NCBI GenBank assembly: GCA_004335635.1
Contig: QAXH01005684.1
Location: forward strand, 21,807 to 85,806
Source: Chloromonas sp. AAM2
Lineage: Eukaryota; Chlorophyta; Chlorophyceae; Chlamydomonadales; Chlamydomonadaceae
DNA: 64,000 nt
Reading direction: 5' to 3'
Shown here: positions 1 to 64,000 of the stretch, in pieces
How the letters are laid out: each line of letters opens with the position of its first letter
Position numbering within the stretch: the stretch's first letter is position 1
Program-made: the position numbers and the translations under genes
The notes under the pieces: generated by a model
The model's database searches: none
Told to the model about the DNA's origin: nothing
What the model saw: only the letters and a program-made list of their open reading frames with translations

Positions 1-2
1 AT

Positions 3-120
3 GATGTTAGCAACGAGGCCAGTGCGATGCTTGAGGCTGCCATTGACTTGTGGCTTGATAATGGTGGGGCGGGTCGTGGCAGTGTGATGGACATGCTGCA
101 ACCCGTTGCCAAGAAGCTAC
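3..120 (+). CDS. possible exon of a UBA-like/UBX-family protein (partial)
   Basis: An open frame entering from the left edge reads DVSNEASAMLEAAIDLWLD and then NGGAG. This resembles the last part of the UBA-like helix bundle at the N-terminus of UBX/FAF proteins, where AIDLFLxNGG-type endings are common. The frame continues open past 120 but loses recognisable character. No convincing GT donor could be fixed and I could not join it in phase to the ORF at 344. It may be the 3' part of a gene starting outside the window, or an exon of the next ORF's gene. The assignment rests on about 20 residues only. Confidence 0.25.
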
Positions 121-343
121 AGGCTGCAATTGCAATTGCTTGGGCTGCCCGTGACAATTGCAGCCCAAGGCATGATATGTTTACCGGCAAAAATCGGTTG
201 GAAAAACTCAAACCTGTGAAGCCAAAATGCAGTTTACAGGCAGGCCGTAAAAACAATTTCGGCCGGGCTTTCCCTGACCGTTGTGCTCCCTGCTCTTCTG
301 GTGGGCCGATGCCTTGTGTGGTCCAAAGCGCCAGTTTTGAGCG

Positions 344-1438
344 GTGTGTTGTGACTTGCTGATGACATGCAGCCCCTGGGCCATGGGAGATTTCTCGCCC
401 AGTTGGAAGAATCCTGCAGGGAGCCCTTCCGTGGACGATGCACATGTGGTAAACAAGGAAGCAAATGACTCGGAGGCGACGAGCGGAAGGAACAAGGGGG
501 TTGCTGCCACAGCTGCTAGAAAGGACCAGCAGCAGCCGGGCCAGCAGGGCCAGCTACCGCCTCAGGCTAGAGGAAACGGCAGTCCCGCTGGTAGCTTTGA
601 CAGCATAGGTGCGCGTGTCGCAGCACGACGCCACGGCAACCAGCCCAACAGCACACCGGGCTATGCAGGGGATAGCAGCGTCCGGCGCAGGCGTGTGCAG
701 CCTAGGGGCCGGTCCGGTCAAGCTGCTGCCACACTTTACGTCTCCGACGTGACTAGTGACACGCCGTCAACTGCGGAACGCTTACCAACACACTCCGCCA
801 CACCCACAACCAACCCAGAAGGAGTCACTCCGATACCCTTCCCTTCCTGGGTGGAGGAGCCTGGCACTGAGTCTGACACAGAGCATGCTGAGGAAGATGG
901 TGGTGGTGGTCAACCAGGGATGGGCCAACCTGGAGTGCAAGCTGCAGCATGGAATGGGGGCGCAAGCCCGCACGGCAAGCCTGCAGGCGCGTCCACCCAT
1001 CTTCCGACATACCCCATGCTCATCCTAATCAACGCCCTTGCCTTCTTTTGCGTGGGCTGCCTGATTGCGATTACCTCTGGTCCTGCTGTTCCTCCGCTAC
1101 AAGTCAAGCACGTTCACATTGCAGACGTGCTATCCGCAGCTGCTCACAAAGCTGGCTCTGTGCCGGTAGCTGCTGTGCATGTGGGCCAGCATGCTGGTGC
1201 CGCCCTGTCACATGCCACACATGCACTAGAGGATCACGTGCTAAAAGCGTACCATCAGGCCCAGGCCGCAGTACAGAATCAAGCGATGTCAGCAGAGGAG
1301 AAGGTGCTGCATGCAGCAGCAGTCGGGCTGCACCATGCAGCGCATGTGGGGCATGCTGCCATGGACAAAGTCCAGCAGGCGTCTGAGCGAGTGATGCACA
1401 CGGCCGATTCAGTGCAATCTCGCGAGGAAGGGCTTTGA
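344..1438 (+). CDS. single-pass membrane protein of unknown function, Ala/His-rich C-terminus
   Basis: An uninterrupted frame of 364 codons ends at TGA 1436–1438. The N-terminal 220 residues are low-complexity and polar (Gly, Pro, Gln, Ser, basic patches around RRRR) with an acidic stretch near residues 175–190. One hydrophobic segment follows at about residues 225–247 (nt 1016–1084), starting MLILINALAFFCVG and flanked by Pro. The remaining 115 residues are unusually rich in Ala, His, Val and Gln with repeated HAA/HVGHAA motifs and predicted helix. No family is recognised. No signal peptide is seen, so a type II or tail-proximal membrane anchor is possible. The start is uncertain: 344 is the first ATG in frame, ATG 383 is an alternative, and an AG at 371–372 could be a splice acceptor, making this the last exon of a longer gene. 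The long stop-free frame and composition support coding. Confidence 0.5.
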   Translation: MCCDLLMTCSPWAMGDFSPSWKNPAGSPSVDDAHVVNKEANDSEATSGRNKGVAATAARKDQQQPGQQGQLPPQARGNGSPAGSFDSIGARVAARRHGNQPNSTPGYAGDSSVRRRRVQPRGRSGQAAATLYVSDVTSDTPSTAERLPTHSATPTTNPEGVTPIPFPSWVEEPGTESDTEHAEEDGGGGQPGMGQPGVQAAAWNGGASPHGKPAGASTHLPTYPMLILINALAFFCVGCLIAITSGPAVPPLQVKHVHIADVLSAAAHKAGSVPVAAVHVGQHAGAALSHATHALEDHVLKAYHQAQAAVQNQAMSAEEKVLHAAAVGLHHAAHVGHAAMDKVQQASERVMHTADSVQSREEGL

Positions 1439-4400
1439 AATTGAGCTCCATGTTTTGCGGCAGCGTCGGTGTTGCAAAGACAGTGACGAACAGTTGCACA
1501 CAACGGTTACGATGAACTATCAATATGGTTGAATAACGCTTCAGTGCCTGAAAGCTCTGACTGACAAACAAGAAAACAAACACGATCTGTGGATTCCAAT
1601 TGGTGCAGACGGAGTTGTGGTTATAAGTTGTTACACGTTGCCTGTATTGACATGCGAGATGGCTGTATGATCACAAGCTGTTCAGTAGTTGACTTGTCTG
1701 ATGTGGTCCTTCGCGCAGGGTTGCTGACGCACGTTTGTTGACTGCTTGGAGTGTTGGATCTGCAGTTGAACTGTCAATGTTTAAATTGTCACATGTGCTG
1801 TTCTGAACCTGATAAATCACACAGCCTACAGCCCACTCATAAAATGCGAGGCAGACTCTGAATGTCGCGAACTCAGGGGTCGCCATGTGTGAGTGATCCT
1901 CGCGCAGCGACACAGCAACAAAGCATATACATATATACTGGCAGACCACTGTGTTATGGCGGTTTGCAAAGTGATGTTACCAACCGACAAATTGGAAAAG
2001 TGGGGTTCCTCGGATGGCCACTCTCTCGTAATGTTTCTCGGCCAATCGCTTGATCTCTCGTACATCGCACCTCTGGGGGCTTCTGACATGGTTCGCGACC
2101 TGAAGCGTGCTGCCTCTGCCAGTGTCATGGAATTCACTGTTTGCTCAGAGAGCTTGTTGCCAAGTATTCATGCTCAGAGAGCTGCATGCAAACGTTGTCA
2201 GTGCCGGTGGCCTCCAAAGGGTACACGACTTTCGCTACATTGTGCCGGCAAGAACGCCCCAAGAGCAGCCTGCTGACCGCCGAACAGGACAAGCATTGCA
2301 TGTTGAGATACAAGACAAGTCGTCGCAACTTGACGCTGTTTGGGAAGCGAGTTCAGGGCAAGCGCGGCAAGGTTGCCAACGCGCCGAGCAGAGGAGAAAA
2401 GGCCAGCACCTGGCCGAGGATTTCCGAGGCGCTCTTTCCAATGCGCCAAACGTGGCAGCAAATGGCTCGGGCAGCGATGAGCACCGCCGTTTTCACCGAA
2501 GTGCATTTTCGGGCCCATACTTTGCAAAATCGCCATACAATAATAATACCGTAATAATACCAGTCAGCACTGCTTGTGTCCATAATTACAAATTTCGTTT
2601 GACGGAGGATGTTGGATGCACGCTCAGTCACAGCAGGACAGCAAAAAAAGCAGTTTGCCAGTTCTGGGAGGACAATGCCACTAGAACATGTGTTGGTGTG
2701 TTGTAGTTTTAAAGTGTTATAGGGTATACTGTGGAGTTTGCACACTGTGTCACAGGTGTGTGTGTTTATCCTACATGGCGAGTATAGCGTGTTGTGGTAG
2801 ACGGGGCGTAGTCACTTCTGGGACAGCTAACCAGGACTAGACAGGAAGTGCAGCAATTACACAACACAGCGTTTGCCGCAACCATGTCCAATAGTCCAAG
2901 GCCTGCCTGAGGCCGCAAATCGCGACTACCAGAAATGGCAAACTTTTTTTACTTTTTTTGCAGCTCACAGTCGTCGGCGGCAAATCGCACCCTCGGCGTC
3001 ATCCGTCGGCGCGGCACAGGCGCGCACAGAACCCTCAGGAATGCCGGAGCTGGGACGCAACCGGCACGCCACGGCAACCGGCACGGCGCATCCACGGACC
3101 CGGCGCGTGAAACTAAGCAACACAACGACCCAGCGCCGGACCCAGCTGTGAATTGAGCACTGGCAGGCCATGCCACACGGCGCATGCTTGTAACATGACA
3201 GGCCGTGTCCCGTTGGGGTGCCAGAGCAAAATAATTACACCTGCCCTGCCACGTGTCAGGTGTTGGGCATCAAGTGCCTGACCTGGCTGCCACGGATTTA
3301 TTCTTGCCCTGGGTTGCAGTTGGAAACAACCAAAGCCATGTTGACCATCACGTGCACGGACTTGGTTTGATTGTTGACAGCTCCCTGCCGTGCCAAAGTA
3401 TTTGCCATGGTCAAGGCACATACGCTGCAAGCAATCTTCAACCAGCAGGGCAACCCAAAGGTGCAGGTGGGACAGTGGAATATGGGGCTGGGGGATTTGG
3501 CGTGACAGGCGAGGTCTATGAGGAGAGGAGGCCGTGGGGACTGGGCGGGAAGATTGGGGAAGGTCAGGATGTCTGTGTGATTTGAAGGGTTGGGTGGGGG
3601 AAACGGGCAGGGCATGCGAGCAGGTGCACGAAACAGGCAAGGCCAGTGGGCGAGGGTTGCGTATAAAAACTTGTGCGTGAACCAATGTGTGAACCAACCC
3701 TTGTGCTCAACCTTTGAGGTCGGATTACATGCAGTTACAGAAGGTGGCACTGATCATAATCTTGATCACCATACGACGATACGTATACGATGCTCCGCTC
3801 AACCATTCAATTTGGCCTGGCAAGACCTCCTGACCATGCTGCATAAACAAATTGATCACAAAGGACAGTTTTTCACATGACACACAGCCCAGCCTCTGCA
3901 TACGAGTTGAAGGAGCATGAGATGAAAAGTAGATCCATGGTGGGCAGGACTTTGTCAGAGGCGCACTTTGTGAACCGTTGCTGTGATTACTGTCAAATAA
4001 CGGCAGGCAGGCAGCCCGTTGGACAACGCCCAAGAAGTCAAGAACACGGCGATGGGCGATGAGGATGAAGATTGGTTGATGCCGTATGTGTTTTGATTTG
4101 AACAGGTTTACGGGGAAACGGTCATTTGTCAAGCATTTGGTGACTGCGCTCGTATTTGGCGTGATAGCGATTAAAACATCGCCAGTGGCTGATTGATGTC
4201 GTTCTGAGCACCGGATGCGATTTCTGTATAAGAAAACCCATACGTGCCGTACTCAGTCGAACCAATTTGACTTTTATAGAGCTTTGCATTAACGCTGAAG
4301 ACTTCACTGGCTTTCTGGCACCTTCACGCTTGTGCGGTGAGGCACCGGCCAGCGGCATACAAAACTGCCAACCATCAGTTGCATCGGTTCGCTCCTGCTT

Positions 4401-4912
4401 CAGCCTGCTTTCCTGCAGTTGCACCATTGCAAACTTGCATTTGATCCGACCATAGAGCATCAGGCCTCAGTCGAAGCAAAACGCCATGTTTCGTTTGTTT
4501 TGCAGCTGCGGAGCATCAGAAGCTGCAGGCTCATGAGCCTTGAAGCACTCATCTAAAAGAGCAGAAATGGGAGATCGGCAGGTGAGAGGACAATGCCGCG
4601 GCCGCGGGCAAGGCAGCCCTGCCTGACATGCATGCGAGGTCACCTCGACCAAGGCATCGTAATCTCAATAGCCACTGCACCAGATTCACACCATTTTGTA
4701 TCCTCATTTGCCAAGCATGCTGCTATTGTCATTTCAACAACCCCAGCTGTCACCCCTGCTCACCATACCACAGCTACACAGCTACACAACGGGCTCCAGC
4801 ACGCAGAGAGAACATGTGAAAGACATGCAACTGGTCCTGTGCCACTGACACATCTACATGACAGGACTACGTACCTAATCGACGGGCGGCATCTGCTGGA
4901 AGGACTCGACCC
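1439..4912. other. gene-poor spacer
   Basis: No exon chain could be supported on either strand. Several overlapping open frames of 60–200 codons occur on both strands (for example 2107–2706 plus and 3113–3697 minus), but none shows a domain or conserved splice structure. A short phase-0 exon-like stretch at about 3410–3470 (MVKAHTLQAIFNQQGNPKVQ, followed by gtggga) is the only piece with protein-like character; it could be a transposon remnant. A 17-bp terminal-repeat-like motif lies at 2653–2669. A TGTAA at 3189–3193 is too far (1.75 kb) from the stop at 1438 to be assigned as that gene's polyadenylation signal. Confidence 0.4.
2653..2669 (+). repeat. dispersed terminal-repeat-like motif, copy 1
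   Basis: GTTTGCCAGTTCTGGGA, preceded by an A-run. The same 17-mer is at 54420–54436, and both arms of a 51-bp palindrome at 58127–58177 carry it. This suggests the end of a mobile-element family. Confidence 0.5.
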
Positions 4913-5045
4913 ATGAGTGCTCATGGTCCCTATGCGGGCGACAATGCACGCTTATCTGCCAGTTTAGGGCCAGGCGGATTCAGGGGCTCCAGGCCTTTGA
5001 GTGCTATGGGGCGTGGCACAGCTAGCGTAGCTGCTTGGGGCGAAG
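4913..5045 (+). CDS. tentative first exon of the multi-PLAT gene
   Basis: ATG 4913 (context gacccATGa) opens a frame rich in Gly, Ser, Arg and Ala that runs to GAA G followed by gtgcgc, a phase-1 donor. This exon can be joined in phase to 5483–5568 and then to the secure coiled-coil exon at 5819. It has no signal peptide. The true start could be elsewhere between about 4.6 and 5.8 kb, since no homology supports it. Confidence 0.4.
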
Positions 5046-8000
5046 GTGCGCTTCAGATTGAATCATGCATCACCAAGTCAGACACATAGGCCGACCTAGG
5101 GCTTGGAATATACGGGCCGAGAGTCAACAACGTGGGTTGCACAACGTGGGCAGACGCCTTGCTAACCTTCATGCAACACACCCACTGACCAAACTTTGAG
5201 TGAGCGTTGACCAGACTTTAACTGTTGCACAACGTGGGCAGACGCCTTGCTAACCTTCATGCAACACACCAGCTGACCAAACTTTGAGTGAGCGTTGACC
5301 AGACTTTAACTGAGCACTGACCTGACCTTGAGCCAAGCGCATGACCTACACCAGACCTTGAACACTCTGTGGCAGTCAGCCTGGTAGCGCTGTACTCCTG
5401 TGGCTTGTGATGTCTACACACGCCATGCACAGCAAACCAGGGCAGCAGCTGCAGGCACAACGCACACAGCTCTCCCATACAGCGACAGCAACGGCGGCAG
5501 CAGCAGCGGTGGCAGCAGGGGCAACAGCAGCGGCACGAGCACCAGCAGCACCAGCAGATTATGCAAATGTGTAGCACATACGACCATAGAAGCAGCAACA
5601 GTAGCATAGGAATGGGTGGTGCACTACCTGCCCGTTAGCAGTGTCAGCGGCGGCATCAGCAGCGGCAGCGGCGGCAGCCATAGGAGCGTGCGCTAACTGT
5701 CTCTTGGGCAGGACAGACTTGAGCTTGACAGCACCAGCTGCACCCCACATGGCATGTGATGCATGCAAGCGTGTGTGCAGGCGAGGGCATGGGCTCCGGC
5801 AAGCGTGTCCATGCACAGGCACTGGCAGGTGCCAAGGGCAGGGAGCAGCTGGCGGAGGACGTGATGTCTCTCCGTGAGCAAGTGTCAATGCTGAAGGAAC
5901 ACCTGGTGTGCAGGGCGCAGGGGCTGGTTTGAAGTAGCATGGCTTGTGAGAGGTGCAAGAGAAAGTCATATGTGGTCGTAAAGGGGAAGGGTTCAGACTT
6001 AAACTTGAGCTGTGCAGGGTGCAGACAGTGCAGACGCCTTGAGCAAGGTTATTTCATGTCAAGACGTAGTCACCGTTCCTTGTGGTAGACAGGCAGCACA
6101 CACAAGAGCATATCAGGTCAGCAACATGATACTTACACGTATGTACCAGTGCATGTCCAATCGAGGACTGTATGCCGTGGATTATTGGTAATGCCATGCA
6201 AGGTGGCATCAGATTCAGCATCATCATTTCATGGTTTTTCATGGTACAACATTATAGCATCTGAAGCAAGGATGTCTTGCACACCACTAGATCGTCACCA
6301 CCACTAGATCGTCACCACCACTGAGATCGTCTGTGACTGCATCCTCACAATCATGAAGCATGGCTTTTGCTGGCCTGCTCCAGCGTTCAAGATGCCTCTT
6401 TCTGCCTCGCTCCTGCCTGTTTGTCAGAACACTCAAAAGACTGAGAAGCGGCGTGTTGAAGCCGAGCTGATTCGTGCTAAACAGTCCCTGCTGAAAAGTG
6501 AGGAGCTGCTCAATAACAAGGAAAGGCTGATGAGCCCAAACATGTGAGTTATATGAGGTGGTGTAGACCAGCACGTGATACGTGCATACCTGGAGGTGTG
6601 AGGAAATGTGGTCCAGTACTTCAGGAACAGCACGGGCTTGGCGTACAGATTGCAAGGGCAGGGCAGACTATCATGCACGCACCCTGACCGTTCCAGTCCT
6701 TATCATGTATGTGCGGGCCCATGCCAGTAGAAGTAAACTGTGTGTCATACTTTAGGTAGACAGCATGGTCAGATGCGAGCCTAAACACTTGTCCGGGCAA
6801 ACATGCAAGCTCTGGGCATGTGCTCAAGGCTTTGCACATCGCAGACAACTCAAATCAGTGGCACATTGACTGGCACTGGTACCATGACATCAGAATTATC
6901 AGGAAGCTGTGCTCACAGTGCTGTAGGCAGGGGCAAAAGCAGAGCCACGTTGTGTTGTGTGATGCAGTGGCATCAGCCAGCTGTACCGGTCCCCGGACAC
7001 CACCCAGCTGGTCAGCAACCTGAAGCAGCAGGTGGTGGAGTACCGCTCAGCCAACTCCCGCCTGGAGGCGGAGGTGCGCACCATGCAGAAGAGTGTCAGG
7101 GCCACGCGGGTGGCAGAGCTGCAATCGGAGCTGATGGCGGCCAATCAGGAGCTGGACAGGCTGGCACGCATCTCACAGGTAACCGCTGTCACATGCTCTA
7201 TTCATTGCAGCAGATTCAACCGGGAAAGGGATGTGGGGCCAAGTGCAATCCTGTTATTACAGGGCCAGACATGGAGGAGGGTGTGTGTTGCTCAGGGGGG
7301 ATGTATGTTGTCATATGAGAACTTGTGTAGCAGGGCCAGGGCTTGTGTTGGCAATTCAACGGCCTGCCAGCGGCATCAGACACGGAGGCTGGCCACTGTG
7401 TGTGGACTGTGTGTAGCTCGGGGTTTGTTCAGCAGGCATGCAGCAGGTAATGGTTGGTGAGCCTGTGTACATGCCACCAAGGTTGCAGGTTGCAGTGGAA
7501 TCTGTAGCACAAGGTCACACACCACGACGACCGTCCGCTACATGGCTTTACGATCATTTGCTGCGCAGGTGGCAACCCAGAAAATGACAGAGGCGGAGAC
7601 AAACGCACTGGCAGCCAAGGCAGCTGCAGCACAGGTGAAGATGTGGGACTATGGGGGGGGTTATGGGGCTGTCACATACATGTTTGGGATTTTAGTCTAC
7701 CGCGTTGGATAAGGCCCGTGCGAAAATTATTCTCTTGGCATGGTACGGGTCTGGGGCCTACGGGACTGTTCCGATGTGACTTTGCCGCCTGGGGGATGAG
7801 ATATGAACCATACGGTATACGTGCCAGCCAGTGTGCAAATCAATGACACTGTGCAAAGAAGTCCACTCAGACAGGCTTTGAAGGGATTAACTCATCTAGG
7901 GATGGGGTACGACGTCAGTGGGCTGCCATCAGGGCGGCCTCAGGCCCTGTCAAGTCATGTACTCCTTGGCATACTGCTCAAGATGCCAACTGATTAATAA

Positions 8001-11000
8001 TGTTGTGCTTCAGCTGACGCTGACTGATCATCGTCATGTAATTGAAACTTAATAAGCCTGGACATTCACGGGGACATGTGAACTGTGCAACCTGTGCACA
8101 GGCGCGTGACATTGCCCAGAAGTACGCCTCCGGCGCCTCCCCCAGGGCCACGTCCGAGGAGGTCATCAAGCCAACCAACGGCACACTTAGGCGCACTCTG
8201 CAGGTGGGACACGTGACATGGCAGTTGGTGGTAGTTGCCCGTGGTGATTTCATACGTGGCATGGCAGTCAGTTGGGTTGGCCTGGCTGTTTGAAGAATTG
8301 AACGATCAGGTCTGCAGCCCGCAGTGAATCTGTTATTCCAGACAGGCAAGGTTGGTCTGCCGACTGCTGGAAGCATCAGCCTTGACTTGGTCATCTTTCA
8401 ATGAGCTTCGATGGCTTTCCCGGCATAAAGACAAGCCCACCACCAGCTGGCTGGCCACCGGTGCAGCGCACTAGGCAGGGTTTGACTTGGTCAGCCGGCA
8501 GTTCATTGGTCACAAAGCTGAGGCGGTTGTGCAGATGATACAAACGCTGCCATGGCACATGATGTGAGCCATGCTTTCACGTGTGTTTTCACCCTCTGTT
8601 GTCCCTTGCTTTGACGCACAGAACATGCACCAGGCGCATAAGGCACTTCAGCACGAGGCTGAGCAGCTTCGTACCATCTTCCCCCATGGCCTGTCCATGT
8701 CTGAATTTACGTCCATGGCCAGGCAGCAGTCCAACACAGCGGGGGCACCGGATGTACTCAACTTCCTGCGCAACCATATGGCCAAGGTAGGCGATAAATC
8801 ATGTAGGGTAGAGAGCGCAGCACAGACTCATTAGCAGGGAAACTAGTTCTACTAGCTGATGGAGAAGGTAAGCCGAATCGAGGGAGTTGTGGTTTTGCCG
8901 GTACTGCAGCGCACAGACAGATGCTCAACACACTGCTGTGTGATTCTGCTTTGCCCGACATTACCGCCATACTGACAAGTCCCCACCTGCCCTAGTCTGC
9001 CTGCCATGCGCGTCAGTTTGATGGGTGCCGGCTGATGACTCAACTTCCTTGCTCTTTACAGCTGACCGCTGAGCTGGCAGGCCAGCCTGGCGCCCCTCCT
9101 CCTCCCGCCTCCAGCGGCCGCAGCCAGCTGCTAGGCAGCCCCGCCAAGGCAGCAGCCGATAGCCCCACCGCTGCCGCTGCCACTGCTCCCGTTCCGGTGG
9201 CGCCGGCTGACCTGCTGCCGGCTGTGGCTGCCGGGGTGCGCAAGCTGCGGACTCTGTCCGAGAGGAAGTGGCGCGAGAGCCCGCCCATGCAGATCAGCGC
9301 ACAGGAACTGGCGGATGTCATGCAACTCTACGTGGACGAGGTGAGGCTACTAGGGCTAAATTTATATGAGTTTGAGGTACGGGTGTGTTATCTAAGGGCT
9401 GAGGGTAGGGATTCAGGACTAAGGGCATTTGATTTGAAATGAGTCTATAGAGCTAAGGCCGTGTCAGTGAGGCAAGGCTTTGACGTCTCCGGCATCGTTG
9501 GCACTCCATAAACCTTGCCGAATCACACAAAACTGCATTTTGCACAGTTTTTTGTCACTCCGACATCACGTCATCACTCTGTCATCACTCCGTCATCACT
9601 CTTTAACAGATCCTGTCAATCACCAGCTGGGCTGTGCAACACATGCCCATCACCGCAAGGCGCATTGATACCTGGCTTGCTGACAAGCTCACACTCAGGA
9701 CAGGCTTATCAGCATGCTGCATCCATGTTCTGCAGGGAGTCCTGCAAACCAAACCCTGTGGCTACTATGCCTGTCTGCAGGTTCGCCGGCTGCAGGGCAA
9801 GTCTCCCCTATCAGACAATGGCGGCGCCTACACGCCGCGCGAGGACATTACAAGCAACGCTGATCTGGAAAACGTGAGAAGCCAACGGCACCAGCATGCA
9901 GCCGTGACCTGTCAGGGTCCGGTGCTGCACCATGAAGCGCAGCTGCTCCCTTGCTGGCAAACATTTTAAAGGAACTCACATGCAGCGGTGTCCGCTGCCT
10001 ATCCAGCACAGCTGCTTAATCATGAGGCAACACACGTTTGCATGAAGGCTCATATGCCCTTCGTGTAGAATGTGTGCATGCCTGGTCTGCTCCACACATT
10101 TAGAGTTCAGCAGCAAACTGCAAACTGCTTGTGTGCTTGTTGGTACCACCACTGTGTCGGTCCTGGTTGCCCTTCTCCTGCTCAGGCCCTGTCAGACAGC
10201 CTGCGTGCCAAGGAGGCCGCCCGCACCGCCGTGTCTGACTCTCAAGCTGCCAAAGCGGAGATGCACCAGGCCAAAAGGGACCTGGATGAGGCAAACCGCA
10301 GGGCGGCGGCGACCAAGAAGAAGGAGGAGGAACTCAAGGTACGGGCCAAGAGAGGAAGCACGTCGGAAAGGTTGAGGATAAGTGGGGATCTGTTTGGGCT
10401 TGCAATGCTCTTAGCTCGCTATGTGTGATGTGAACGTACAAAGCACAGTGCAACATGGTTAATCAGGCTGGGAAGGAAAGCATGGTTGTGGCAGTCAGAC
10501 TGAAACATTTGTCGGTGTGGTGCCACTGGCATCTGAACCGGGCTTGCACCAGACGTTCGCCCCCACTTAGGAAGAGAAGCACTGATGGAATATTAGCTAG
10601 TTTCAGAGCTTCATGACCGACTACCCTATGTCACATGCTGTTCATGTGTCCCATGTGCCCACAGGCCCAGGTTGCGGCCCTGCAACAGCAAGTCCGTGAG
10701 GCCAAGCAGGCAGCCAAAGAAGCAGCCAAGGAGGAAGCTACAGTCACGCCCATGACCGACACAACCGCATCACGAGAGCCTGCACCCGCTGTGGTTTCGG
10801 AGCCAAGCGCTGACGCTGCCCTGTACAAGGTTGTGGTGCACACCAGTGACATGTCTGGAGGCGCATTCGACGGAGATGTGTGGGTCACACTTTACGGCAG
10901 CGGGTATCACACTTCAGGGGAGATCAAGCTGGAGAGCACCAGATACAGGTAGGTGTGCATGGAGGAACATTCTGAGCAGAGAGCACCATTCTCTTGAGGT

Positions 11001-14000
11001 CTGGAAGGTGGAGTGTTCAGAAGACATTTGGACATCAGTTTGAAGTTGAGCTTGCACTTTAGACCCTTCCACAACCAACTTGGTCACAGAGTTCACGGGC
11101 TCACAGTTTGTATGCAACTTTCGCCAAGCCTTCTAGTAGTAGTACTACTGTGAGTAGAGTAATCCTAACAGGAGTTGCCAGGTGTTATACAACGACATCT
11201 ACCAGACATTTACCTCGGCAAATTGAAATGCTGGACAAGTCCTAAGTAAACTTCGATGCTCTGACCTGTGAACAGCGCAGACATCTCAACAACTCGACTC
11301 TTGCACAATCCTCAAGTGCATGTTGGTGCTCTGCTTGCAGCTTTGACATTGGCCAGGATGACGACTTCACTGTGGCAGTGCTTCTGAGCAACATCCCTGA
11401 GGACATGAAGATAGAGAGCATTGGCCTGCGCATGGGAGAGTCAGAGATCGGAGATGTGACGTGGCATGTGGCCAACGTGGAGGTGAGTCACGTGACCTGA
11501 TACAGGTTGGGGTGAATCATGTGGTCTGAAAAAGCCTCAAATTGAGTCACATGGGTCCAACCAATGCTGCAGAACACCATACGTCATTCATAGTTCAAAG
11601 TGGACTTTGTGGCATATGCTCAGATAGTGTCCGCAGCAATTGTAACCGTTACATTTCCTACTGTGATCCCAGGTTACGCCACCCAAGGGCAAGGCGATCA
11701 GCTACCATTTCAACGATTGGCTCAAGGCCGGGCCAGTCAACCGGCTCTTCCCCAAGGTAGAAAACGATACTGCCCTGGTGGACTACAACGTTGAGCTCGT
11801 TACCAGCGACTACAGGGGAGCGGGCACTGATGGTGCTGTGTACATCACTATGGTCGGCGAACTGGTGAGTTATCGACGGGCCATGCACTTGTTCTTTCCT
11901 GGCGCCCCTGTTCCTCAAGCTATCCTGGCAGCGGCTGCTCCTGGTGGGTGGTACCCATGTCCTTGTTCTGCTGGCATGCATCAGCATGGACTGGAAACAC
12001 AATTAAACTTTGAGGACCACAACACGCATATATTTGTGTCATGTTGCCAAAAGGTAGCGCCGGGCCAAACGGTTGACTGCGCTGCAAGGTTCGCGACCAT
12101 CATGGGGTGACCATCATTTCTTGCAATCTAGTTCCGGGGCTGATCAGCGTACTCCCAACGTTGGAGTTGGCGGCTTTTTGAGACTTTTAGAGACTGATGC
12201 AATCACATGCTCCCTGATGATGATGATGCCGTCGTCTACCTTGCTGCTTTGAAACATGAGTTGGTTCCTCGACCTAGTGAGTGCTAAATTCGTATGTAAT
12301 CTGATCGTTGCTCATTGCCTTCATTTGTCTCGTTGTCGCAGGGCATGGCACCAGAGGTCCTCCTCAAGCCGAGCATGCTTATCGGTGGGGGCGATGCTTC
12401 ACGCCTGTTTGCGCGCAATTCGACCGACAAGCTGCTGGTGCCTGCAGCAGATGTGGGCGATCTGTCGCACGTCGTCCTGCGCTTGGCACCCGCTGACGGC
12501 GGCGCTAAGGCAACTAGCTGGGCGCTCAGCTATGCCAAGGTAGAGAATGTACACAACGTCTGTAAACAAGTAGAGATCCAACAGTGTGTTGTTAGCCTTG
12601 CCGCTATTCAGCAGTGCTAGTATGCCATGAACTGCACGCCTCATGGTAATGCTGCGTCAGGATCTCACTTTCTTTATTGCTTTTGATTTTGAATTTGAAT
12701 TTGAGGCGTCACTGAAGTGCGCAAGGTCTTGCATGGACTTGCCTACAGGTGGTCCACTCGGGCACGGGAATGGCTTCCATGTTCTACCACTACGACTGGC
12801 TTAGCACGGCTGACGAGTCTCGCGTAACGTTGACCGAGGGCTGGACCTGCCAAGAGCGTACGGCCTACAATGTCAGCGTGGTCACTGCGGACATGCCGGG
12901 AGCCGACTTTACTGGATCTGTCTACATCACTCTCAATGGTTGCTGGGGCTCCAGCTGCGAAGCGCTGCTCATCGGTCCAAAGTCCACAAACCGATCGCAT
13001 GCGTTCAAGCGCGGTGCGACAGACGTTTTCAAGATGCAGCTTGAAGACAAGGGCGCGCTCAGCAGCATCACAATGCGTGTCGAACCTACATCAGAAGACG
13101 ATGTCACCTGGAATTTGGACAAGATTCTGATTAACCAGCCGGACAACAATCAGCCGGATGCGGCTTTTGTCTTCGGCGACTGGGTGAACGGCGCCACGTC
13201 GGTTACTGTTTACAAGGACACGCCACAGGTCGCCTACAAGCTTACAATTGCGACGTCTGCTGACTCTACAGCCCTGACCGGGTCAATGTTCGCGGTTCTT
13301 GAGGGTCAGCTTGGATCGACCCGTGAAGTACAGCTCGTGAACGATAGCTGTGCAGGCGGTAACGACAACCTCGCCTCTTTTAAGCCAGGTGTGTTTTGGC
13401 GCCCTTGCACTGCCTGGCTACCGCATCGCCTTTTGATCAGGCCTATCCTTTGCATTTTGTGCGACCTGTTCCCGATCCAATCACCTTCCGGGATTCCTTC
13501 CCTGCCCGGCTTGCAGCACGATGTGTATCGTTGATCTCAATGACTCAATCCCTCGCTTGACCTACAGGTGGTTTGCAAGAGTTTGTTGTCAACGCAAGGG
13601 ATGTGGGCTCTCTCAGGAGCCTCACGCTCAGGGCTGCCAAGGTCTCATCTGCTGCAACCTGGAAGCTGGACCGTATGCAGGTGAAGAATGCCTTTCACTC
13701 CATTGGAACATCCTTTCCAGTTTCAACCACACATCCAACTCCTCCAGCCGTCCCTGTGCTTGCGACTTTCCTCTGCCTGCCTTATTTGAGACCTGCGACT
13801 AACCACATGCTTACACTAAAACTAGCTCAGTGTAACTTCTCCGGACTTTCCTATATTTGCATCTCGCCAGCCTGCAACGTGTCAACCTGCACATCTCCGA
13901 CTGACCACATGCTTCACCGCACACTGCATCAACTCATCCATGCAGGTTACAGTGGGCGATGCCGCCGTCCCCGTGGCCTTCGCATGCACAGCACCGCTTG

Positions 14001-17000
14001 AGGCCGCTGCTGCCGACGGCGGTAGCCTTGTGCTCCCTCGACTCCTGCAGCCAACAGAGTACAAGATCACTGTGGTCACCTCAGAGAGTCCCGAGGATGC
14101 AGGCTTTGATGGACAGGTGTGTGGGCTGCACATGTACGGTATGCCTTTTTTAGAGTGCTGCGTGCAAGTCACGCTTATGTGTCGCAAGACACAATGTCGT
14201 TCGCATGATTTGATAAGCCAGGTGCTGTCATACCGCGCATGGTAATACACAAAGCGATACTTGGGCTCTTTGACCTGCTCAGGTGTTCATCAAGTTCGTT
14301 GGAGTGGAGGGCGCATCGGAGGAGGTGCAGCTGACCGCCCCTGGGGTCACTGCACCCTTTGCCATCGGCACCACCTCACACATGGCGGTCAGCGCAGGAG
14401 ACGTGGGCATGATGAACTACGTTGAGGTGAGCAGGCATCGTCTTGTTTTGTGTAAACAGTGTGTGAAAACGTCGTCCGCGTTGGCCACCCAAACAGTTGA
14501 ACCGATAACAGCATCAACAGATAACACCATAAACAGGTAACACCATAAGCAGATAAAAGCCTGGAGCAAATGCACGCAAGCCCATTAATCCTTGTACAAG
14601 CTGTTATTCTCAAGCCTTCAACCAAATGCACCCACCCTGTCATTGCCAGCTTTCTGAATTATTGAGTTCAGCAAAGCCTTCTACGGCCACTGCCAGCATT
14701 CAGCTATCAGTTGTCAGCACTGTCACATTTGCTTTCCATTATGACTTGTGTAAATGTCATACCTGTGACCGTGTCATGTTTATACTCCATGTATACGCAA
14801 GTAAACCTCATGTCACCGGTGATTGTGTCATGCACAGGTGCGGCTGAACCAGACCGGCAGTGCCACCTGGTGGCGGCCCAACCGCCTGGAGATAACCAAC
14901 ACAGCCACCGGCGAAATGGGCGTCTTCCGTTACGACAGCTGGATGAACTCCTACGGGTGCAGTTACAGCGTGTACCCGCAGACACTCACAAGCTACCGGG
15001 TGCTGGTGCATGCATCGCCGGACTTTGTGCTGGAGGGATTGGGAGCCAAGGTGGGAGGCACAGCCATAGACAGTGTTAGGTGGGAGGGACAACCAAAGAA
15101 GCAATTGCTGTTAATATTGCACATGATAAATCTTGTACGCACTATCGCTTACTCGTATTTTCGATACTCTGTGCATCGCCAGACTTTGTGCATGCCCCAG
15201 TGTACCAGCCTTTGGGCTGATGGGCACGTAGACTGTACTGGCATCGCCCGCCTTTGTGCTGATGGTTGATTAGGTGTGCTTTCAGACGAGCATATGTCAT
15301 ATAAGTGTCCGGTAATCAGCGTGACCCAAGTCATACAGCTGCCTGCAATGAGTGTCCAAGGCTTGCGATTACTCACATCAAATTGCACGCCACCCCCTGC
15401 ACTTGACCTGGCCTATCGCAGGCCCAGGCCTCGGCCTCCAAGCTGTTTGTCAAGCTGTCCAACTGGAGCTGTGAGAGCGAGGAGGTGGAGGTGCCGCTGC
15501 CAGAGGGGGGCCTAGGGCCGGGGGGTGTTGCGGAGCTTACAGGCTTCAAGTGCTCTGTCAGCTGGGCTAGCAGCGTCGTGCTGAGGGTGGACGGAGGGCA
15601 GGTGGGTTTGATTGCAGGGTCTGCGTTTGAGACATGTTTCTACCCTGTCCACGTGTGATGTCATGCACCTTATCGGTCCCCTTGCATGTGCGCATCGAGC
15701 CGGCTCCCTTGCCTCAAACAAGCAAGGATTGCTGATAGTTGCAAGTTAATCAACAGCTGTAGCGGGTGGAGCCGCTTGGACTGTGTCATGCTCCAGACGA
15801 TGTCAGAATTTCGTTCTGTGACCCATGACAGCTTCCCTGATGTAAACAGATAAAAGTGATAACAATACTTTGCTTATGTGTAGTTGTCTGGGTGCCCAGA
15901 AACAGACCCTGGTGTCGTTGGCCAGCCTGGCATAAGTCGTGCCCTGCATGGATGGTCCGATTGCAGAAGGTTCATGTGCGCATGGTTGAGCTGGTCAACG
16001 AGTCAGCCAGCGACGGCAGCAGCAGCTACTACCGCCACAACGGCTGGGTGGACTCCTCCGCCCCCGCCACCCTGTCCTCTGCGGACATGTGCACCTACTC
16101 GGTCACGCTGCACACGGCCAAGGGCAAGGGATCGCTGCCACCAGGTGGGCATCTGATAACGACAAATCGACGGCATAGTTCCGCGCCATACAGACCGAAC
16201 CCAAACCCAAGTGGGCATTAGTCTCATTAGTCCAAGTGGGCATCAGTCCAAAAGGGCATGAGCATTTGAGTGCTAGCAGAACTCAACCCGGTTTTCGTTC
16301 ATATACCACTGCAGGTGCGGGTGGTTGGCTCCTGCATCTTGCTACTCTTATGGATGGATGACCTCATCACAAGGGCGGTTGTATCATAAGTTCATGATCT
16401 GCTTCACGCTTGAATCAGTTTTTTTCATTAGTATGCTTTACTGACGACCAGCATACTGTGCCCTGTTGCCTGCAGGTTCCCGGGCTTATCTCTCCCTGGT
16501 GCCACCGGGCTCCACCGAGCCCTACGAGGAGGTTGCCCTGGCCCTGCCCGAGGAGGGCGGTGCCGCGGGCAGCGCTATGGCGGTCGAAGCAAGGACCTTC
16601 CAGGCACGTGTGAAGGTGTTGGTTGAGCCCTTTTTGCCCTTACAAGCATGGTGTACACCTGCATATTTGAAAAGTGAAAAGTCAGTTGCTGTGGTACAAA
16701 GTTCAAGTGAGATTACGGTATGAATTTGTGTATGAATGCTTGGGCCCTCTACTGTTCCACTTGCGGGACGATATACATGTACAATGACACTTACTTTCTC
16801 GCCCACCCACCCACTCACTCACTCATTCACTCGCAGGTGGGCGACGGAGGGGAGGTGCGGCTGCGTGTTGTGGGCAAGGACGCAGCATGGGGCCTGCAGC
16901 GCATGGATATCACCAACACTACTGGGAGTGGGGCACAGGTGGGGGTGGTGCAGTGCTGACCAGCTTGCCAGTGTGCCTTGATGACCCCAACGAGCAGCCT

Positions 17001-20000
17001 ATCCCGAATTGAACGCCATGTACCATGGACTTGATATGCGTTGTTGCGTCTCCTGGTGTATGCAGCTCGTTGACACACGTGTGCCTACGGGCACACCGTG
17101 CTCTTTACATGCTTAGTGCCTATGGCCCTGTTACAGGTGCAGTCTTCGATTGACCTGTATGCTTTGCGTCCGCTTGTCTGTGCAGCAAACGTACTTCAAT
17201 CCCAGCGGTGTGGTCAAGTCCCCGGGCAGCCTCTCCCTGGTTAAGCTGCCCATGCAGCAGTACCTAGTCACCCTCAACACCAGCGACATCAGGGGGGCGG
17301 ACAGCGATGGCGTGGTCACCATGAAGCTAGTCGGGGACAAGGGGCAGACAGGGGACCTCATGATGACACTGTCAAGCGATGTGAGTGAACCACTAGATCT
17401 ACCTTGTTACTCAGAGTACTCGGTAGAGAGTCACGTTTCACATTGTGTTCATTAGATGTGTTTATAGCAAAAATAATCACCCCTTTACGTTGCTTGCTGA
17501 CATGACGCTTCGCTGCGTCTGCCCTGGGTAACTCTACCGTTAATTGGTTGCAAACAGCTACTTTTGAGCCGAAGCCGCACCTTGGATGCGTTCGCAGCAA
17601 AGGCACTGAACGTCTGTTAGTTGCTTACTGACATGGCGCTTTAGTTTATCACGAACATAGTGAAGACATTATCGTACTGCGAACTTATACTGAACTTATG
17701 GTACCCCCACAGGAGCTGTATATGTACGGTGGTGCTGCCCTGAATGTGGGCAAGAGCGACCAGTTTACCCTGGAGGCGCCCGATGTGGGCACACTCAAGG
17801 ATGTGGTGGTCAGCCTGGCGCCCGCTGAGTATCAGGACAAGGCGAGGGCCAGCTGGCACATGGCTAGCGCCACGGTGCTGCAGGCCGAAACCGGTGTGGA
17901 GACAACGTTCACGTGAGTTGGTTATGTCTGTTATGTTCGTTGGATGTGTCAGTTATGTCAGTTAGCTGACTGTTGAATATCGCATGATTAAGGAGTTAAC
18001 CAACGAGCAGCAAGACTGTTGAATGACATGCGATGCTGACGAACTTTCCTCGTTTCCTTGGCGGTTTTTGTTGCAGATACGGTGATTGGGTTCTGCCTGG
18101 CTCTGAGACCACTGTTGTGGCTGGTGACAGCAAGCAGACGTATGTTGAGTATGTGATCAAGCTGGTGACAGGCCACACGGGCATCTACCACGGGGACGCG
18201 GTGATTGTCCTCAGAGATGACTGTGGCACTGCCACCCACCGCATACCCCTGAAGAATGGCACTGGAAAAGAGGTGAGGCTTGTGGGACTCTGCTGCTGTT
18301 GTTGAACGTGGTGTGGGGAAGGAATGGCACTTTACTGCAGCGATGGTATGGTTGTTGATGCAGGGCAAGGTCAGACAGATTCGGTTTCGTTTTGCTGACG
18401 CTGATGTTGCAACGCCTCTGCGTGTCTTCAACACTTTATGCCCTCCTCAATCCTCCCCCGGCATGTCCTTGCTCGCAGGACACCTCCAACCCCACCGTAA
18501 ACACCATGGTTTTCACAGCACAAGCCACCCAGATGAGCTCCATCACTCAGTGTGATCTGGAGCTGCTCAGTGGTGGAGAATCCTACTACGCTTATGTGCA
18601 GCGTATCCAGGTCAGTGCTTGGAAAACCGCTCTTGAAACGTACCTTGATGAAATCCTGGTAGCGTAAGACTAGCCAGTTGAGAGTCACTTGTCATACTTC
18701 GTACCGAACCTTTTTGTGTTGTCAGCGTGCCTCTCGTTCTATTCAAAATCAGGTGGCAGTACAGCTGATGACCCATCACCCTTGCCCATGCAGGTTACAT
18801 GCCCAGCCAGCCAGGCGTCAGCTCTCTTCAAGACGGATGCATGGAAATACACTTGGGACGGGCCATCAAACTACAAGGCGGCAGCTTGCGACGTCTACTG
18901 CGGGGTAAGAAGCCCTTTCCATGACCTCTGAGGTTGAGCCTTGTCGTTTGTACTCGCACAGAAGTGTTCGCAGGGAAGCCTACAACCTTCTGAACAAGGC
19001 ATGGGCTTAGGTTTCCACGTTGAATTTTGTGATGTTTTACTCTATCTGAGGGGCACTGCCAGTGTAGTGTAGGCTGAACCCCACTCCACCCGTGTCCAGC
19101 ACCCCGAGAACTTCTTGCGTCCGTTCTTCAGCGCATGATGCCTGAGCAGCACCTCGTACGGAGGCCGCCGCTCAGGCTTCAGGTGGTCGCAGAAAACTGT
19201 GTAGGCTCAGAACATGGTGTTGTCATTTATTCTCTCTTCTGATCCTTGCCCTGCAAATCGCGTTGCAGATCGTGCTGCGCACCAAGAACTTCCCTGACGC
19301 TGGATTTGACGGATCTGTGTACCTCACGCTTCACGGCGAGTTTGGCGACACCCCAGAGGCCCAGGCCTCGTCATACTGGTCCTCAAGCTTTGATCCCGAC
19401 ACGGCCGTTAACTGCGGCATTTATATTCCCGACGTGGGACAGATCAACGCGGTCTCGGTGAGTGGCGTACGACCCCTTCAACAGCTCAGTTTGTTGCCGT
19501 ACTATCTGGCTTGTTGCTTTATCTCGCTTTGTCTTGCTTCGCCTCGCTTTGTCTCGCTTTGTCTTGCTTCGCCTGGCTTGGTCTTGCTTCGTCTTGCTTT
19601 GTCTTGCTCGCACGATTCGACACCCGTCTTATGGCCGAGTGACCTATTTGTTGGGAAGCCAGCAGAACAAACTGATCCTGCACTGTGCCACCCGTGCACA
19701 TTCGTTCCTGATTCAAAGGTGTCCAGCTGGATGCTTGCTCACCTGTTCATCGCAGGTTCGGCTGGATCCCACCGGTGCCAAGAAGAAGTGGGACCTGGAC
19801 TACATCGACCTGAACATTTCCGCGACCAAGCCCCTCAACGGCATGTACGAATGCACCAGCGCGATCAAGGCTGGAAAGGAGGGCATTGTACGCCTTGCCA
19901 GGTAGATAACCCTGACATCGAATTCCCTTCAATCTCCTATTCAGACCCTAATCAGCTTGGATGCCGCTCCTCACCAGACTTCACTGGTTGTGTGAATAGT

Positions 20001-23000
20001 CATGAGAAACGGTTCATGACGTTCTCTCCACAACCTCCTCCACCTGCAGTGTGTTTTCCCACTGATCCTCTCTGCCTCTTCTGTTGCTCTCACTCGTACT
20101 GTCCAGGCGCAAGCAGTCCACTCAGTACGAGCTGACCGCGGTCACCAGTGACGTGCGTGGGGCGGGCACCGACGGTGCGGTGTTCGTGACCCTGACAGGC
20201 AACAACGGCTCGACTGACGAGATCCAGCTGTACGACTCACCTGAGGTGGGTGCATGTTCAGTACGAGCAGCACGCAATGAAGTCACATGCAAGCAGTACA
20301 CATGCAGACATGAGCGGCTGGTCCCACTACCAGAGATGCCCAGGCCAACCGAGTCCAGTAGCTTGTGCTAGTGAGGCCTGGGATTCTCAAGTGAGGTGCT
20401 GTCTGATCATGTGGCGTTGATCAGTCATTTCCCCGTGATTCTGTGTAGGATTTTGCGCGCAACAATACCCACACGTTCAAGTTCAGTGGCCTCGATGTGG
20501 GCGAGGTTCAGACTGTGTGGGTGCGTGTGGGTGCGCCAGACAGCAGCAGCGGAGCTGTTCCGCACAGCGCGTGGCATGTGGCGAAGATCGATGTGCTGAA
20601 CAGGACATCGGGCCTTAATTGTGTCTTTAATGCGAACAAGTGGATCGGACAGGAGGACGGACAGGTGGGTTTGTGTAGTGATCCTTACAGCTGCCTGAGA
20701 GGCAGACTTTTAAAGCACGTTGTGCATGTTCCGACTCGTGCGCAGGCAGCTGCGAGCTTATATGCAATGATAAGGCCAGCCGTGCTGCAAGTTTTCCAGC
20801 TTGCATCTGCATAAAACCTCGTGTTGCTTTCTTGCTGTTCCACGGCTTCCTATCCACTTATTGTTGCCTGGACATTGTTCATCGTGCAGGTGGCCTTGGC
20901 TCAGTCCAGCACGGAGCAGGCCCTGCAGACCTACCGCATCCAGGTTTACACCTCTTCTGCACCAGGCGCAAGCTTCGACGGTCAGGCGTACATAAAACTC
21001 AGCGGATGGTACGCCAGCACGCAAGAGATTCAGCTGGTGCAGTCCGGCAGGTCAACGGCGAGCTTCAGCAGCGGCGTGCAGGTGAGTCAAGTGATGCATG
21101 GCATTTCAACCGCCGCATGTGTCGTGCATGTGTGGAGGTGTCGCCGACGGTGCCCGTCTTGCGCTAGCGATGCCGTTTACGGTCCTGTAAGTCATTCCTG
21201 AACAATGCTGACGCATGGAAGGATAAGCTCGTACAGAATGACTGCCACTTATCGCGCTGTCACAGGAGTTCGAGATCAAGGCCCGCGACATCGGCCCGTA
21301 CACGAGCAGCTGCACTCTGCGTATGGTGGCCACGGCTTCAGACCCCAAGTGGAACGTCGAGAAGGTAAATGCCAAATCGTGACGCAGCATGGTAATCAAT
21401 CATCGATATGATCGCTCCTTTGATGAGCAGTGAGATAGTGGGTCCTGACTGGAACCGTCCACAGGGCTGCTGAGAAACGATAACATCAATCACACGTTCA
21501 AAGGACGAGCTGCCCATTACACTTCATCCAAAAGTTACTTGTAATGCCCACAGGTGGTGGTCCTGAGCGAGAACAGCTCTCGCCCTCAGGCTGAGTTCTT
21601 CTACAACAACTGGCTGAGCCAGGAGGTGCCCGAGGCCACCCTCTCCTCCACGTGCAGCCCCACAGCCTACCACGTCGTGCTCGCCGTCAGCCAAGACGCA
21701 ACAGCGGCTTGGGATGGCCAGGTGTGTGAACATGTGGTTCACGCTGTGGCACAAGCTGAGCTCAATGCCAGAAACAGGCCGATGTCACTACTTGATCCAG
21801 TTGCGTTGAGTTGGAGACCAGCATGTGACGGCTTGTGTATTTCACCTTTATTGGTTGCAATGAAGTTAGGTGTTCCTCGCTCTTGCATTATTTGAAGGCA
21901 CTACTTGACCCAATCGCATTGTGTGGCAGACCAGCATGTGACCGTGAGCACAAATGGCTTGATTGAGGTGTCTTCCACCATCTGTCTCAATGAATTCAGG
22001 TGTTCCTCACCTTCAACGGTCCTTGGAGCTCTTCTGATGCCTTGGAGCTGGTCAACGATGCCACCTCATACGAGCCAGGTAGGCAATGCTGCCTAGTCCA
22101 AGGCCGTGATTACACACTACTTTGCGCTCATCCCTTTACCCGTTCTGAGGTTCACGGATTGCTAGTTTTGAGCAGGCAATGCACTACCATCATATACCAA
22201 CTGACATGGAGTGTGATAAGAAAGCGGCACGAATTGCGCAGGACCGTGGCAATTGTCTGAGCTACAACTCACAGCCAATGTCACAATTCTTCATCACATT
22301 ACATCGCTGCTGATTCTGCAACTTTGCCGCTGCATGGTTGCTTGCTTATGCTCATGCAGGCGTCGCCCAGGACTTCCGCCTTGAGTCAGCGAACGTGGGC
22401 GGCATCAACTCCATTGACGTGCGACTGGCGGGCGGCACCGCGGGCCGGAGCCTCAAGTTCGATCGCATCGAGATCACGCAAGTGGACACGGGCAAGAAAC
22501 TGGACTTTGTGTACCCGGAGCCGATTACGCCTTGCATGGGCAGCGTCAATGTCAAGGTGAAAAGGGCAGCAGGGCGTCACTCCTTGCATGTTACGTAATC
22601 ATCAATCTTCGTCGTTACCACTGGCCCCACCAGCGTTAACATCAGGGTGACTAGACACACAGGACTCACTGTCAGACTACTACAACTTGTTCTCCCCTTG
22701 TAGTCAAGCCCTGTGACACAATCAGCACTCTGCTGCCCAAAAGCCACCACTGGCCTGGGTCGCTCGTCCAGTTTGCATGTCTCACCTCAATGCCACATGC
22801 TTCTCACGCTCTCACTCTCACTCTCATGCCTCCTCTCTCACTCTCTCTGTCTCGCATCTCTCACTCTCTCATGTGCCAGGTGAACCTCAAGGATGCCGAG
22901 TACAAGGTGGCTCTGGTGACCGACGCCTCAGCAGGCAACGCAATGCCCTATGATGGGGACGTGTACGTCACACTGCACGGGACGGATGGCAGCAGCGAGG

Positions 23001-26000
23001 AAATGAAGCTGGTGCTGCCAGGCACGGCAGGTGGGTAATGGCAGGGCTTGATGATTGTGCTTCATCATCAAAGGTTTACCGCCTCACACTCGCCTGAGTC
23101 AGCAGAGCATAAGGGCACACCTAGTTGTATAGGATCTAGCTTTGATCGGCGAAGATGGAAGTGGGATTGTATGCATAGATTGTGTGGGGCTGGTCACGGC
23201 TTCACTGAAGGCCAGGGCATCAGAAAAGCGTTGACAATGGCAATCCTGCTTCACCTTCAGGTCGGCCTGTGCTGAGCGATGGCTCATGCGTGATGGTGGA
23301 CGTCAAAGGCGTGGACGTTGGCGAGCTCAGATACGTCTACCTGAGGATGGACTTGTGTGGGGCGTGCTCAACGGTGAGTGGATACTGGCTACTGAATCTG
23401 TGGAAGCTGCATGTGCCATCCAAGGTGCCAGGGTGTGGCAAGGCGTTCCAGAGACGGTCACCAAATGGAACGTGCTTGAATGGTTTTGTTGCTGTGCAGT
23501 TCACTCTGTCCGCCCTTGAGGTGACCCATGTGGCCACAAATGCCACCACACGTATCGTATGCGGCTCAAACCTCACCATGGACTACAACACATGCTACTG
23601 CTACCCCCAGGTAACAATAATGTTTGATGAAGGTTATGACAGAATTGGGTGAGGTATTACTTGTCCTCAGGAGTTCACAACATGGTTGAAATCTCCTGTA
23701 GTCCTTGCTGTACTGCTCAACTGCTATCATGTCAGTAGGTTTTTAGCCACGCGTTAGCAAAGCACAGAGACCATGGATTCTTTAGAATGTATTTTTGTGG
23801 TGGTTTCACAGACCAACAGCACGTACAAGGTGCGCGTGACCACCAGCTCAGCACCCAGCGGCAGCTTTGATGGCGCTGTGTATCTCACACTGGGCAGCTA
23901 CTGGGCTACGGGCAAGGAGGTGAGCAAACACAAGTTCAAACTGAATGCATCGTTGTTGTCAATTGGCGTTGTGGACCAGGCCAGCTGTCCATGCACATCC
24001 AACTTGCTGCGCAATGTGCCATGCAATGCAGGGACAGGTTTTGTTGTCGGCTTTTGTTGCTAAATGAATGGGATAGGTTGCCAGACTTTCGCTATGTCTT
24101 TCCTTGCAGGTTCTGTTGTCAAACGACAAGGGCGCTGCTGCCTTTGCTGCGGGCGCAGCAGAGGAGTTCATAGTCTCAGCAACTGACCTGACCTATGTCA
24201 GCAAGGTGCGGTAGAGTAAACGAACAGTTGTGATGCATACCGGCAAATAAATAAGCGATGCAGCTGACCACGCAGTGGCCCCAACACAGCTCAGAACACC
24301 TTGAACCAGCATCATCTGGTTCATCAAACCTCAGTTCAAATCACTTCTGAAACAGCGTAATAGTAGAGTGGTGGTGGTGCACGTGGGTGCCGACGAGCCG
24401 CAATGGTCATGCTTTACAGGTCTCTCTGCGTGTTGAGAAGACAGGCGCTGCCCCCCAGTGGCACTGTGCGCTCATCGAAGTCACCGACATTTCCTGCACA
24501 AGCGCCACCCCAACCGGTTTCCTGGTAAACACGTGGGTCACACCTGACGCCCCTGCCACGTGTGAGAGCACATGCGTTAACCAGTGGAGCAAGGCGGAGG
24601 TCAGGATGGAGGCGGAGAGCGGACCCTTCAACGGGGACCTGTGGATTGCAATGAAGGACGCGGATGGAAAGGTGGGCAAGGATGCCAGAGCTGGCCATGC
24701 TACCAATTCTTGGCAGCCCACTCCTGCCATTACCAACTGATGTGATGCAAGGGCACTGTGCTGCTTTCATGCCCGCGTCATGACAGCTGCCTGTCTAGCT
24801 GTCTCCAGCAACAACCAAGGACCAGGTACAGAGCTGGTGGTCTGTGGTATCAGAGATGGTGGGGTATCAGAGATTCTACACATGTTTTCTGGCATTTGGT
24901 TGTTATCGTTCCTTGAGCTTGCATAGGCATGCGACTTCTCCCGCCCCTTGTCATGCAAGCCCGGCTCTGTTCCACCCCCTTTGAACCCTTGCAGGTGTCC
25001 AATGAGGCCCCGCTGATGGCGGCAGGCAGCCAGGTGCTGGAGCCTGGCGCATCCACTGGCCTTGGCGCTGGGTCTGTGTACTTTAGCAGCAGCCCCCCTG
25101 AGTCTATTCTGATCAGGGCAGAGAACAACACGGCCAGCAGCGAGCCGTGGAAGCCAATCTCAATCACACTGTATACGGACTGGGGCACACAGAACAGGTG
25201 TGATTGAGGTTGGGGATTGTCAGAACCGCTCGCGTTTGGGATTGTGTGAACTGATTAAGATAGAGCTCCACGTTGTTTTGCCAGCACACCAATACTCCCA
25301 ATTCTAATGTTCATCTCGTTTGCATCACACTCCCACTTCAAAACGCCTTAATGTGATACCTGCCTCCTAGGTACGAGATCGCCAGCAACAGCAAGGCTGC
25401 CACTCTCCCCGCCACACTCACATTCACCAAGGTGCCAGAAGTGTGCTATGACGTCACTCTTCAATCCAAGGACGTGCCAGGCAATGGCACCGATGGGTAC
25501 TTGTACGTCACCGTCACTGGAGACCGTGGTGAGTATCTCACTCTTTACATACAAAGTACACTGTGATCTCACCCACACTCTTGCACACTGCATATCACTC
25601 TTGAACACTGTGAACTCACATGAAGGGAGGGACTCCGACCCGTTCAACCCCTCGTTATCCAAATTTCTTCTGGCTTTCATGCAATCATACATCATCCAGG
25701 TGGCTCATGCATTTATAGCACTTTCTGTTGCCTTCCTGACTAAACATGCAACTGAAAGCAACTCAAAAGTGTTCTTCGTTATGCTGTCGCTTTCTCAGGT
25801 GCCAGCCACGAGGTCCAGGTGTCTGGTGAGCCTGAGCGTGGCCAGGCCATCACCACCTCCCTGTCTCTACCAGACATGGGCAAGCTGCAGAGCATGACAA
25901 TTGCTCTCAAGTAAGTGAAGGGCTTGCCATGCGCAGGACATTTCAGGGTAGCTTGCATAGAATTGGACTGGTCATGGTGCCAACACACCAAGGCCACAGG

Positions 26001-29000
26001 CACCACAGGTTAACAGAGCAGCACGCGACAGCAGTCAGCAACTCAGGAGCTGAGTATAATTGAGTGCGGAAGCCATTCGCATCATCAGCATCTGAATCAT
26101 CTCACAACATAAGCGTAATCAGAAATAGTGTTGTTGTAACCATCGCTGTGCAGGGACAGTGCCAGTGGTGTCCACAGCCAGTGGTGCCTGGGCAGCCTGG
26201 AGGTGGTGCAGGCCAGCAGCGGCATTCTTACCACCTTCAACTGCCAGGACAGCGCAGGCAACGACCTCTGGGTGGAGAGGGGGGGCTCGGTCACGTGCGA
26301 GGCACAAGAGTCCAAGCAGGTGCATGGTTGTGGGGTGTAGCTGTGGGACGCAGGTCAGGCCATCATTGTTTCATGACATCAACAGCTTGGTTTTGGGCGT
26401 GGTTTGAAATCTAATAGCAGGTCATGAAAACAAAGGTCGGATGAGTGCAGAGTCTGGGTTGTGAAGGTGGCAAGCCAATTGTTACTGTTGTTATGTGCCG
26501 CATGCATGGTGGCAGGCATGTTTTCAACGTATGGTATGTGACCTGAACACCGCACAGATTTGTAACGGTTTGCATGTGTGTAGTATAACTATATGTAGTA
26601 TAACGATGCACATGTGTGCAGGTGTACGTTGATTACAAGATCAGGGTGTGGACCTCGGGGGGCGAGTACACAGGCTTTGACGGAAATGTGCGCTTCAAGA
26701 TGGAAGGTGCGTGGACGGAGGCTGTTGGCGAGGGAATCAACAGCTCAACTGTTACCATCTGTTGGGCACGTGTGGTAGGTAAACCATCCACAGACGGTCA
26801 GGATGTCCACTTCCACTTGGATATGCGCCACACTCTGGATTGCTGACCACACTCATTCCCATCCTCTTACCACCCTAGGGTTGTGAAGCTATCCCGGAAA
26901 TTGAGCCTTCTGGTGCCATGCTTCTAGGTTTGGTTCCTTACTATGTGGCTCATGTACTGCTCTAGCAAGCCTTCCAGGCACTTGACCAATACTTTGCTGT
27001 TCTTGTTCTTTCAGGTGGTGACGGCACCCAGACCGCCCCCTTGCTCCTGGCCAGGGGTGACAGTGAGAAGGGCCCCTTCAAGTCAGGCGCATGTGATGAG
27101 TTCACCATCAGGGCGCTGCCCATCGCCGTGGCGCACATTTACGTGGACCTGGACTACTCAGGTGCGTGGGCCGGTGGTGGGCTGATGGTGGGCTGGTGAG
27201 TGCAGAGCGCAGATCAAGTGTTAGAGGATGGGGGAGAGTGGTGGCCGGGTGGCTGTTGTTGTCACCTTTCTGAATCCGTCTTCTGAAACTTGATGCATGC
27301 AATGTATGGCAATGAGGACAAGTCGATCGATTTGGCTCCTCAGACGCTCAAGTTTATGCGCCAATCCCACCTGTCGTCCTCACCACTTCTCACCACGTGG
27401 CAATCACTTCAGTGCATTCATGCACGACACATTGCCCAACTCCACCACACATGAAAGCCTAGCCAATCAACCACATGATACGTCAACAATCCCACCTGGC
27501 ACCACCTGGCGCCACATGTCACCCATGCAGCCACCGCCTCCATGTGTGATCGCAGGCAGCACCAGCAGCTGGTGTCTGTCACGAGTGGAAGTGTCACGCC
27601 CCGACAGCGACGGCACGTGGCTGTTCCAGCCACAGGGCTCTGTGTACTCATGGTGCAGCTGGCCGGAGGTGCACCCGACGCCCACTGTGAGTGAAGCATC
27701 AATCTGCCTGACCCTGCTGCCTGATTCATTCCATGTGAAGATGGCCTGCAATGCAATGGCTGCAGTGGTACAGAACGTGAAATGGCTGCCAGTTTGCCTT
27801 TCTGGCCAAAGGTTGCATGCAGATTATAGACCAACAGCCAGCCTGCGGCCACTTACTGACCGGCAAGAACACTGGCAAGCAGGGCAAGATAACGCATTCC
27901 CATGACAACAGGGCTGCTTGCCGTTCGCATAAGCCTGTTTTCCCCGCATGCGTGTTCATGCAGGTGTGGTACCAGTGCGAGTCCTACACCTCGACTGTTG
28001 ACCAGAGCCGCTTCGATGGCAACGTGTTCCTCACCCTTATCGGGTCGGAGGGGGAGAGCAGGGAGATGCCTCTGGGCATCAGCACATGGGAGATGGGCCC
28101 TGGGGAGACGGGCTACAACTACATCTCCGCGTACAGCGTGGGAAGGCTGCAGGTAAGCACAAGCAGCTATTGTGTTCCTCAGGATCAAACCTAGGTCAAT
28201 GGGTTGTCTACGACTTGGTCAGTGCTGCAGCAATGCGGTGACAACCAGGCAGTGTGTAACAGTTGTGTGATGTTTGCAAGCCAAGCGCCTCGCCCTATAG
28301 AAGTTCTGGTCCCTGATTGCCTGCCCCTTCTGCTTGCGCTCAGTTGGTTCATGTTGTTGGCTCTGGCCTGCATCAAGGAAGCAGTTAGCCCGCTCAAATT
28401 TGCCCAGTCTGTCTGTCTGTCCGCCTGTCTGTCTGTCACAGGCCCTCAAGGTCCGGATCGCCGACGGCACAGTACCCCGCTGGAACCTGGGCTACCTCAA
28501 CATCACTGATGACAGCACCGGCGCCAAGGCCGTGTTTGAGTGCCCAGCGAGCGGCGTCAAGGCGGGCGAGGCAGCCATCACGCTGCAGAGGACAATCGTG
28601 AATGTTAAATATGACGTGAGTCCCACCTAGGGTAGGCTAGGCATGGTTCTGGCAACCGTGCTTGTTCGTGTCTAGTGTAGGTACTTTGGGCATGGCTTAG
28701 TGTCACTTTTTTGTCCGAGTATTGTAACAGGCGTACCGCTTTGGACCAGTTATTCAGAGTAACTTGTTTCAGGCAAGTATTGTCAAAGGCTTGTTGCCAC
28801 TTGAGCCATGGGATGTGCCTGTTTGTGTTGTGCTTGAGTCGTGCAAGTGCTGCGTACATGTGCTTGAGTCTTGTAAGTGCTGCATGCCTTTTGCTTCATG
28901 CACACTTGCCCTGGTGTGCATGGCTCCAGGTGACTGTCCACACAATGGACATCAAGGGTGCAGGCACTGACGGTGACGTGTACTTCAAGCTGTGTGGAGC

Positions 29001-32000
29001 AAGCGGAGAGACCGAGGAGGTAAGGCACGGCCACGTTTGCAGCAGTCTGACAAACAACAGTACCAGACCCTGTCCATTGCTGCAGTTTGCATCAAGGCTG
29101 CATTTGCAGAATAACGCAGCATTGCAGCAGGCAATGGTACCATGTCAAATCTGTCAACCACAAATTGGATTGGCCTTAAACTGTGGCACCAAGGCACTGC
29201 GCCAGCTGACCAGCAAGGCGCAACTGTCACGGTTTCGAACTCTTGCAGTGAAGAGACTGTCAGGCTTTGCTTGTACTGACCTGCGGATGCAGGTGCTGCT
29301 GCACAATGGTGATGACGACTTCAAGCGCGGTGCAGTGGATAAGTTCACCGTTGAGGGCCTGGATGTGGGAGATTGCCCCACTGTGCAGCTGAGGCTGGTG
29401 GGTGCGTGGGATAACCACTGCCAGTATATGCTGCTTAGTCACGTGTCAAGGGCTGTTTGCTGCTATTCCAGCATCTCAGTGACACACGCGCCTCACTCAA
29501 CTATGTCGCGCATTGTCACACTTCTGTGCCCGTACCTCATCTCAAATCTCACACACACCAGGCCGCCCACATGCGTCTGTGCCTCGCTGTCCTCTGCAGG
29601 CTGCGCCAGCCGCCTTGGACGGCGAGCCTGCCCCAGTGGTTCACAGTGGTTGGGCGGTTGACCGGGTGGAGGTGCTGAACCACTCAACCGGCATGCAGGG
29701 CTCGTACGCGTACGGCGCATGGCTGAACATGCCGTCGGCATGCGCAACGCTCACCCAGTCAAGCAGCATTCAGGTGGGCGTTACACTCATGGCTTGGGCA
29801 CGTGAAGCTTCACACTCCACATGTGGCATGCGGCTCTGGACTTGATTGCTGCACTTCTGAGTCTACAAAACATTGGGCAGCATCTGACCTGTTCTGCTGT
29901 GTTGCTTTTCTTCCTGTCAGTGCTCCTCTAACTGCAGCTTTGCCAGCATCGTCTTCGTCTCTCTTCCTTGTCAGCCACACAGCATCCGAGGTTGCTTGCA
30001 TCTAGCCAGCGTTCGAGTTCATCATATCACTCCTCCCCGCCTCTGTCCCTCTTTCATTCCTAACTCACTGCACACTTCTCTACCTCGCTGTCGTTTCTAC
30101 ACTGCAGGCTCTGAACAAGTACTTTATCCGTGTTAGCACAGGCAGCCTGCCGGGCGCAGGGTTCGACGGGGACGCGTACCTGGACATGGACGGGTGGTGG
30201 GGCTCAGTCAAGGGGGTGCACCTAGTGCAGGTGAGGGAAGGAACACAAGGCAATCCCAGCACACAATAGGCTGGCTGATGGCAAGATCTAGAGGGCCCAA
30301 GACGCCATTTTGCTGCATTGTGCTGCGTTTGTTTTTGCTGTTTGTGTCGGACGTGCAGTGTGGGAAAGCGCCCAAAACGTAAATTGACAGACGCTGGGTG
30401 GATAGGCACGTGGTCACCAGTGCCCTTGATTCAGTGAAATGCAGAACTAGTAGGAGTGAACTTAGGGAGCACGACTCCAGGCCAGCAAGTCTTGTGAGTT
30501 GATGCTAGCACATGCCTGGTCACCTGGTGAGCTGAATCAAACGTCACCATGTAGACATGCTGCTGCAGTGTGTTAATCCTACCAGTCACTTGCCAAGCTG
30601 CAGCATACCTGCACGGTGCATTCTAGCAGTTAGAACCTGCCTGATGCTGCCATGAGCAGGCTGGCCAGACAGACGGCCACATGCCCGACGGCTCAACAGT
30701 CGAGTTTGAGGCATATGGCGTGGACATTGGCCGCCCCACCAGCCTCACAGTGCGCATTGAGCCCACACAGGCCGACCCGGCTTGGATGCTAGAGAGCATT
30801 GAGGTGAGAGGCGTGCCTGCCATGCAGCAACACGGATATGCACATAACTCCTAGCGCAGCTGGTGGCGTATTGACACACAGTTTTAGGCATTCAATAATG
30901 AAACCTCAATTCTTCAACACTCACGGATTCCAGCAGCCATATGCATCAACAGGTCTGACGCAAAACAAAAGGTGGTGAACATTCGTGGCCGTGGGTACCG
31001 GCCACATCACTCAGCATCTTCTCAAGTTTTTGCAGCCTGGTGAACCTGGACCAGCAGTTTATTGGGTTTTGCAGCCTACCAGCAATACAGTTTATTGGGT
31101 TTGGTGCCATGTATGCAGGTTGTGAATGGCGACTGGAGCTCTCAGTTCTACTACAACCGCTGGCTCAACATGGAGAAGCCGTCGGACACCATGTGTGTCA
31201 CCAACCCACCTGCCATGTACAGAGTGAGAGTCATAGGCAGCCACTGTGCATGGCGCCCTTCCCATCACAATGGAAGCCAATCATTAACCCTATTTCTTTT
31301 CACATGGTGGTTGTGCTCGGGCGGCTCTGCTCGGCTTACACCAACCGTCTCTTTTTTACCACGCCACTTCATGCAGCAGCCTGTGTGCCTTTTTCGCTGT
31401 GTGTTGTTCGATGTACCCCACTGTGCGGTGTCATATCCGCTCATTCCCTGTCTCTTGCCTTGCCAATGCACGTACATGGTAGGCCCTTCCCTCCCTGCCT
31501 GCAGGTTGTTGTGCACACCACTGACCAGGCAGACGCATCTTTTGACGGGGAGGTGTACCTTGTGATGGAGGGGGCAGACGGCTCATCAGAGGATGTGATG
31601 CTTCTGAGGGACGGCTTCACCACATTTGCAAGGGTGGGTGCTCATTGAACTGTGGCTGGCACGCATAGACACAGCTTCAATGTGCAATCCCAGTCCAAAC
31701 AGATCTGTAAATGCAACGTGTTGAGTCATGTTGAGAAGTTTTGCCTTGGTATTGCCCAGCAGTTACATTCTCAGCTCACAGCAGTCCTGAGCACCAAGAT
31801 GGTGACCATTGTCATCAAACAAAAGCTATCAGGCATGCTGCTCACACTTGCCAGCCTTGGCCTTGTGCCTCAGGCGTCTGTGGAGAGCTTTGACGTCAAG
31901 GCTGCCAGTGTGGGCAACCTGCGCACTGCCAGTGTCAGAGTGGTGCCAAACAAGAAGGAAAAGAAGTGGCATCTGGACAAGGTAAGCTCGTGGGGTTTGA

Positions 32001-35000
32001 ACCAGCTTCGTCCCATGCTGTTGATTGAAGGTTATCCATCACCTGGCTTGGCATGGTTTATGCAGCCCATTTAACAGCCCCAGGTTTTCTTAGTTTGGTT
32101 TTTCTCAGCCTGACTTGAGCTGAAGTGCACGGTGTGCACCTGGTTTGGCTAGCTGTTCATTCCAAGTGCTCTGGTCACTTCTCAGGTTGAAATCCAGGTC
32201 CTGCCCGAGGATGGCTCCGAGCCCGCTGCCCCGTCAGTCTTCCTGCACCGCGGATGGGTGGAGTCCGAGGCCGTCACCCTCACCAAGGACCTGCCTAACA
32301 CGGAATACAAGCTTACTGTACTGACAGGCGACCAAGCGGGTAAGCTGGGAATTACATGGACGTCTTGTGTGCAGGAGGGTTCAAAGCTGCACATGGCGTC
32401 CCACATCTTTCCAGTGTCTGGCATGACAGGCAGGCCGTCTGGGCAGGAGCGAGCATCTGGCTTGGCTGGTTTACCCTGTCGACAATGCATGTTCCTTGCC
32501 TGTCTGCGCAGATGCTATGTTCGATGGCGATGTGTTTGTGACCATCAACGGGGAGGAGGGCTCCACAAGGGTGAGCGGACCTCTGACTGCTTGATCTCAG
32601 TATTCTCAGAAATAAACGATACAAAACAATTTTCTGCTTGCACCAAGCAACTCAACCCATGCCTTAATTGCTTTAGCACGCAGTTTGCAGTATCCCCACA
32701 ACATCAGCCTGCTTGGGCTTGCACCCAAGCAGGTCTGCACAGCAGCCCCAATTTACACGTCTGTGAGCCTCAACAAACAGCGTAAACGCCTAAACCCTCA
32801 TGTCATGCTGCCCTTGCCCCCGCAGGAGATGAGGTTGGCGCTGCCCCCTGCCTCCACCGGTGCTACACATGCAGCCGAAGCGCGCTCCATCGTGCCGCCT
32901 GCCATCAGCACAGCGGGCGCGGCTGACAAGACCACCACACCTGCAGCGACGCCTGCAGCTGGCGCCGCTGCTGATGCTGCCACCGTTGTCACTACTGTCC
33001 CTGCCGCTGCTGGCAAGCTGGTCTTCAGCGCCAGTAGCTCTCACACGTTCCCAGTGACTGCACACAACGTGGGCAAGGTAGGCAAAAGCTTGAAAGCACA
33101 AGCACAGCATCCAACCCATGGTGCAACCCCATGTTGGATGCAAGTACTGACATGCCTTGTAATCGCATGCTTCCCTGATGGTTTGGCAGCATGCATTTGT
33201 CAGCTTATGTGCCCGCCTGGCCTGCTGTGAAGCTCAGCTTGTCTGCTGTTGCTGACCCTGCGCCAACGGCTTCTCTTCTCCGCAGATGAACAGCGTGAAT
33301 CTCCGCCTTGTGCCCACGGGTGCCGAGGGTTGCCCCACCAATTGGTATCTGGACACTCTCACGGTGGTGGAGCCTACCAGCGGAGCTCAAATGGTGTTCC
33401 CCCACAAGGTCAGCCATTGGAGATGAACAATATGATGTAATGCCTAGATACGAGCTGGATCAAAGGTTTGGTATTGGTATTGAGCTGCAGCAGCGTAGAC
33501 TCGTTCTTGCAAGAAAGCAACCAGCATGGAACCGAATATGACATCGAAGTCCACCAAGCATTTTGATGCTCTGACGCAGGCTGTCCTGGGAATTCCTGTC
33601 CTGACCTGTGAATCTGTTATTGCGGGGTGAACTCACCCCAGCGTGCCTGCCTGCCCTTGCACTGCAGGCATACGTTTACGACAGCAGCCCTGCCAGCCTG
33701 TACGTGCCCAGCTCCTACACCTACACTGTGCGTGTGCACACGAGTGATGAGAGCGGGGCGGACTTTGACGGGGACGTGTGCATCAAGCTTGCAAACTGGT
33801 GGTGAGTGCAAGCTATGTGTGGGGCTGTGGCCTTGTGTGCACGCTGCGCGTTGGGCTGTGGTTTACTATGTATGGTGCTGTCAGGTGAGAAGTCTTGTGT
33901 CCCTGCCTTGAACTATTAGGCGTCTGGTTAACTTGCCTGTGGGGATTGACAGGCCTGGGCTGGTCGACTAACATGCAAAGATCTTGAACCCATGAGTGTG
34001 CAGCCCAAAGCATCATCGTGATTACAGCAAATCCAGCTTCAATGAAAGCATTGATACTATGAATGCATGCATTCGTCAAGTTCCTAACCACCATCCCACT
34101 CTGTGCTGTCCATCCGTGCCAACCCAGGGAGGAGTCCAAGGAAGAGAAGCTTGCCTGCACCCGCACATCGGCCGGCAAGTTCAAGGCAGGCAGCTGTGAG
34201 GAGTTCACTATCAAGGTAGGATACAAGCTAGCTGAAGCTGCGGGCATGTGCGCAATCTGCCAGCCATCAATGTGACAGGCCAATGGCATGCAGTGCTACT
34301 GTGTTCGCTAACGCTGGCGTGGATTTCGTGCGCCTCTAATTAAAACTGGTCTGCCTGCTTCACAGATTGACAACCTCAGCTGGGCACGCACACTCCAACT
34401 GTGGACGGTGAGTGTTGGGCACAAGGCAGGAGTCACTCAACAGTTAAGGCATTGGGCAATGAACAGTGCTGCTGTTTACTTGTCATTTCTGAGGCCTGCA
34501 GACACTACCGGTCACCTGCCAAGGTAACACAGATGGTAATTGCCGATGCAAAGAAGCGCTGTATGTTTGCTGTTGCTTCCCAGGCCAAGACTCCTGATTC
34601 CCACGCCTCTCGTTGGCACTGCAGCCACATCGAGGTCACATGCGCGGGTGGAGAGACCATGGTGCACCATGTGCACGATTGGGTGGAGGCGGGGGCAGAG
34701 CCTAGGACGGTCCAGAGCACGGTGAGCGGGGCTGGAGTCAGTCAGACCGTGGCTTACTCTTTGCCTGTGTTCACCAGTAGTCCTGTAATTTACTGTAGTG
34801 TGCACTGTGTGTCAGTCACATGTTCTACAAGCTCTGGCTAAGCTTACGTGCCTACGTTTGGTTTCACCCCTGGCGCATGGTGAGTAGTGCAAGTTGCACA
34901 TGCCGTCAGGAGCCATGGTTGGAGAAGCATGCAGGGATTAAACTTAGCGTTGCTTTGCACTCTGGACCTTCAAGGCCGATACCAAGCTGTTTGCATCATC

Positions 35001-38000
35001 ATGCACCATGTGATCATGTACTCCTGCCTTGCCCTGCAGAGCATGTGTGACCACACGCTGACTCTGTTCCTGGCGCCCGCGGCGGCCGGTGCCACACTCA
35101 ATACTGAGGACCTGCAGCTCTATGCAACAGTGTCAGGCAGCGGTGAGCAGAGCTAGGGTCTGCGCGTACTGATCAACATACAGTATGACAACGGAAAGCA
35201 GGCAGTTCTGGCCCTGAGCCTCCTGTGGGTTCCACAGCCCACGCAGCTTCAAACATATTGTGCAACCTTGTCTTGTTGACCAACTTGAGGCTAGGAAACA
35301 GCACATCCTTTAGCGTGAAAACCGACCCACATAGTCCACTGCAAAAGACAATTTTTTACAAGAGCTTTCTTCGTAAACGAGGCACATTCTGCTTGTTCCA
35401 GCTTACAAGCAACAGCTTCTGATGAAAGCGCTTTCCACTTATAAGGATATGTGTGTTGCCCTTGCTTGCAGAGCCCGCCCCTGGCTGGGCTGAGGCTGAG
35501 CTGTGCCTGACCGCTGCACCAGAGGCACTGGCTTCACTGGGCCCATCCAACCTGGCGGCCTACACGGCATCGTTCAAGGCACCCGCGGCCAGTGGAGGGG
35601 TCAAGAGCCTGCAGATTCGCGCCGTGAGTATAACAAGTGTGCTCCACTCTACATAGTGCCATCGTGTTTGTTGATGAGTATGGCACCGGGCTGCTTTCGT
35701 GCATGTGAGTAGGCTGACAGACCGGCAGAGTTCAGGACCACGAATGGTTGTTGTTTCAGAATCGTCTTGGATTAGTTGGCTTGCTTGCATGACAAAGTAC
35801 TGGGCTGTCAGCCCCTGATTGCCCCATGGCTGCTCTAATAATCAAGGTTTTCAATGATCAACTCACATGGATTGACTTCATCACGTGACCAACACACAGA
35901 GGCCTGTACATGTGTTGTGATGCTGTGCTGCAGAAGGCCGGCAGCAGCGGTACCGGCGGTGGCAAGTGGCTGCTGGACCGCGCCTCGCTGTTCGAGACAT
36001 GCAACTGGCAGACGGTACTCTTTCACTACGGGGCGTCACTCGCGGCGGGCGGGGCAGCACTCACAGCTACACCGCTGGTAGGAGCGAGGGGAGATGGGTG
36101 GCGAGATTACTGGGCCTGGCAGGGACTGCTGGCAAAGGAGACGGGGATAGGAGGAAAGAAATCCATGCAAACAACTGGGAAAGGCAATTGTGGGAGAGCT
36201 GCGCCCCTGTTATACCAACGTTGCCCCTGTTATACGGTCCCAGCCTATCCCTGGCAGCATTCCTTGAGAGGGCACCATGGGCAGTGCAATCTACTTGCAC
36301 TGACGTGTTGCTGTGCTGCCTGACTGTGCAGGAGAATGCAGAGTACGACATCACCTTTGTTACCGGGGATGTGCGCGGCAACGGGCACGATGGGTCGGTG
36401 GCAATTGTGATGGAGGGGCTCCAGGTGAGCAGTCATGGAGGTCAACCGTTCACTTGGATGTTCAAACAAGCGTTCATTTGACGTCAGATGTGCATTAGAG
36501 GTGATTTCCGAGAGTGGCTGATTCAGACATGGGCAGTACAGGCAGGTGAGTTCAGGCAGGTGGAGGAGTATGAACTGGAGGTAAACTGGGCAAGACAGAG
36601 CACTAACAACGGTGCAACTTTATCGTGTGCAATTGCAACTGCCCTGCAGGCTCTATCTGACGAACTCCAGATGAGTGAGTACCAGGTGCAAGGCAGCGCT
36701 GAAAACATGTTTGAGCGCGGCTCGACAGACACCTTCCGCGTCTCTCTGCCCAACATGGGCAGACTGCGCACACTGGGCATCAAGCTGGTGCGTGGTGATG
36801 CTCTGTCCTGCCTGGGGCCACACTTGGCTCACACATGCTTTTAATTAGTGCAAGACTCTTATACAATCATCTGGAAGGAACATCAAATCAACATCAGCGA
36901 CAGCGTATGCTTGCGTTGCCACTGCCAAGCCTCTTTGAACTTGCATTGCCGGCTTGTGCATGTGTTTGTGCTTGCCCATATGTGTGCTGCTTCAGTCCGG
37001 CGAGCCCCACTCCCAGTGGTGGTTGGAGCGTGTGGACGCGGTGCAGTGCTCTACTGGTGTGCTCACGAGCTTCCCCTGGGGCCAGTGGGTGCAGCCACAG
37101 GTGCGCAGCACCACTGCGAGATTGTCCAGCAGCGGATGAGTGGTGCCCTACCATCTTGCTTGCCCTTGGCTGTCAGCCCTGGCATTTTGAGAGAATCTGA
37201 AATGCAGCGTGCTTGGTTGATGCATGGATGGAATCTGTTTTCACAAACGTGTGCATCAGCGCCCCTGCACCAAGTAAACTGGTCAGATGTACGCCTGGTC
37301 TGACCCCTCTAGTTTGCAACCCCATGCTCCTGATTCCAGCGTGTTTCATCAGGAGAAGGAAGATGACAGCTTCCTGTGCATGCAACATCAGTGCCTGGAC
37401 CAGCACCACTCAACAAGACAGGTGCACCTGGACCCATCCACAAGCCCACCGCTCCAGCCCTGCCTTAACCGCATGTCCATGTGCAGGAGAGTGGCAGCAC
37501 TGCAGCCCCCGCTGTCAAGCTCACTCCGTCGGGCGAGCCCAGGAGCTGCTATGACAAGTGGGAGGTCACGGTGTGGACCGCTGCTACCTCAGACGCACCA
37601 TATGATGGACAGGTGGGAGGTGGTGGCATTTGACTGATGGCGCATCCTACGATCATCACTAGACGCATCCTATGATGGTCACTAGCCACACTGATTGGTT
37701 ATCTTACGTCACTCACTGGCTATCTGCAATCGTATGCCCATTTTGCCTCCTGCGGTTCTGCGACTTAGCTGGTTGCTTACTTGCCACCAAGACCATCGAT
37801 TCTTGATCCCAGCTCTGCACGTGTTGTGTCTTGGCTGTGTGTTGTTCAGGTTTCCCTGCAGCTGTTTGACACCCAGGGCCGCGGCTCCCTGCTCCTGCCG
37901 CTGGGTGTGGGATCAGCAGAGCCAGGCGTGTTCCAGGTGGGGCAGGGCAGGTCGTATGCCAGGATAGCATAGAACCTCGTATATATGCTTCAGTGTATCT

Positions 38001-41000
38001 TTAATTTGTTATTATGATGTACCAGGATAGCACCTGGTACATCATGTAAACCTCTAACAACAACATTACAAGACACTGCTTGCTTGCCTTGGTTAGCTCT
38101 ACACAACCGCAGGATGCACTGACTGGACTGATTCAGCCTTGTGCCCAACTTCTGTCAACAATAGTGCTCCCTGCTGACTGCTTCTTATGTGTAACGAGCT
38201 CAACACCGCTCTTTGCTTACTGGTGTGCGTGCACAGATGGGCGCCAAGAGCACCTTTACGCTGAGTGCTCCGGCCTTGGGCGACCTCCAGCGAGCAGTGG
38301 TGCAGATGGAAGACAGGGGCGGCAGCAGCACATGGAGGGTCAAGAGGCTCGAGGCTACCAACAAGAGGACGGGCGCCACAGGTCAGGGCGCAGCGGCCTG
38401 TGCACACTGACACTCCTGCATACTGCACCAGAACTGTATTCCTATGCACCTGACACTTGTCAGCAATGCGCAGTGCAACCGATTCCAGACATTTAATGCA
38501 ACCAGTAATCACGTGCTATGAATATGCAATTGACAGAGCAAGACGTGCATACTGTCCAGATGCAGATGCTGCAGGGCCTGAGACAAACATACGCACCCAC
38601 TTCCTGTGTTAATGTGCAGGCACGTTCGTCAAGGAAGACATCCTCCGCTCGTATGATTACCAGACCACCCTGGATGAGGCGCCAGCCGTGGACTACTCAG
38701 TGGAGATCGCCACAGGCTCAGGGGCTGACTACAACGGACAGGTGACAGGCCCAGCAGGGACAGCAAGCATGCAGGCTGTAGACATGTATCGCAGTAATAC
38801 AATGTGTTTTGTCGCGTTTGTGGTGACTGCAAATGCTGTGGTTGGAGATAATCTGGCGCAGCTTGTATGAGATGCAGTCGCGCTCAGGCCACGTCTGACG
38901 TAATGGATATACATGGTGCAATGCTACCTATCCAAGCTGAAGTTTAGTCCATGGACTTGCAGGTTTACATGGTCCTGATTGGCAGCGAGGGACGCACCAA
39001 GGAAATCCCACTGCAGCGCTGGTGGGTTGCGAATAGCATGCTCGGGTGCTCAGCTTGACTTGAACTGACGTCTGTTGTCAGCAGACAGCATGGGCTTGGG
39101 CATGTAGCTTGCACAATGTGAAGGTTGCGCATGCTTCACTTCGCCTGTGAGCTTATGTATGACCCATAATCTCAAAATAGCATGTGATTCAGCATGGATT
39201 CAGCATGGATTTAGCATGTGAGTTAGCATGTGATTTCTTGTTTCCAGGGGTGACTGGCCCTGGTACTGGGCCAATGGCACGTCGTACATGGACGTCAGCG
39301 GCTATGCTGTGGGACCACTCAAGGCCATTGGGCTAAGGGCGGAGAACGATCAGGGAGCCACCATGCCGCTGGAGTCTGTTAAGGTGTCTGTCAAGGAGTC
39401 GGGCGCTACCTCAATCTTCAAGTGAGTGTGTGTTGTCAAGTGCTTTGGCATCACGCCATTGTGCAGTTGTTGTTTGCTTGGTGCTCAAGTATTGCCGCAT
39501 TTTGCATCTTGGGTCTTGTTTTGCATCCGTGTCTCAAGCTCCTTGAGTAATCAGTCATCTTGCAGACGATCTTAAAAACAGTATAAGTTGCACTGGATCT
39601 CTCATTGCGCAAAAGGCATCGTGTGGATGTCTGTCTCCCGTTTTGCAGCTGGGACTCTGGCCTTGTAATGGGCAAGGCGCTGCAGATCGTCAAGAAGAAG
39701 ATTGAAAACACCGAGTGGCTGCTGACAGTGAGTGACTCAAGGATCAGTCGTGATGTCACGCAACCATGAGATGCCCTCTGGCAGCTAGCATGAGTCCATT
39801 CTGCTACCTGATACTTATGTTTACAACACCTGCCATGTTGTGGATGTGAGTTCGATTGACGTCCATACAGCTAAGTGTAAACCAGTCCTGACTAACTTCT
39901 GGATAGCTAGCTAGCTAGGTGGTGCCGTCGCTAAATAGTGGTGCGTGACTCAAAACGTCATAAACTCAGGAGATACCCACAGCAGGTGGAAGAAACAAGG
40001 CATTGTCAGTATTGAGCTGGGTGTCCCAGGAAAAGGTCGGTCATGTTGCGTCACGACCCAGCTCTATCAAGCAACTCATTATATTCATCAATAGTTCGCC
40101 TGGGCCCTCGTGCTCTTAATTACATGGCATTCACAACGGGCCGTGTCCTTGCTTCAACTTCGTGCCGTGCTTGCCCTGAGCCTCGCTCTTGTGCCTGCCT
40201 TTGCCCTTCCCCAGGTGCACACTGCAGATTACCGCGGTGCGGGCACGGACGCTGACGTGTACGTGACCATTCAGGGCGACGAGGGGGAGGTGGCGGAGAG
40301 GAAGCTCAACAACACACCGGTGGGTAGCGCACCAAACATACACAAGCCTGTGAGTGCTAGAGTAAGACGCTGCTTGGCAGTGTAAACTTGACGTAGTTCC
40401 TGTGATGCAAAAGAAGATTGCCAGGCTTCAGTATCTGCCTGCAGATGTCCAATAGTCATAGGTGAACCACAAGGCAATGGGTCAACCAGTCAATAATAGG
40501 CTCATGCAAGTGCACAGGTGGTAAACCAGCACCCCGGACCAGCCTTGATAGCTCAGCAGCTAAGGCGAACAGTTGCCTGATGACCACCTTTCTCCCCCTG
40601 CAGGACAACTTCTCCCGTGGTGCTGTGGACCGGTTCCGCTTTGAAGGGCCCGTGGTTGGGCCCAACAAGTCGGTCACCCTGCGCCTGGTGAGCCGGTCCA
40701 CCATTGCATGGCTAGGTCCCAGGTGGACTAATGAGCTCATGGCCGTCTGTCTGCCCAACCTAGCTACCCATGCACCGAGCACAACTGTACTGTACTGCTT
40801 CAATTTTGCAACAGCATGGAGCGCGACACTCGTGTACTGTACGACCCTATGCCCTGCTGCTGTGCACCTTGACAGTTCTCAACGCCTCGGCTGCCTCTCT
40901 TGATTCATGCAGGCCGCCCCCGGTGGTGCCAGTGCCCCCCACAGCAGTTGGCAGGTCTCCCAACTGTCCTTAACAGACATGAACACAGGCATGAGGACTA

Positions 41001-44000
41001 ACTTCTACCACTACAAGTAAGTTCAATGAGTTAGGCATGAACGTAGCAATACGTCTTGACTCTTGCTAGCGTCTGTACACTTGCATACTATGCACTGTCG
41101 TCTGCGATGCAAGCTGGATTGCCGCTGTCCTGAAGTCGACGTTGGCATAAGCGGTACATGTCTGCCAAGGTAGTGTTTTTTTCTGCAGTCACCGGCGCAC
41201 TCACCAACGGCACGTATGCTGTTCCATGTGAGTTGCAGCTGGGTGGCCCTGGACGCGCCCACCACTCTGCAAGAGAGCGGCACGTACAAGAGCCTGTACC
41301 CCTACGAGTGCACCATCAAGACCGGCACAGCAAAGGTATGATGCTTGCAGATAACGAAAGAAAGCCCATGTGGCAACAGTATACAATCGCCTATCAATTG
41401 CCTATTCATACAGTTGTAAAGGTTTAAACAGGTCGCATACATTAATACAGCCCAATCTAATCAGAGCGATCAATTCTTGAGCATATATGACGTCTCCAGT
41501 CTGGTTTCTTTACCCTCAAACACATTTGAACAGTGTAGGCAATTCTCCGCCCGACAGCCGAGACCACTGGTGTATGAGTACTCTTACTGTTGACATCCTT
41601 CCCATGCTCCTTGTAGTGCGTCAATTCTTTCCTGAGTTTTTCTTCCCTCTCTCATCTATCAATGTGCGTGGCGTTTGCTGTGTTTGACTTCTCCCACAGG
41701 AGTCTGATTTCAGTGGCGAGGTGTGGGTGCGGCTGCACGGGTGCTGGGGCACTACCGAGGAGATGTTGCTGGCGCCTGAGGGGACGCGGACACACGAGTT
41801 CAAGTGAGTGGGACAGAGGCGGAGCTGCCATGCAAGCTACACCCTGACCCTGACTCCTAATTGCACCACCTTCCAGGCATGCTAGACAGATCTCGCAATC
41901 ATTTCTATACTGTGATTAAGCATGATGGTGGTTGTTTGACTATTGTCTTATATTCCATCTGACCGCAACTGTTCCCGTGGCGTGTGGTTTGTTTTCCAGG
42001 GCTGGTGCAGTGGACACGTTCACCATCCAGGGGGATGACGTGGGCCCCTTCTCATCCATCGAGTTTGTCAGACTGGTGCCCACAGGCGCAGGTAATGTGC
42101 CCTTGCAGCTACAGCTAACTTCTTGTCGTCTTGTCTTGTTTGAAGCTTGCTGTCGCATCAACGAGCTCGTGAGATTTGATTGCCTTCTTTGCCTTGGGCG
42201 CTGATTAGCCCTGACCTTGGCTTGCGTGATGGAAGCACCATACGAACACACTTTTGTTTGCAGCGTTTAGCTTGTGTGAGAGCGCTCAGAACGCATGTCA
42301 ACAGTTTTATGCGAGTGCCCTTCCTGTGCAGGTTCCACTCGCTGGCAGCTAGAGTCCATCGAGATGACTGCCCTGGAGTCGGGCAACTCGTGCCTGTTCG
42401 AGCACGACAACTGGGTCACGGCAGGGCAGACACCGCTCATCGTGTACAAGACAATGCCCAACATACCGTACAGGTCAGTGCTGGGGGCATGTTCTGGTCT
42501 GTCTGAGTGACATATCCGGTGCTCTGCCATCCATCCTGCAGCTGCAGGCACATGACCAGAAAGCGCTTGATTCAGTCATTCATCCTGCAGCTGACAGCAG
42601 TTGACTGGCAACATGATTGTGCAAACATGGTGTTATTATTGAATCGCAAACATGGTGTTGTTATTGAATCACAAACGTGGTGTATGCTCAGTATTGCAGT
42701 GTCAAACTGCTATGACGTTATGCTGCTCAGAGCGCAGGGCAGTTTTGACTTCATACATGTCTGTTCATTTACCTGCCCACAATCTTCATGTCCTGCTGTG
42801 TCCGTCCCTGCAGGGTCACTGTGCACACGGCCGCTAGCTCGCCTGTACCCAGCTACACGCAACAGCTGCTCATCACTCTGCGCGGCATGTGAGTAGAGAC
42901 CTGGACGGAAATCCATGACAGTCACTGTCCCTTTTAGCAGACCATATGCCTATGCACGCGCGCACACGCGGATCGTGCTGGTTTTCGAGCTTTGCACCTG
43001 GAAACCAAACTCAGACTTCACTTGCCGCCCAGTCCATGCCACACCAATGCTTACGTGCTCACGTGGACCATTGTGTTGTACAGACTGTCATGATTTATCT
43101 CAGAATTGGTTGTACACTATCCTTTCCACGTCAATCATGGACCTGTATTGCAACCCATGTGTTGATCTGCGGCCTGCTTCCAGGCTTGGATCCTGTGACG
43201 AGAACCAGCTTGTGAACGGCTCGGCCCTGCCCCTGGCCCCCGGCACCCGGGAGGAGTATGAACTCAGGGACAGCGACCTGGGGGCACTCACTGGACTGGT
43301 CCTCGGGGTCATGGCAGCCAGCGCTGATGAGCAGGTGGGAAGACATGAAACCAAACCTCTGCCTTGGCGTTGTGCTCTGAAATACCTGCTTTCACAAGGC
43401 TTCCATGAGAATCAAGCCTCTAGGCACGTTGCACTGCCTCATACAGTGGTCAGATGGTACAACTTCCCTCTGGTGGTTTTGAGTCGTTCTTCCTAAGTCT
43501 CTTACTGGTATTGCCGCTGTCCACTGCAGCATCATGCCTGCTGGGTGTGTTGCAACGTCCACACAACCTTCAGACCCGTAGTTCTAGCCGACGTCCCTTG
43601 CCTATCATCATCATGCCAATATCCGCGTGTGTGCTTGCAGGCCCCAGCTTGGTTGGTGGATCGTGTGGAAGTGACAAACACCACCACAGGCGCCGTGGCC
43701 TCGTTTCCACTGGTGTGTGCCCCCGGCGCCCCCGCAGCCGCCTGGCAGCTGACAGAGGGCAAGTGGGTGCTGGACCTGCCCAGGCACCTGCCGGAGACTG
43801 AGTACACTGTTGGTGTGACCACAACCGACCTCCCAGGTGGGCCACGCGGCTGTTGCTGGCTGTGGAAGCTGTGAGCAGCTGTTACTCCCAAGGATTGTAT
43901 TCAGCAGCCACAAGCGCACGCGCTCGCACGTTGTCAAAACCACTTAGGGGCTTGACCACTCAGCATGTGTCAGCTTGGCAGCGGATGGCTTGCCTTGAGC

Positions 44001-47000
44001 TACCAAGCACCAGCCAACCCTGACCGCACCTGTGATCGTTATCAACAGTGCATGGCTTTTGGCTACAGTAGCTGTACTGTGTACTGACAGCCTTGATGTC
44101 CTGTTCGTGCAGACGCCACATTTGACGGCGATGTGCTGCTGACGCTGACGGGCAGCGAGGGCAGCACAGGGGAGCTCAGGCTGCCTGCGGACCCCAACAA
44201 GGCATACAACCCAGGACAGGTGGGACACCTCAGGGGCTGAGCCTACCACGTGCAGATGCTCATGGGGGCCGTCAGTCAGTTCTGCATCTTGCACTTGAAT
44301 GTGGCATCTCGCCCCCACCCTAGGTAATGCTTGCACAATCCTGAGTCCCTGAATTTTGTCCCTGAGTTGCGGGAGACGGGTATAAAAAGACAACAATAAC
44401 AACCCTCTCTGTACAGCCCCCTCCACTTACCATTTTTGTTTTCTGACTGCCCTATGAGGCTTCTGCACCTTGCGCTTGCACTTGCAGTACCAGCATGCCT
44501 GCCGTTCGTGTCCCTCTAGCACACACCTGTTGCTTTGTTGGAACGTTGGCTGCAGAGCGACACCTTCACCCTCAAGGGCCCCGATGTGGGCGCACTGCAG
44601 AGCGTCACTGTTGCCATTGCAGCTAAGGGTTCCAGCACACAGGTAACGAGACAGCTTGTAGGTGATGGTTTTAACCACAAGTGTGCAGATAGTGCGCCAG
44701 TTTCCAACGCACAAGTTGGCGTCACATTCCACTTGATGCAATATGCCACTGTACGCTGTTTCCCGCTCCTTCAGGCACTGTGGGTGTGCTAGACTGCTTG
44801 TGCCTGTTCTTGCACCGGTGCACCTTGTGGGTTGCGTGCCTAGTTTGTTCGAGTCATGCGTGTTTTTTCCACCTTGATTTCCCTTGCAGTGGCACCTGGG
44901 TGACGTGACAGTGGCTAGGGGCACAGCCGGCGCGCCATGCAAGTTCATGTACCGCTCGTACCTCAACCAGTACAACACTTCCACGGTCCTGTACCAGCAA
45001 GGCAGCTGCAAGTATGACGTCACACTGGTCACATCAGACATGCCAGGTGAGGCAGATGAACTCCGTACCCACTGATTTGCAATCTCGAACTGGAGTGCCT
45101 TCTCTGGTTGACTGTGACAGCCTGGGAAGCAAGAACCTGGGGCTTGATTTTGATGGTGATAGCTGATTCCGATCAAATGCTTGTGTGGCCAGTAGGTCAC
45201 CTTTTTGCTTTCCCTCTTGAGCAGTCCTCCCCGGACTGAAGGCCATGTAAACAACAACAACAAATGCTTGTGTGGCTTGCGTGCGTATACTTGCATGCTT
45301 TTCCGCTCGCATGTGCACTGTGATGTTCAGTTCAGTGTTGCCAACCTACAAGCACCTGTTGTGTTGGGTAGCTGATGTAATTCTCACCGCTGGTGTGCCT
45401 CTGTACTTGTACATGCACCAGTAGTGTCGCGTCAGGGTCACACTTATCACGTATGTATTAGGGTCACACCTATACTCGCTTCCATGCTTGTGTAGGTATA
45501 TGTATACTTGTTCAAGTAGTGTAGTGCCTGACCAGGTCTTGGGCACTTGCTGCGCTGCAGAGGCTTCCGGCTTCACTGGTGCCGTGTACCTTTCCCTGAT
45601 TGGTCAGTTGGGCAGCGGCACAGAGGCCAGGCTCACACCGGCCAACCAACCGCCACACGACGCTGCAGAGGCAATCAAGGAGGCGGCAGCAAAGGTAGGA
45701 AACAGGGTCGGAGCACGCAAGCGACAAAACCAAGTCCGCCAGCTCAGAATGCCAGTTGAGCAATCTAGCCCACTGCTCGGACAGACTCAGTGCCTGTAAG
45801 AGCCTTTGCTTGTACCGGCATGGGCTTACAGCCAGTGTCTATGCCTGTGTTGCCCAGTTTTGGTATCAAGTATTACGATTCGGTTTGGGTCAGAACAGCT
45901 TGGCACATCCAGTGACTTTGCTTGTACCTGCCCACAGGAGTCTGCCCTTGAGCCGGGCAACCTGGCCGCCTACACCTTGTCAGCTGCTGACTTGGGCGCC
46001 ATCACCGGGGCAAGGATCAGGCTGGAGAAGGCGGACGCAAGCAAGCTCGACAAGTAAGCCAAGTCTGACGTCCGCCCTAGAGCCAGCTGCAATGCCAGCC
46101 CTGCGCCAAGAGCCAGTCGACTGCAGCCTGGCACAGCTCCCTGGTGCTGAGTGCTGTCTACTAGTGTATGGCTCCGGCTGGCAGATACAGTGACGTGTTG
46201 CATGTTGTCTGGCGTGTATGCGAGTACTCCTTGACATGGATTTTTGTGTGAATTTTACTGATGCATGCATGGCGGTTCTTGCCTGGTTGCACTCGCAGGT
46301 GGCACTGCGCACGAGTGGCGCTGCGTAGCGAGAGGGACCCATCCAACCCCTACGTCATGCAGCTAAATGACTGGATCGAGGTGAGCAGGAGCTGCAGTCC
46401 GTAATCAAATCTTGCAGGGTCGCTCGGCATGGCGAATTCATGCGTATGTTGGCTCTGATGTCATTCGCCAGCTGATGGCCAAGGCTTGGTCAACTCGTGT
46501 TGTTTGATCCGTTGCCTGTCTGGTACTGAACAGATGATTTCCCTTGCCTAGCCTTTCCTTGTCTACCCTCACTTGCTCGCCCTCCCTTCCCTCTCCTTGC
46601 CTGCCTTCACCTTGCCTGCCCTGTCCTGCCCTGGCCTCCCCGCAGGCCGGCGACACTGGTGCTGTGACCCTGACAGCCAGGCGGCTGGCGCAGTACTCAG
46701 CCAAGGTGGTGCTGGCACTCACCCAGGACCCGGCCAGCGGGGCGACACTGGCGGTTAGCTTCACAGGCGCAACTGAACCAACCACCACTGCAACCGCCGA
46801 GATCAAGCCGCCCTCAGGTAGCTTACTTGATGAATCAGGGTGTCCAGGTAATGGCTGGCAAAACAGCCTTTTCTCCCAGGTCCTGATATTCTACCTCGCA
46901 CCACATCTTGGTGGTAGCAGGCTGACCTCAGCTAGGTGCGGTCATCCTACCTCATGCCGCATCTCACTCTTGCTGTATGTTTAAGTGTGCGAGTCGTTGC

Positions 47001-48370
47001 GCACTGCTCTGTTCTCACACGTCTTGCCATCTGTGCCGGATGCATTTTCAGGCACCTGGCAACCGGGGTCCAACTCCGTCACCTTCGAAGCTGTGGATGT
47101 GGGCCCACTGAGCGGACTGACAGTCAAGGCACTGCCTGGCTCTGCCCCCGGACCTGTGTCCCTGGCACAGCTGAAGATGACTGATGATGCTAACGGCACA
47201 GTGGCTGCCTTCTGGAGGCCTGAGTCAGCACCGGCGCTGGAGCCAGGGGGTGAAAAGGCTGACATGGAGCTCCTGCAAGATGTTACGTACAAGGTGTGTG
47301 AGCGGAAGCGTGTGAGCTGTACAGACACAGCTGGTCATGCACAGCAAATGATAGTATAGGTTAGTGAGTCAGTGAAACGAAACTATGCACTATGGTCTTA
47401 GCACAATGTTGGCCCGGGGGAGTGGGCGGTGATTGGAACCTCTGACGCTCGACGACTTGTGAGCGCGTGTGTGGCTGATGCGTAACACTACATCTGAAAG
47501 CGTGTAATGGTTTGCTCTTTTAGGTGACCGTTGTTACCGGCGACAAGCGCGGTGCGGGCACCGATGGCGACGTCACTCTGACCCTGACGGGCGACAAGGG
47601 CGGCACGAGTGAGCTCACCCTGTACAACGACTGGTGGAACAACTTCGAGCGCGGCCGCACGGACTCGTTTGAAATCACAGCCTCTGATGTGGGAGTGATC
47701 ACGAGTGCCAAGATTGCAGTGGTGAGATGCAAAAATCGTCGAATGGTTAGGTCACTCGGAATCGTGCACGTTCATTGCTGTTGTAGCTGGTTTGTTGCCT
47801 GTGCACGCTTGACAGCTGCGGTTGATCTCACCCTTGCTTCCTGCCTGTCAGTGTGTGCGCTTCACCATCCAACATGCAGGCTGCCCTGACAACTTGACAG
47901 AGTTGGCCACCTTTTTTGAACATGTCCCAACTCGTCTGCACTTGTGTCTGCAGTCTCCTTCTGCCAACTCTGGCTGGCTCCTGTCCAGCCTCAGCGTGGT
48001 CAACACAGGCACAGGTCTGCAACACGATTTCTCACACGACAACTGGCTGGGTCCGCGTGAGGACGCCTGTGTTGTTGAACTGTCAGACAAAACTGGAGGC
48101 AAGAAGGTAAGGGCTGGTTCAGCAGGGTCATGCCAACGTTTGGTTTGGTCATGTGAATCATGTAGATGCCTGATTAACTTGGGACTGCTTTTGGACCTAA
48201 TGACAGCAGTTGCATTAGCAGTGGCACTTTGGCTCTAGTAACGGCACAGCGGACATGTGGGCTAGTCGACGCACCTGCTTGGCCCGCTTAGTGAGTGGGC
48301 ACGTGAAGGTACACCTGCCAATTGGGTGTTTTGTGTAATCGCATATCACTGCTTGTGATTGCAGGTTTGA
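4913..48370 (+). CDS. giant multi-PLAT (LH2) domain protein with N-terminal coiled coils, ~4,913 aa, ~103 exons
   Basis: GT–AG exons join in one frame for 14,742 nt, from ATG 4913 to a last exon of two codons (GTT TGA, 48365–48370). Residues ~1–75 (exons 4913–5045 and 5483–5568) are tentative. Residues ~75–550 are charged, helical and coiled-coil-like. From residue ~551 (nt 10824) to the end there are about 35 PLAT domains of ~120 residues. A typical unit has a Y-x-V-x-V-x-T strand, an [F/T]DG-x-V-y-x-t-L loop, an F-x-x-G-x-x-D-x-F segment, DVG-x-[L/I], then W-x-l-D/E-x-[I/V] and F-x-Y-x-x-W-[L/V]. PLAT domains are beta-sandwiches that bind proteins or lipids, some with calcium. There is no signal peptide, transmembrane segment or enzyme domain, so a cytoplasmic or ciliary scaffold is most likely (inference). 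Animal LOXHD1 is the closest architecture I know, but it has only 15 PLATs. Individual splice sites were chosen by eye; phases agree throughout, which strongly supports the model. Confidence 0.85.
5136..5311. repeat. 88-bp tandem duplication in presumed intron 1
   Basis: Two nearly identical copies, 5136–5223 and 5224–5311, each begin gttgcacaacgtgggcagac and end in the gttgaccagactttaact region. They differ by a couple of bases (cccactgacc versus cagctgacc). High identity implies a recent duplication. Confidence 0.85.
5483..5690. repeat. CAG/GCA trinucleotide-rich tract
   Basis: Two interrupted (GCA/GCG)n clusters lie at 5483–5560 and about 5645–5685. In one frame the first reads as an Ala-rich exon (5483–5568, phase 1 in, phase 0 out, donor gtgtag); in another frame it is Gln-rich. 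I favour the Ala frame because it joins in phase with flanking exons. The second cluster may be intronic or an optional exon. Confidence 0.6.
5819..10823 (+). CDS. coiled-coil N-terminal region of the multi-PLAT protein (10 exons)
   Basis: Exons: 5819–5905, 6428–6543, 6968–7178, 7569–7634, 8102–8203, 8622–8786, 9062–9340, 9781–9873, 10186–10338 and the 5' part of 10665–10948. All join in phase (one phase-2 junction at 6543/6968, the rest phase 0). The products are Glu/Lys/Gln/Ala-rich heptad-like helices, e.g. AELQSELMAANQELDRL near residues 190–208 and the Ala/Lys/Glu-rich helices of 10186–10338 and 10665–10760. A Pro/Ala-rich linker in exon 9062–9340 interrupts them. This region probably oligomerises or docks the protein; no named family was recognised. 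It leads directly into the first PLAT domain at 10824. Confidence 0.75.
6282..6331. repeat. 17-bp tandem repeat, three copies, intronic
   Basis: CACCACTAGATCGTCAC is repeated twice exactly, with a third slightly altered copy (an inserted G), within the intron before exon 6428. Confidence 0.8.
10824..18904 (+). CDS. PLAT super-repeat block A (domains 1–9)
   Basis: Exons: 10665–10948, 11341–11482, 11673–11864, 12342–12539, 12749–13388, 13568–13680, 13946–14116, 14283–14426, 14838–15050, 15422–15601, 15967–16144, 16476–16615, 16837–16938, 17186–17380, 17713–17912, 18077–18272, 18479–18610, 18794–18904. Domain signatures in order: 1 FDGDVWVTLYGS; 2 GAGTDGAVYITM; 3 LNGCWGSS; 4 ALTGSMFAVLEG; 5 FDGQVFIKFVGVEG; 6 KLSNWSCESEE; 7 degenerate (SRAYLSLVPPGS); 8 RGADSDGVVTMKL; 9 YHGDAVIVL. 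Exon 12749–13388 carries domain 3 and most of domain 4 without introns, unlike the equivalent stretch of block B. Domain 6 lacks a clear DG loop. Confidence 0.85.
15827..15845 (+). repeat. 3'-terminal fragment of the SINE-like repeat
   Basis: GACAGCTTCCCTGATGTAA matches the end of the 50120 copy (TTGACGGCTTCCCTGATGTAA) apart from one or two bases. It lies in the intron before exon 15967–16144. It is a short match, so coincidence is possible. Confidence 0.35.
19269..27686 (+). CDS. PLAT super-repeat block B (domains 10–18)
   Basis: Exons: 19269–19457, 19756–19901, 20107–20245, 20449–20664, 20890–21081, 21266–21364, 21554–21721, 22000–22078, 22360–22556, 22880–23030, 23261–23373, 23500–23610, 23812–23919, 24110–24205, 24420–24671, 24995–25197, 25371–25528, 25799–25910, 26154–26319, 26622–26706, 27015–27161, 27556–27686. 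Signatures: 10 FDGSVYLTLHGEFG; 11 GAGTDGAVFVTL; 12 LSGWYAST; 13 WDGQVFLTFNG; 14 YDGDVYVTLHGTDG; 15 TLGSYWATGKE; 16 FNGDLWIAMKDADG (weak); 17 PGNGTDGYLYVTV; 18 FDGNVRFKMEGG. The order matches block A position by position. Domain 18 has extra Cys residues (DEF segment preceded by GAC). Confidence 0.85.
19521..19612. repeat. pyrimidine-rich minisatellite in intron
   Basis: Repeated TCGCTTTGTCTTGCTTCGCC-type units of about 10 bp lie between exons 19269–19457 and 19756–19901. The strand bias creates spurious Lys/Arg-rich open frames on the minus strand. Confidence 0.85.
22795..22876. repeat. CT-rich microsatellite before a splice acceptor
   Basis: A (TCTCAC)-like pyrimidine tract ends just upstream of the acceptor at 22879. 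It acts as an expanded polypyrimidine tract. Confidence 0.7.
27964..38693 (+). CDS. PLAT super-repeat block C (domains 19–27)
   Basis: Exons: 27964–28152, 28442–28615, 28930–29019, 29293–29397, 29600–29773, 30108–30230, 30660–30803, 31119–31223, 31505–31633, 31874–31981, 32186–32339, 32512–32570, 32826–33077, 33286–33408, 33668–33801, 34128–34215, 34366–34407, 34584–34721, 35040–35142, 35472–35623, 35934–36077, 36332–36424, 36650–36787, 36996–37100, 37487–37612, 37850–37936, 38237–38381, 38620–38741 (5' part). Signatures: 19 FDGNVFLTLIGSEG; 20 GAGTDGDVYFKL; 21 MDGWWGSV; 22 FDGEVYLVMEG; 23 FDGDVFVTINGEEG; 24 KLANWWEESKEE; 25 degenerate (CDHTLTLFLAP); 26 RGNGHDGSVAIVM; 27 YDGQVSLQLF. Domain 23 carries an Ala/Thr/Pro-rich insertion of ~40 residues in exon 32826–33077. 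Confidence 0.85.
38694..48370 (+). CDS. PLAT super-repeat block D (domains 28–35) and C-terminus
   Basis: Exons: 38620–38741 (3' part), 38963–39021, 39248–39421, 39649–39727, 40215–40319, 40604–40687, 40913–41016, 41239–41335, 41700–41803, 42000–42091, 42332–42473, 42814–42888, 43184–43334, 43641–43836, 44113–44219, 44556–44642, 44890–45046, 45561–45694, 45938–46053, 46299–46380, 46646–46817, 47052–47293, 47524–47721, 47954–48106, 48365–48370. Signatures: 28 YNGQVYMVLIGSEG; 29 GAGTDADVYVTI; 30 LHGCWGTT; 31 YTQQLLITLRG; 32 FDGDVLLTLTGSEG; 33 FTGAVYLSLIG; 34 degenerate; 35 GAGTDGDVTLTL with a full FERGRTDSF segment. The protein stops right after domain 35, so position 9 of this block is absent. 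The acceptor at 41238 was chosen because it restores the conserved Asn-Trp of the F-Y-x-Y-x-W motif in phase. Confidence 0.83.
39178..39240. repeat. intronic short tandem repeat
   Basis: Imperfect repeats of AGCATGGATTC / AGCATGTGATT lie just before the acceptor at 39247. Confidence 0.6.
42622..42684. repeat. 25-bp tandem repeat in intron
   Basis: CAAACATGGTGTTRTTATTG plus AATCR is present twice in full (42622, 42647), with a partial third copy at 42672. It lies in the intron between exons 42332–42473 and 42814–42888. Confidence 0.8.
46540..46643. repeat. pyrimidine-rich tract in intron
   Basis: CCTTGCCTGCC/CCTTCCCTCTC-like units run up to the acceptor at 46645. The bottom strand gives a spurious Gly/Glu/Arg-rich frame. 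Confidence 0.6.
48365..48370 (+). CDS. terminal micro-exon of the multi-PLAT gene (Val-stop)
   Basis: Exon 47954–48106 ends AAG AAG before gtaagg. The acceptor attgcag at 48358–48364 brings in GTT TGA. If unspliced, the frame instead reads on through GTA AGG into the intron. The stop is therefore supplied by a two-codon coding part of the last exon. Confidence 0.6.
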   Translation, partial: V

Positions 48371-49673
48371 GCAAAGTGGATGTCAAACGGGTCCACTCCA
48401 TGAACAACCTGAACTCAACGTGGCGTGGGGAAACAGAAGAGCCGAAACCGCCTGTGCACCTTGGTCGTTGGAAATTGAGCATGAATTTCATGTCACAACG
48501 TGTGATGTCATTGGTGACCAGAGCCAACCAACTTTGGCATAGGCGTGCCGCAGCGTTGGGTGGACAGCGCAAAATGTGTATGTGACCAACCAAAGTGTAT
48601 GTGACACCAATCTGTCCGTGTGACAGGTGTCCTTTCCTATACTGTATAAGAAGATGCTTTTGCTGATGTTCTTCAAACCTTGACGTTTGTGCTCCGGTGG
48701 CATACCTATTCCATGAGCGCTGAAAGAGTGTGTCTGTGGGAATTGTCTAAATTGATCAAGAGTCGCAGCTCTAGCCAGCATGCAAGGACACGTGATGGTT
48801 GCCAGCGTCAGGCTTGGGAATCACAAACTAAGTCAAACTAAGTCAACGGATTTGCCCTCATGAAGGCTCTATGGCTTGTTGCACCTCCGTCTCAATTTTT
48901 ACACGAGTACAAGCAGTTTGGAAACCGCAATGAGTGCGGCAGTAAAGACCGAAGTATTGGTCAAGACTTGCAGGGCGTAGGTACGTGACCGCGTAGAAAG
49001 TGCGAACTATCAATGTGCAGCGGAAGCTAGTCTGACGTGCTATCACGTGGGATACATGTGTTTGTGACGGGTGCTCGGGTGCAGTAGTTTGTGCTCGGGT
49101 ACAGTACTTTGTGGCAGGTCAGAGCACGCAAGCTTGAAGGCGGTCCTTGAAGCAGGCCGCGAGAAGCGCTGTACCTATGCAGACTTGACTCAAGAAGGAA
49201 CTCGACCAGAAACAGGGTACAAGTTCTTTCAATCTGTCCCAAACTGGGGTAAGCCGGACGAAGCCAGTAGCTGGACTGGCGTAGGAAGGCTGAATCTCAG
49301 CCTAAGAAGCGCCACCAAGGCGGGATAATTAGAAACAATTGGCGTTCAAATGCGAAGACGTGCCACCCCTGGCACCCCCATAGCAATCATGGCCACAAGG
49401 GCCTCACCACCCCTTGCTGACACGGTCAGATTCCCCTGTACTAGGAGAAGTTTTTGCAATTTGCGCAATGGGTTGATGTTTGCGTTGGACGTGCTACATG
49501 GTGTGCACTCCCTCCTTGTAACAAGCGTCAGACATGCAACAACGAGCCACAAGGGCCCGCCCAGGGGTCGCAAGGCAAAAGCGCCCGTGACCAGGACTCT
49601 ATCGGTGGTGTTGATCAACAGGGACGGGAGAGGGTTATGTATAACCAACAATGTTGATGTATCTGGTCAGGGG

Positions 49674-50048
49674 TCAGAGCTGCAAAGGTTCAGTCCAACG
49701 CCCCCAAATTTGCTCATACAGTAATGTTCTGCACAAATGTTGAACGTTCATGCAACTCTGAGCCTCAGCAGTGCCAGAGCGGCCCCGGACGCGGCACATT
49801 ACGTCCCAGTCTTTGATGGCTGCCTTGATCTGATCTGGGCCACACTTGAACGCCTTGCCATAAAGACGTGCGCACACAGTGAGGTGCTTCTCCTGCAGCC
49901 TATTGCGAACAGGGTACTTCATAGCAGGAAACTTGCGCTCCACTGATCCTGGCACCATGACTAGCTCTAGCTCGGCTGCCTTGAGCCACTCAAGGATGGC
50001 TGCTTTGTTGCCTGCATTGCGGGCAATGCACTGCCAGAAGTCGCGCAC
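49674..50048 (-). pseudogene. minus-strand coding-like fragment, possible transposon remnant
   Basis: A 124-codon frame reads as globular protein: an aromatic start (MRDFWQCIARN), an amphipathic helix AAILEWLKAAELELVM, then basic segments and AIKDWDVMCRVRG. No family is recognised. Further minus-strand open frames at 50412–50735 and 50793–51071 suggest one interrupted unit, with the SINE-like repeat at 50120–50369 inserted between. Frame changes between the pieces and the lack of clear splice sites point to decay. It could alternatively be a real low-expressed gene transcribed away from the kinase. Confidence 0.3.
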
Positions 50049-50119
50049 GCTTTTAGCACTGTTGGCTGTGCCCTCCCCTCCCTTCCCCGCAACACTGGTT
50101 TACTCGAACACGCCACAAA

Positions 50120-50369
50120 TAGCCGGTTGCCTTCCTTTCTGCCTTCTGGCCTGTTTCTGCCTTCGGGCCTGATTCTGGCTTTCTTGTTTCTCCTTGCTCA
50201 GGGTAGGTCAGGGCGGTACACATCCTGTCCCGTGTCCATTGACGGCTTCCCTGATGTAACAAATCAACCAATCAACCAATATCAATCAATCAATTAATCA
50301 ATTAATCAACCAACCAACCAACCAACCAACCAACCAACCAACCAATCAATCAATCAATCAATCAATCAT
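50120..50369 (+). repeat. SINE-like repeat with TGTAA and (AATC)n tail, copy 1
   Basis: A 150-bp unit (GGTTGCCTTCCTTTCTGCC … CTTGCTCAGGG … TCAGGGCGGTAC … TTCCCTGATGTAACAAATCA) is followed by a long CAAC/AATC tetranucleotide tail at 50262–50369. A second copy is at 63065–63227 and a terminal fragment at 15827–15845. A shared body, a TGTAA-containing 3' end and a variable simple-repeat tail are typical of a retroposed short element. No internal pol III boxes were confirmed. Confidence 0.6.
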
Positions 50370-50411
50370 GTAAAAACCCTCGCCAGTGTCAGACTCTCCT
50401 GGGTGGCGAAT

Positions 50412-51071
50412 TCAACAGTGACACAGGAAACCGGCATGCTGCACCCATGAGCAGCCAGAGTGAAGTGAAGCCCCTGTGAAACCAACTTCGACCAACGTAC
50501 TTGCTGTCTGCACCCACTCCACTGCTGTGGCTTTCGTCGTCTGTCTGTTAAAAGCCCTAATCTGATCGTCTTCTTCCAAGACATGATCTTTGTGCTGAAA
50601 ATGCCTGTTGAGTACCTGTCGAGTACCTGCAGAGGAGTACAGCTTAGCTGCGTCATAGCGCCAGTTGCATGACCTTTGATAACCGCTGGTGCACACCTTC
50701 AAAAGGTATTTAAGCATGCAGATGGTCGCCAGCAACAGTCCTGTGCCACTCTAGCTGGTAATTACTGAACAGAACATTCAGCTCATGCAGGGTCACAGGC
50801 TCGCCTGACCGAGGTATGCCTTCAGGGAAAGCTGTGTGGCATGTTGCTCTCCTATTTGCAAGCTATGGTCACACTCTACAGTGGTGATACTTGATTGTTG
50901 TGAGGTGAATGCAACAGGCGCAAACGGGCGGCCCGTTTCCAAGGAACTATTCGGGGGTGCCAGACGCCACGACATTTCAGCAGGCACAAATACGACGCCG
51001 TCCTTAGAGCATGCTGTCTGACCGTGCCCTGCCGGAGTCAACACACACATTTTGGTTAACACCATGCCCAC
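50412..51071 (-). pseudogene. second part of the minus-strand coding-like region
   Basis: Two overlapping frames on the minus strand, one containing PVTLHELNVLFSNYQLEWHR (around 50740–50800), look protein-like but are separated by stops and frame shifts. No domain is recognised. The upstream end abuts the kinase start at 51064 on the opposite strand. Confidence 0.25.
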
Positions 51072-54002
51072 CTACAGCGCGACCAGACAGGTGAGCTGCT
51101 GCAGATCATGTCAAGGATACAAGGGCAGTTTTGGACCGCTGCAGCTGCCAGAGGCTGTGCATTGCCTGCCGTGAATGGTTCCAGCGCACATTTGATCACC
51201 AACGACGACAAACTGTGCCCTTGAAATATTGCCCTTGCGGAGCCCAGTCCAGCCACGTTGAATTACCTTGTCTCGCAGAAGCGCAGCAACCTGCGCCATG
51301 TCAAGGTCCTAGGGCGAGGAGGTTATGGCGAGGTGCGTGGAGGCAGCAGCCGTGCTTTCACCCAGCTGGACGGCTCGTTGAGAAAGGAATGTCCCATGCC
51401 CATTGCAGGCATCGCTTGTGGAGCACTGCGTGCCGGACGTCTGCAAGAAGGCTTGGCGCCAGCGCTGCTTCCGGGCCAGGGCGGGTCCTCCGGAGCTGTA
51501 CGTCAGGAAAACGTAAGCGAGCGGTGGTTTACAAGTCAGTCAGCACAGTCCGAGATATGGCCAGTCCAAGGCTGTAACCTGCAATACCAGAGGGATCGTC
51601 GTGGAAGGCCACCGTTTTGCGTAGCGAGATTTTTTGTCGTGACATGTTCGTGTCGCAGAGTCTCGAGGGACAGCGTCAATCCTTGTTTTTTTGAGGCGAC
51701 TCAGAAGGAGGCTGACCTGCATTCAAGACTGCGACATCCGTACATAGTGGTAAGCCACATTGGGAACACACATGATCGTCTGCTCCGCATGGCTCCGCAT
51801 TTGCCTGAACGCTGAGTGACTGCAGCTGTGTGTCATTGGTTTACCAGCATTAACAAGGGTTGAGTCAAGGGCTTGGACGTGCACCTCGTCCAGGATGCAA
51901 CATTTGATCTTCATTCCTCGTAGTATGCCCTTGTGCACCATGCTCTGAGCTCCATATCCTTCTGCGCAGGGTTTCAAGGACTCCTGGTACGAGAGGCCCG
52001 GCCACAGTGACATTAAGCTCCACATACTTATGGATTATGGGGCGCAAGGGGACCTGGTGCAGGCCTTGATGAAGGTCTACCAGGTGTGGCATGCAATTTG
52101 CTTGGTCTACCTGCTGCTTTCACAGCCTGCAGCTGTTTTCAAGCCAGCTGGCATGACCGTCACATGTTGCTTGCGTTTGACCGTGCTGAAGGTCCATGAG
52201 GTATGACATGCAATCTGTTTGCTGGGTCTACATCCGACAACAGCTTGTGTACTTTTGAACATGTGATCAGGACATGTGTCAGTCGCATACTACGCACAAC
52301 TACAGTGAATTGAACGACATACAGCCCTCTCGCAGTCCGTGTGGTCGCCTGTCACAACTCTGTTGTCTTGTTGCTCAGTCCTCTCAGAGTCTATTATGCT
52401 GCTGGCTCTCGTCTAGGCTGACAGCTGTCCTTGCAAAAATTGCACGGTATTGCAGAAGCGTCAAAGGTTCACGGAGGAGTGGCTGAAGAGGCTGCTTGCC
52501 CAGTTGCTCCTTGCAGTGGATTACTTGAAGAAAAAGGGCGTTATACACGTGAGTGGCGTCACCCACGCAAAAGGGGCATGCAAAAGGGGCAGAAGTTTGT
52601 AGCATGGAGAGTATGTGCATTCGCAGCATGAGTTGATGGTATGTCAGCGCACAAAAGCTCGTGGTAAGGTTCCTGATCTGACAACCCCAGCAATCGCTCG
52701 CTGCGCTCTAGATATACTGCAATCTCCATTTATCGGTTCCACTAATTGAAGGCTGCCACGCATGGGCTTGTTTGCCACCTTAAGCTGTATCCAGTGCATG
52801 TACGAGCAATGCCTTAGGAATGCCAAACGAGTCGTACGCAACTCATTGCTGTTCTGGGGCCCTCTTGATCTGGCAACCCAGCGATTGAGAACTGTGCCCT
52901 TATCATGGTACCTGAAATGCATACGCAGAGAGACATAAAAGGGCAGAACATCTTCATCCACAAGGACGGGCACGTGCTACTAGGAGATTTTGGCTTGTCT
53001 ACAGAGGCAGACAAACATGGTCAACACGATCTTATTAAGGTGGGCAGCAGATCCGTGTCAGCCCTTGGGCGGGTCCAAGCAGGCCCTGAGTGCATGCGAC
53101 CAAGAATCATGCGGGGCCTGAATCCGTGCGGGCCATGATAAGAGTTACCATGCCTCAGGCCCTGCCCCACCTGAGTGTATCATGTTCCATGCTGTTCCAT
53201 GCTGATTGTATGTATATGGCCGATCATGCAGCAAGAGTGGTGATCAAGCTGTGGTACTAGGAGTGAGCCAAAGTAGTTGAGCTGGATTGACTGAACAGTG
53301 CATAAAACAGCTAACATAAAATTTTCAGTGCATGCAACCCCCTCTACTCGGTGGCACTAGGAGCGAGTCATGCGCTAACTTGTCAGCTCAAGCACCAGAG
53401 CAATTATATGAGTGCAACCACCAGCCGCCATGCGTACCTCACCGCCTTGCATGTTGCAGATTGGCACGCCCGCCTTCACAGCCCCTGAAGTGCTCAACAA
53501 CTTGCCTTATGACTACAAGGCAGACATCTGGTAGGTCTCCGTACTAGCTGAGACCATCTTTGACCCGGGTTAACAATGGGATAGGAAGGGCGCCTGGGCA
53601 TTGTACAGGACAGCAGTGCTGCCCCCGAGTGAAGACAATGCAACTGCAACAGGAAACCCAATCACACTTCAATATGGTGGTGATGCACGGAAAACACGCC
53701 TAGCCAGGCTACTGGCAAACTGCTCAAGAGTGTGTGGTTGCAATCAGTGTGTGATCACAGGATGTGCTTGCACTGGCACACAGTATCAGCACCAATAGAG
53801 TGACAAGCTCGTCATCTGAATCAAGAACACAGCTGATTCAGGATGTTAAGATCAGCATGTTGCCCTGCTCTTCCTCATGCAGGTCAGTTGGGACAGTGTT
53901 GCATCATCTGGCCTCCATGGGCCGCTTGGCGTACGATGGAGCCTCATTTGTGAGTGGGAGTGCACAAGAATGAATGAATTGGCATGAGGAAGAAATATCT
54001 TG

Positions 54003-54041
<39 letters not shown>

Positions 54042-56756
54042 TGAGAAGGCGAGCAAAAAAAGGAAAACAAGAGCAGAGGAGGGATGAGGGAAAGCAAGCG
54101 CATTCAATGCGTCAAAGCTCAGATGGGCAAGAAAGGCAGGCAAACCAGCTGGCTGGCGCACAGGGTGACTTGAATTTGTCCGGCACTGCAGTGGCACACG
54201 GTGGTGTATCTTGATTGGGCTGGGTTGCTAAGCGGCTGGCTGCTTGGGCAAACATGAGTTCTAGCTGTACTGACATGCCCCAGCTGATGAACAATTGGGT
54301 CTCTTGGTGTGTGGATGTGGCTGCATAGCCATGCATTTGCTATACAGTGATCTCTTGGCCTGTGCACGCGTGCATGGTTGGAAAGGCTTGCATTCCTGAT
54401 GCTTGCCGAAAAAACATATGTTTGCCAGTTCTGGGACAGTTCTTGTGTGTGTCACTTTGGACGGGACGAAGCTGGCATGCTATACCGTGACAGTTTCCCT
54501 TGGCATGGGCTTTGTATCCTGCATGTGTGCAGGATGACGTTGCTCACTGCATCGCCACTACCGAGTATCCAGCACTCTCTGGCTACAGTCAGGAGTTCCT
54601 GAACCTCATTGGCTGGTAAGTGCTGAACACAGCTGGGCGAGGGCGAGGCAGGCTTTGACCTGGGCATGGGCTGTTGGTGCTGCTTGCGGACGCCAACCGG
54701 TGCTTGTGCATCTCAGTGCCGATGCAGCAGTCTGAAATGCCATGCAGGTCTCTTACAGTGAATCGTTTCCTCGTATGTTGACGTGATGCTTGTCTGACTA
54801 GACATACCAACGACGTACTATGTACAGGATCTGAGTCGAAGGCTGAGGGGTGAGCAGTGAACACTGTTGATGACGTAAACCCTACTGGTCCCCAGTCTGT
54901 TTGATGACATCAACCCCTCATGAGCTTGACCCTAGAACTGTGTTGGATGGATGTAATGCCACAGTCTATGCACGGCAACCCCAGAGCCCAGACAGTCACG
55001 GGTGAGACTGGAGATGAAAAAATCACAGGGTAGCCTGGGCTAACCAATGCCCATATCCAAGTCAAACTGTGGACGATCATAATTTGAGCAAGTGACCGAT
55101 GCATGTTGTGCCGCCTGGCTCTGCAGGATGCTGACCAGGGACCCAGCAATGCGTCCCTCGGCACAGCAGGTGCTGGCACAGCCGTGCATGCGTGAGACCG
55201 TCATTGATACAATGGCCTTGGCGCGGAAGCTGGACCCAACCGTCCAGCTGCCCAACGTACCCGGGATTCGCAAACCTGAGAAGTGGGCACCTTCCCGGCC
55301 CGCTCCACCGCCTGAGGTAGCTTGCCAGGCGCAGCAATGTGCAGATACCGTACACCCGACACAAGAGTGCTTCTCACCAGGTGCATCCGTGCGGCCCTCG
55401 GCATCTGCGCGAGCACATCGTCTCAGCATATATGTACACCGATTTGCGCCCGAGGCCGAGCTTGAGGCCCTTTGGTTGGACGCTGAGAAGAAACATGCCA
55501 CATTGGCTGGTCATCAGTGCCTGAGGCACTTTGCGCGGGAGGTGGCTCTCAAGCAGAGAGTCGCTGCTGTTGAGGCCGAGCGCGGACGTGCCCTTGCCGC
55601 CGCTGCTCAGCATGCCCAGGCCACTGCAACTCAGCGTGCGCCGGCCGCCACAGCTCAGCGTGTACGGGCCACATCCGCTACAGTCGAGCATGCCTTGCCC
55701 TGCGCTGAAGCCTCAGCTGCCACGACTCAGCATGCCCGTGCTCCTGCCGCCGCCACTAAACCTGTGACGTCCACAGCAGCTCAGCCTGCCGAGCCCTCCG
55801 CTGCCACGACTCAGCATGCCCGTGCTCCTGCCGCCGCCACTAAACGTGTAAAACAGGGTGTAATACCCACAGCAGCTCAGCGTGCCGGTCTCTCCGCTGC
55901 CTCCACAAACACTAACGCCCCGGCTTCCATGACTCAGCATGCTCATGCCGTTCCCACCGGCCTTCAACGTGCAAGAGCCACAGCGACAAATCAGCGTGCC
56001 CTACCACTTGCCCTACCTGCCACAAACGCCACCACGACCACGCTCGCGACTGTTTCCCATGCAGAGCACAAACCTGCGAGTGTTGCTGTTGCGCCCTGTG
56101 TGCACACTGCTCCAGCCAATCATGAAGTCGTCCACACACCTTCCCACATGCCCCTCGCTGGTGGAGCCGTTGTCATCAGGCGCGTGGCAATCAATCCAGC
56201 TGTCCCAGGGGCTGTGACTCGTGCTGCATCCTGCGAAGAGCCTGCTATCAAGGTGTCAGGATCAGTCACAACAGCCGCTAGTGACGTTGCATTGTTCGGG
56301 CCTGATGACTCCCTGACATGTTCTCAGCAGGCTGATCAGTCAGCCAAACAGGAGGCCGGCGGTGCTTCTCTGGCTGAGCCTATCACGTCTGCTGCCAGGT
56401 CTTCTCAACCCAGGGCTGTGGTTGCACGGCCAGCCAAGCTTCACATGACAATCAGGGCGTTTATCTCCAAGGTCAAGACTGTGTTTACCACCTCCAAGCC
56501 AACAACCATCACCCCAGCAGGCCCTTCCAGTGCAGTCCCAACACCTCCAGCCAACTGGCCTAAGACACCGGCTGCTACGTCTAGAGCTACTACTGCGTGC
56601 CTGGATCCAGCCAAGGCCCGTCCCGCACCCCGTGCACTGCCCCTCCTGCACCACAGCATGGCCAGCAGTGCATCAGGGTCCTCCTCTCCTTCACTCAGCA
56701 AGGTCAGCTGCTGGGGTTCGCTGTGGCAGAGCAAGCTGGGTTATGCACAGCGATGA
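51064..56756 (+). CDS. NEK-like Ser/Thr protein kinase with long low-complexity tail, 814 aa
   Basis: Eleven in-phase exons: 51064–51090, 51279–51332, 51409–51512, 51659–51749, 51970–52083, 52456–52548, 52929–53039, 53460–53530, 53883–53949, 54533–54615, 55127–56756. Kinase domain residues ~15–295: glycine loop LGRGGYGE (20–27), VRK lysine 61, helix-C Glu 79 in EADLHSRLRHPYIV, catalytic loop HRDIKGQN (161–168; H and R sit on separate exons), DFG 181–183, activation segment IGTPAFTAPEV (199–209), DIW 222, and MLTRDPAMRPSA (273–284). The YPxLxxxYSxEfLxLI pattern before MLTRDP is characteristic of NEK kinases. All catalytic residues are present. About 22 extra residues, rich in Cys/Arg, lie between the glycine loop and Lys61. 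The C-terminal ~520 residues are Ala/Thr/Gln/His-rich with a short coiled coil near residue 375–400. NEKs act in cilia and mitosis; the substrate here is unknown. The start uses a nine-codon first exon. Confidence 0.85.
54006..54039. repeat. (TA)n microsatellite in kinase intron
   Basis: About 17 TA units lie in the intron between exons 53883–53949 and 54533–54615. Confidence 0.9.
54420..54436 (+). repeat. dispersed terminal-repeat-like motif, copy 2
   Basis: GTTTGCCAGTTCTGGGA lies in the kinase intron, again preceded by an A-run and followed by C. It is identical to 2653–2669 and nearly identical to the arms of the palindrome at 58127–58177. Confidence 0.5.
55717..55884 (+). repeat. 84-bp coding tandem repeat in kinase tail
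   Basis: Two copies of an 84-bp unit (starts 55717 and 55801) encode AATTQHARAPAAATK plus a variable 13-residue spacer. A third, more divergent copy (AASTNT…TQHAHA) follows at about 55897. The first 48 nt of the two copies are almost identical, so the expansion is recent. Confidence 0.8.
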
Positions 56757-57176
56757 GTGTTCCTGGCACACCGGTCCTTTCAACAGCTGAGCGGATGCTT
56801 GCGGCCAAGACCAGTAGAAGCATGGTTTATCTCAGTGCACAGCAGCAGTCCAGGCCTATCAGGAGGTATTTGTGCAGCCGGGCTGTGGAGAGCAAGATTT
56901 CTACAGTCAAGGCCGGTAAGCAGCGTTGTGCAGCAGCACAGGACGCCTGACAGTAGCACCTGACTGTGGCACTGCATTACGGCCTATCAAACATGCTCAT
57001 GACCCCTGTGAGACGTTCCAATGCTGAAGAGAGCTTGTCAATCCTTCACACCACGTCTTGCGTTGTCCTGCGTGCTAGATTACCGTACTTCTTGCCTCCG
57101 GCATGTCACTTGTAGAACCATTAACAAACATCATGTCCCTGTCACATTGCTTTTCCGTGCATATCTGATGAACATT

Positions 57177-58423
57177 GAACGCAATGCATTGGCTACGCAA
57201 TGCACAGGCCGAGCAGGCTGGCGTGCGGCGACCTATCAGGGCCCTCGTTGCTGTCACATGCAGCTGCGTGGATGCTCTGAGATTCTGCCTGATTTCCTGA
57301 TAGTCAGATATTCGTGGTTGATAGCTAGCTGCAGACCCGAGGTAGAGCAGATCAATCCGCGCGCGTCATAAGATTGTGTTCTTCATCACAGTCTTGACAC
57401 GGGTCACTTTTTCCTGTGTAACTTTAAGGGCCTTCGTTTGTGATGTTCTAGCCGATCGAGTAGTGCACTGTGTTCGGAGCTCTTAGGTGCGCTGAAAAGC
57501 TGAGGACACTGCGCATCTCTCTAGCTAAGGCTCACGCAAGGACCGAGCCAAGGGCGTCGGTTTCTGTGGGACCTCCTTGGGCTGGCAAGAGGCCCACATC
57601 TCCTCTGCAGCCCAGAGAGCCATTTCTGGACCTTCCCAAAGTATAGCAACCGTCCAGAGCGATTTGAACTATGAAACAGGCATCGAGTTGGCACAAAGAT
57701 GCATGCTCAAAGGCACGGCATGAGTACATGCTTGTAGCCCAGGTCATCACAACAGCGACAAACCCCGATTCCGGAAGCGATGCAATGTCTTTCTCCGCTA
57801 ATTGCAGCTAAATCTCGTCGCAGCGGATCGGGAACAGCGCAGTTCATGGTGGTTTGTTGAGGTCTGGAAACGGTTTGTTCGAGGCCACACCAGCCCCGCT
57901 GGACGTTGTTCAAGGACGAAACCATTCCAGACACGTAGCTGGGGATCATATCTACCAGTACGCCAAAGCGCGTTCTTGAACAACGTCCAGCGGGGGAGGA
58001 CTGTGGTTCTTCACACAGGGAAAAAAATCGGTGAGATAGGGCAAGATATGGCATGATATGGCATGCAAGTTCTTAAGCACTCTAACCTGCGTAGATATGG
58101 AGCTGGGTTCAGGGTATGCCACGCGTGTTTGCCAGTTGTGGGGACAATTCCCAAGAGTTGTCCCAGAACTGGCAAACTTCTTTTGTTCCCCTGTGTGAAG
58201 AGCACAATGTTATGATGCGCGCGGATTTTATCTGCTCTACCTCTGGTCTACAGCTAGCTATCGTGATGAGACAACCATGACTATCTGATGAGGGAATCAG
58301 GCAGAATCTCAACGTATTCACGCAGCTGCATGTGACAGGTTATCGCCACAACGAGGGCCCTGATAGGTCGCCGCACGCCAGCCTGCTCGGCCTGTGCATT
58401 GCGTAGCCAGTGCATTGCGTTCG
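57177..58423. mobile_element. long inverted-repeat (foldback-like) element
   Basis: The segment 57177–57391 (starts gaacgcaatgcattggctac) reappears in reverse complement at 58194–58423. Long runs such as gcacaggccgagcaggctgg and cctatcagggccctcgttg are identical, with scattered substitutions and small indels. The 800-bp interior holds two further inverted repeats: 57894–57918 with 57971–57995 (25 bp, one mismatch) and the 51-bp palindrome at 58127–58177. No transposase is seen, so this resembles a non-autonomous foldback or MITE-like element, or two elements inserted head to head. Confidence 0.65.
58127..58177. repeat. 51-bp near-perfect palindrome made of two motif copies
   Basis: GTTTGCCAGTTGTGGGGACA at the left and the reverse complement of GTTTGCCAGTTCTGGGACAA at the right flank an ~8-nt loop. 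These are the same motif as at 2653 and 54420, arranged tail to tail. Confidence 0.7.
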
Positions 58424-58495
58424 TCCACTCCATTCTGATCCTCGTCCATCCTGATGGCAACGAATTCCACGCTTTCCGCGTTGACGTCTCGCACA

Positions 58496-58991
58496 ATGGC
58501 TCTACTCCTACTGGTGGGGGTCTACATCGCACTGGCCAGGGCAGGTGGGGCTAGCTGCCAATTACACAGGTAGCGAGTATGCATGTGGATCTTCCACGCT
58601 GCACTGGTCAGCTTGGTGCTGCTTGGCTGCAGACGTCCATGCTCGGGCGGGCCGGTCTCTTCACGCGTCCGGCGCTGAAGGGGGCACACAGCAGGTCACT
58701 CCTTCTCCTACAGGTTCGGAGTCGTCTGATAACGTCGTCATCGGCAACGATGCAAATGGTCGCCTCTCCAATAAAACTTCTCCTGCTGCCAGCACCGGTT
58801 GTCTTATCGACACTAGTAGCGCCACTGATGGCGCGCGCGCTTTACTCCAAGACGATACTCGGGAGATGATGCGGGCTAATCGCGCAGGCAGGACGTCGCT
58901 TGATGGTGCTGATAGCTCGGCTGCTTCCCTGGACTGGGACGGCAGCGACACGGGTTTGCAGGGCACTCTGAGCTCGTCAAACGGGCCTTGA
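58496..58991 (+). CDS. small secreted protein candidate, 135 aa
   Basis: Exon 1 (58496–58544) encodes a signal peptide, MALLLLVGVYIALARA, ending in a phase-1 donor (G before gtgggg). Exon 2 (58633–58991) starts after ctgcag and completes an Asp codon, giving DVHARAGRSLHASGAEGG, then a Ser/Thr/Asn/Asp-rich chain without Cys clusters, a GARALLQDD segment, and a TGA stop. Cleavage after ARA is likely. One N-x-S/T-type site is present (NKTS). No family is recognised. The N-terminus and intron position match the next gene (61322), suggesting paralogy. It begins only 73 bp after the foldback element, so its promoter may include element sequence. Without the splice, the exon-2 frame would lack a signal peptide. 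Confidence 0.55.
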
Positions 58992-61321
58992 TGCATGTAC
59001 GAGTTCAGGAGCACTGGCAGCATTCATGTCTCTGCCGGCTCAACCTTCAAAGCTCATACTGCGATTCTCGCTGCTCCTTGGTGGACATACCAAGCACCTT
59101 CATGCTGCTATGTGTGTCGGAATTCTGACCGCATTGTTTGGCGCCTGACACGCATCCAACACCAGGAGAGCTGACACCAGTTGAGTTGACAGGTGTGCGC
59201 AAATTGCACAGTTGCGGCAACTTCATCTCAGTGGGTCGAATTGGCAGCATACAATGGTTTGTTTGTTAGTTCATTGGCTGGAACGCTATGGTGAAACACA
59301 ATCCTGAGATCACTTGGTACGCGTGTCTCAGTCGGAAGGACGTGGCTTTCCTCACTTGGTTGTTGCCACAATGCTGTTTGCAACCGCTGTTGATTTATTG
59401 TTAAGAGTTTTATGAAATTCCGTGCTGCCTTCTGCACTTGAGCTGAACCTTTTATCTTTCCATTTTTGGAAACGTCCATCACTCAACTGACTTGTGCCAA
59501 CCGTCGACCTCTTGAACTGTTCTTCCACGTTTTAGCACCCGCTTTGCATCCTCTGGTGTAGTTGTCATTTGTTGGCATTGTTGGCATTTGTTGACATTGG
59601 CATTGGCATTGGCCGACGATAGCATGTGAGTTGTAAACGTTCTCTGCCTGCAGCCATTCTCTGTCTGCAGCCTGTACAGAGGCATGCAATCTTGGAGGAC
59701 GTGCAGTATGTTGCAAAATGACTGGTACACAGTTTTTGACCTGCCAAACTGCACACGCTGCATGGTTCTGGTGAGCGCACCCACTGCACACTCACTGATC
59801 TCCAACAAGTAGTTCATGCAAGATTTGGTCCGAAATACGCTGGCCCCTGGTTTTGGGATGACTAAGTTGAGTTTTTGTAGACCAGTGCTCATTTTGGCCG
59901 TGGCGTTTGGTGCTCAGTCAAGCCTTAACCCTGCAAGCTGGCACAGCTTTTTGCTGGATTGTTTTGCTCAGCCCTTTAGCCCTTGCAGTCTGCAACGTGT
60001 CATGCTAGCTGAGGCCCTGGCCCTGGTAACTATCAAGTGGTGTAAATACATATATATATACTATCAAGTGTGCTCGCTGATCTGATGGAGTGTCGGTAGG
60101 GGGTGTGCGTTCACCACCAGACAGACTGGGTTTTTGTTGGCATGAGCAGGCAGTGTAACAGAACTGCTTGCCTCCTTACTGTGATTGAAACAGAGCACGA
60201 ACACATTTTGTGTGTGGAGTTGTAGATGTTAATTATTCATACTAGCTCGCTAGCAACTCCAACATGCCGTGTCCATTGACCACCTTGTCACAGTAGCCGC
60301 ACTGTTGCTGATCAGCACGCTACACTGCATCTGCAACTGCTGATGCTCGCACAGTCATTGAACCTATCCTAACTGGCCACTGAAAGCAGCACCTTGCCAC
60401 GAGGCCACGAGGCCACTTGTCATGCCACGATGCGGATGGCAATGTCAGGCCATGTCAGGCCAGCGGAGGAGGCAAAGCCAGCGGCAAACGGATCAGCAAA
60501 CTTGTGCGTCCTTTAGCTGACCGAGAGAGCATTGCCTACAAATAAAAACTGTCAGCTTGGTGCGCATCAAGAAAGTCAGAAACAGATCCTAGTGCACATG
60601 CAGGGTCAGATTCCATGTGCTGACTACACTCACCTGCAGAACACGAACGGCACCACCAGCGACATCCACCAGCGCCTTGAGGAAGAAGAGGCCCACTATG
60701 TCCACTATACAAAATCACACTAGTGATGCGTGATTGTTTGGGTGCTTCAGCTACACGACCGTGAGCGTATTGCCAGCTAACATATCAAGCCCTGGTGAGG
60801 GTGGTCGCCCCAACCGATCCGTTGTCAAAACAACCAAAGGCCAGACCCTGGATATGGATGGGTGTGCAAGCCCAATTGACAGCCATTCACAAAGAAGACT
60901 GAGCAAGACGTGTTTCCATCTTCCACCACCCGTAGCTGACTGTGATTCCATTTGTGAAGAACAGCTGACTGTGCAATGATGAACAATGTTCCACAGCTTA
61001 GTGTTGGAGTTAAGGCCTTGTACAGGGGTAGTCGGCGGCTGGGGTCATGGCCGCACTGCAAGACGGCGGGCGCTGCAGAAGCGGATAGCAATGACGGTCG
61101 AGAAACCCCACTCAATCACCGGCCATAGCCGAGCGCTGGAACTATTAAGCCGGAACGCGCAATGGATCTGAGCCTTCACTAAGCAGACCCGTCAGATCTG
61201 ACAGGTTGCCAGTCGCAGGCGGTTGCATGTCACTAAGTTCGCGAGAAATCAGGAAACACAACACGTTGCGGGCAGCACATTGCTTACCATTTGCCCAACG
61301 GGTTCAGCCGCACCAGCCATT
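58992..61321. other. spacer between the two secreted-protein candidates
   Basis: No exon chain is supported. Short simple repeats occur at about 59570–59612 (TTGGCATTTG/GGCATT units), 60048–60060 (TA) and 60404–60470 (CACGAGGC and GGCCATGTCA duplications). A TGTAA at 59632–59636 is a weak candidate polyadenylation signal for the gene ending at 58991. Open frames at 59479–59892 (minus) and 59816–60085 (plus) have no domain. Confidence 0.4.
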
Positions 61322-64000
61322 ATGGCTTCAATGACTTCGATGCTGGTACTTCTGGCCTGCATCACAGCAACTGCCGCAGGTAAGGAGTGCACGCAGAGCG
61401 GTGCGGAAGGCTCAACGCCACACCAACCACTGCGCCGAAGTGAATGTTGAAGTGAAGAGGAACTTCCAGTTCGCATTGCAGATGTCTCCGGTCGTGCTGG
61501 TCGGACTTTGCTTTTGCCGAGTATTGGAGCCATCGTTAGTGCATCGCAGGCTACGCGCGCCAACCGAGTGACGTCTCAGACACGCTCTACGTCAGGATTC
61601 ACCGGCAAGCGGCGCACACTTCTCTCGTCCGGCGTTGGAGGCATCATCGGTGGCTTGACGGCTGTCCAGGCTTCGCACACGACTGCTACCGTACCCGGCG
61701 GGGGCGGTAGGCGACTGCATGCATCAATGGCGACTGCCATCAGTGGCGTTCGAGCCCGGAAGCTGCGACAGGTGGACCCATCGCAGCGTCCCGGCATCCC
61801 GACCATCAACCCCATACGTACTGGCAGCAGGTAGGTACGTCAGGCTGTGCACATTGCCTGCTGCTGACTTGAGCAAACCTGGCATGCACTGCCAAAGCAG
61901 CCACTCCTCCTAAAAGGACTCGGCTCGACCATTATCATCAGCTTCACATGCCAAACCTCGCGCCATGTTCGCCCTTCGGGCCTTAATTACATGATATTCA
62001 GGACTAATATGCCTAGTTGCATAAAGGCACTGAACCAGACTTGAGTTATCAAGTTTTGGCAGGCAAGCATGCCCAAATTGAGTGTTCCTGATTGCAGTCC
62101 TCCTTCACTTTCATTTCCTGCAGCAATGCCGCCAACGCCTTTTCCAGTGCACCTGGTGACATCCGTCGCATTGGAGGCATTGGACCATCGTGAGTGAAGG
62201 GCGAAAAATGGCTGTGCGCGCGTTGTTTGATGAAGACGGTTGCAAAACGCTTCAAAACCATGCAAGTGCACACTATGCGTCATCTCCATCATCAGCAAGC
62301 ATTGCCAACACAGGCAAATTACCCGACTCCTCCTCCTCACCTTTCAAGACCGCATCCAATGTTCCTGGGTCTCGGCCACCGGCATTCCAGCGTCTTCCAT
62401 TGGGACTCCCATTGTGGATGTAAAACTAGCCAACTACCTTACCAACTACCTTACCAGACATCCTTCGTGCGCACGCGGGTGTTCAACTTCCTGCTAATGA
62501 AACATCCACGAAGTTGGCAACAAGCTCGCGCTCCATCATGTTGCTTTTTGAGCATGTCTTGGGCGCATTCACGAAGTACGCTTTTGGCGACGGCCTTGGA
62601 CGCATTCATGCTTCATCTGCACACCACTGTCCTGGCCAGCATGTTACATTTTGGTTGGAGACGGTTGGAGATGAATGTTTGGATGCTCATGTTTGACAAC
62701 AGACCCCCAGTCATTATGAGAATGAGCATGAGTGCGATCTGCAGCCTGCCATGGTGTTCCAGACCAGCTGTGCCTGGGTTCAAGTGGTGTCAGCAGTGCC
62801 GCGATATAAACCGCGTTCGGGTAATGCAATGTGAGGATTTGATTTTTCATACTTTCAGTCCTCATGACCTGCACGCATGATTTGATGTGGGATGAGTAGG
62901 ATACGGTGCCCAGCTTACAGATGATCATGCCATACGGGCCTGGTTTTGATACCAATGTCACGTGTGTACACCGTATCCGTCCTTGAAGATTTGAGCACCT
63001 GAGTAGAGGTGCACTTGGGCCTATGGGTCAAAACTACCTTGACATTTCCCTGGCTTTTCTTTCATAGCTGGTTGCCTTCCTTTCTGTCTTGTTCCTTTCT
63101 GCCTTTGGGCCTGTCCCTACCTTCCTTTCTGCCTGACTTGTTTCTGCTTGCTCAGGGCAGGTCAGGGCGGTACCCGTCCCGTCCCACGTCCTTTGACGTC
63201 TTCCCTCATGTAACAAATCAATCAACCTGAACGTTTCCTAGGTTTCCTGTCGCCACACTTCCGACTGCAGATCCAGCACTGGCCAATCCGGCAGCTGGAG
63301 CGCCGCTGATACCACGGTTGTAGCTGGGGTTCGCGGAATGGACAACCGCGCCAGCGGCAGTGGAAGGTAGGAGGCGTTTGTCTGTGGTGCTTTAGGCGTA
63401 GCAATCAGCACAGTGTGTGCGTAGTGCTGGCAGCGGCTTGTGCTAATATTGTGACGGGACTTACAAGGTTTGACCACTCCACACCACATGGAAACGGGTT
63501 TTAGCTAATATGTGCGCTACGCTTATGGCATTGCGTCTGTTGTAAAGGGACTCGTAAGGCTTGACGCCACGTACGTCCCCTTGTGCCTCAACACCATGTT
63601 GCTTGCTACAGCAGACCAATGTAGCCTGATGAACGACTGTCCTATTGCAAGAGTGCACATGAGGCGTGTCACTGGCGGTCTGTGCTTGATGCTTGGTTGC
63701 AATTGCTCTTGTCCGCAGTGGCGATGGCCCTGGCTCCGGCACAATCGGCAGCAACCGCGGTTACACCTCCGGTCGTGGTCGCAAGCTGCAGCAAGCTCAA
63801 TCAACACTGGGCTTGATTCAGAACCCTGACGCAGGGTACAACAACCGCGGTGCAATCAGTGCAATGACCCCAAGCGCCCCGTCTTCGCAGCGCGGTCAGG
63901 CTGGTTCCCTTCGTGCCACTACCGCAAGCACCGGCGGCCCTGTTTTGCCTGCCGGCCCTGATTTTCCTGCTGGACCTGTCAGCACCGGCGGCCTCTTCGG
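61322..64000 (+). CDS. secreted Gly/Ser-rich protein candidate, 3'-truncated by window
   Basis: Five exons join in phase: 61322–61379, 61482–61830, 62124–62189, 63271–63366 and 63719 to beyond 64000, giving at least 283 residues. Exon 1 encodes a signal peptide (MASMTSMLVLLACITATAA) and ends phase 1; exon 2 completes Asp and continues DVSGRAGRTLLLPSIGA. The mature chain is rich in Gly, Ser, Thr, Arg and Ala with motifs GKRRTLLSSG, GGRRLHAS and GRGRKLQQAQ, and ends in PAGPDFPAGPVSTGG repeats at the edge. All later introns are phase 2 and interrupt Ser or Arg codons, as in exon-shuffled extracellular repeats. No enzyme domain or Cys pattern is seen. The likely destination is the cell wall or extracellular matrix (inference from signal peptide and composition). 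The short exon 1 looks like its neighbour's at 58496. Confidence 0.7.
63065..63227 (+). repeat. SINE-like repeat, copy 2, in intron
   Basis: Starts TAGCTGGTTGCCTTCCTTTC, contains TTGCTCAGGGCAGGTCAGGG and CGGTACC, and ends TTCCCTCATGTAACAAATCA plus a short ATCAACC tail. It is homologous to 50120–50290 and lies in the intron before exon 63271–63366 of the secreted-protein gene, in the same orientation as the gene. Confidence 0.6.

Follow-up and report, generated by a model that had tools for sequence, protein, structure and literature searches.

The window analyzed here, a stretch of 64,000 bases from the genome of a green alga, contains a tandem array of 35 PLAT/LH2 (PF01477) domains in which similarity recurs every nine domains. 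The register of this cycle is fixed along the array, each place in the cycle has residues of its own, and the acidic loop motif that is usual in related arrays has been lost from nearly all domains. The duplication of a nine-domain block is strongly supported by the sequence comparisons. We give about even chances to the fuller reading that this is a giant PLAT protein grown by the copying of nine-domain blocks, in which the unit of nine would be the working unit of an extended scaffold, as are the super-repeats of titin; the extended shape, the scaffold role and the partners of the protein are suggested by analogy. The architecture, a giant protein made of super-repeats, is a known one; what is new is its form here, a fourfold block of nine PLAT domains in an alga.

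The PLAT Array and Its Gene

A PLAT profile was grown from an intron-free domain at 12866-13240. Scanned frame by frame, the window yields PLAT pieces in ordinary reading frames on the + strand over 10.8-48.1 kb. A spliced search, in which the profile may repeat, GT...AG introns are allowed and GC donors are penalised, gives one continuous coding path of 37 stretches. The first of these (10071-10823), a coiled coil and not PLAT, was left out and the last (47851-48601) was merged into domain 35, which leaves 35 consecutive PLAT/LH2 domains from 10824 to about 48106 on the + strand. A reading of the letters alone (the sequence-only reading) had placed 35 domains over the same interval, and all are recovered in order. 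In domain 35, the first part (47288-47850) comes from the final path, while the second half was set by hand as the 47930-48073 stretch of an earlier spliced path.

The open frame with domain 3 matches PF01477 with 42.6 bits (cut-off 23). Domains 1-4 together match Pfam PLAT with 119.9 bits in four stretches (E 1.2e-34), a support that covers these four of the 35 domains; a Pfam match is also listed at 47521-47715 in domain 35. A profile made from 14 of the 35 domains finds 11R-lipoxygenase in the PDB (E 3.4e-14), along with the PLAT domains of coral and human lipoxygenases, polycystin-1 and alpha-toxin. No chain named LOXHD1 is among the 26 solved-structure sequences matched by this profile. 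The predicted structure of domain 3, a low-confidence model (mean pLDDT 62.8) of one domain of the 35, is all beta. Foldseek places lipoxygenases first among its matches (E 5.4e-4, TM-score 0.60 by query length), in alignments that cover the PLAT-sized model, and as modeled the domain appears to have the beta-sandwich fold of lipoxygenase PLAT domains.

The predicted domains start 117-144 residues apart (mean 125.7). The array amounts to 4,399 residues, with a predicted pI of 4.8 and a mass of 471 kDa for the array alone, and is interrupted by about 99 introns, a count that takes in the unpatched tail. After the last PLAT exon the reading frame probably ends within 48107..48370 (+ strand): in a three-frame translation, a stop follows within about 260 bases of 48106 whether the exon is read through or an intron intervenes. 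No convincing 36th PLAT domain is found past the last exon, where scanning each frame with the profile gives a single hit, of 2.8 bits, at 48552. Further stretches that the earlier spliced path strings together at 48074-52982 were rejected as chance, since none has the conserved core and they continue into a kinase gene.

Upstream of the first PLAT domain, a coiled-coil region at 6428..10823 (+ strand) is probably the N-terminal part of the same protein, since a codon-trained spliced path joins it in frame to PLAT 1 in the predicted gene. Its longer predicted exons lie at 6428-6543, 6968-7282, 7514-7634, 7944-8037, 8102-8203, 8652-8786, 9062-9340, 9781-9873, 10186-10338 and 10665-10823. The region has no Pfam match over the cut-off, the matches below it being mostly to coiled-coil families, and no match in the PDB better than E 0.0056.

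According to this predicted model, the gene would encode one very large protein from a single transcript. It is scarcely likely that the array is instead an artefact of the gene model or assembly, in which exons of several genes or a mis-joined repeat have been stitched together. The exons were predicted without cDNA or transcripts, and those of the degenerate domains 7, 16, 25 and 34 are the least certain in the model, together with the second half of domain 35. Against this, the whole array lies on one contig (the window is 21807-85806 of its 86,377 bases, in an assembly of 74 Mb). There is no N anywhere in the array. When its DNA is compared with itself, nothing repeats at block distance, and the single match is between two 44-base pieces separated by about 110 bases; this rules out a recent copy as well as a collapsed or wrongly joined repeat. 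Moreover, 44 kb of the window reach 3,815 bits in the spliced search, while two control contigs of 23.9 and 17.2 kb, searched on the opposite strand with the same settings, reach 145 and 62 bits.

A Period of Nine Domains

The sequence-only reading had proposed a block of nine already diverged domains as the unit of duplication, and tree and dot-plot checks had been set beforehand as tests that could refute it. Both came out in its favor: neighboring domains do not cluster and domains nine apart do, as shown by similarity at the block offsets, centred similarity, phmmer, register and tree.

The mean BLOSUM62 score per column is 1.188, 1.051 and 1.138 at offsets of 9, 18 and 27 domains; the remaining 26 offsets up to 29 range from 0.641 to 0.879. 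The period-nine mean is not reached in any of 100,000 shuffles of domain order (z 10.75 for BLOSUM62 and 9.1 for identity). The signal persists when each domain’s own mean similarity is subtracted (z 10.5, 0 of 20,000 shuffles) and when positions 2, 3 and 8 are left out (z 6.4). It is present in the first and second halves of the domain separately (z 8.9 and 7.8) and remains when columns 10-40 are removed (z 8.5). Columns 10-40 are the seat of most of the signatures named in the sequence-only reading. Growth of the array neighbor by neighbor was considered and is ruled out, as similarity at offset 1 is at background.

The register does not shift along the array. When each of the six pairs of blocks is compared at shifts from -4 to +4, the unshifted alignment scores best, and all 32 sliding windows of four domains likewise have zero as their best local register. 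Nothing therefore points to the gain or loss of a domain within the array after the blocks had been copied. The best partner found by phmmer, a search that is independent of the column alignment, shares the position of its query for 20 of the 35 domains; by centred similarity scores, this number is 22, the other 13 having their best partner at another position.

The array was also described as 9+9+9+8, with the ninth domain missing from the last block. The 35 domains do occupy 35 consecutive places in a nine-cycle, but for the ninth to be the missing one, domain 1 must open the cycle. What the data settle is the period and not the phase, and which domain is “missing” therefore depends on where the cycle is cut. 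The numbering used below starts at domain 1, so that position 1 opens each of the four blocks and position 9 closes the first three.

Position-Specific Residues

All domains are on the + strand and, apart from the hand-set part of domain 35, have their coordinates from the spliced path. Taken together, they have 45 position-specific residues, compared to 14.6 +/- 3.8 when the position labels are shuffled (0 of 2000). The positions differ in how strongly their domains resemble each other, and the signatures that had been assigned to them are generally present where expected, though several are less exclusive than first described.

Position 2 (domains 2, 11, 20 and 29; 11784..12856, 20126..20928, 28610..30116 and 39722..41296) is among the best defined, with a permutation p of 0.00005. 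All four domains carry the GAGTD sequence ascribed to them, which is also found in domain 35. Position 3 (domains 3, 12, 21 and 30; 12866..13234, 20932..21667, 30120..31217 and 41303..42465; p 0.0003), which includes the intron-free domain 3, has the tryptophan expected in the same loop, as CWGSS, WYAST, WWGSV and CWGTT, respectively. A loop tryptophan also occurs in domain 13 and in three of the four domains of position 6 (6, 15 and 24). Position 8 (domains 8, 17, 26 and 35; 17261..18143, 25447..26627, 36344..37558 and 47288..48106) is again strongly supported (p 0.00005), and its domains match the pattern [RKP]G-x-x-x-DG, used to test the RG-x-x-x-DG variant attributed to them, as do domains 2, 11, 12, 20 and 21.

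Position 5 (domains 5, 14, 23 and 32; 14060..14990, 22901..23622, 32306..33721 and 43803..44997; p 0.008) matches the EG[SA]-type loop throughout, but the pattern as tested also picks up domains 3, 4, 11, 17 and 20. Position 4 (domains 4, 13, 22 and 31; 13235..14050, 21668..22900, 31218..32305 and 42469..43748) has a p of 0.010 and position 6 (domains 6, 15, 24 and 33; 14994..16083, 23824..24584, 33722..35045 and 45013..46681) a p of 0.001.

Position 1 (domains 1, 10, 19 and 28; 10824..11765, 19180..20125, 27970..28609 and 38694..39718) is without support when taken alone (p 0.07). Domains 10, 19 and 28 had been said to share the loss of an F-x-x-G-x-x-D-x-F segment; this holds only loosely, as SFDPD is retained in domain 10, and domain 1 shows no such loss. 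Position 9 (domains 9, 18 and 27; 18150..19155, 26634..27966 and 37559..38693) is weak (p 0.03). As the sequence-only reading had it, position 7 (domains 7, 16, 25 and 34; 16096..17200, 24597..25443, 35052..36343 and 46682..47287; p 0.007) is the most degenerate of the nine, with a model that is uncertain for domains 7, 16 and 34 and in the first half of domain 25.

The preserved order of unlike domains, the fixed register and the position-specific residues suggest that the nine-domain unit, rather than the single domain, is the working unit of the protein. The nine PLAT domains would already have differed from each other when the block was first copied, and the array would have grown block by block, with each place in the cycle keeping its own identity in all four.

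The same history of block duplication could also have left a protein with no periodic-scaffold or ruler role, a multivalent tether that binds lipids or proteins and in which the nine-cycle is just a scar of growth. This is a serious contender, to which we give somewhat less than even chances. The divergence between blocks is large, with a median end branch in the tree of about one change per column. The domains of positions 7 and 9 are the least typical of the array, as expected under little constraint, and PLAT domains in general bind lipids and proteins, according to the accessible part of PMC8051682. However, a mere scar does not readily account for the persistence of three times as many position-specific residues as in the shuffled labels, and a register with no trace of a lost or gained domain suggests that the order matters.

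Trees, Introns and the Age of the Duplications

In a tree of the domains, position labels change 16 times, compared to a mean of 26.1 with shuffled labels, and none of 200 shuffles is as low. Support within the tree is low, with three of 32 inner branches starred and the bootstrap not settled, and no position class forms a single clade. The mean pairwise identity in the array is about 0.23. Some likenesses cross positions, both in the tree and by similarity: domain 10 goes with domain 33, and domain 1 with domain 24 (position 6), which is its closest relative by similarity and by phmmer. The four blocks pair as 1+4 and 2+3 in a block tree (support 61/47), and the mean similarity between blocks is highest for 2-3 and 3-4.

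The introns do not show the nine-fold pattern. Domains at the same position share 0.176 introns per pair, compared to 0.179 in shuffles (p 0.57), and the gene structure therefore adds no support of its own. Introns have likely turned over after old duplications. The duplications look old, as the introns are off-pattern and no block-sized repeat is left in the DNA.

The unshared introns and the cross-position likenesses are what might be expected if the nine-fold pattern had come about by repeated local selection, or by gene conversion between positions, rather than by block copying. We consider this very improbable. Either half of the domain carries the signal, removing columns 10-40 does not abolish it, and all six block pairs are in exact register; independent selection at nine positions in four places is a far less simple explanation of this than block copying.

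An Inner Period of Three

A weaker inner period of three, which is new relative to the sequence-only reading, is seen within the nine. Similarity at offsets 3, 6, 12, 15, 21 and 24 (0.79-0.88) is above that at the other offsets that are not multiples of nine (0.64-0.77). Among the 280 ways to split nine positions into groups of three, the grouping 1-4-7 / 2-5-8 / 3-6-9 ranks fourth by raw similarity and second by centred similarity; within the halves, again by centred similarity, it comes first for the C-terminal and 19th for the N-terminal one. Positions 2 and 8, by their likeness, contribute most to the signal. Without that pair, the grouping is second both overall and in the C-terminal half, but 29th in the N-terminal one. 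This pattern suggests that the nine-block may itself consist of three triplets and that the array may have grown from three to nine to 36 domains, less one.

Other PLAT Arrays in the Same Genome

The same genome carries other PLAT arrays, on contigs C2292 and C1271, and one PLAT domain on C1705. Both arrays are tandem PLAT arrays of the same family and consensus as that in the window. For the comparison, 15 of the 24 stretches listed for C2292 were used, partial or doubtful ones being dropped, and nine of 11 for C1271, which is too short for a test of the nine-period. The 15 domains of C2292 show no period of nine, on the basis of only six pairs at offset 9. Here, neighboring domains are the most alike, which is the ordinary way in which arrays grow. 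The domains of C2292 and C1271 are also more alike (mean identity 0.32 and 0.47, respectively) than those of the window array, and they mostly keep the GAGTD loop.

A further difference lies in the acidic loop motif, taken as [ND] one or two places before F-E and ahead of the conserved RG. It is found in 16 of the 24 domains of the two control arrays and in two of the 35 in the window, domain 26 and domain 35, the latter of which keeps NNFER. In 5-lipoxygenase, the acidic residues of this loop are calcium ligands. If they have that role here too, the window array would be mostly calcium-independent. The accessible part of PMC4806843 has nothing on calcium-ligand residues.

The array has 31 N-x-S/T sites and 1.7% cysteine, and six domains hold four to six cysteines. 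These features would suit a protein located outside the cell or in its wall, and not in the cytoplasm. We regard such a location as improbable: the predicted region before PLAT 1 reads as a coiled coil, unlike a typical secreted protein.

A Super-Repeat Scaffold?

The A-band super-repeats of titin are 7- and 11-domain units of Ig and FnIII domains. Giant muscle proteins such as titin are where super-repeats of unlike domains are best known. In the accessible part of PMC10665226, MyBP-C forms stripes, spaced by about 43 nm, that fall at the super-repeat interfaces; the super-repeats are tied to the filament repeat, and a role as a molecular ruler is proposed for titin. The window array resembles this system in that blocks of unlike domains are copied in register, with position-specific residues and growth by whole blocks, and in that domains at the same place are more alike than neighbors, as in a titin-type super-repeat. 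It differs in that it is made of PLAT rather than Ig and FnIII, with one domain type in four nine-blocks, and in that it comes from an alga and not from muscle. The likeness is one of architecture and not of sequence, and the filament partner is a feature of titin.

Among the closest known systems by description is the vertebrate protein LOXHD1, which has 15 PLAT repeats, is located along stereocilia and is required for mechanotransduction, as stated in the accessible part of PMC8051682. In the window protein, as in LOXHD1, the recognized domains are consecutive PLAT domains, and no enzyme domain is recognized. However, it has 35 repeats and not 15, and where LOXHD1 consists of PLAT repeats only, the predicted gene probably has a coiled-coil N-terminus; the two are likened by description only. 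No description of a nine-cycle in LOXHD1 was found among the literature matches listed or in the accessible part of that paper.

In Chlamydomonas, POC2 and MOT51 are transition-zone proteins with lipoxygenase homology domains (accessible parts of PMC4888484 and PMC6970386; POC2 is also named in that of PMC6215392). They share with the window protein a green-algal origin and this type of domain, again by description only, and the arrays on C1271 and C2292 are equally good candidates for POC2 or MOT51.

By analogy with the titin A-band, LOXHD1 and POC2/MOT51, the window protein is probably a long, extended scaffold, which would present one set of partner- or membrane-binding faces again and again, roughly once per nine domains. 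It might run beneath a membrane or follow a cytoskeletal structure, possibly a ciliary one. A more specific version of this idea, which we consider doubtful, takes the array as built in three levels (3 x 3 x 4, minus one domain), with the unit of nine acting as a molecular ruler. The protein would then form a mostly calcium-independent strand lying on a membrane or microtubules, close to the ciliary base or at it. Each nine domains would supply one composite binding site, and a spacing of about 35-40 nm would thereby be fixed, assuming roughly 4 nm per PLAT domain.

No description of a PLAT super-repeat was found among the matches listed from the open-licence PubMed Central literature, subscription papers being outside the scope of the search. 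As a case of the same architecture, the array would represent an independent origin of the titin-type design outside animals, in a PLAT array of one domain type. For long PLAT arrays, such as that of LOXHD1 with its part in mechanotransduction in hearing, no molecular role has been settled.

The genome also carries a radial-spoke gene, and the organism thus probably makes motile cilia. The nuclear gene for the RuBisCO small subunit, on contig C1866, was joined by hand from its exon pieces. The best matches of its product are 1uw9, 9hvm and 1gk8, to which 108 residues align position for position. We take these to be Chlamydomonas entries, and entries that we take to be from land plants align to 100-102 residues only. 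A volvocine alga, as the sequence-only reading took it to be, would be plausible. By this subunit, the placement of the host as a green alga close to Chlamydomonas is supported.

Flanks of the PLAT array

The array of 35 tandem PLAT domains is preceded by coiled-coil exons (window 6428-9340), which lie upstream of PLAT 1. A 45-residue stretch of this coiled coil is matched on another contig of the assembly, C1735, at 49% (E = 2.6e-4) with one internal stop, which possibly reflects mere coiled-coil likeness. Downstream of the PLAT gene and on its strand (+) are the exons of a protein kinase (window 51565-52548), one piece of which scores 43.8 bits against Pfam Pkinase; our impression is that the kinase is of the NEK type.

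Within the array, the run NLAAYT is common to the same segment of domains 25 (position 7 of the nine-domain cycle; window 35052-36343) and 33 (position 6; 45896-46039), possibly as a result of local gene conversion.

Other loci in the assembly

Multi-PLAT loci with canonical GAGTD domains are found on contigs C1271 (L012-L013; at least 9 clean domains) and C2292 (L009-L011; at least 15), and are candidate counterparts of LOXHD1-like proteins or of the Chlamydomonas transition-zone proteins POC2 or MOT51. On C1705, reading frames with a coiled-coil-like translation are followed downstream by a PLAT domain (L014-L015; 47379-47982), a possible further PLAT and coiled-coil combination in the same genome.

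Contig C1812 is probably a contaminant of the assembly, since its RuBisCO small and large subunit pair (L017; 55533-55829), encoded in adjoining reading frames without introns, looks bacterial.
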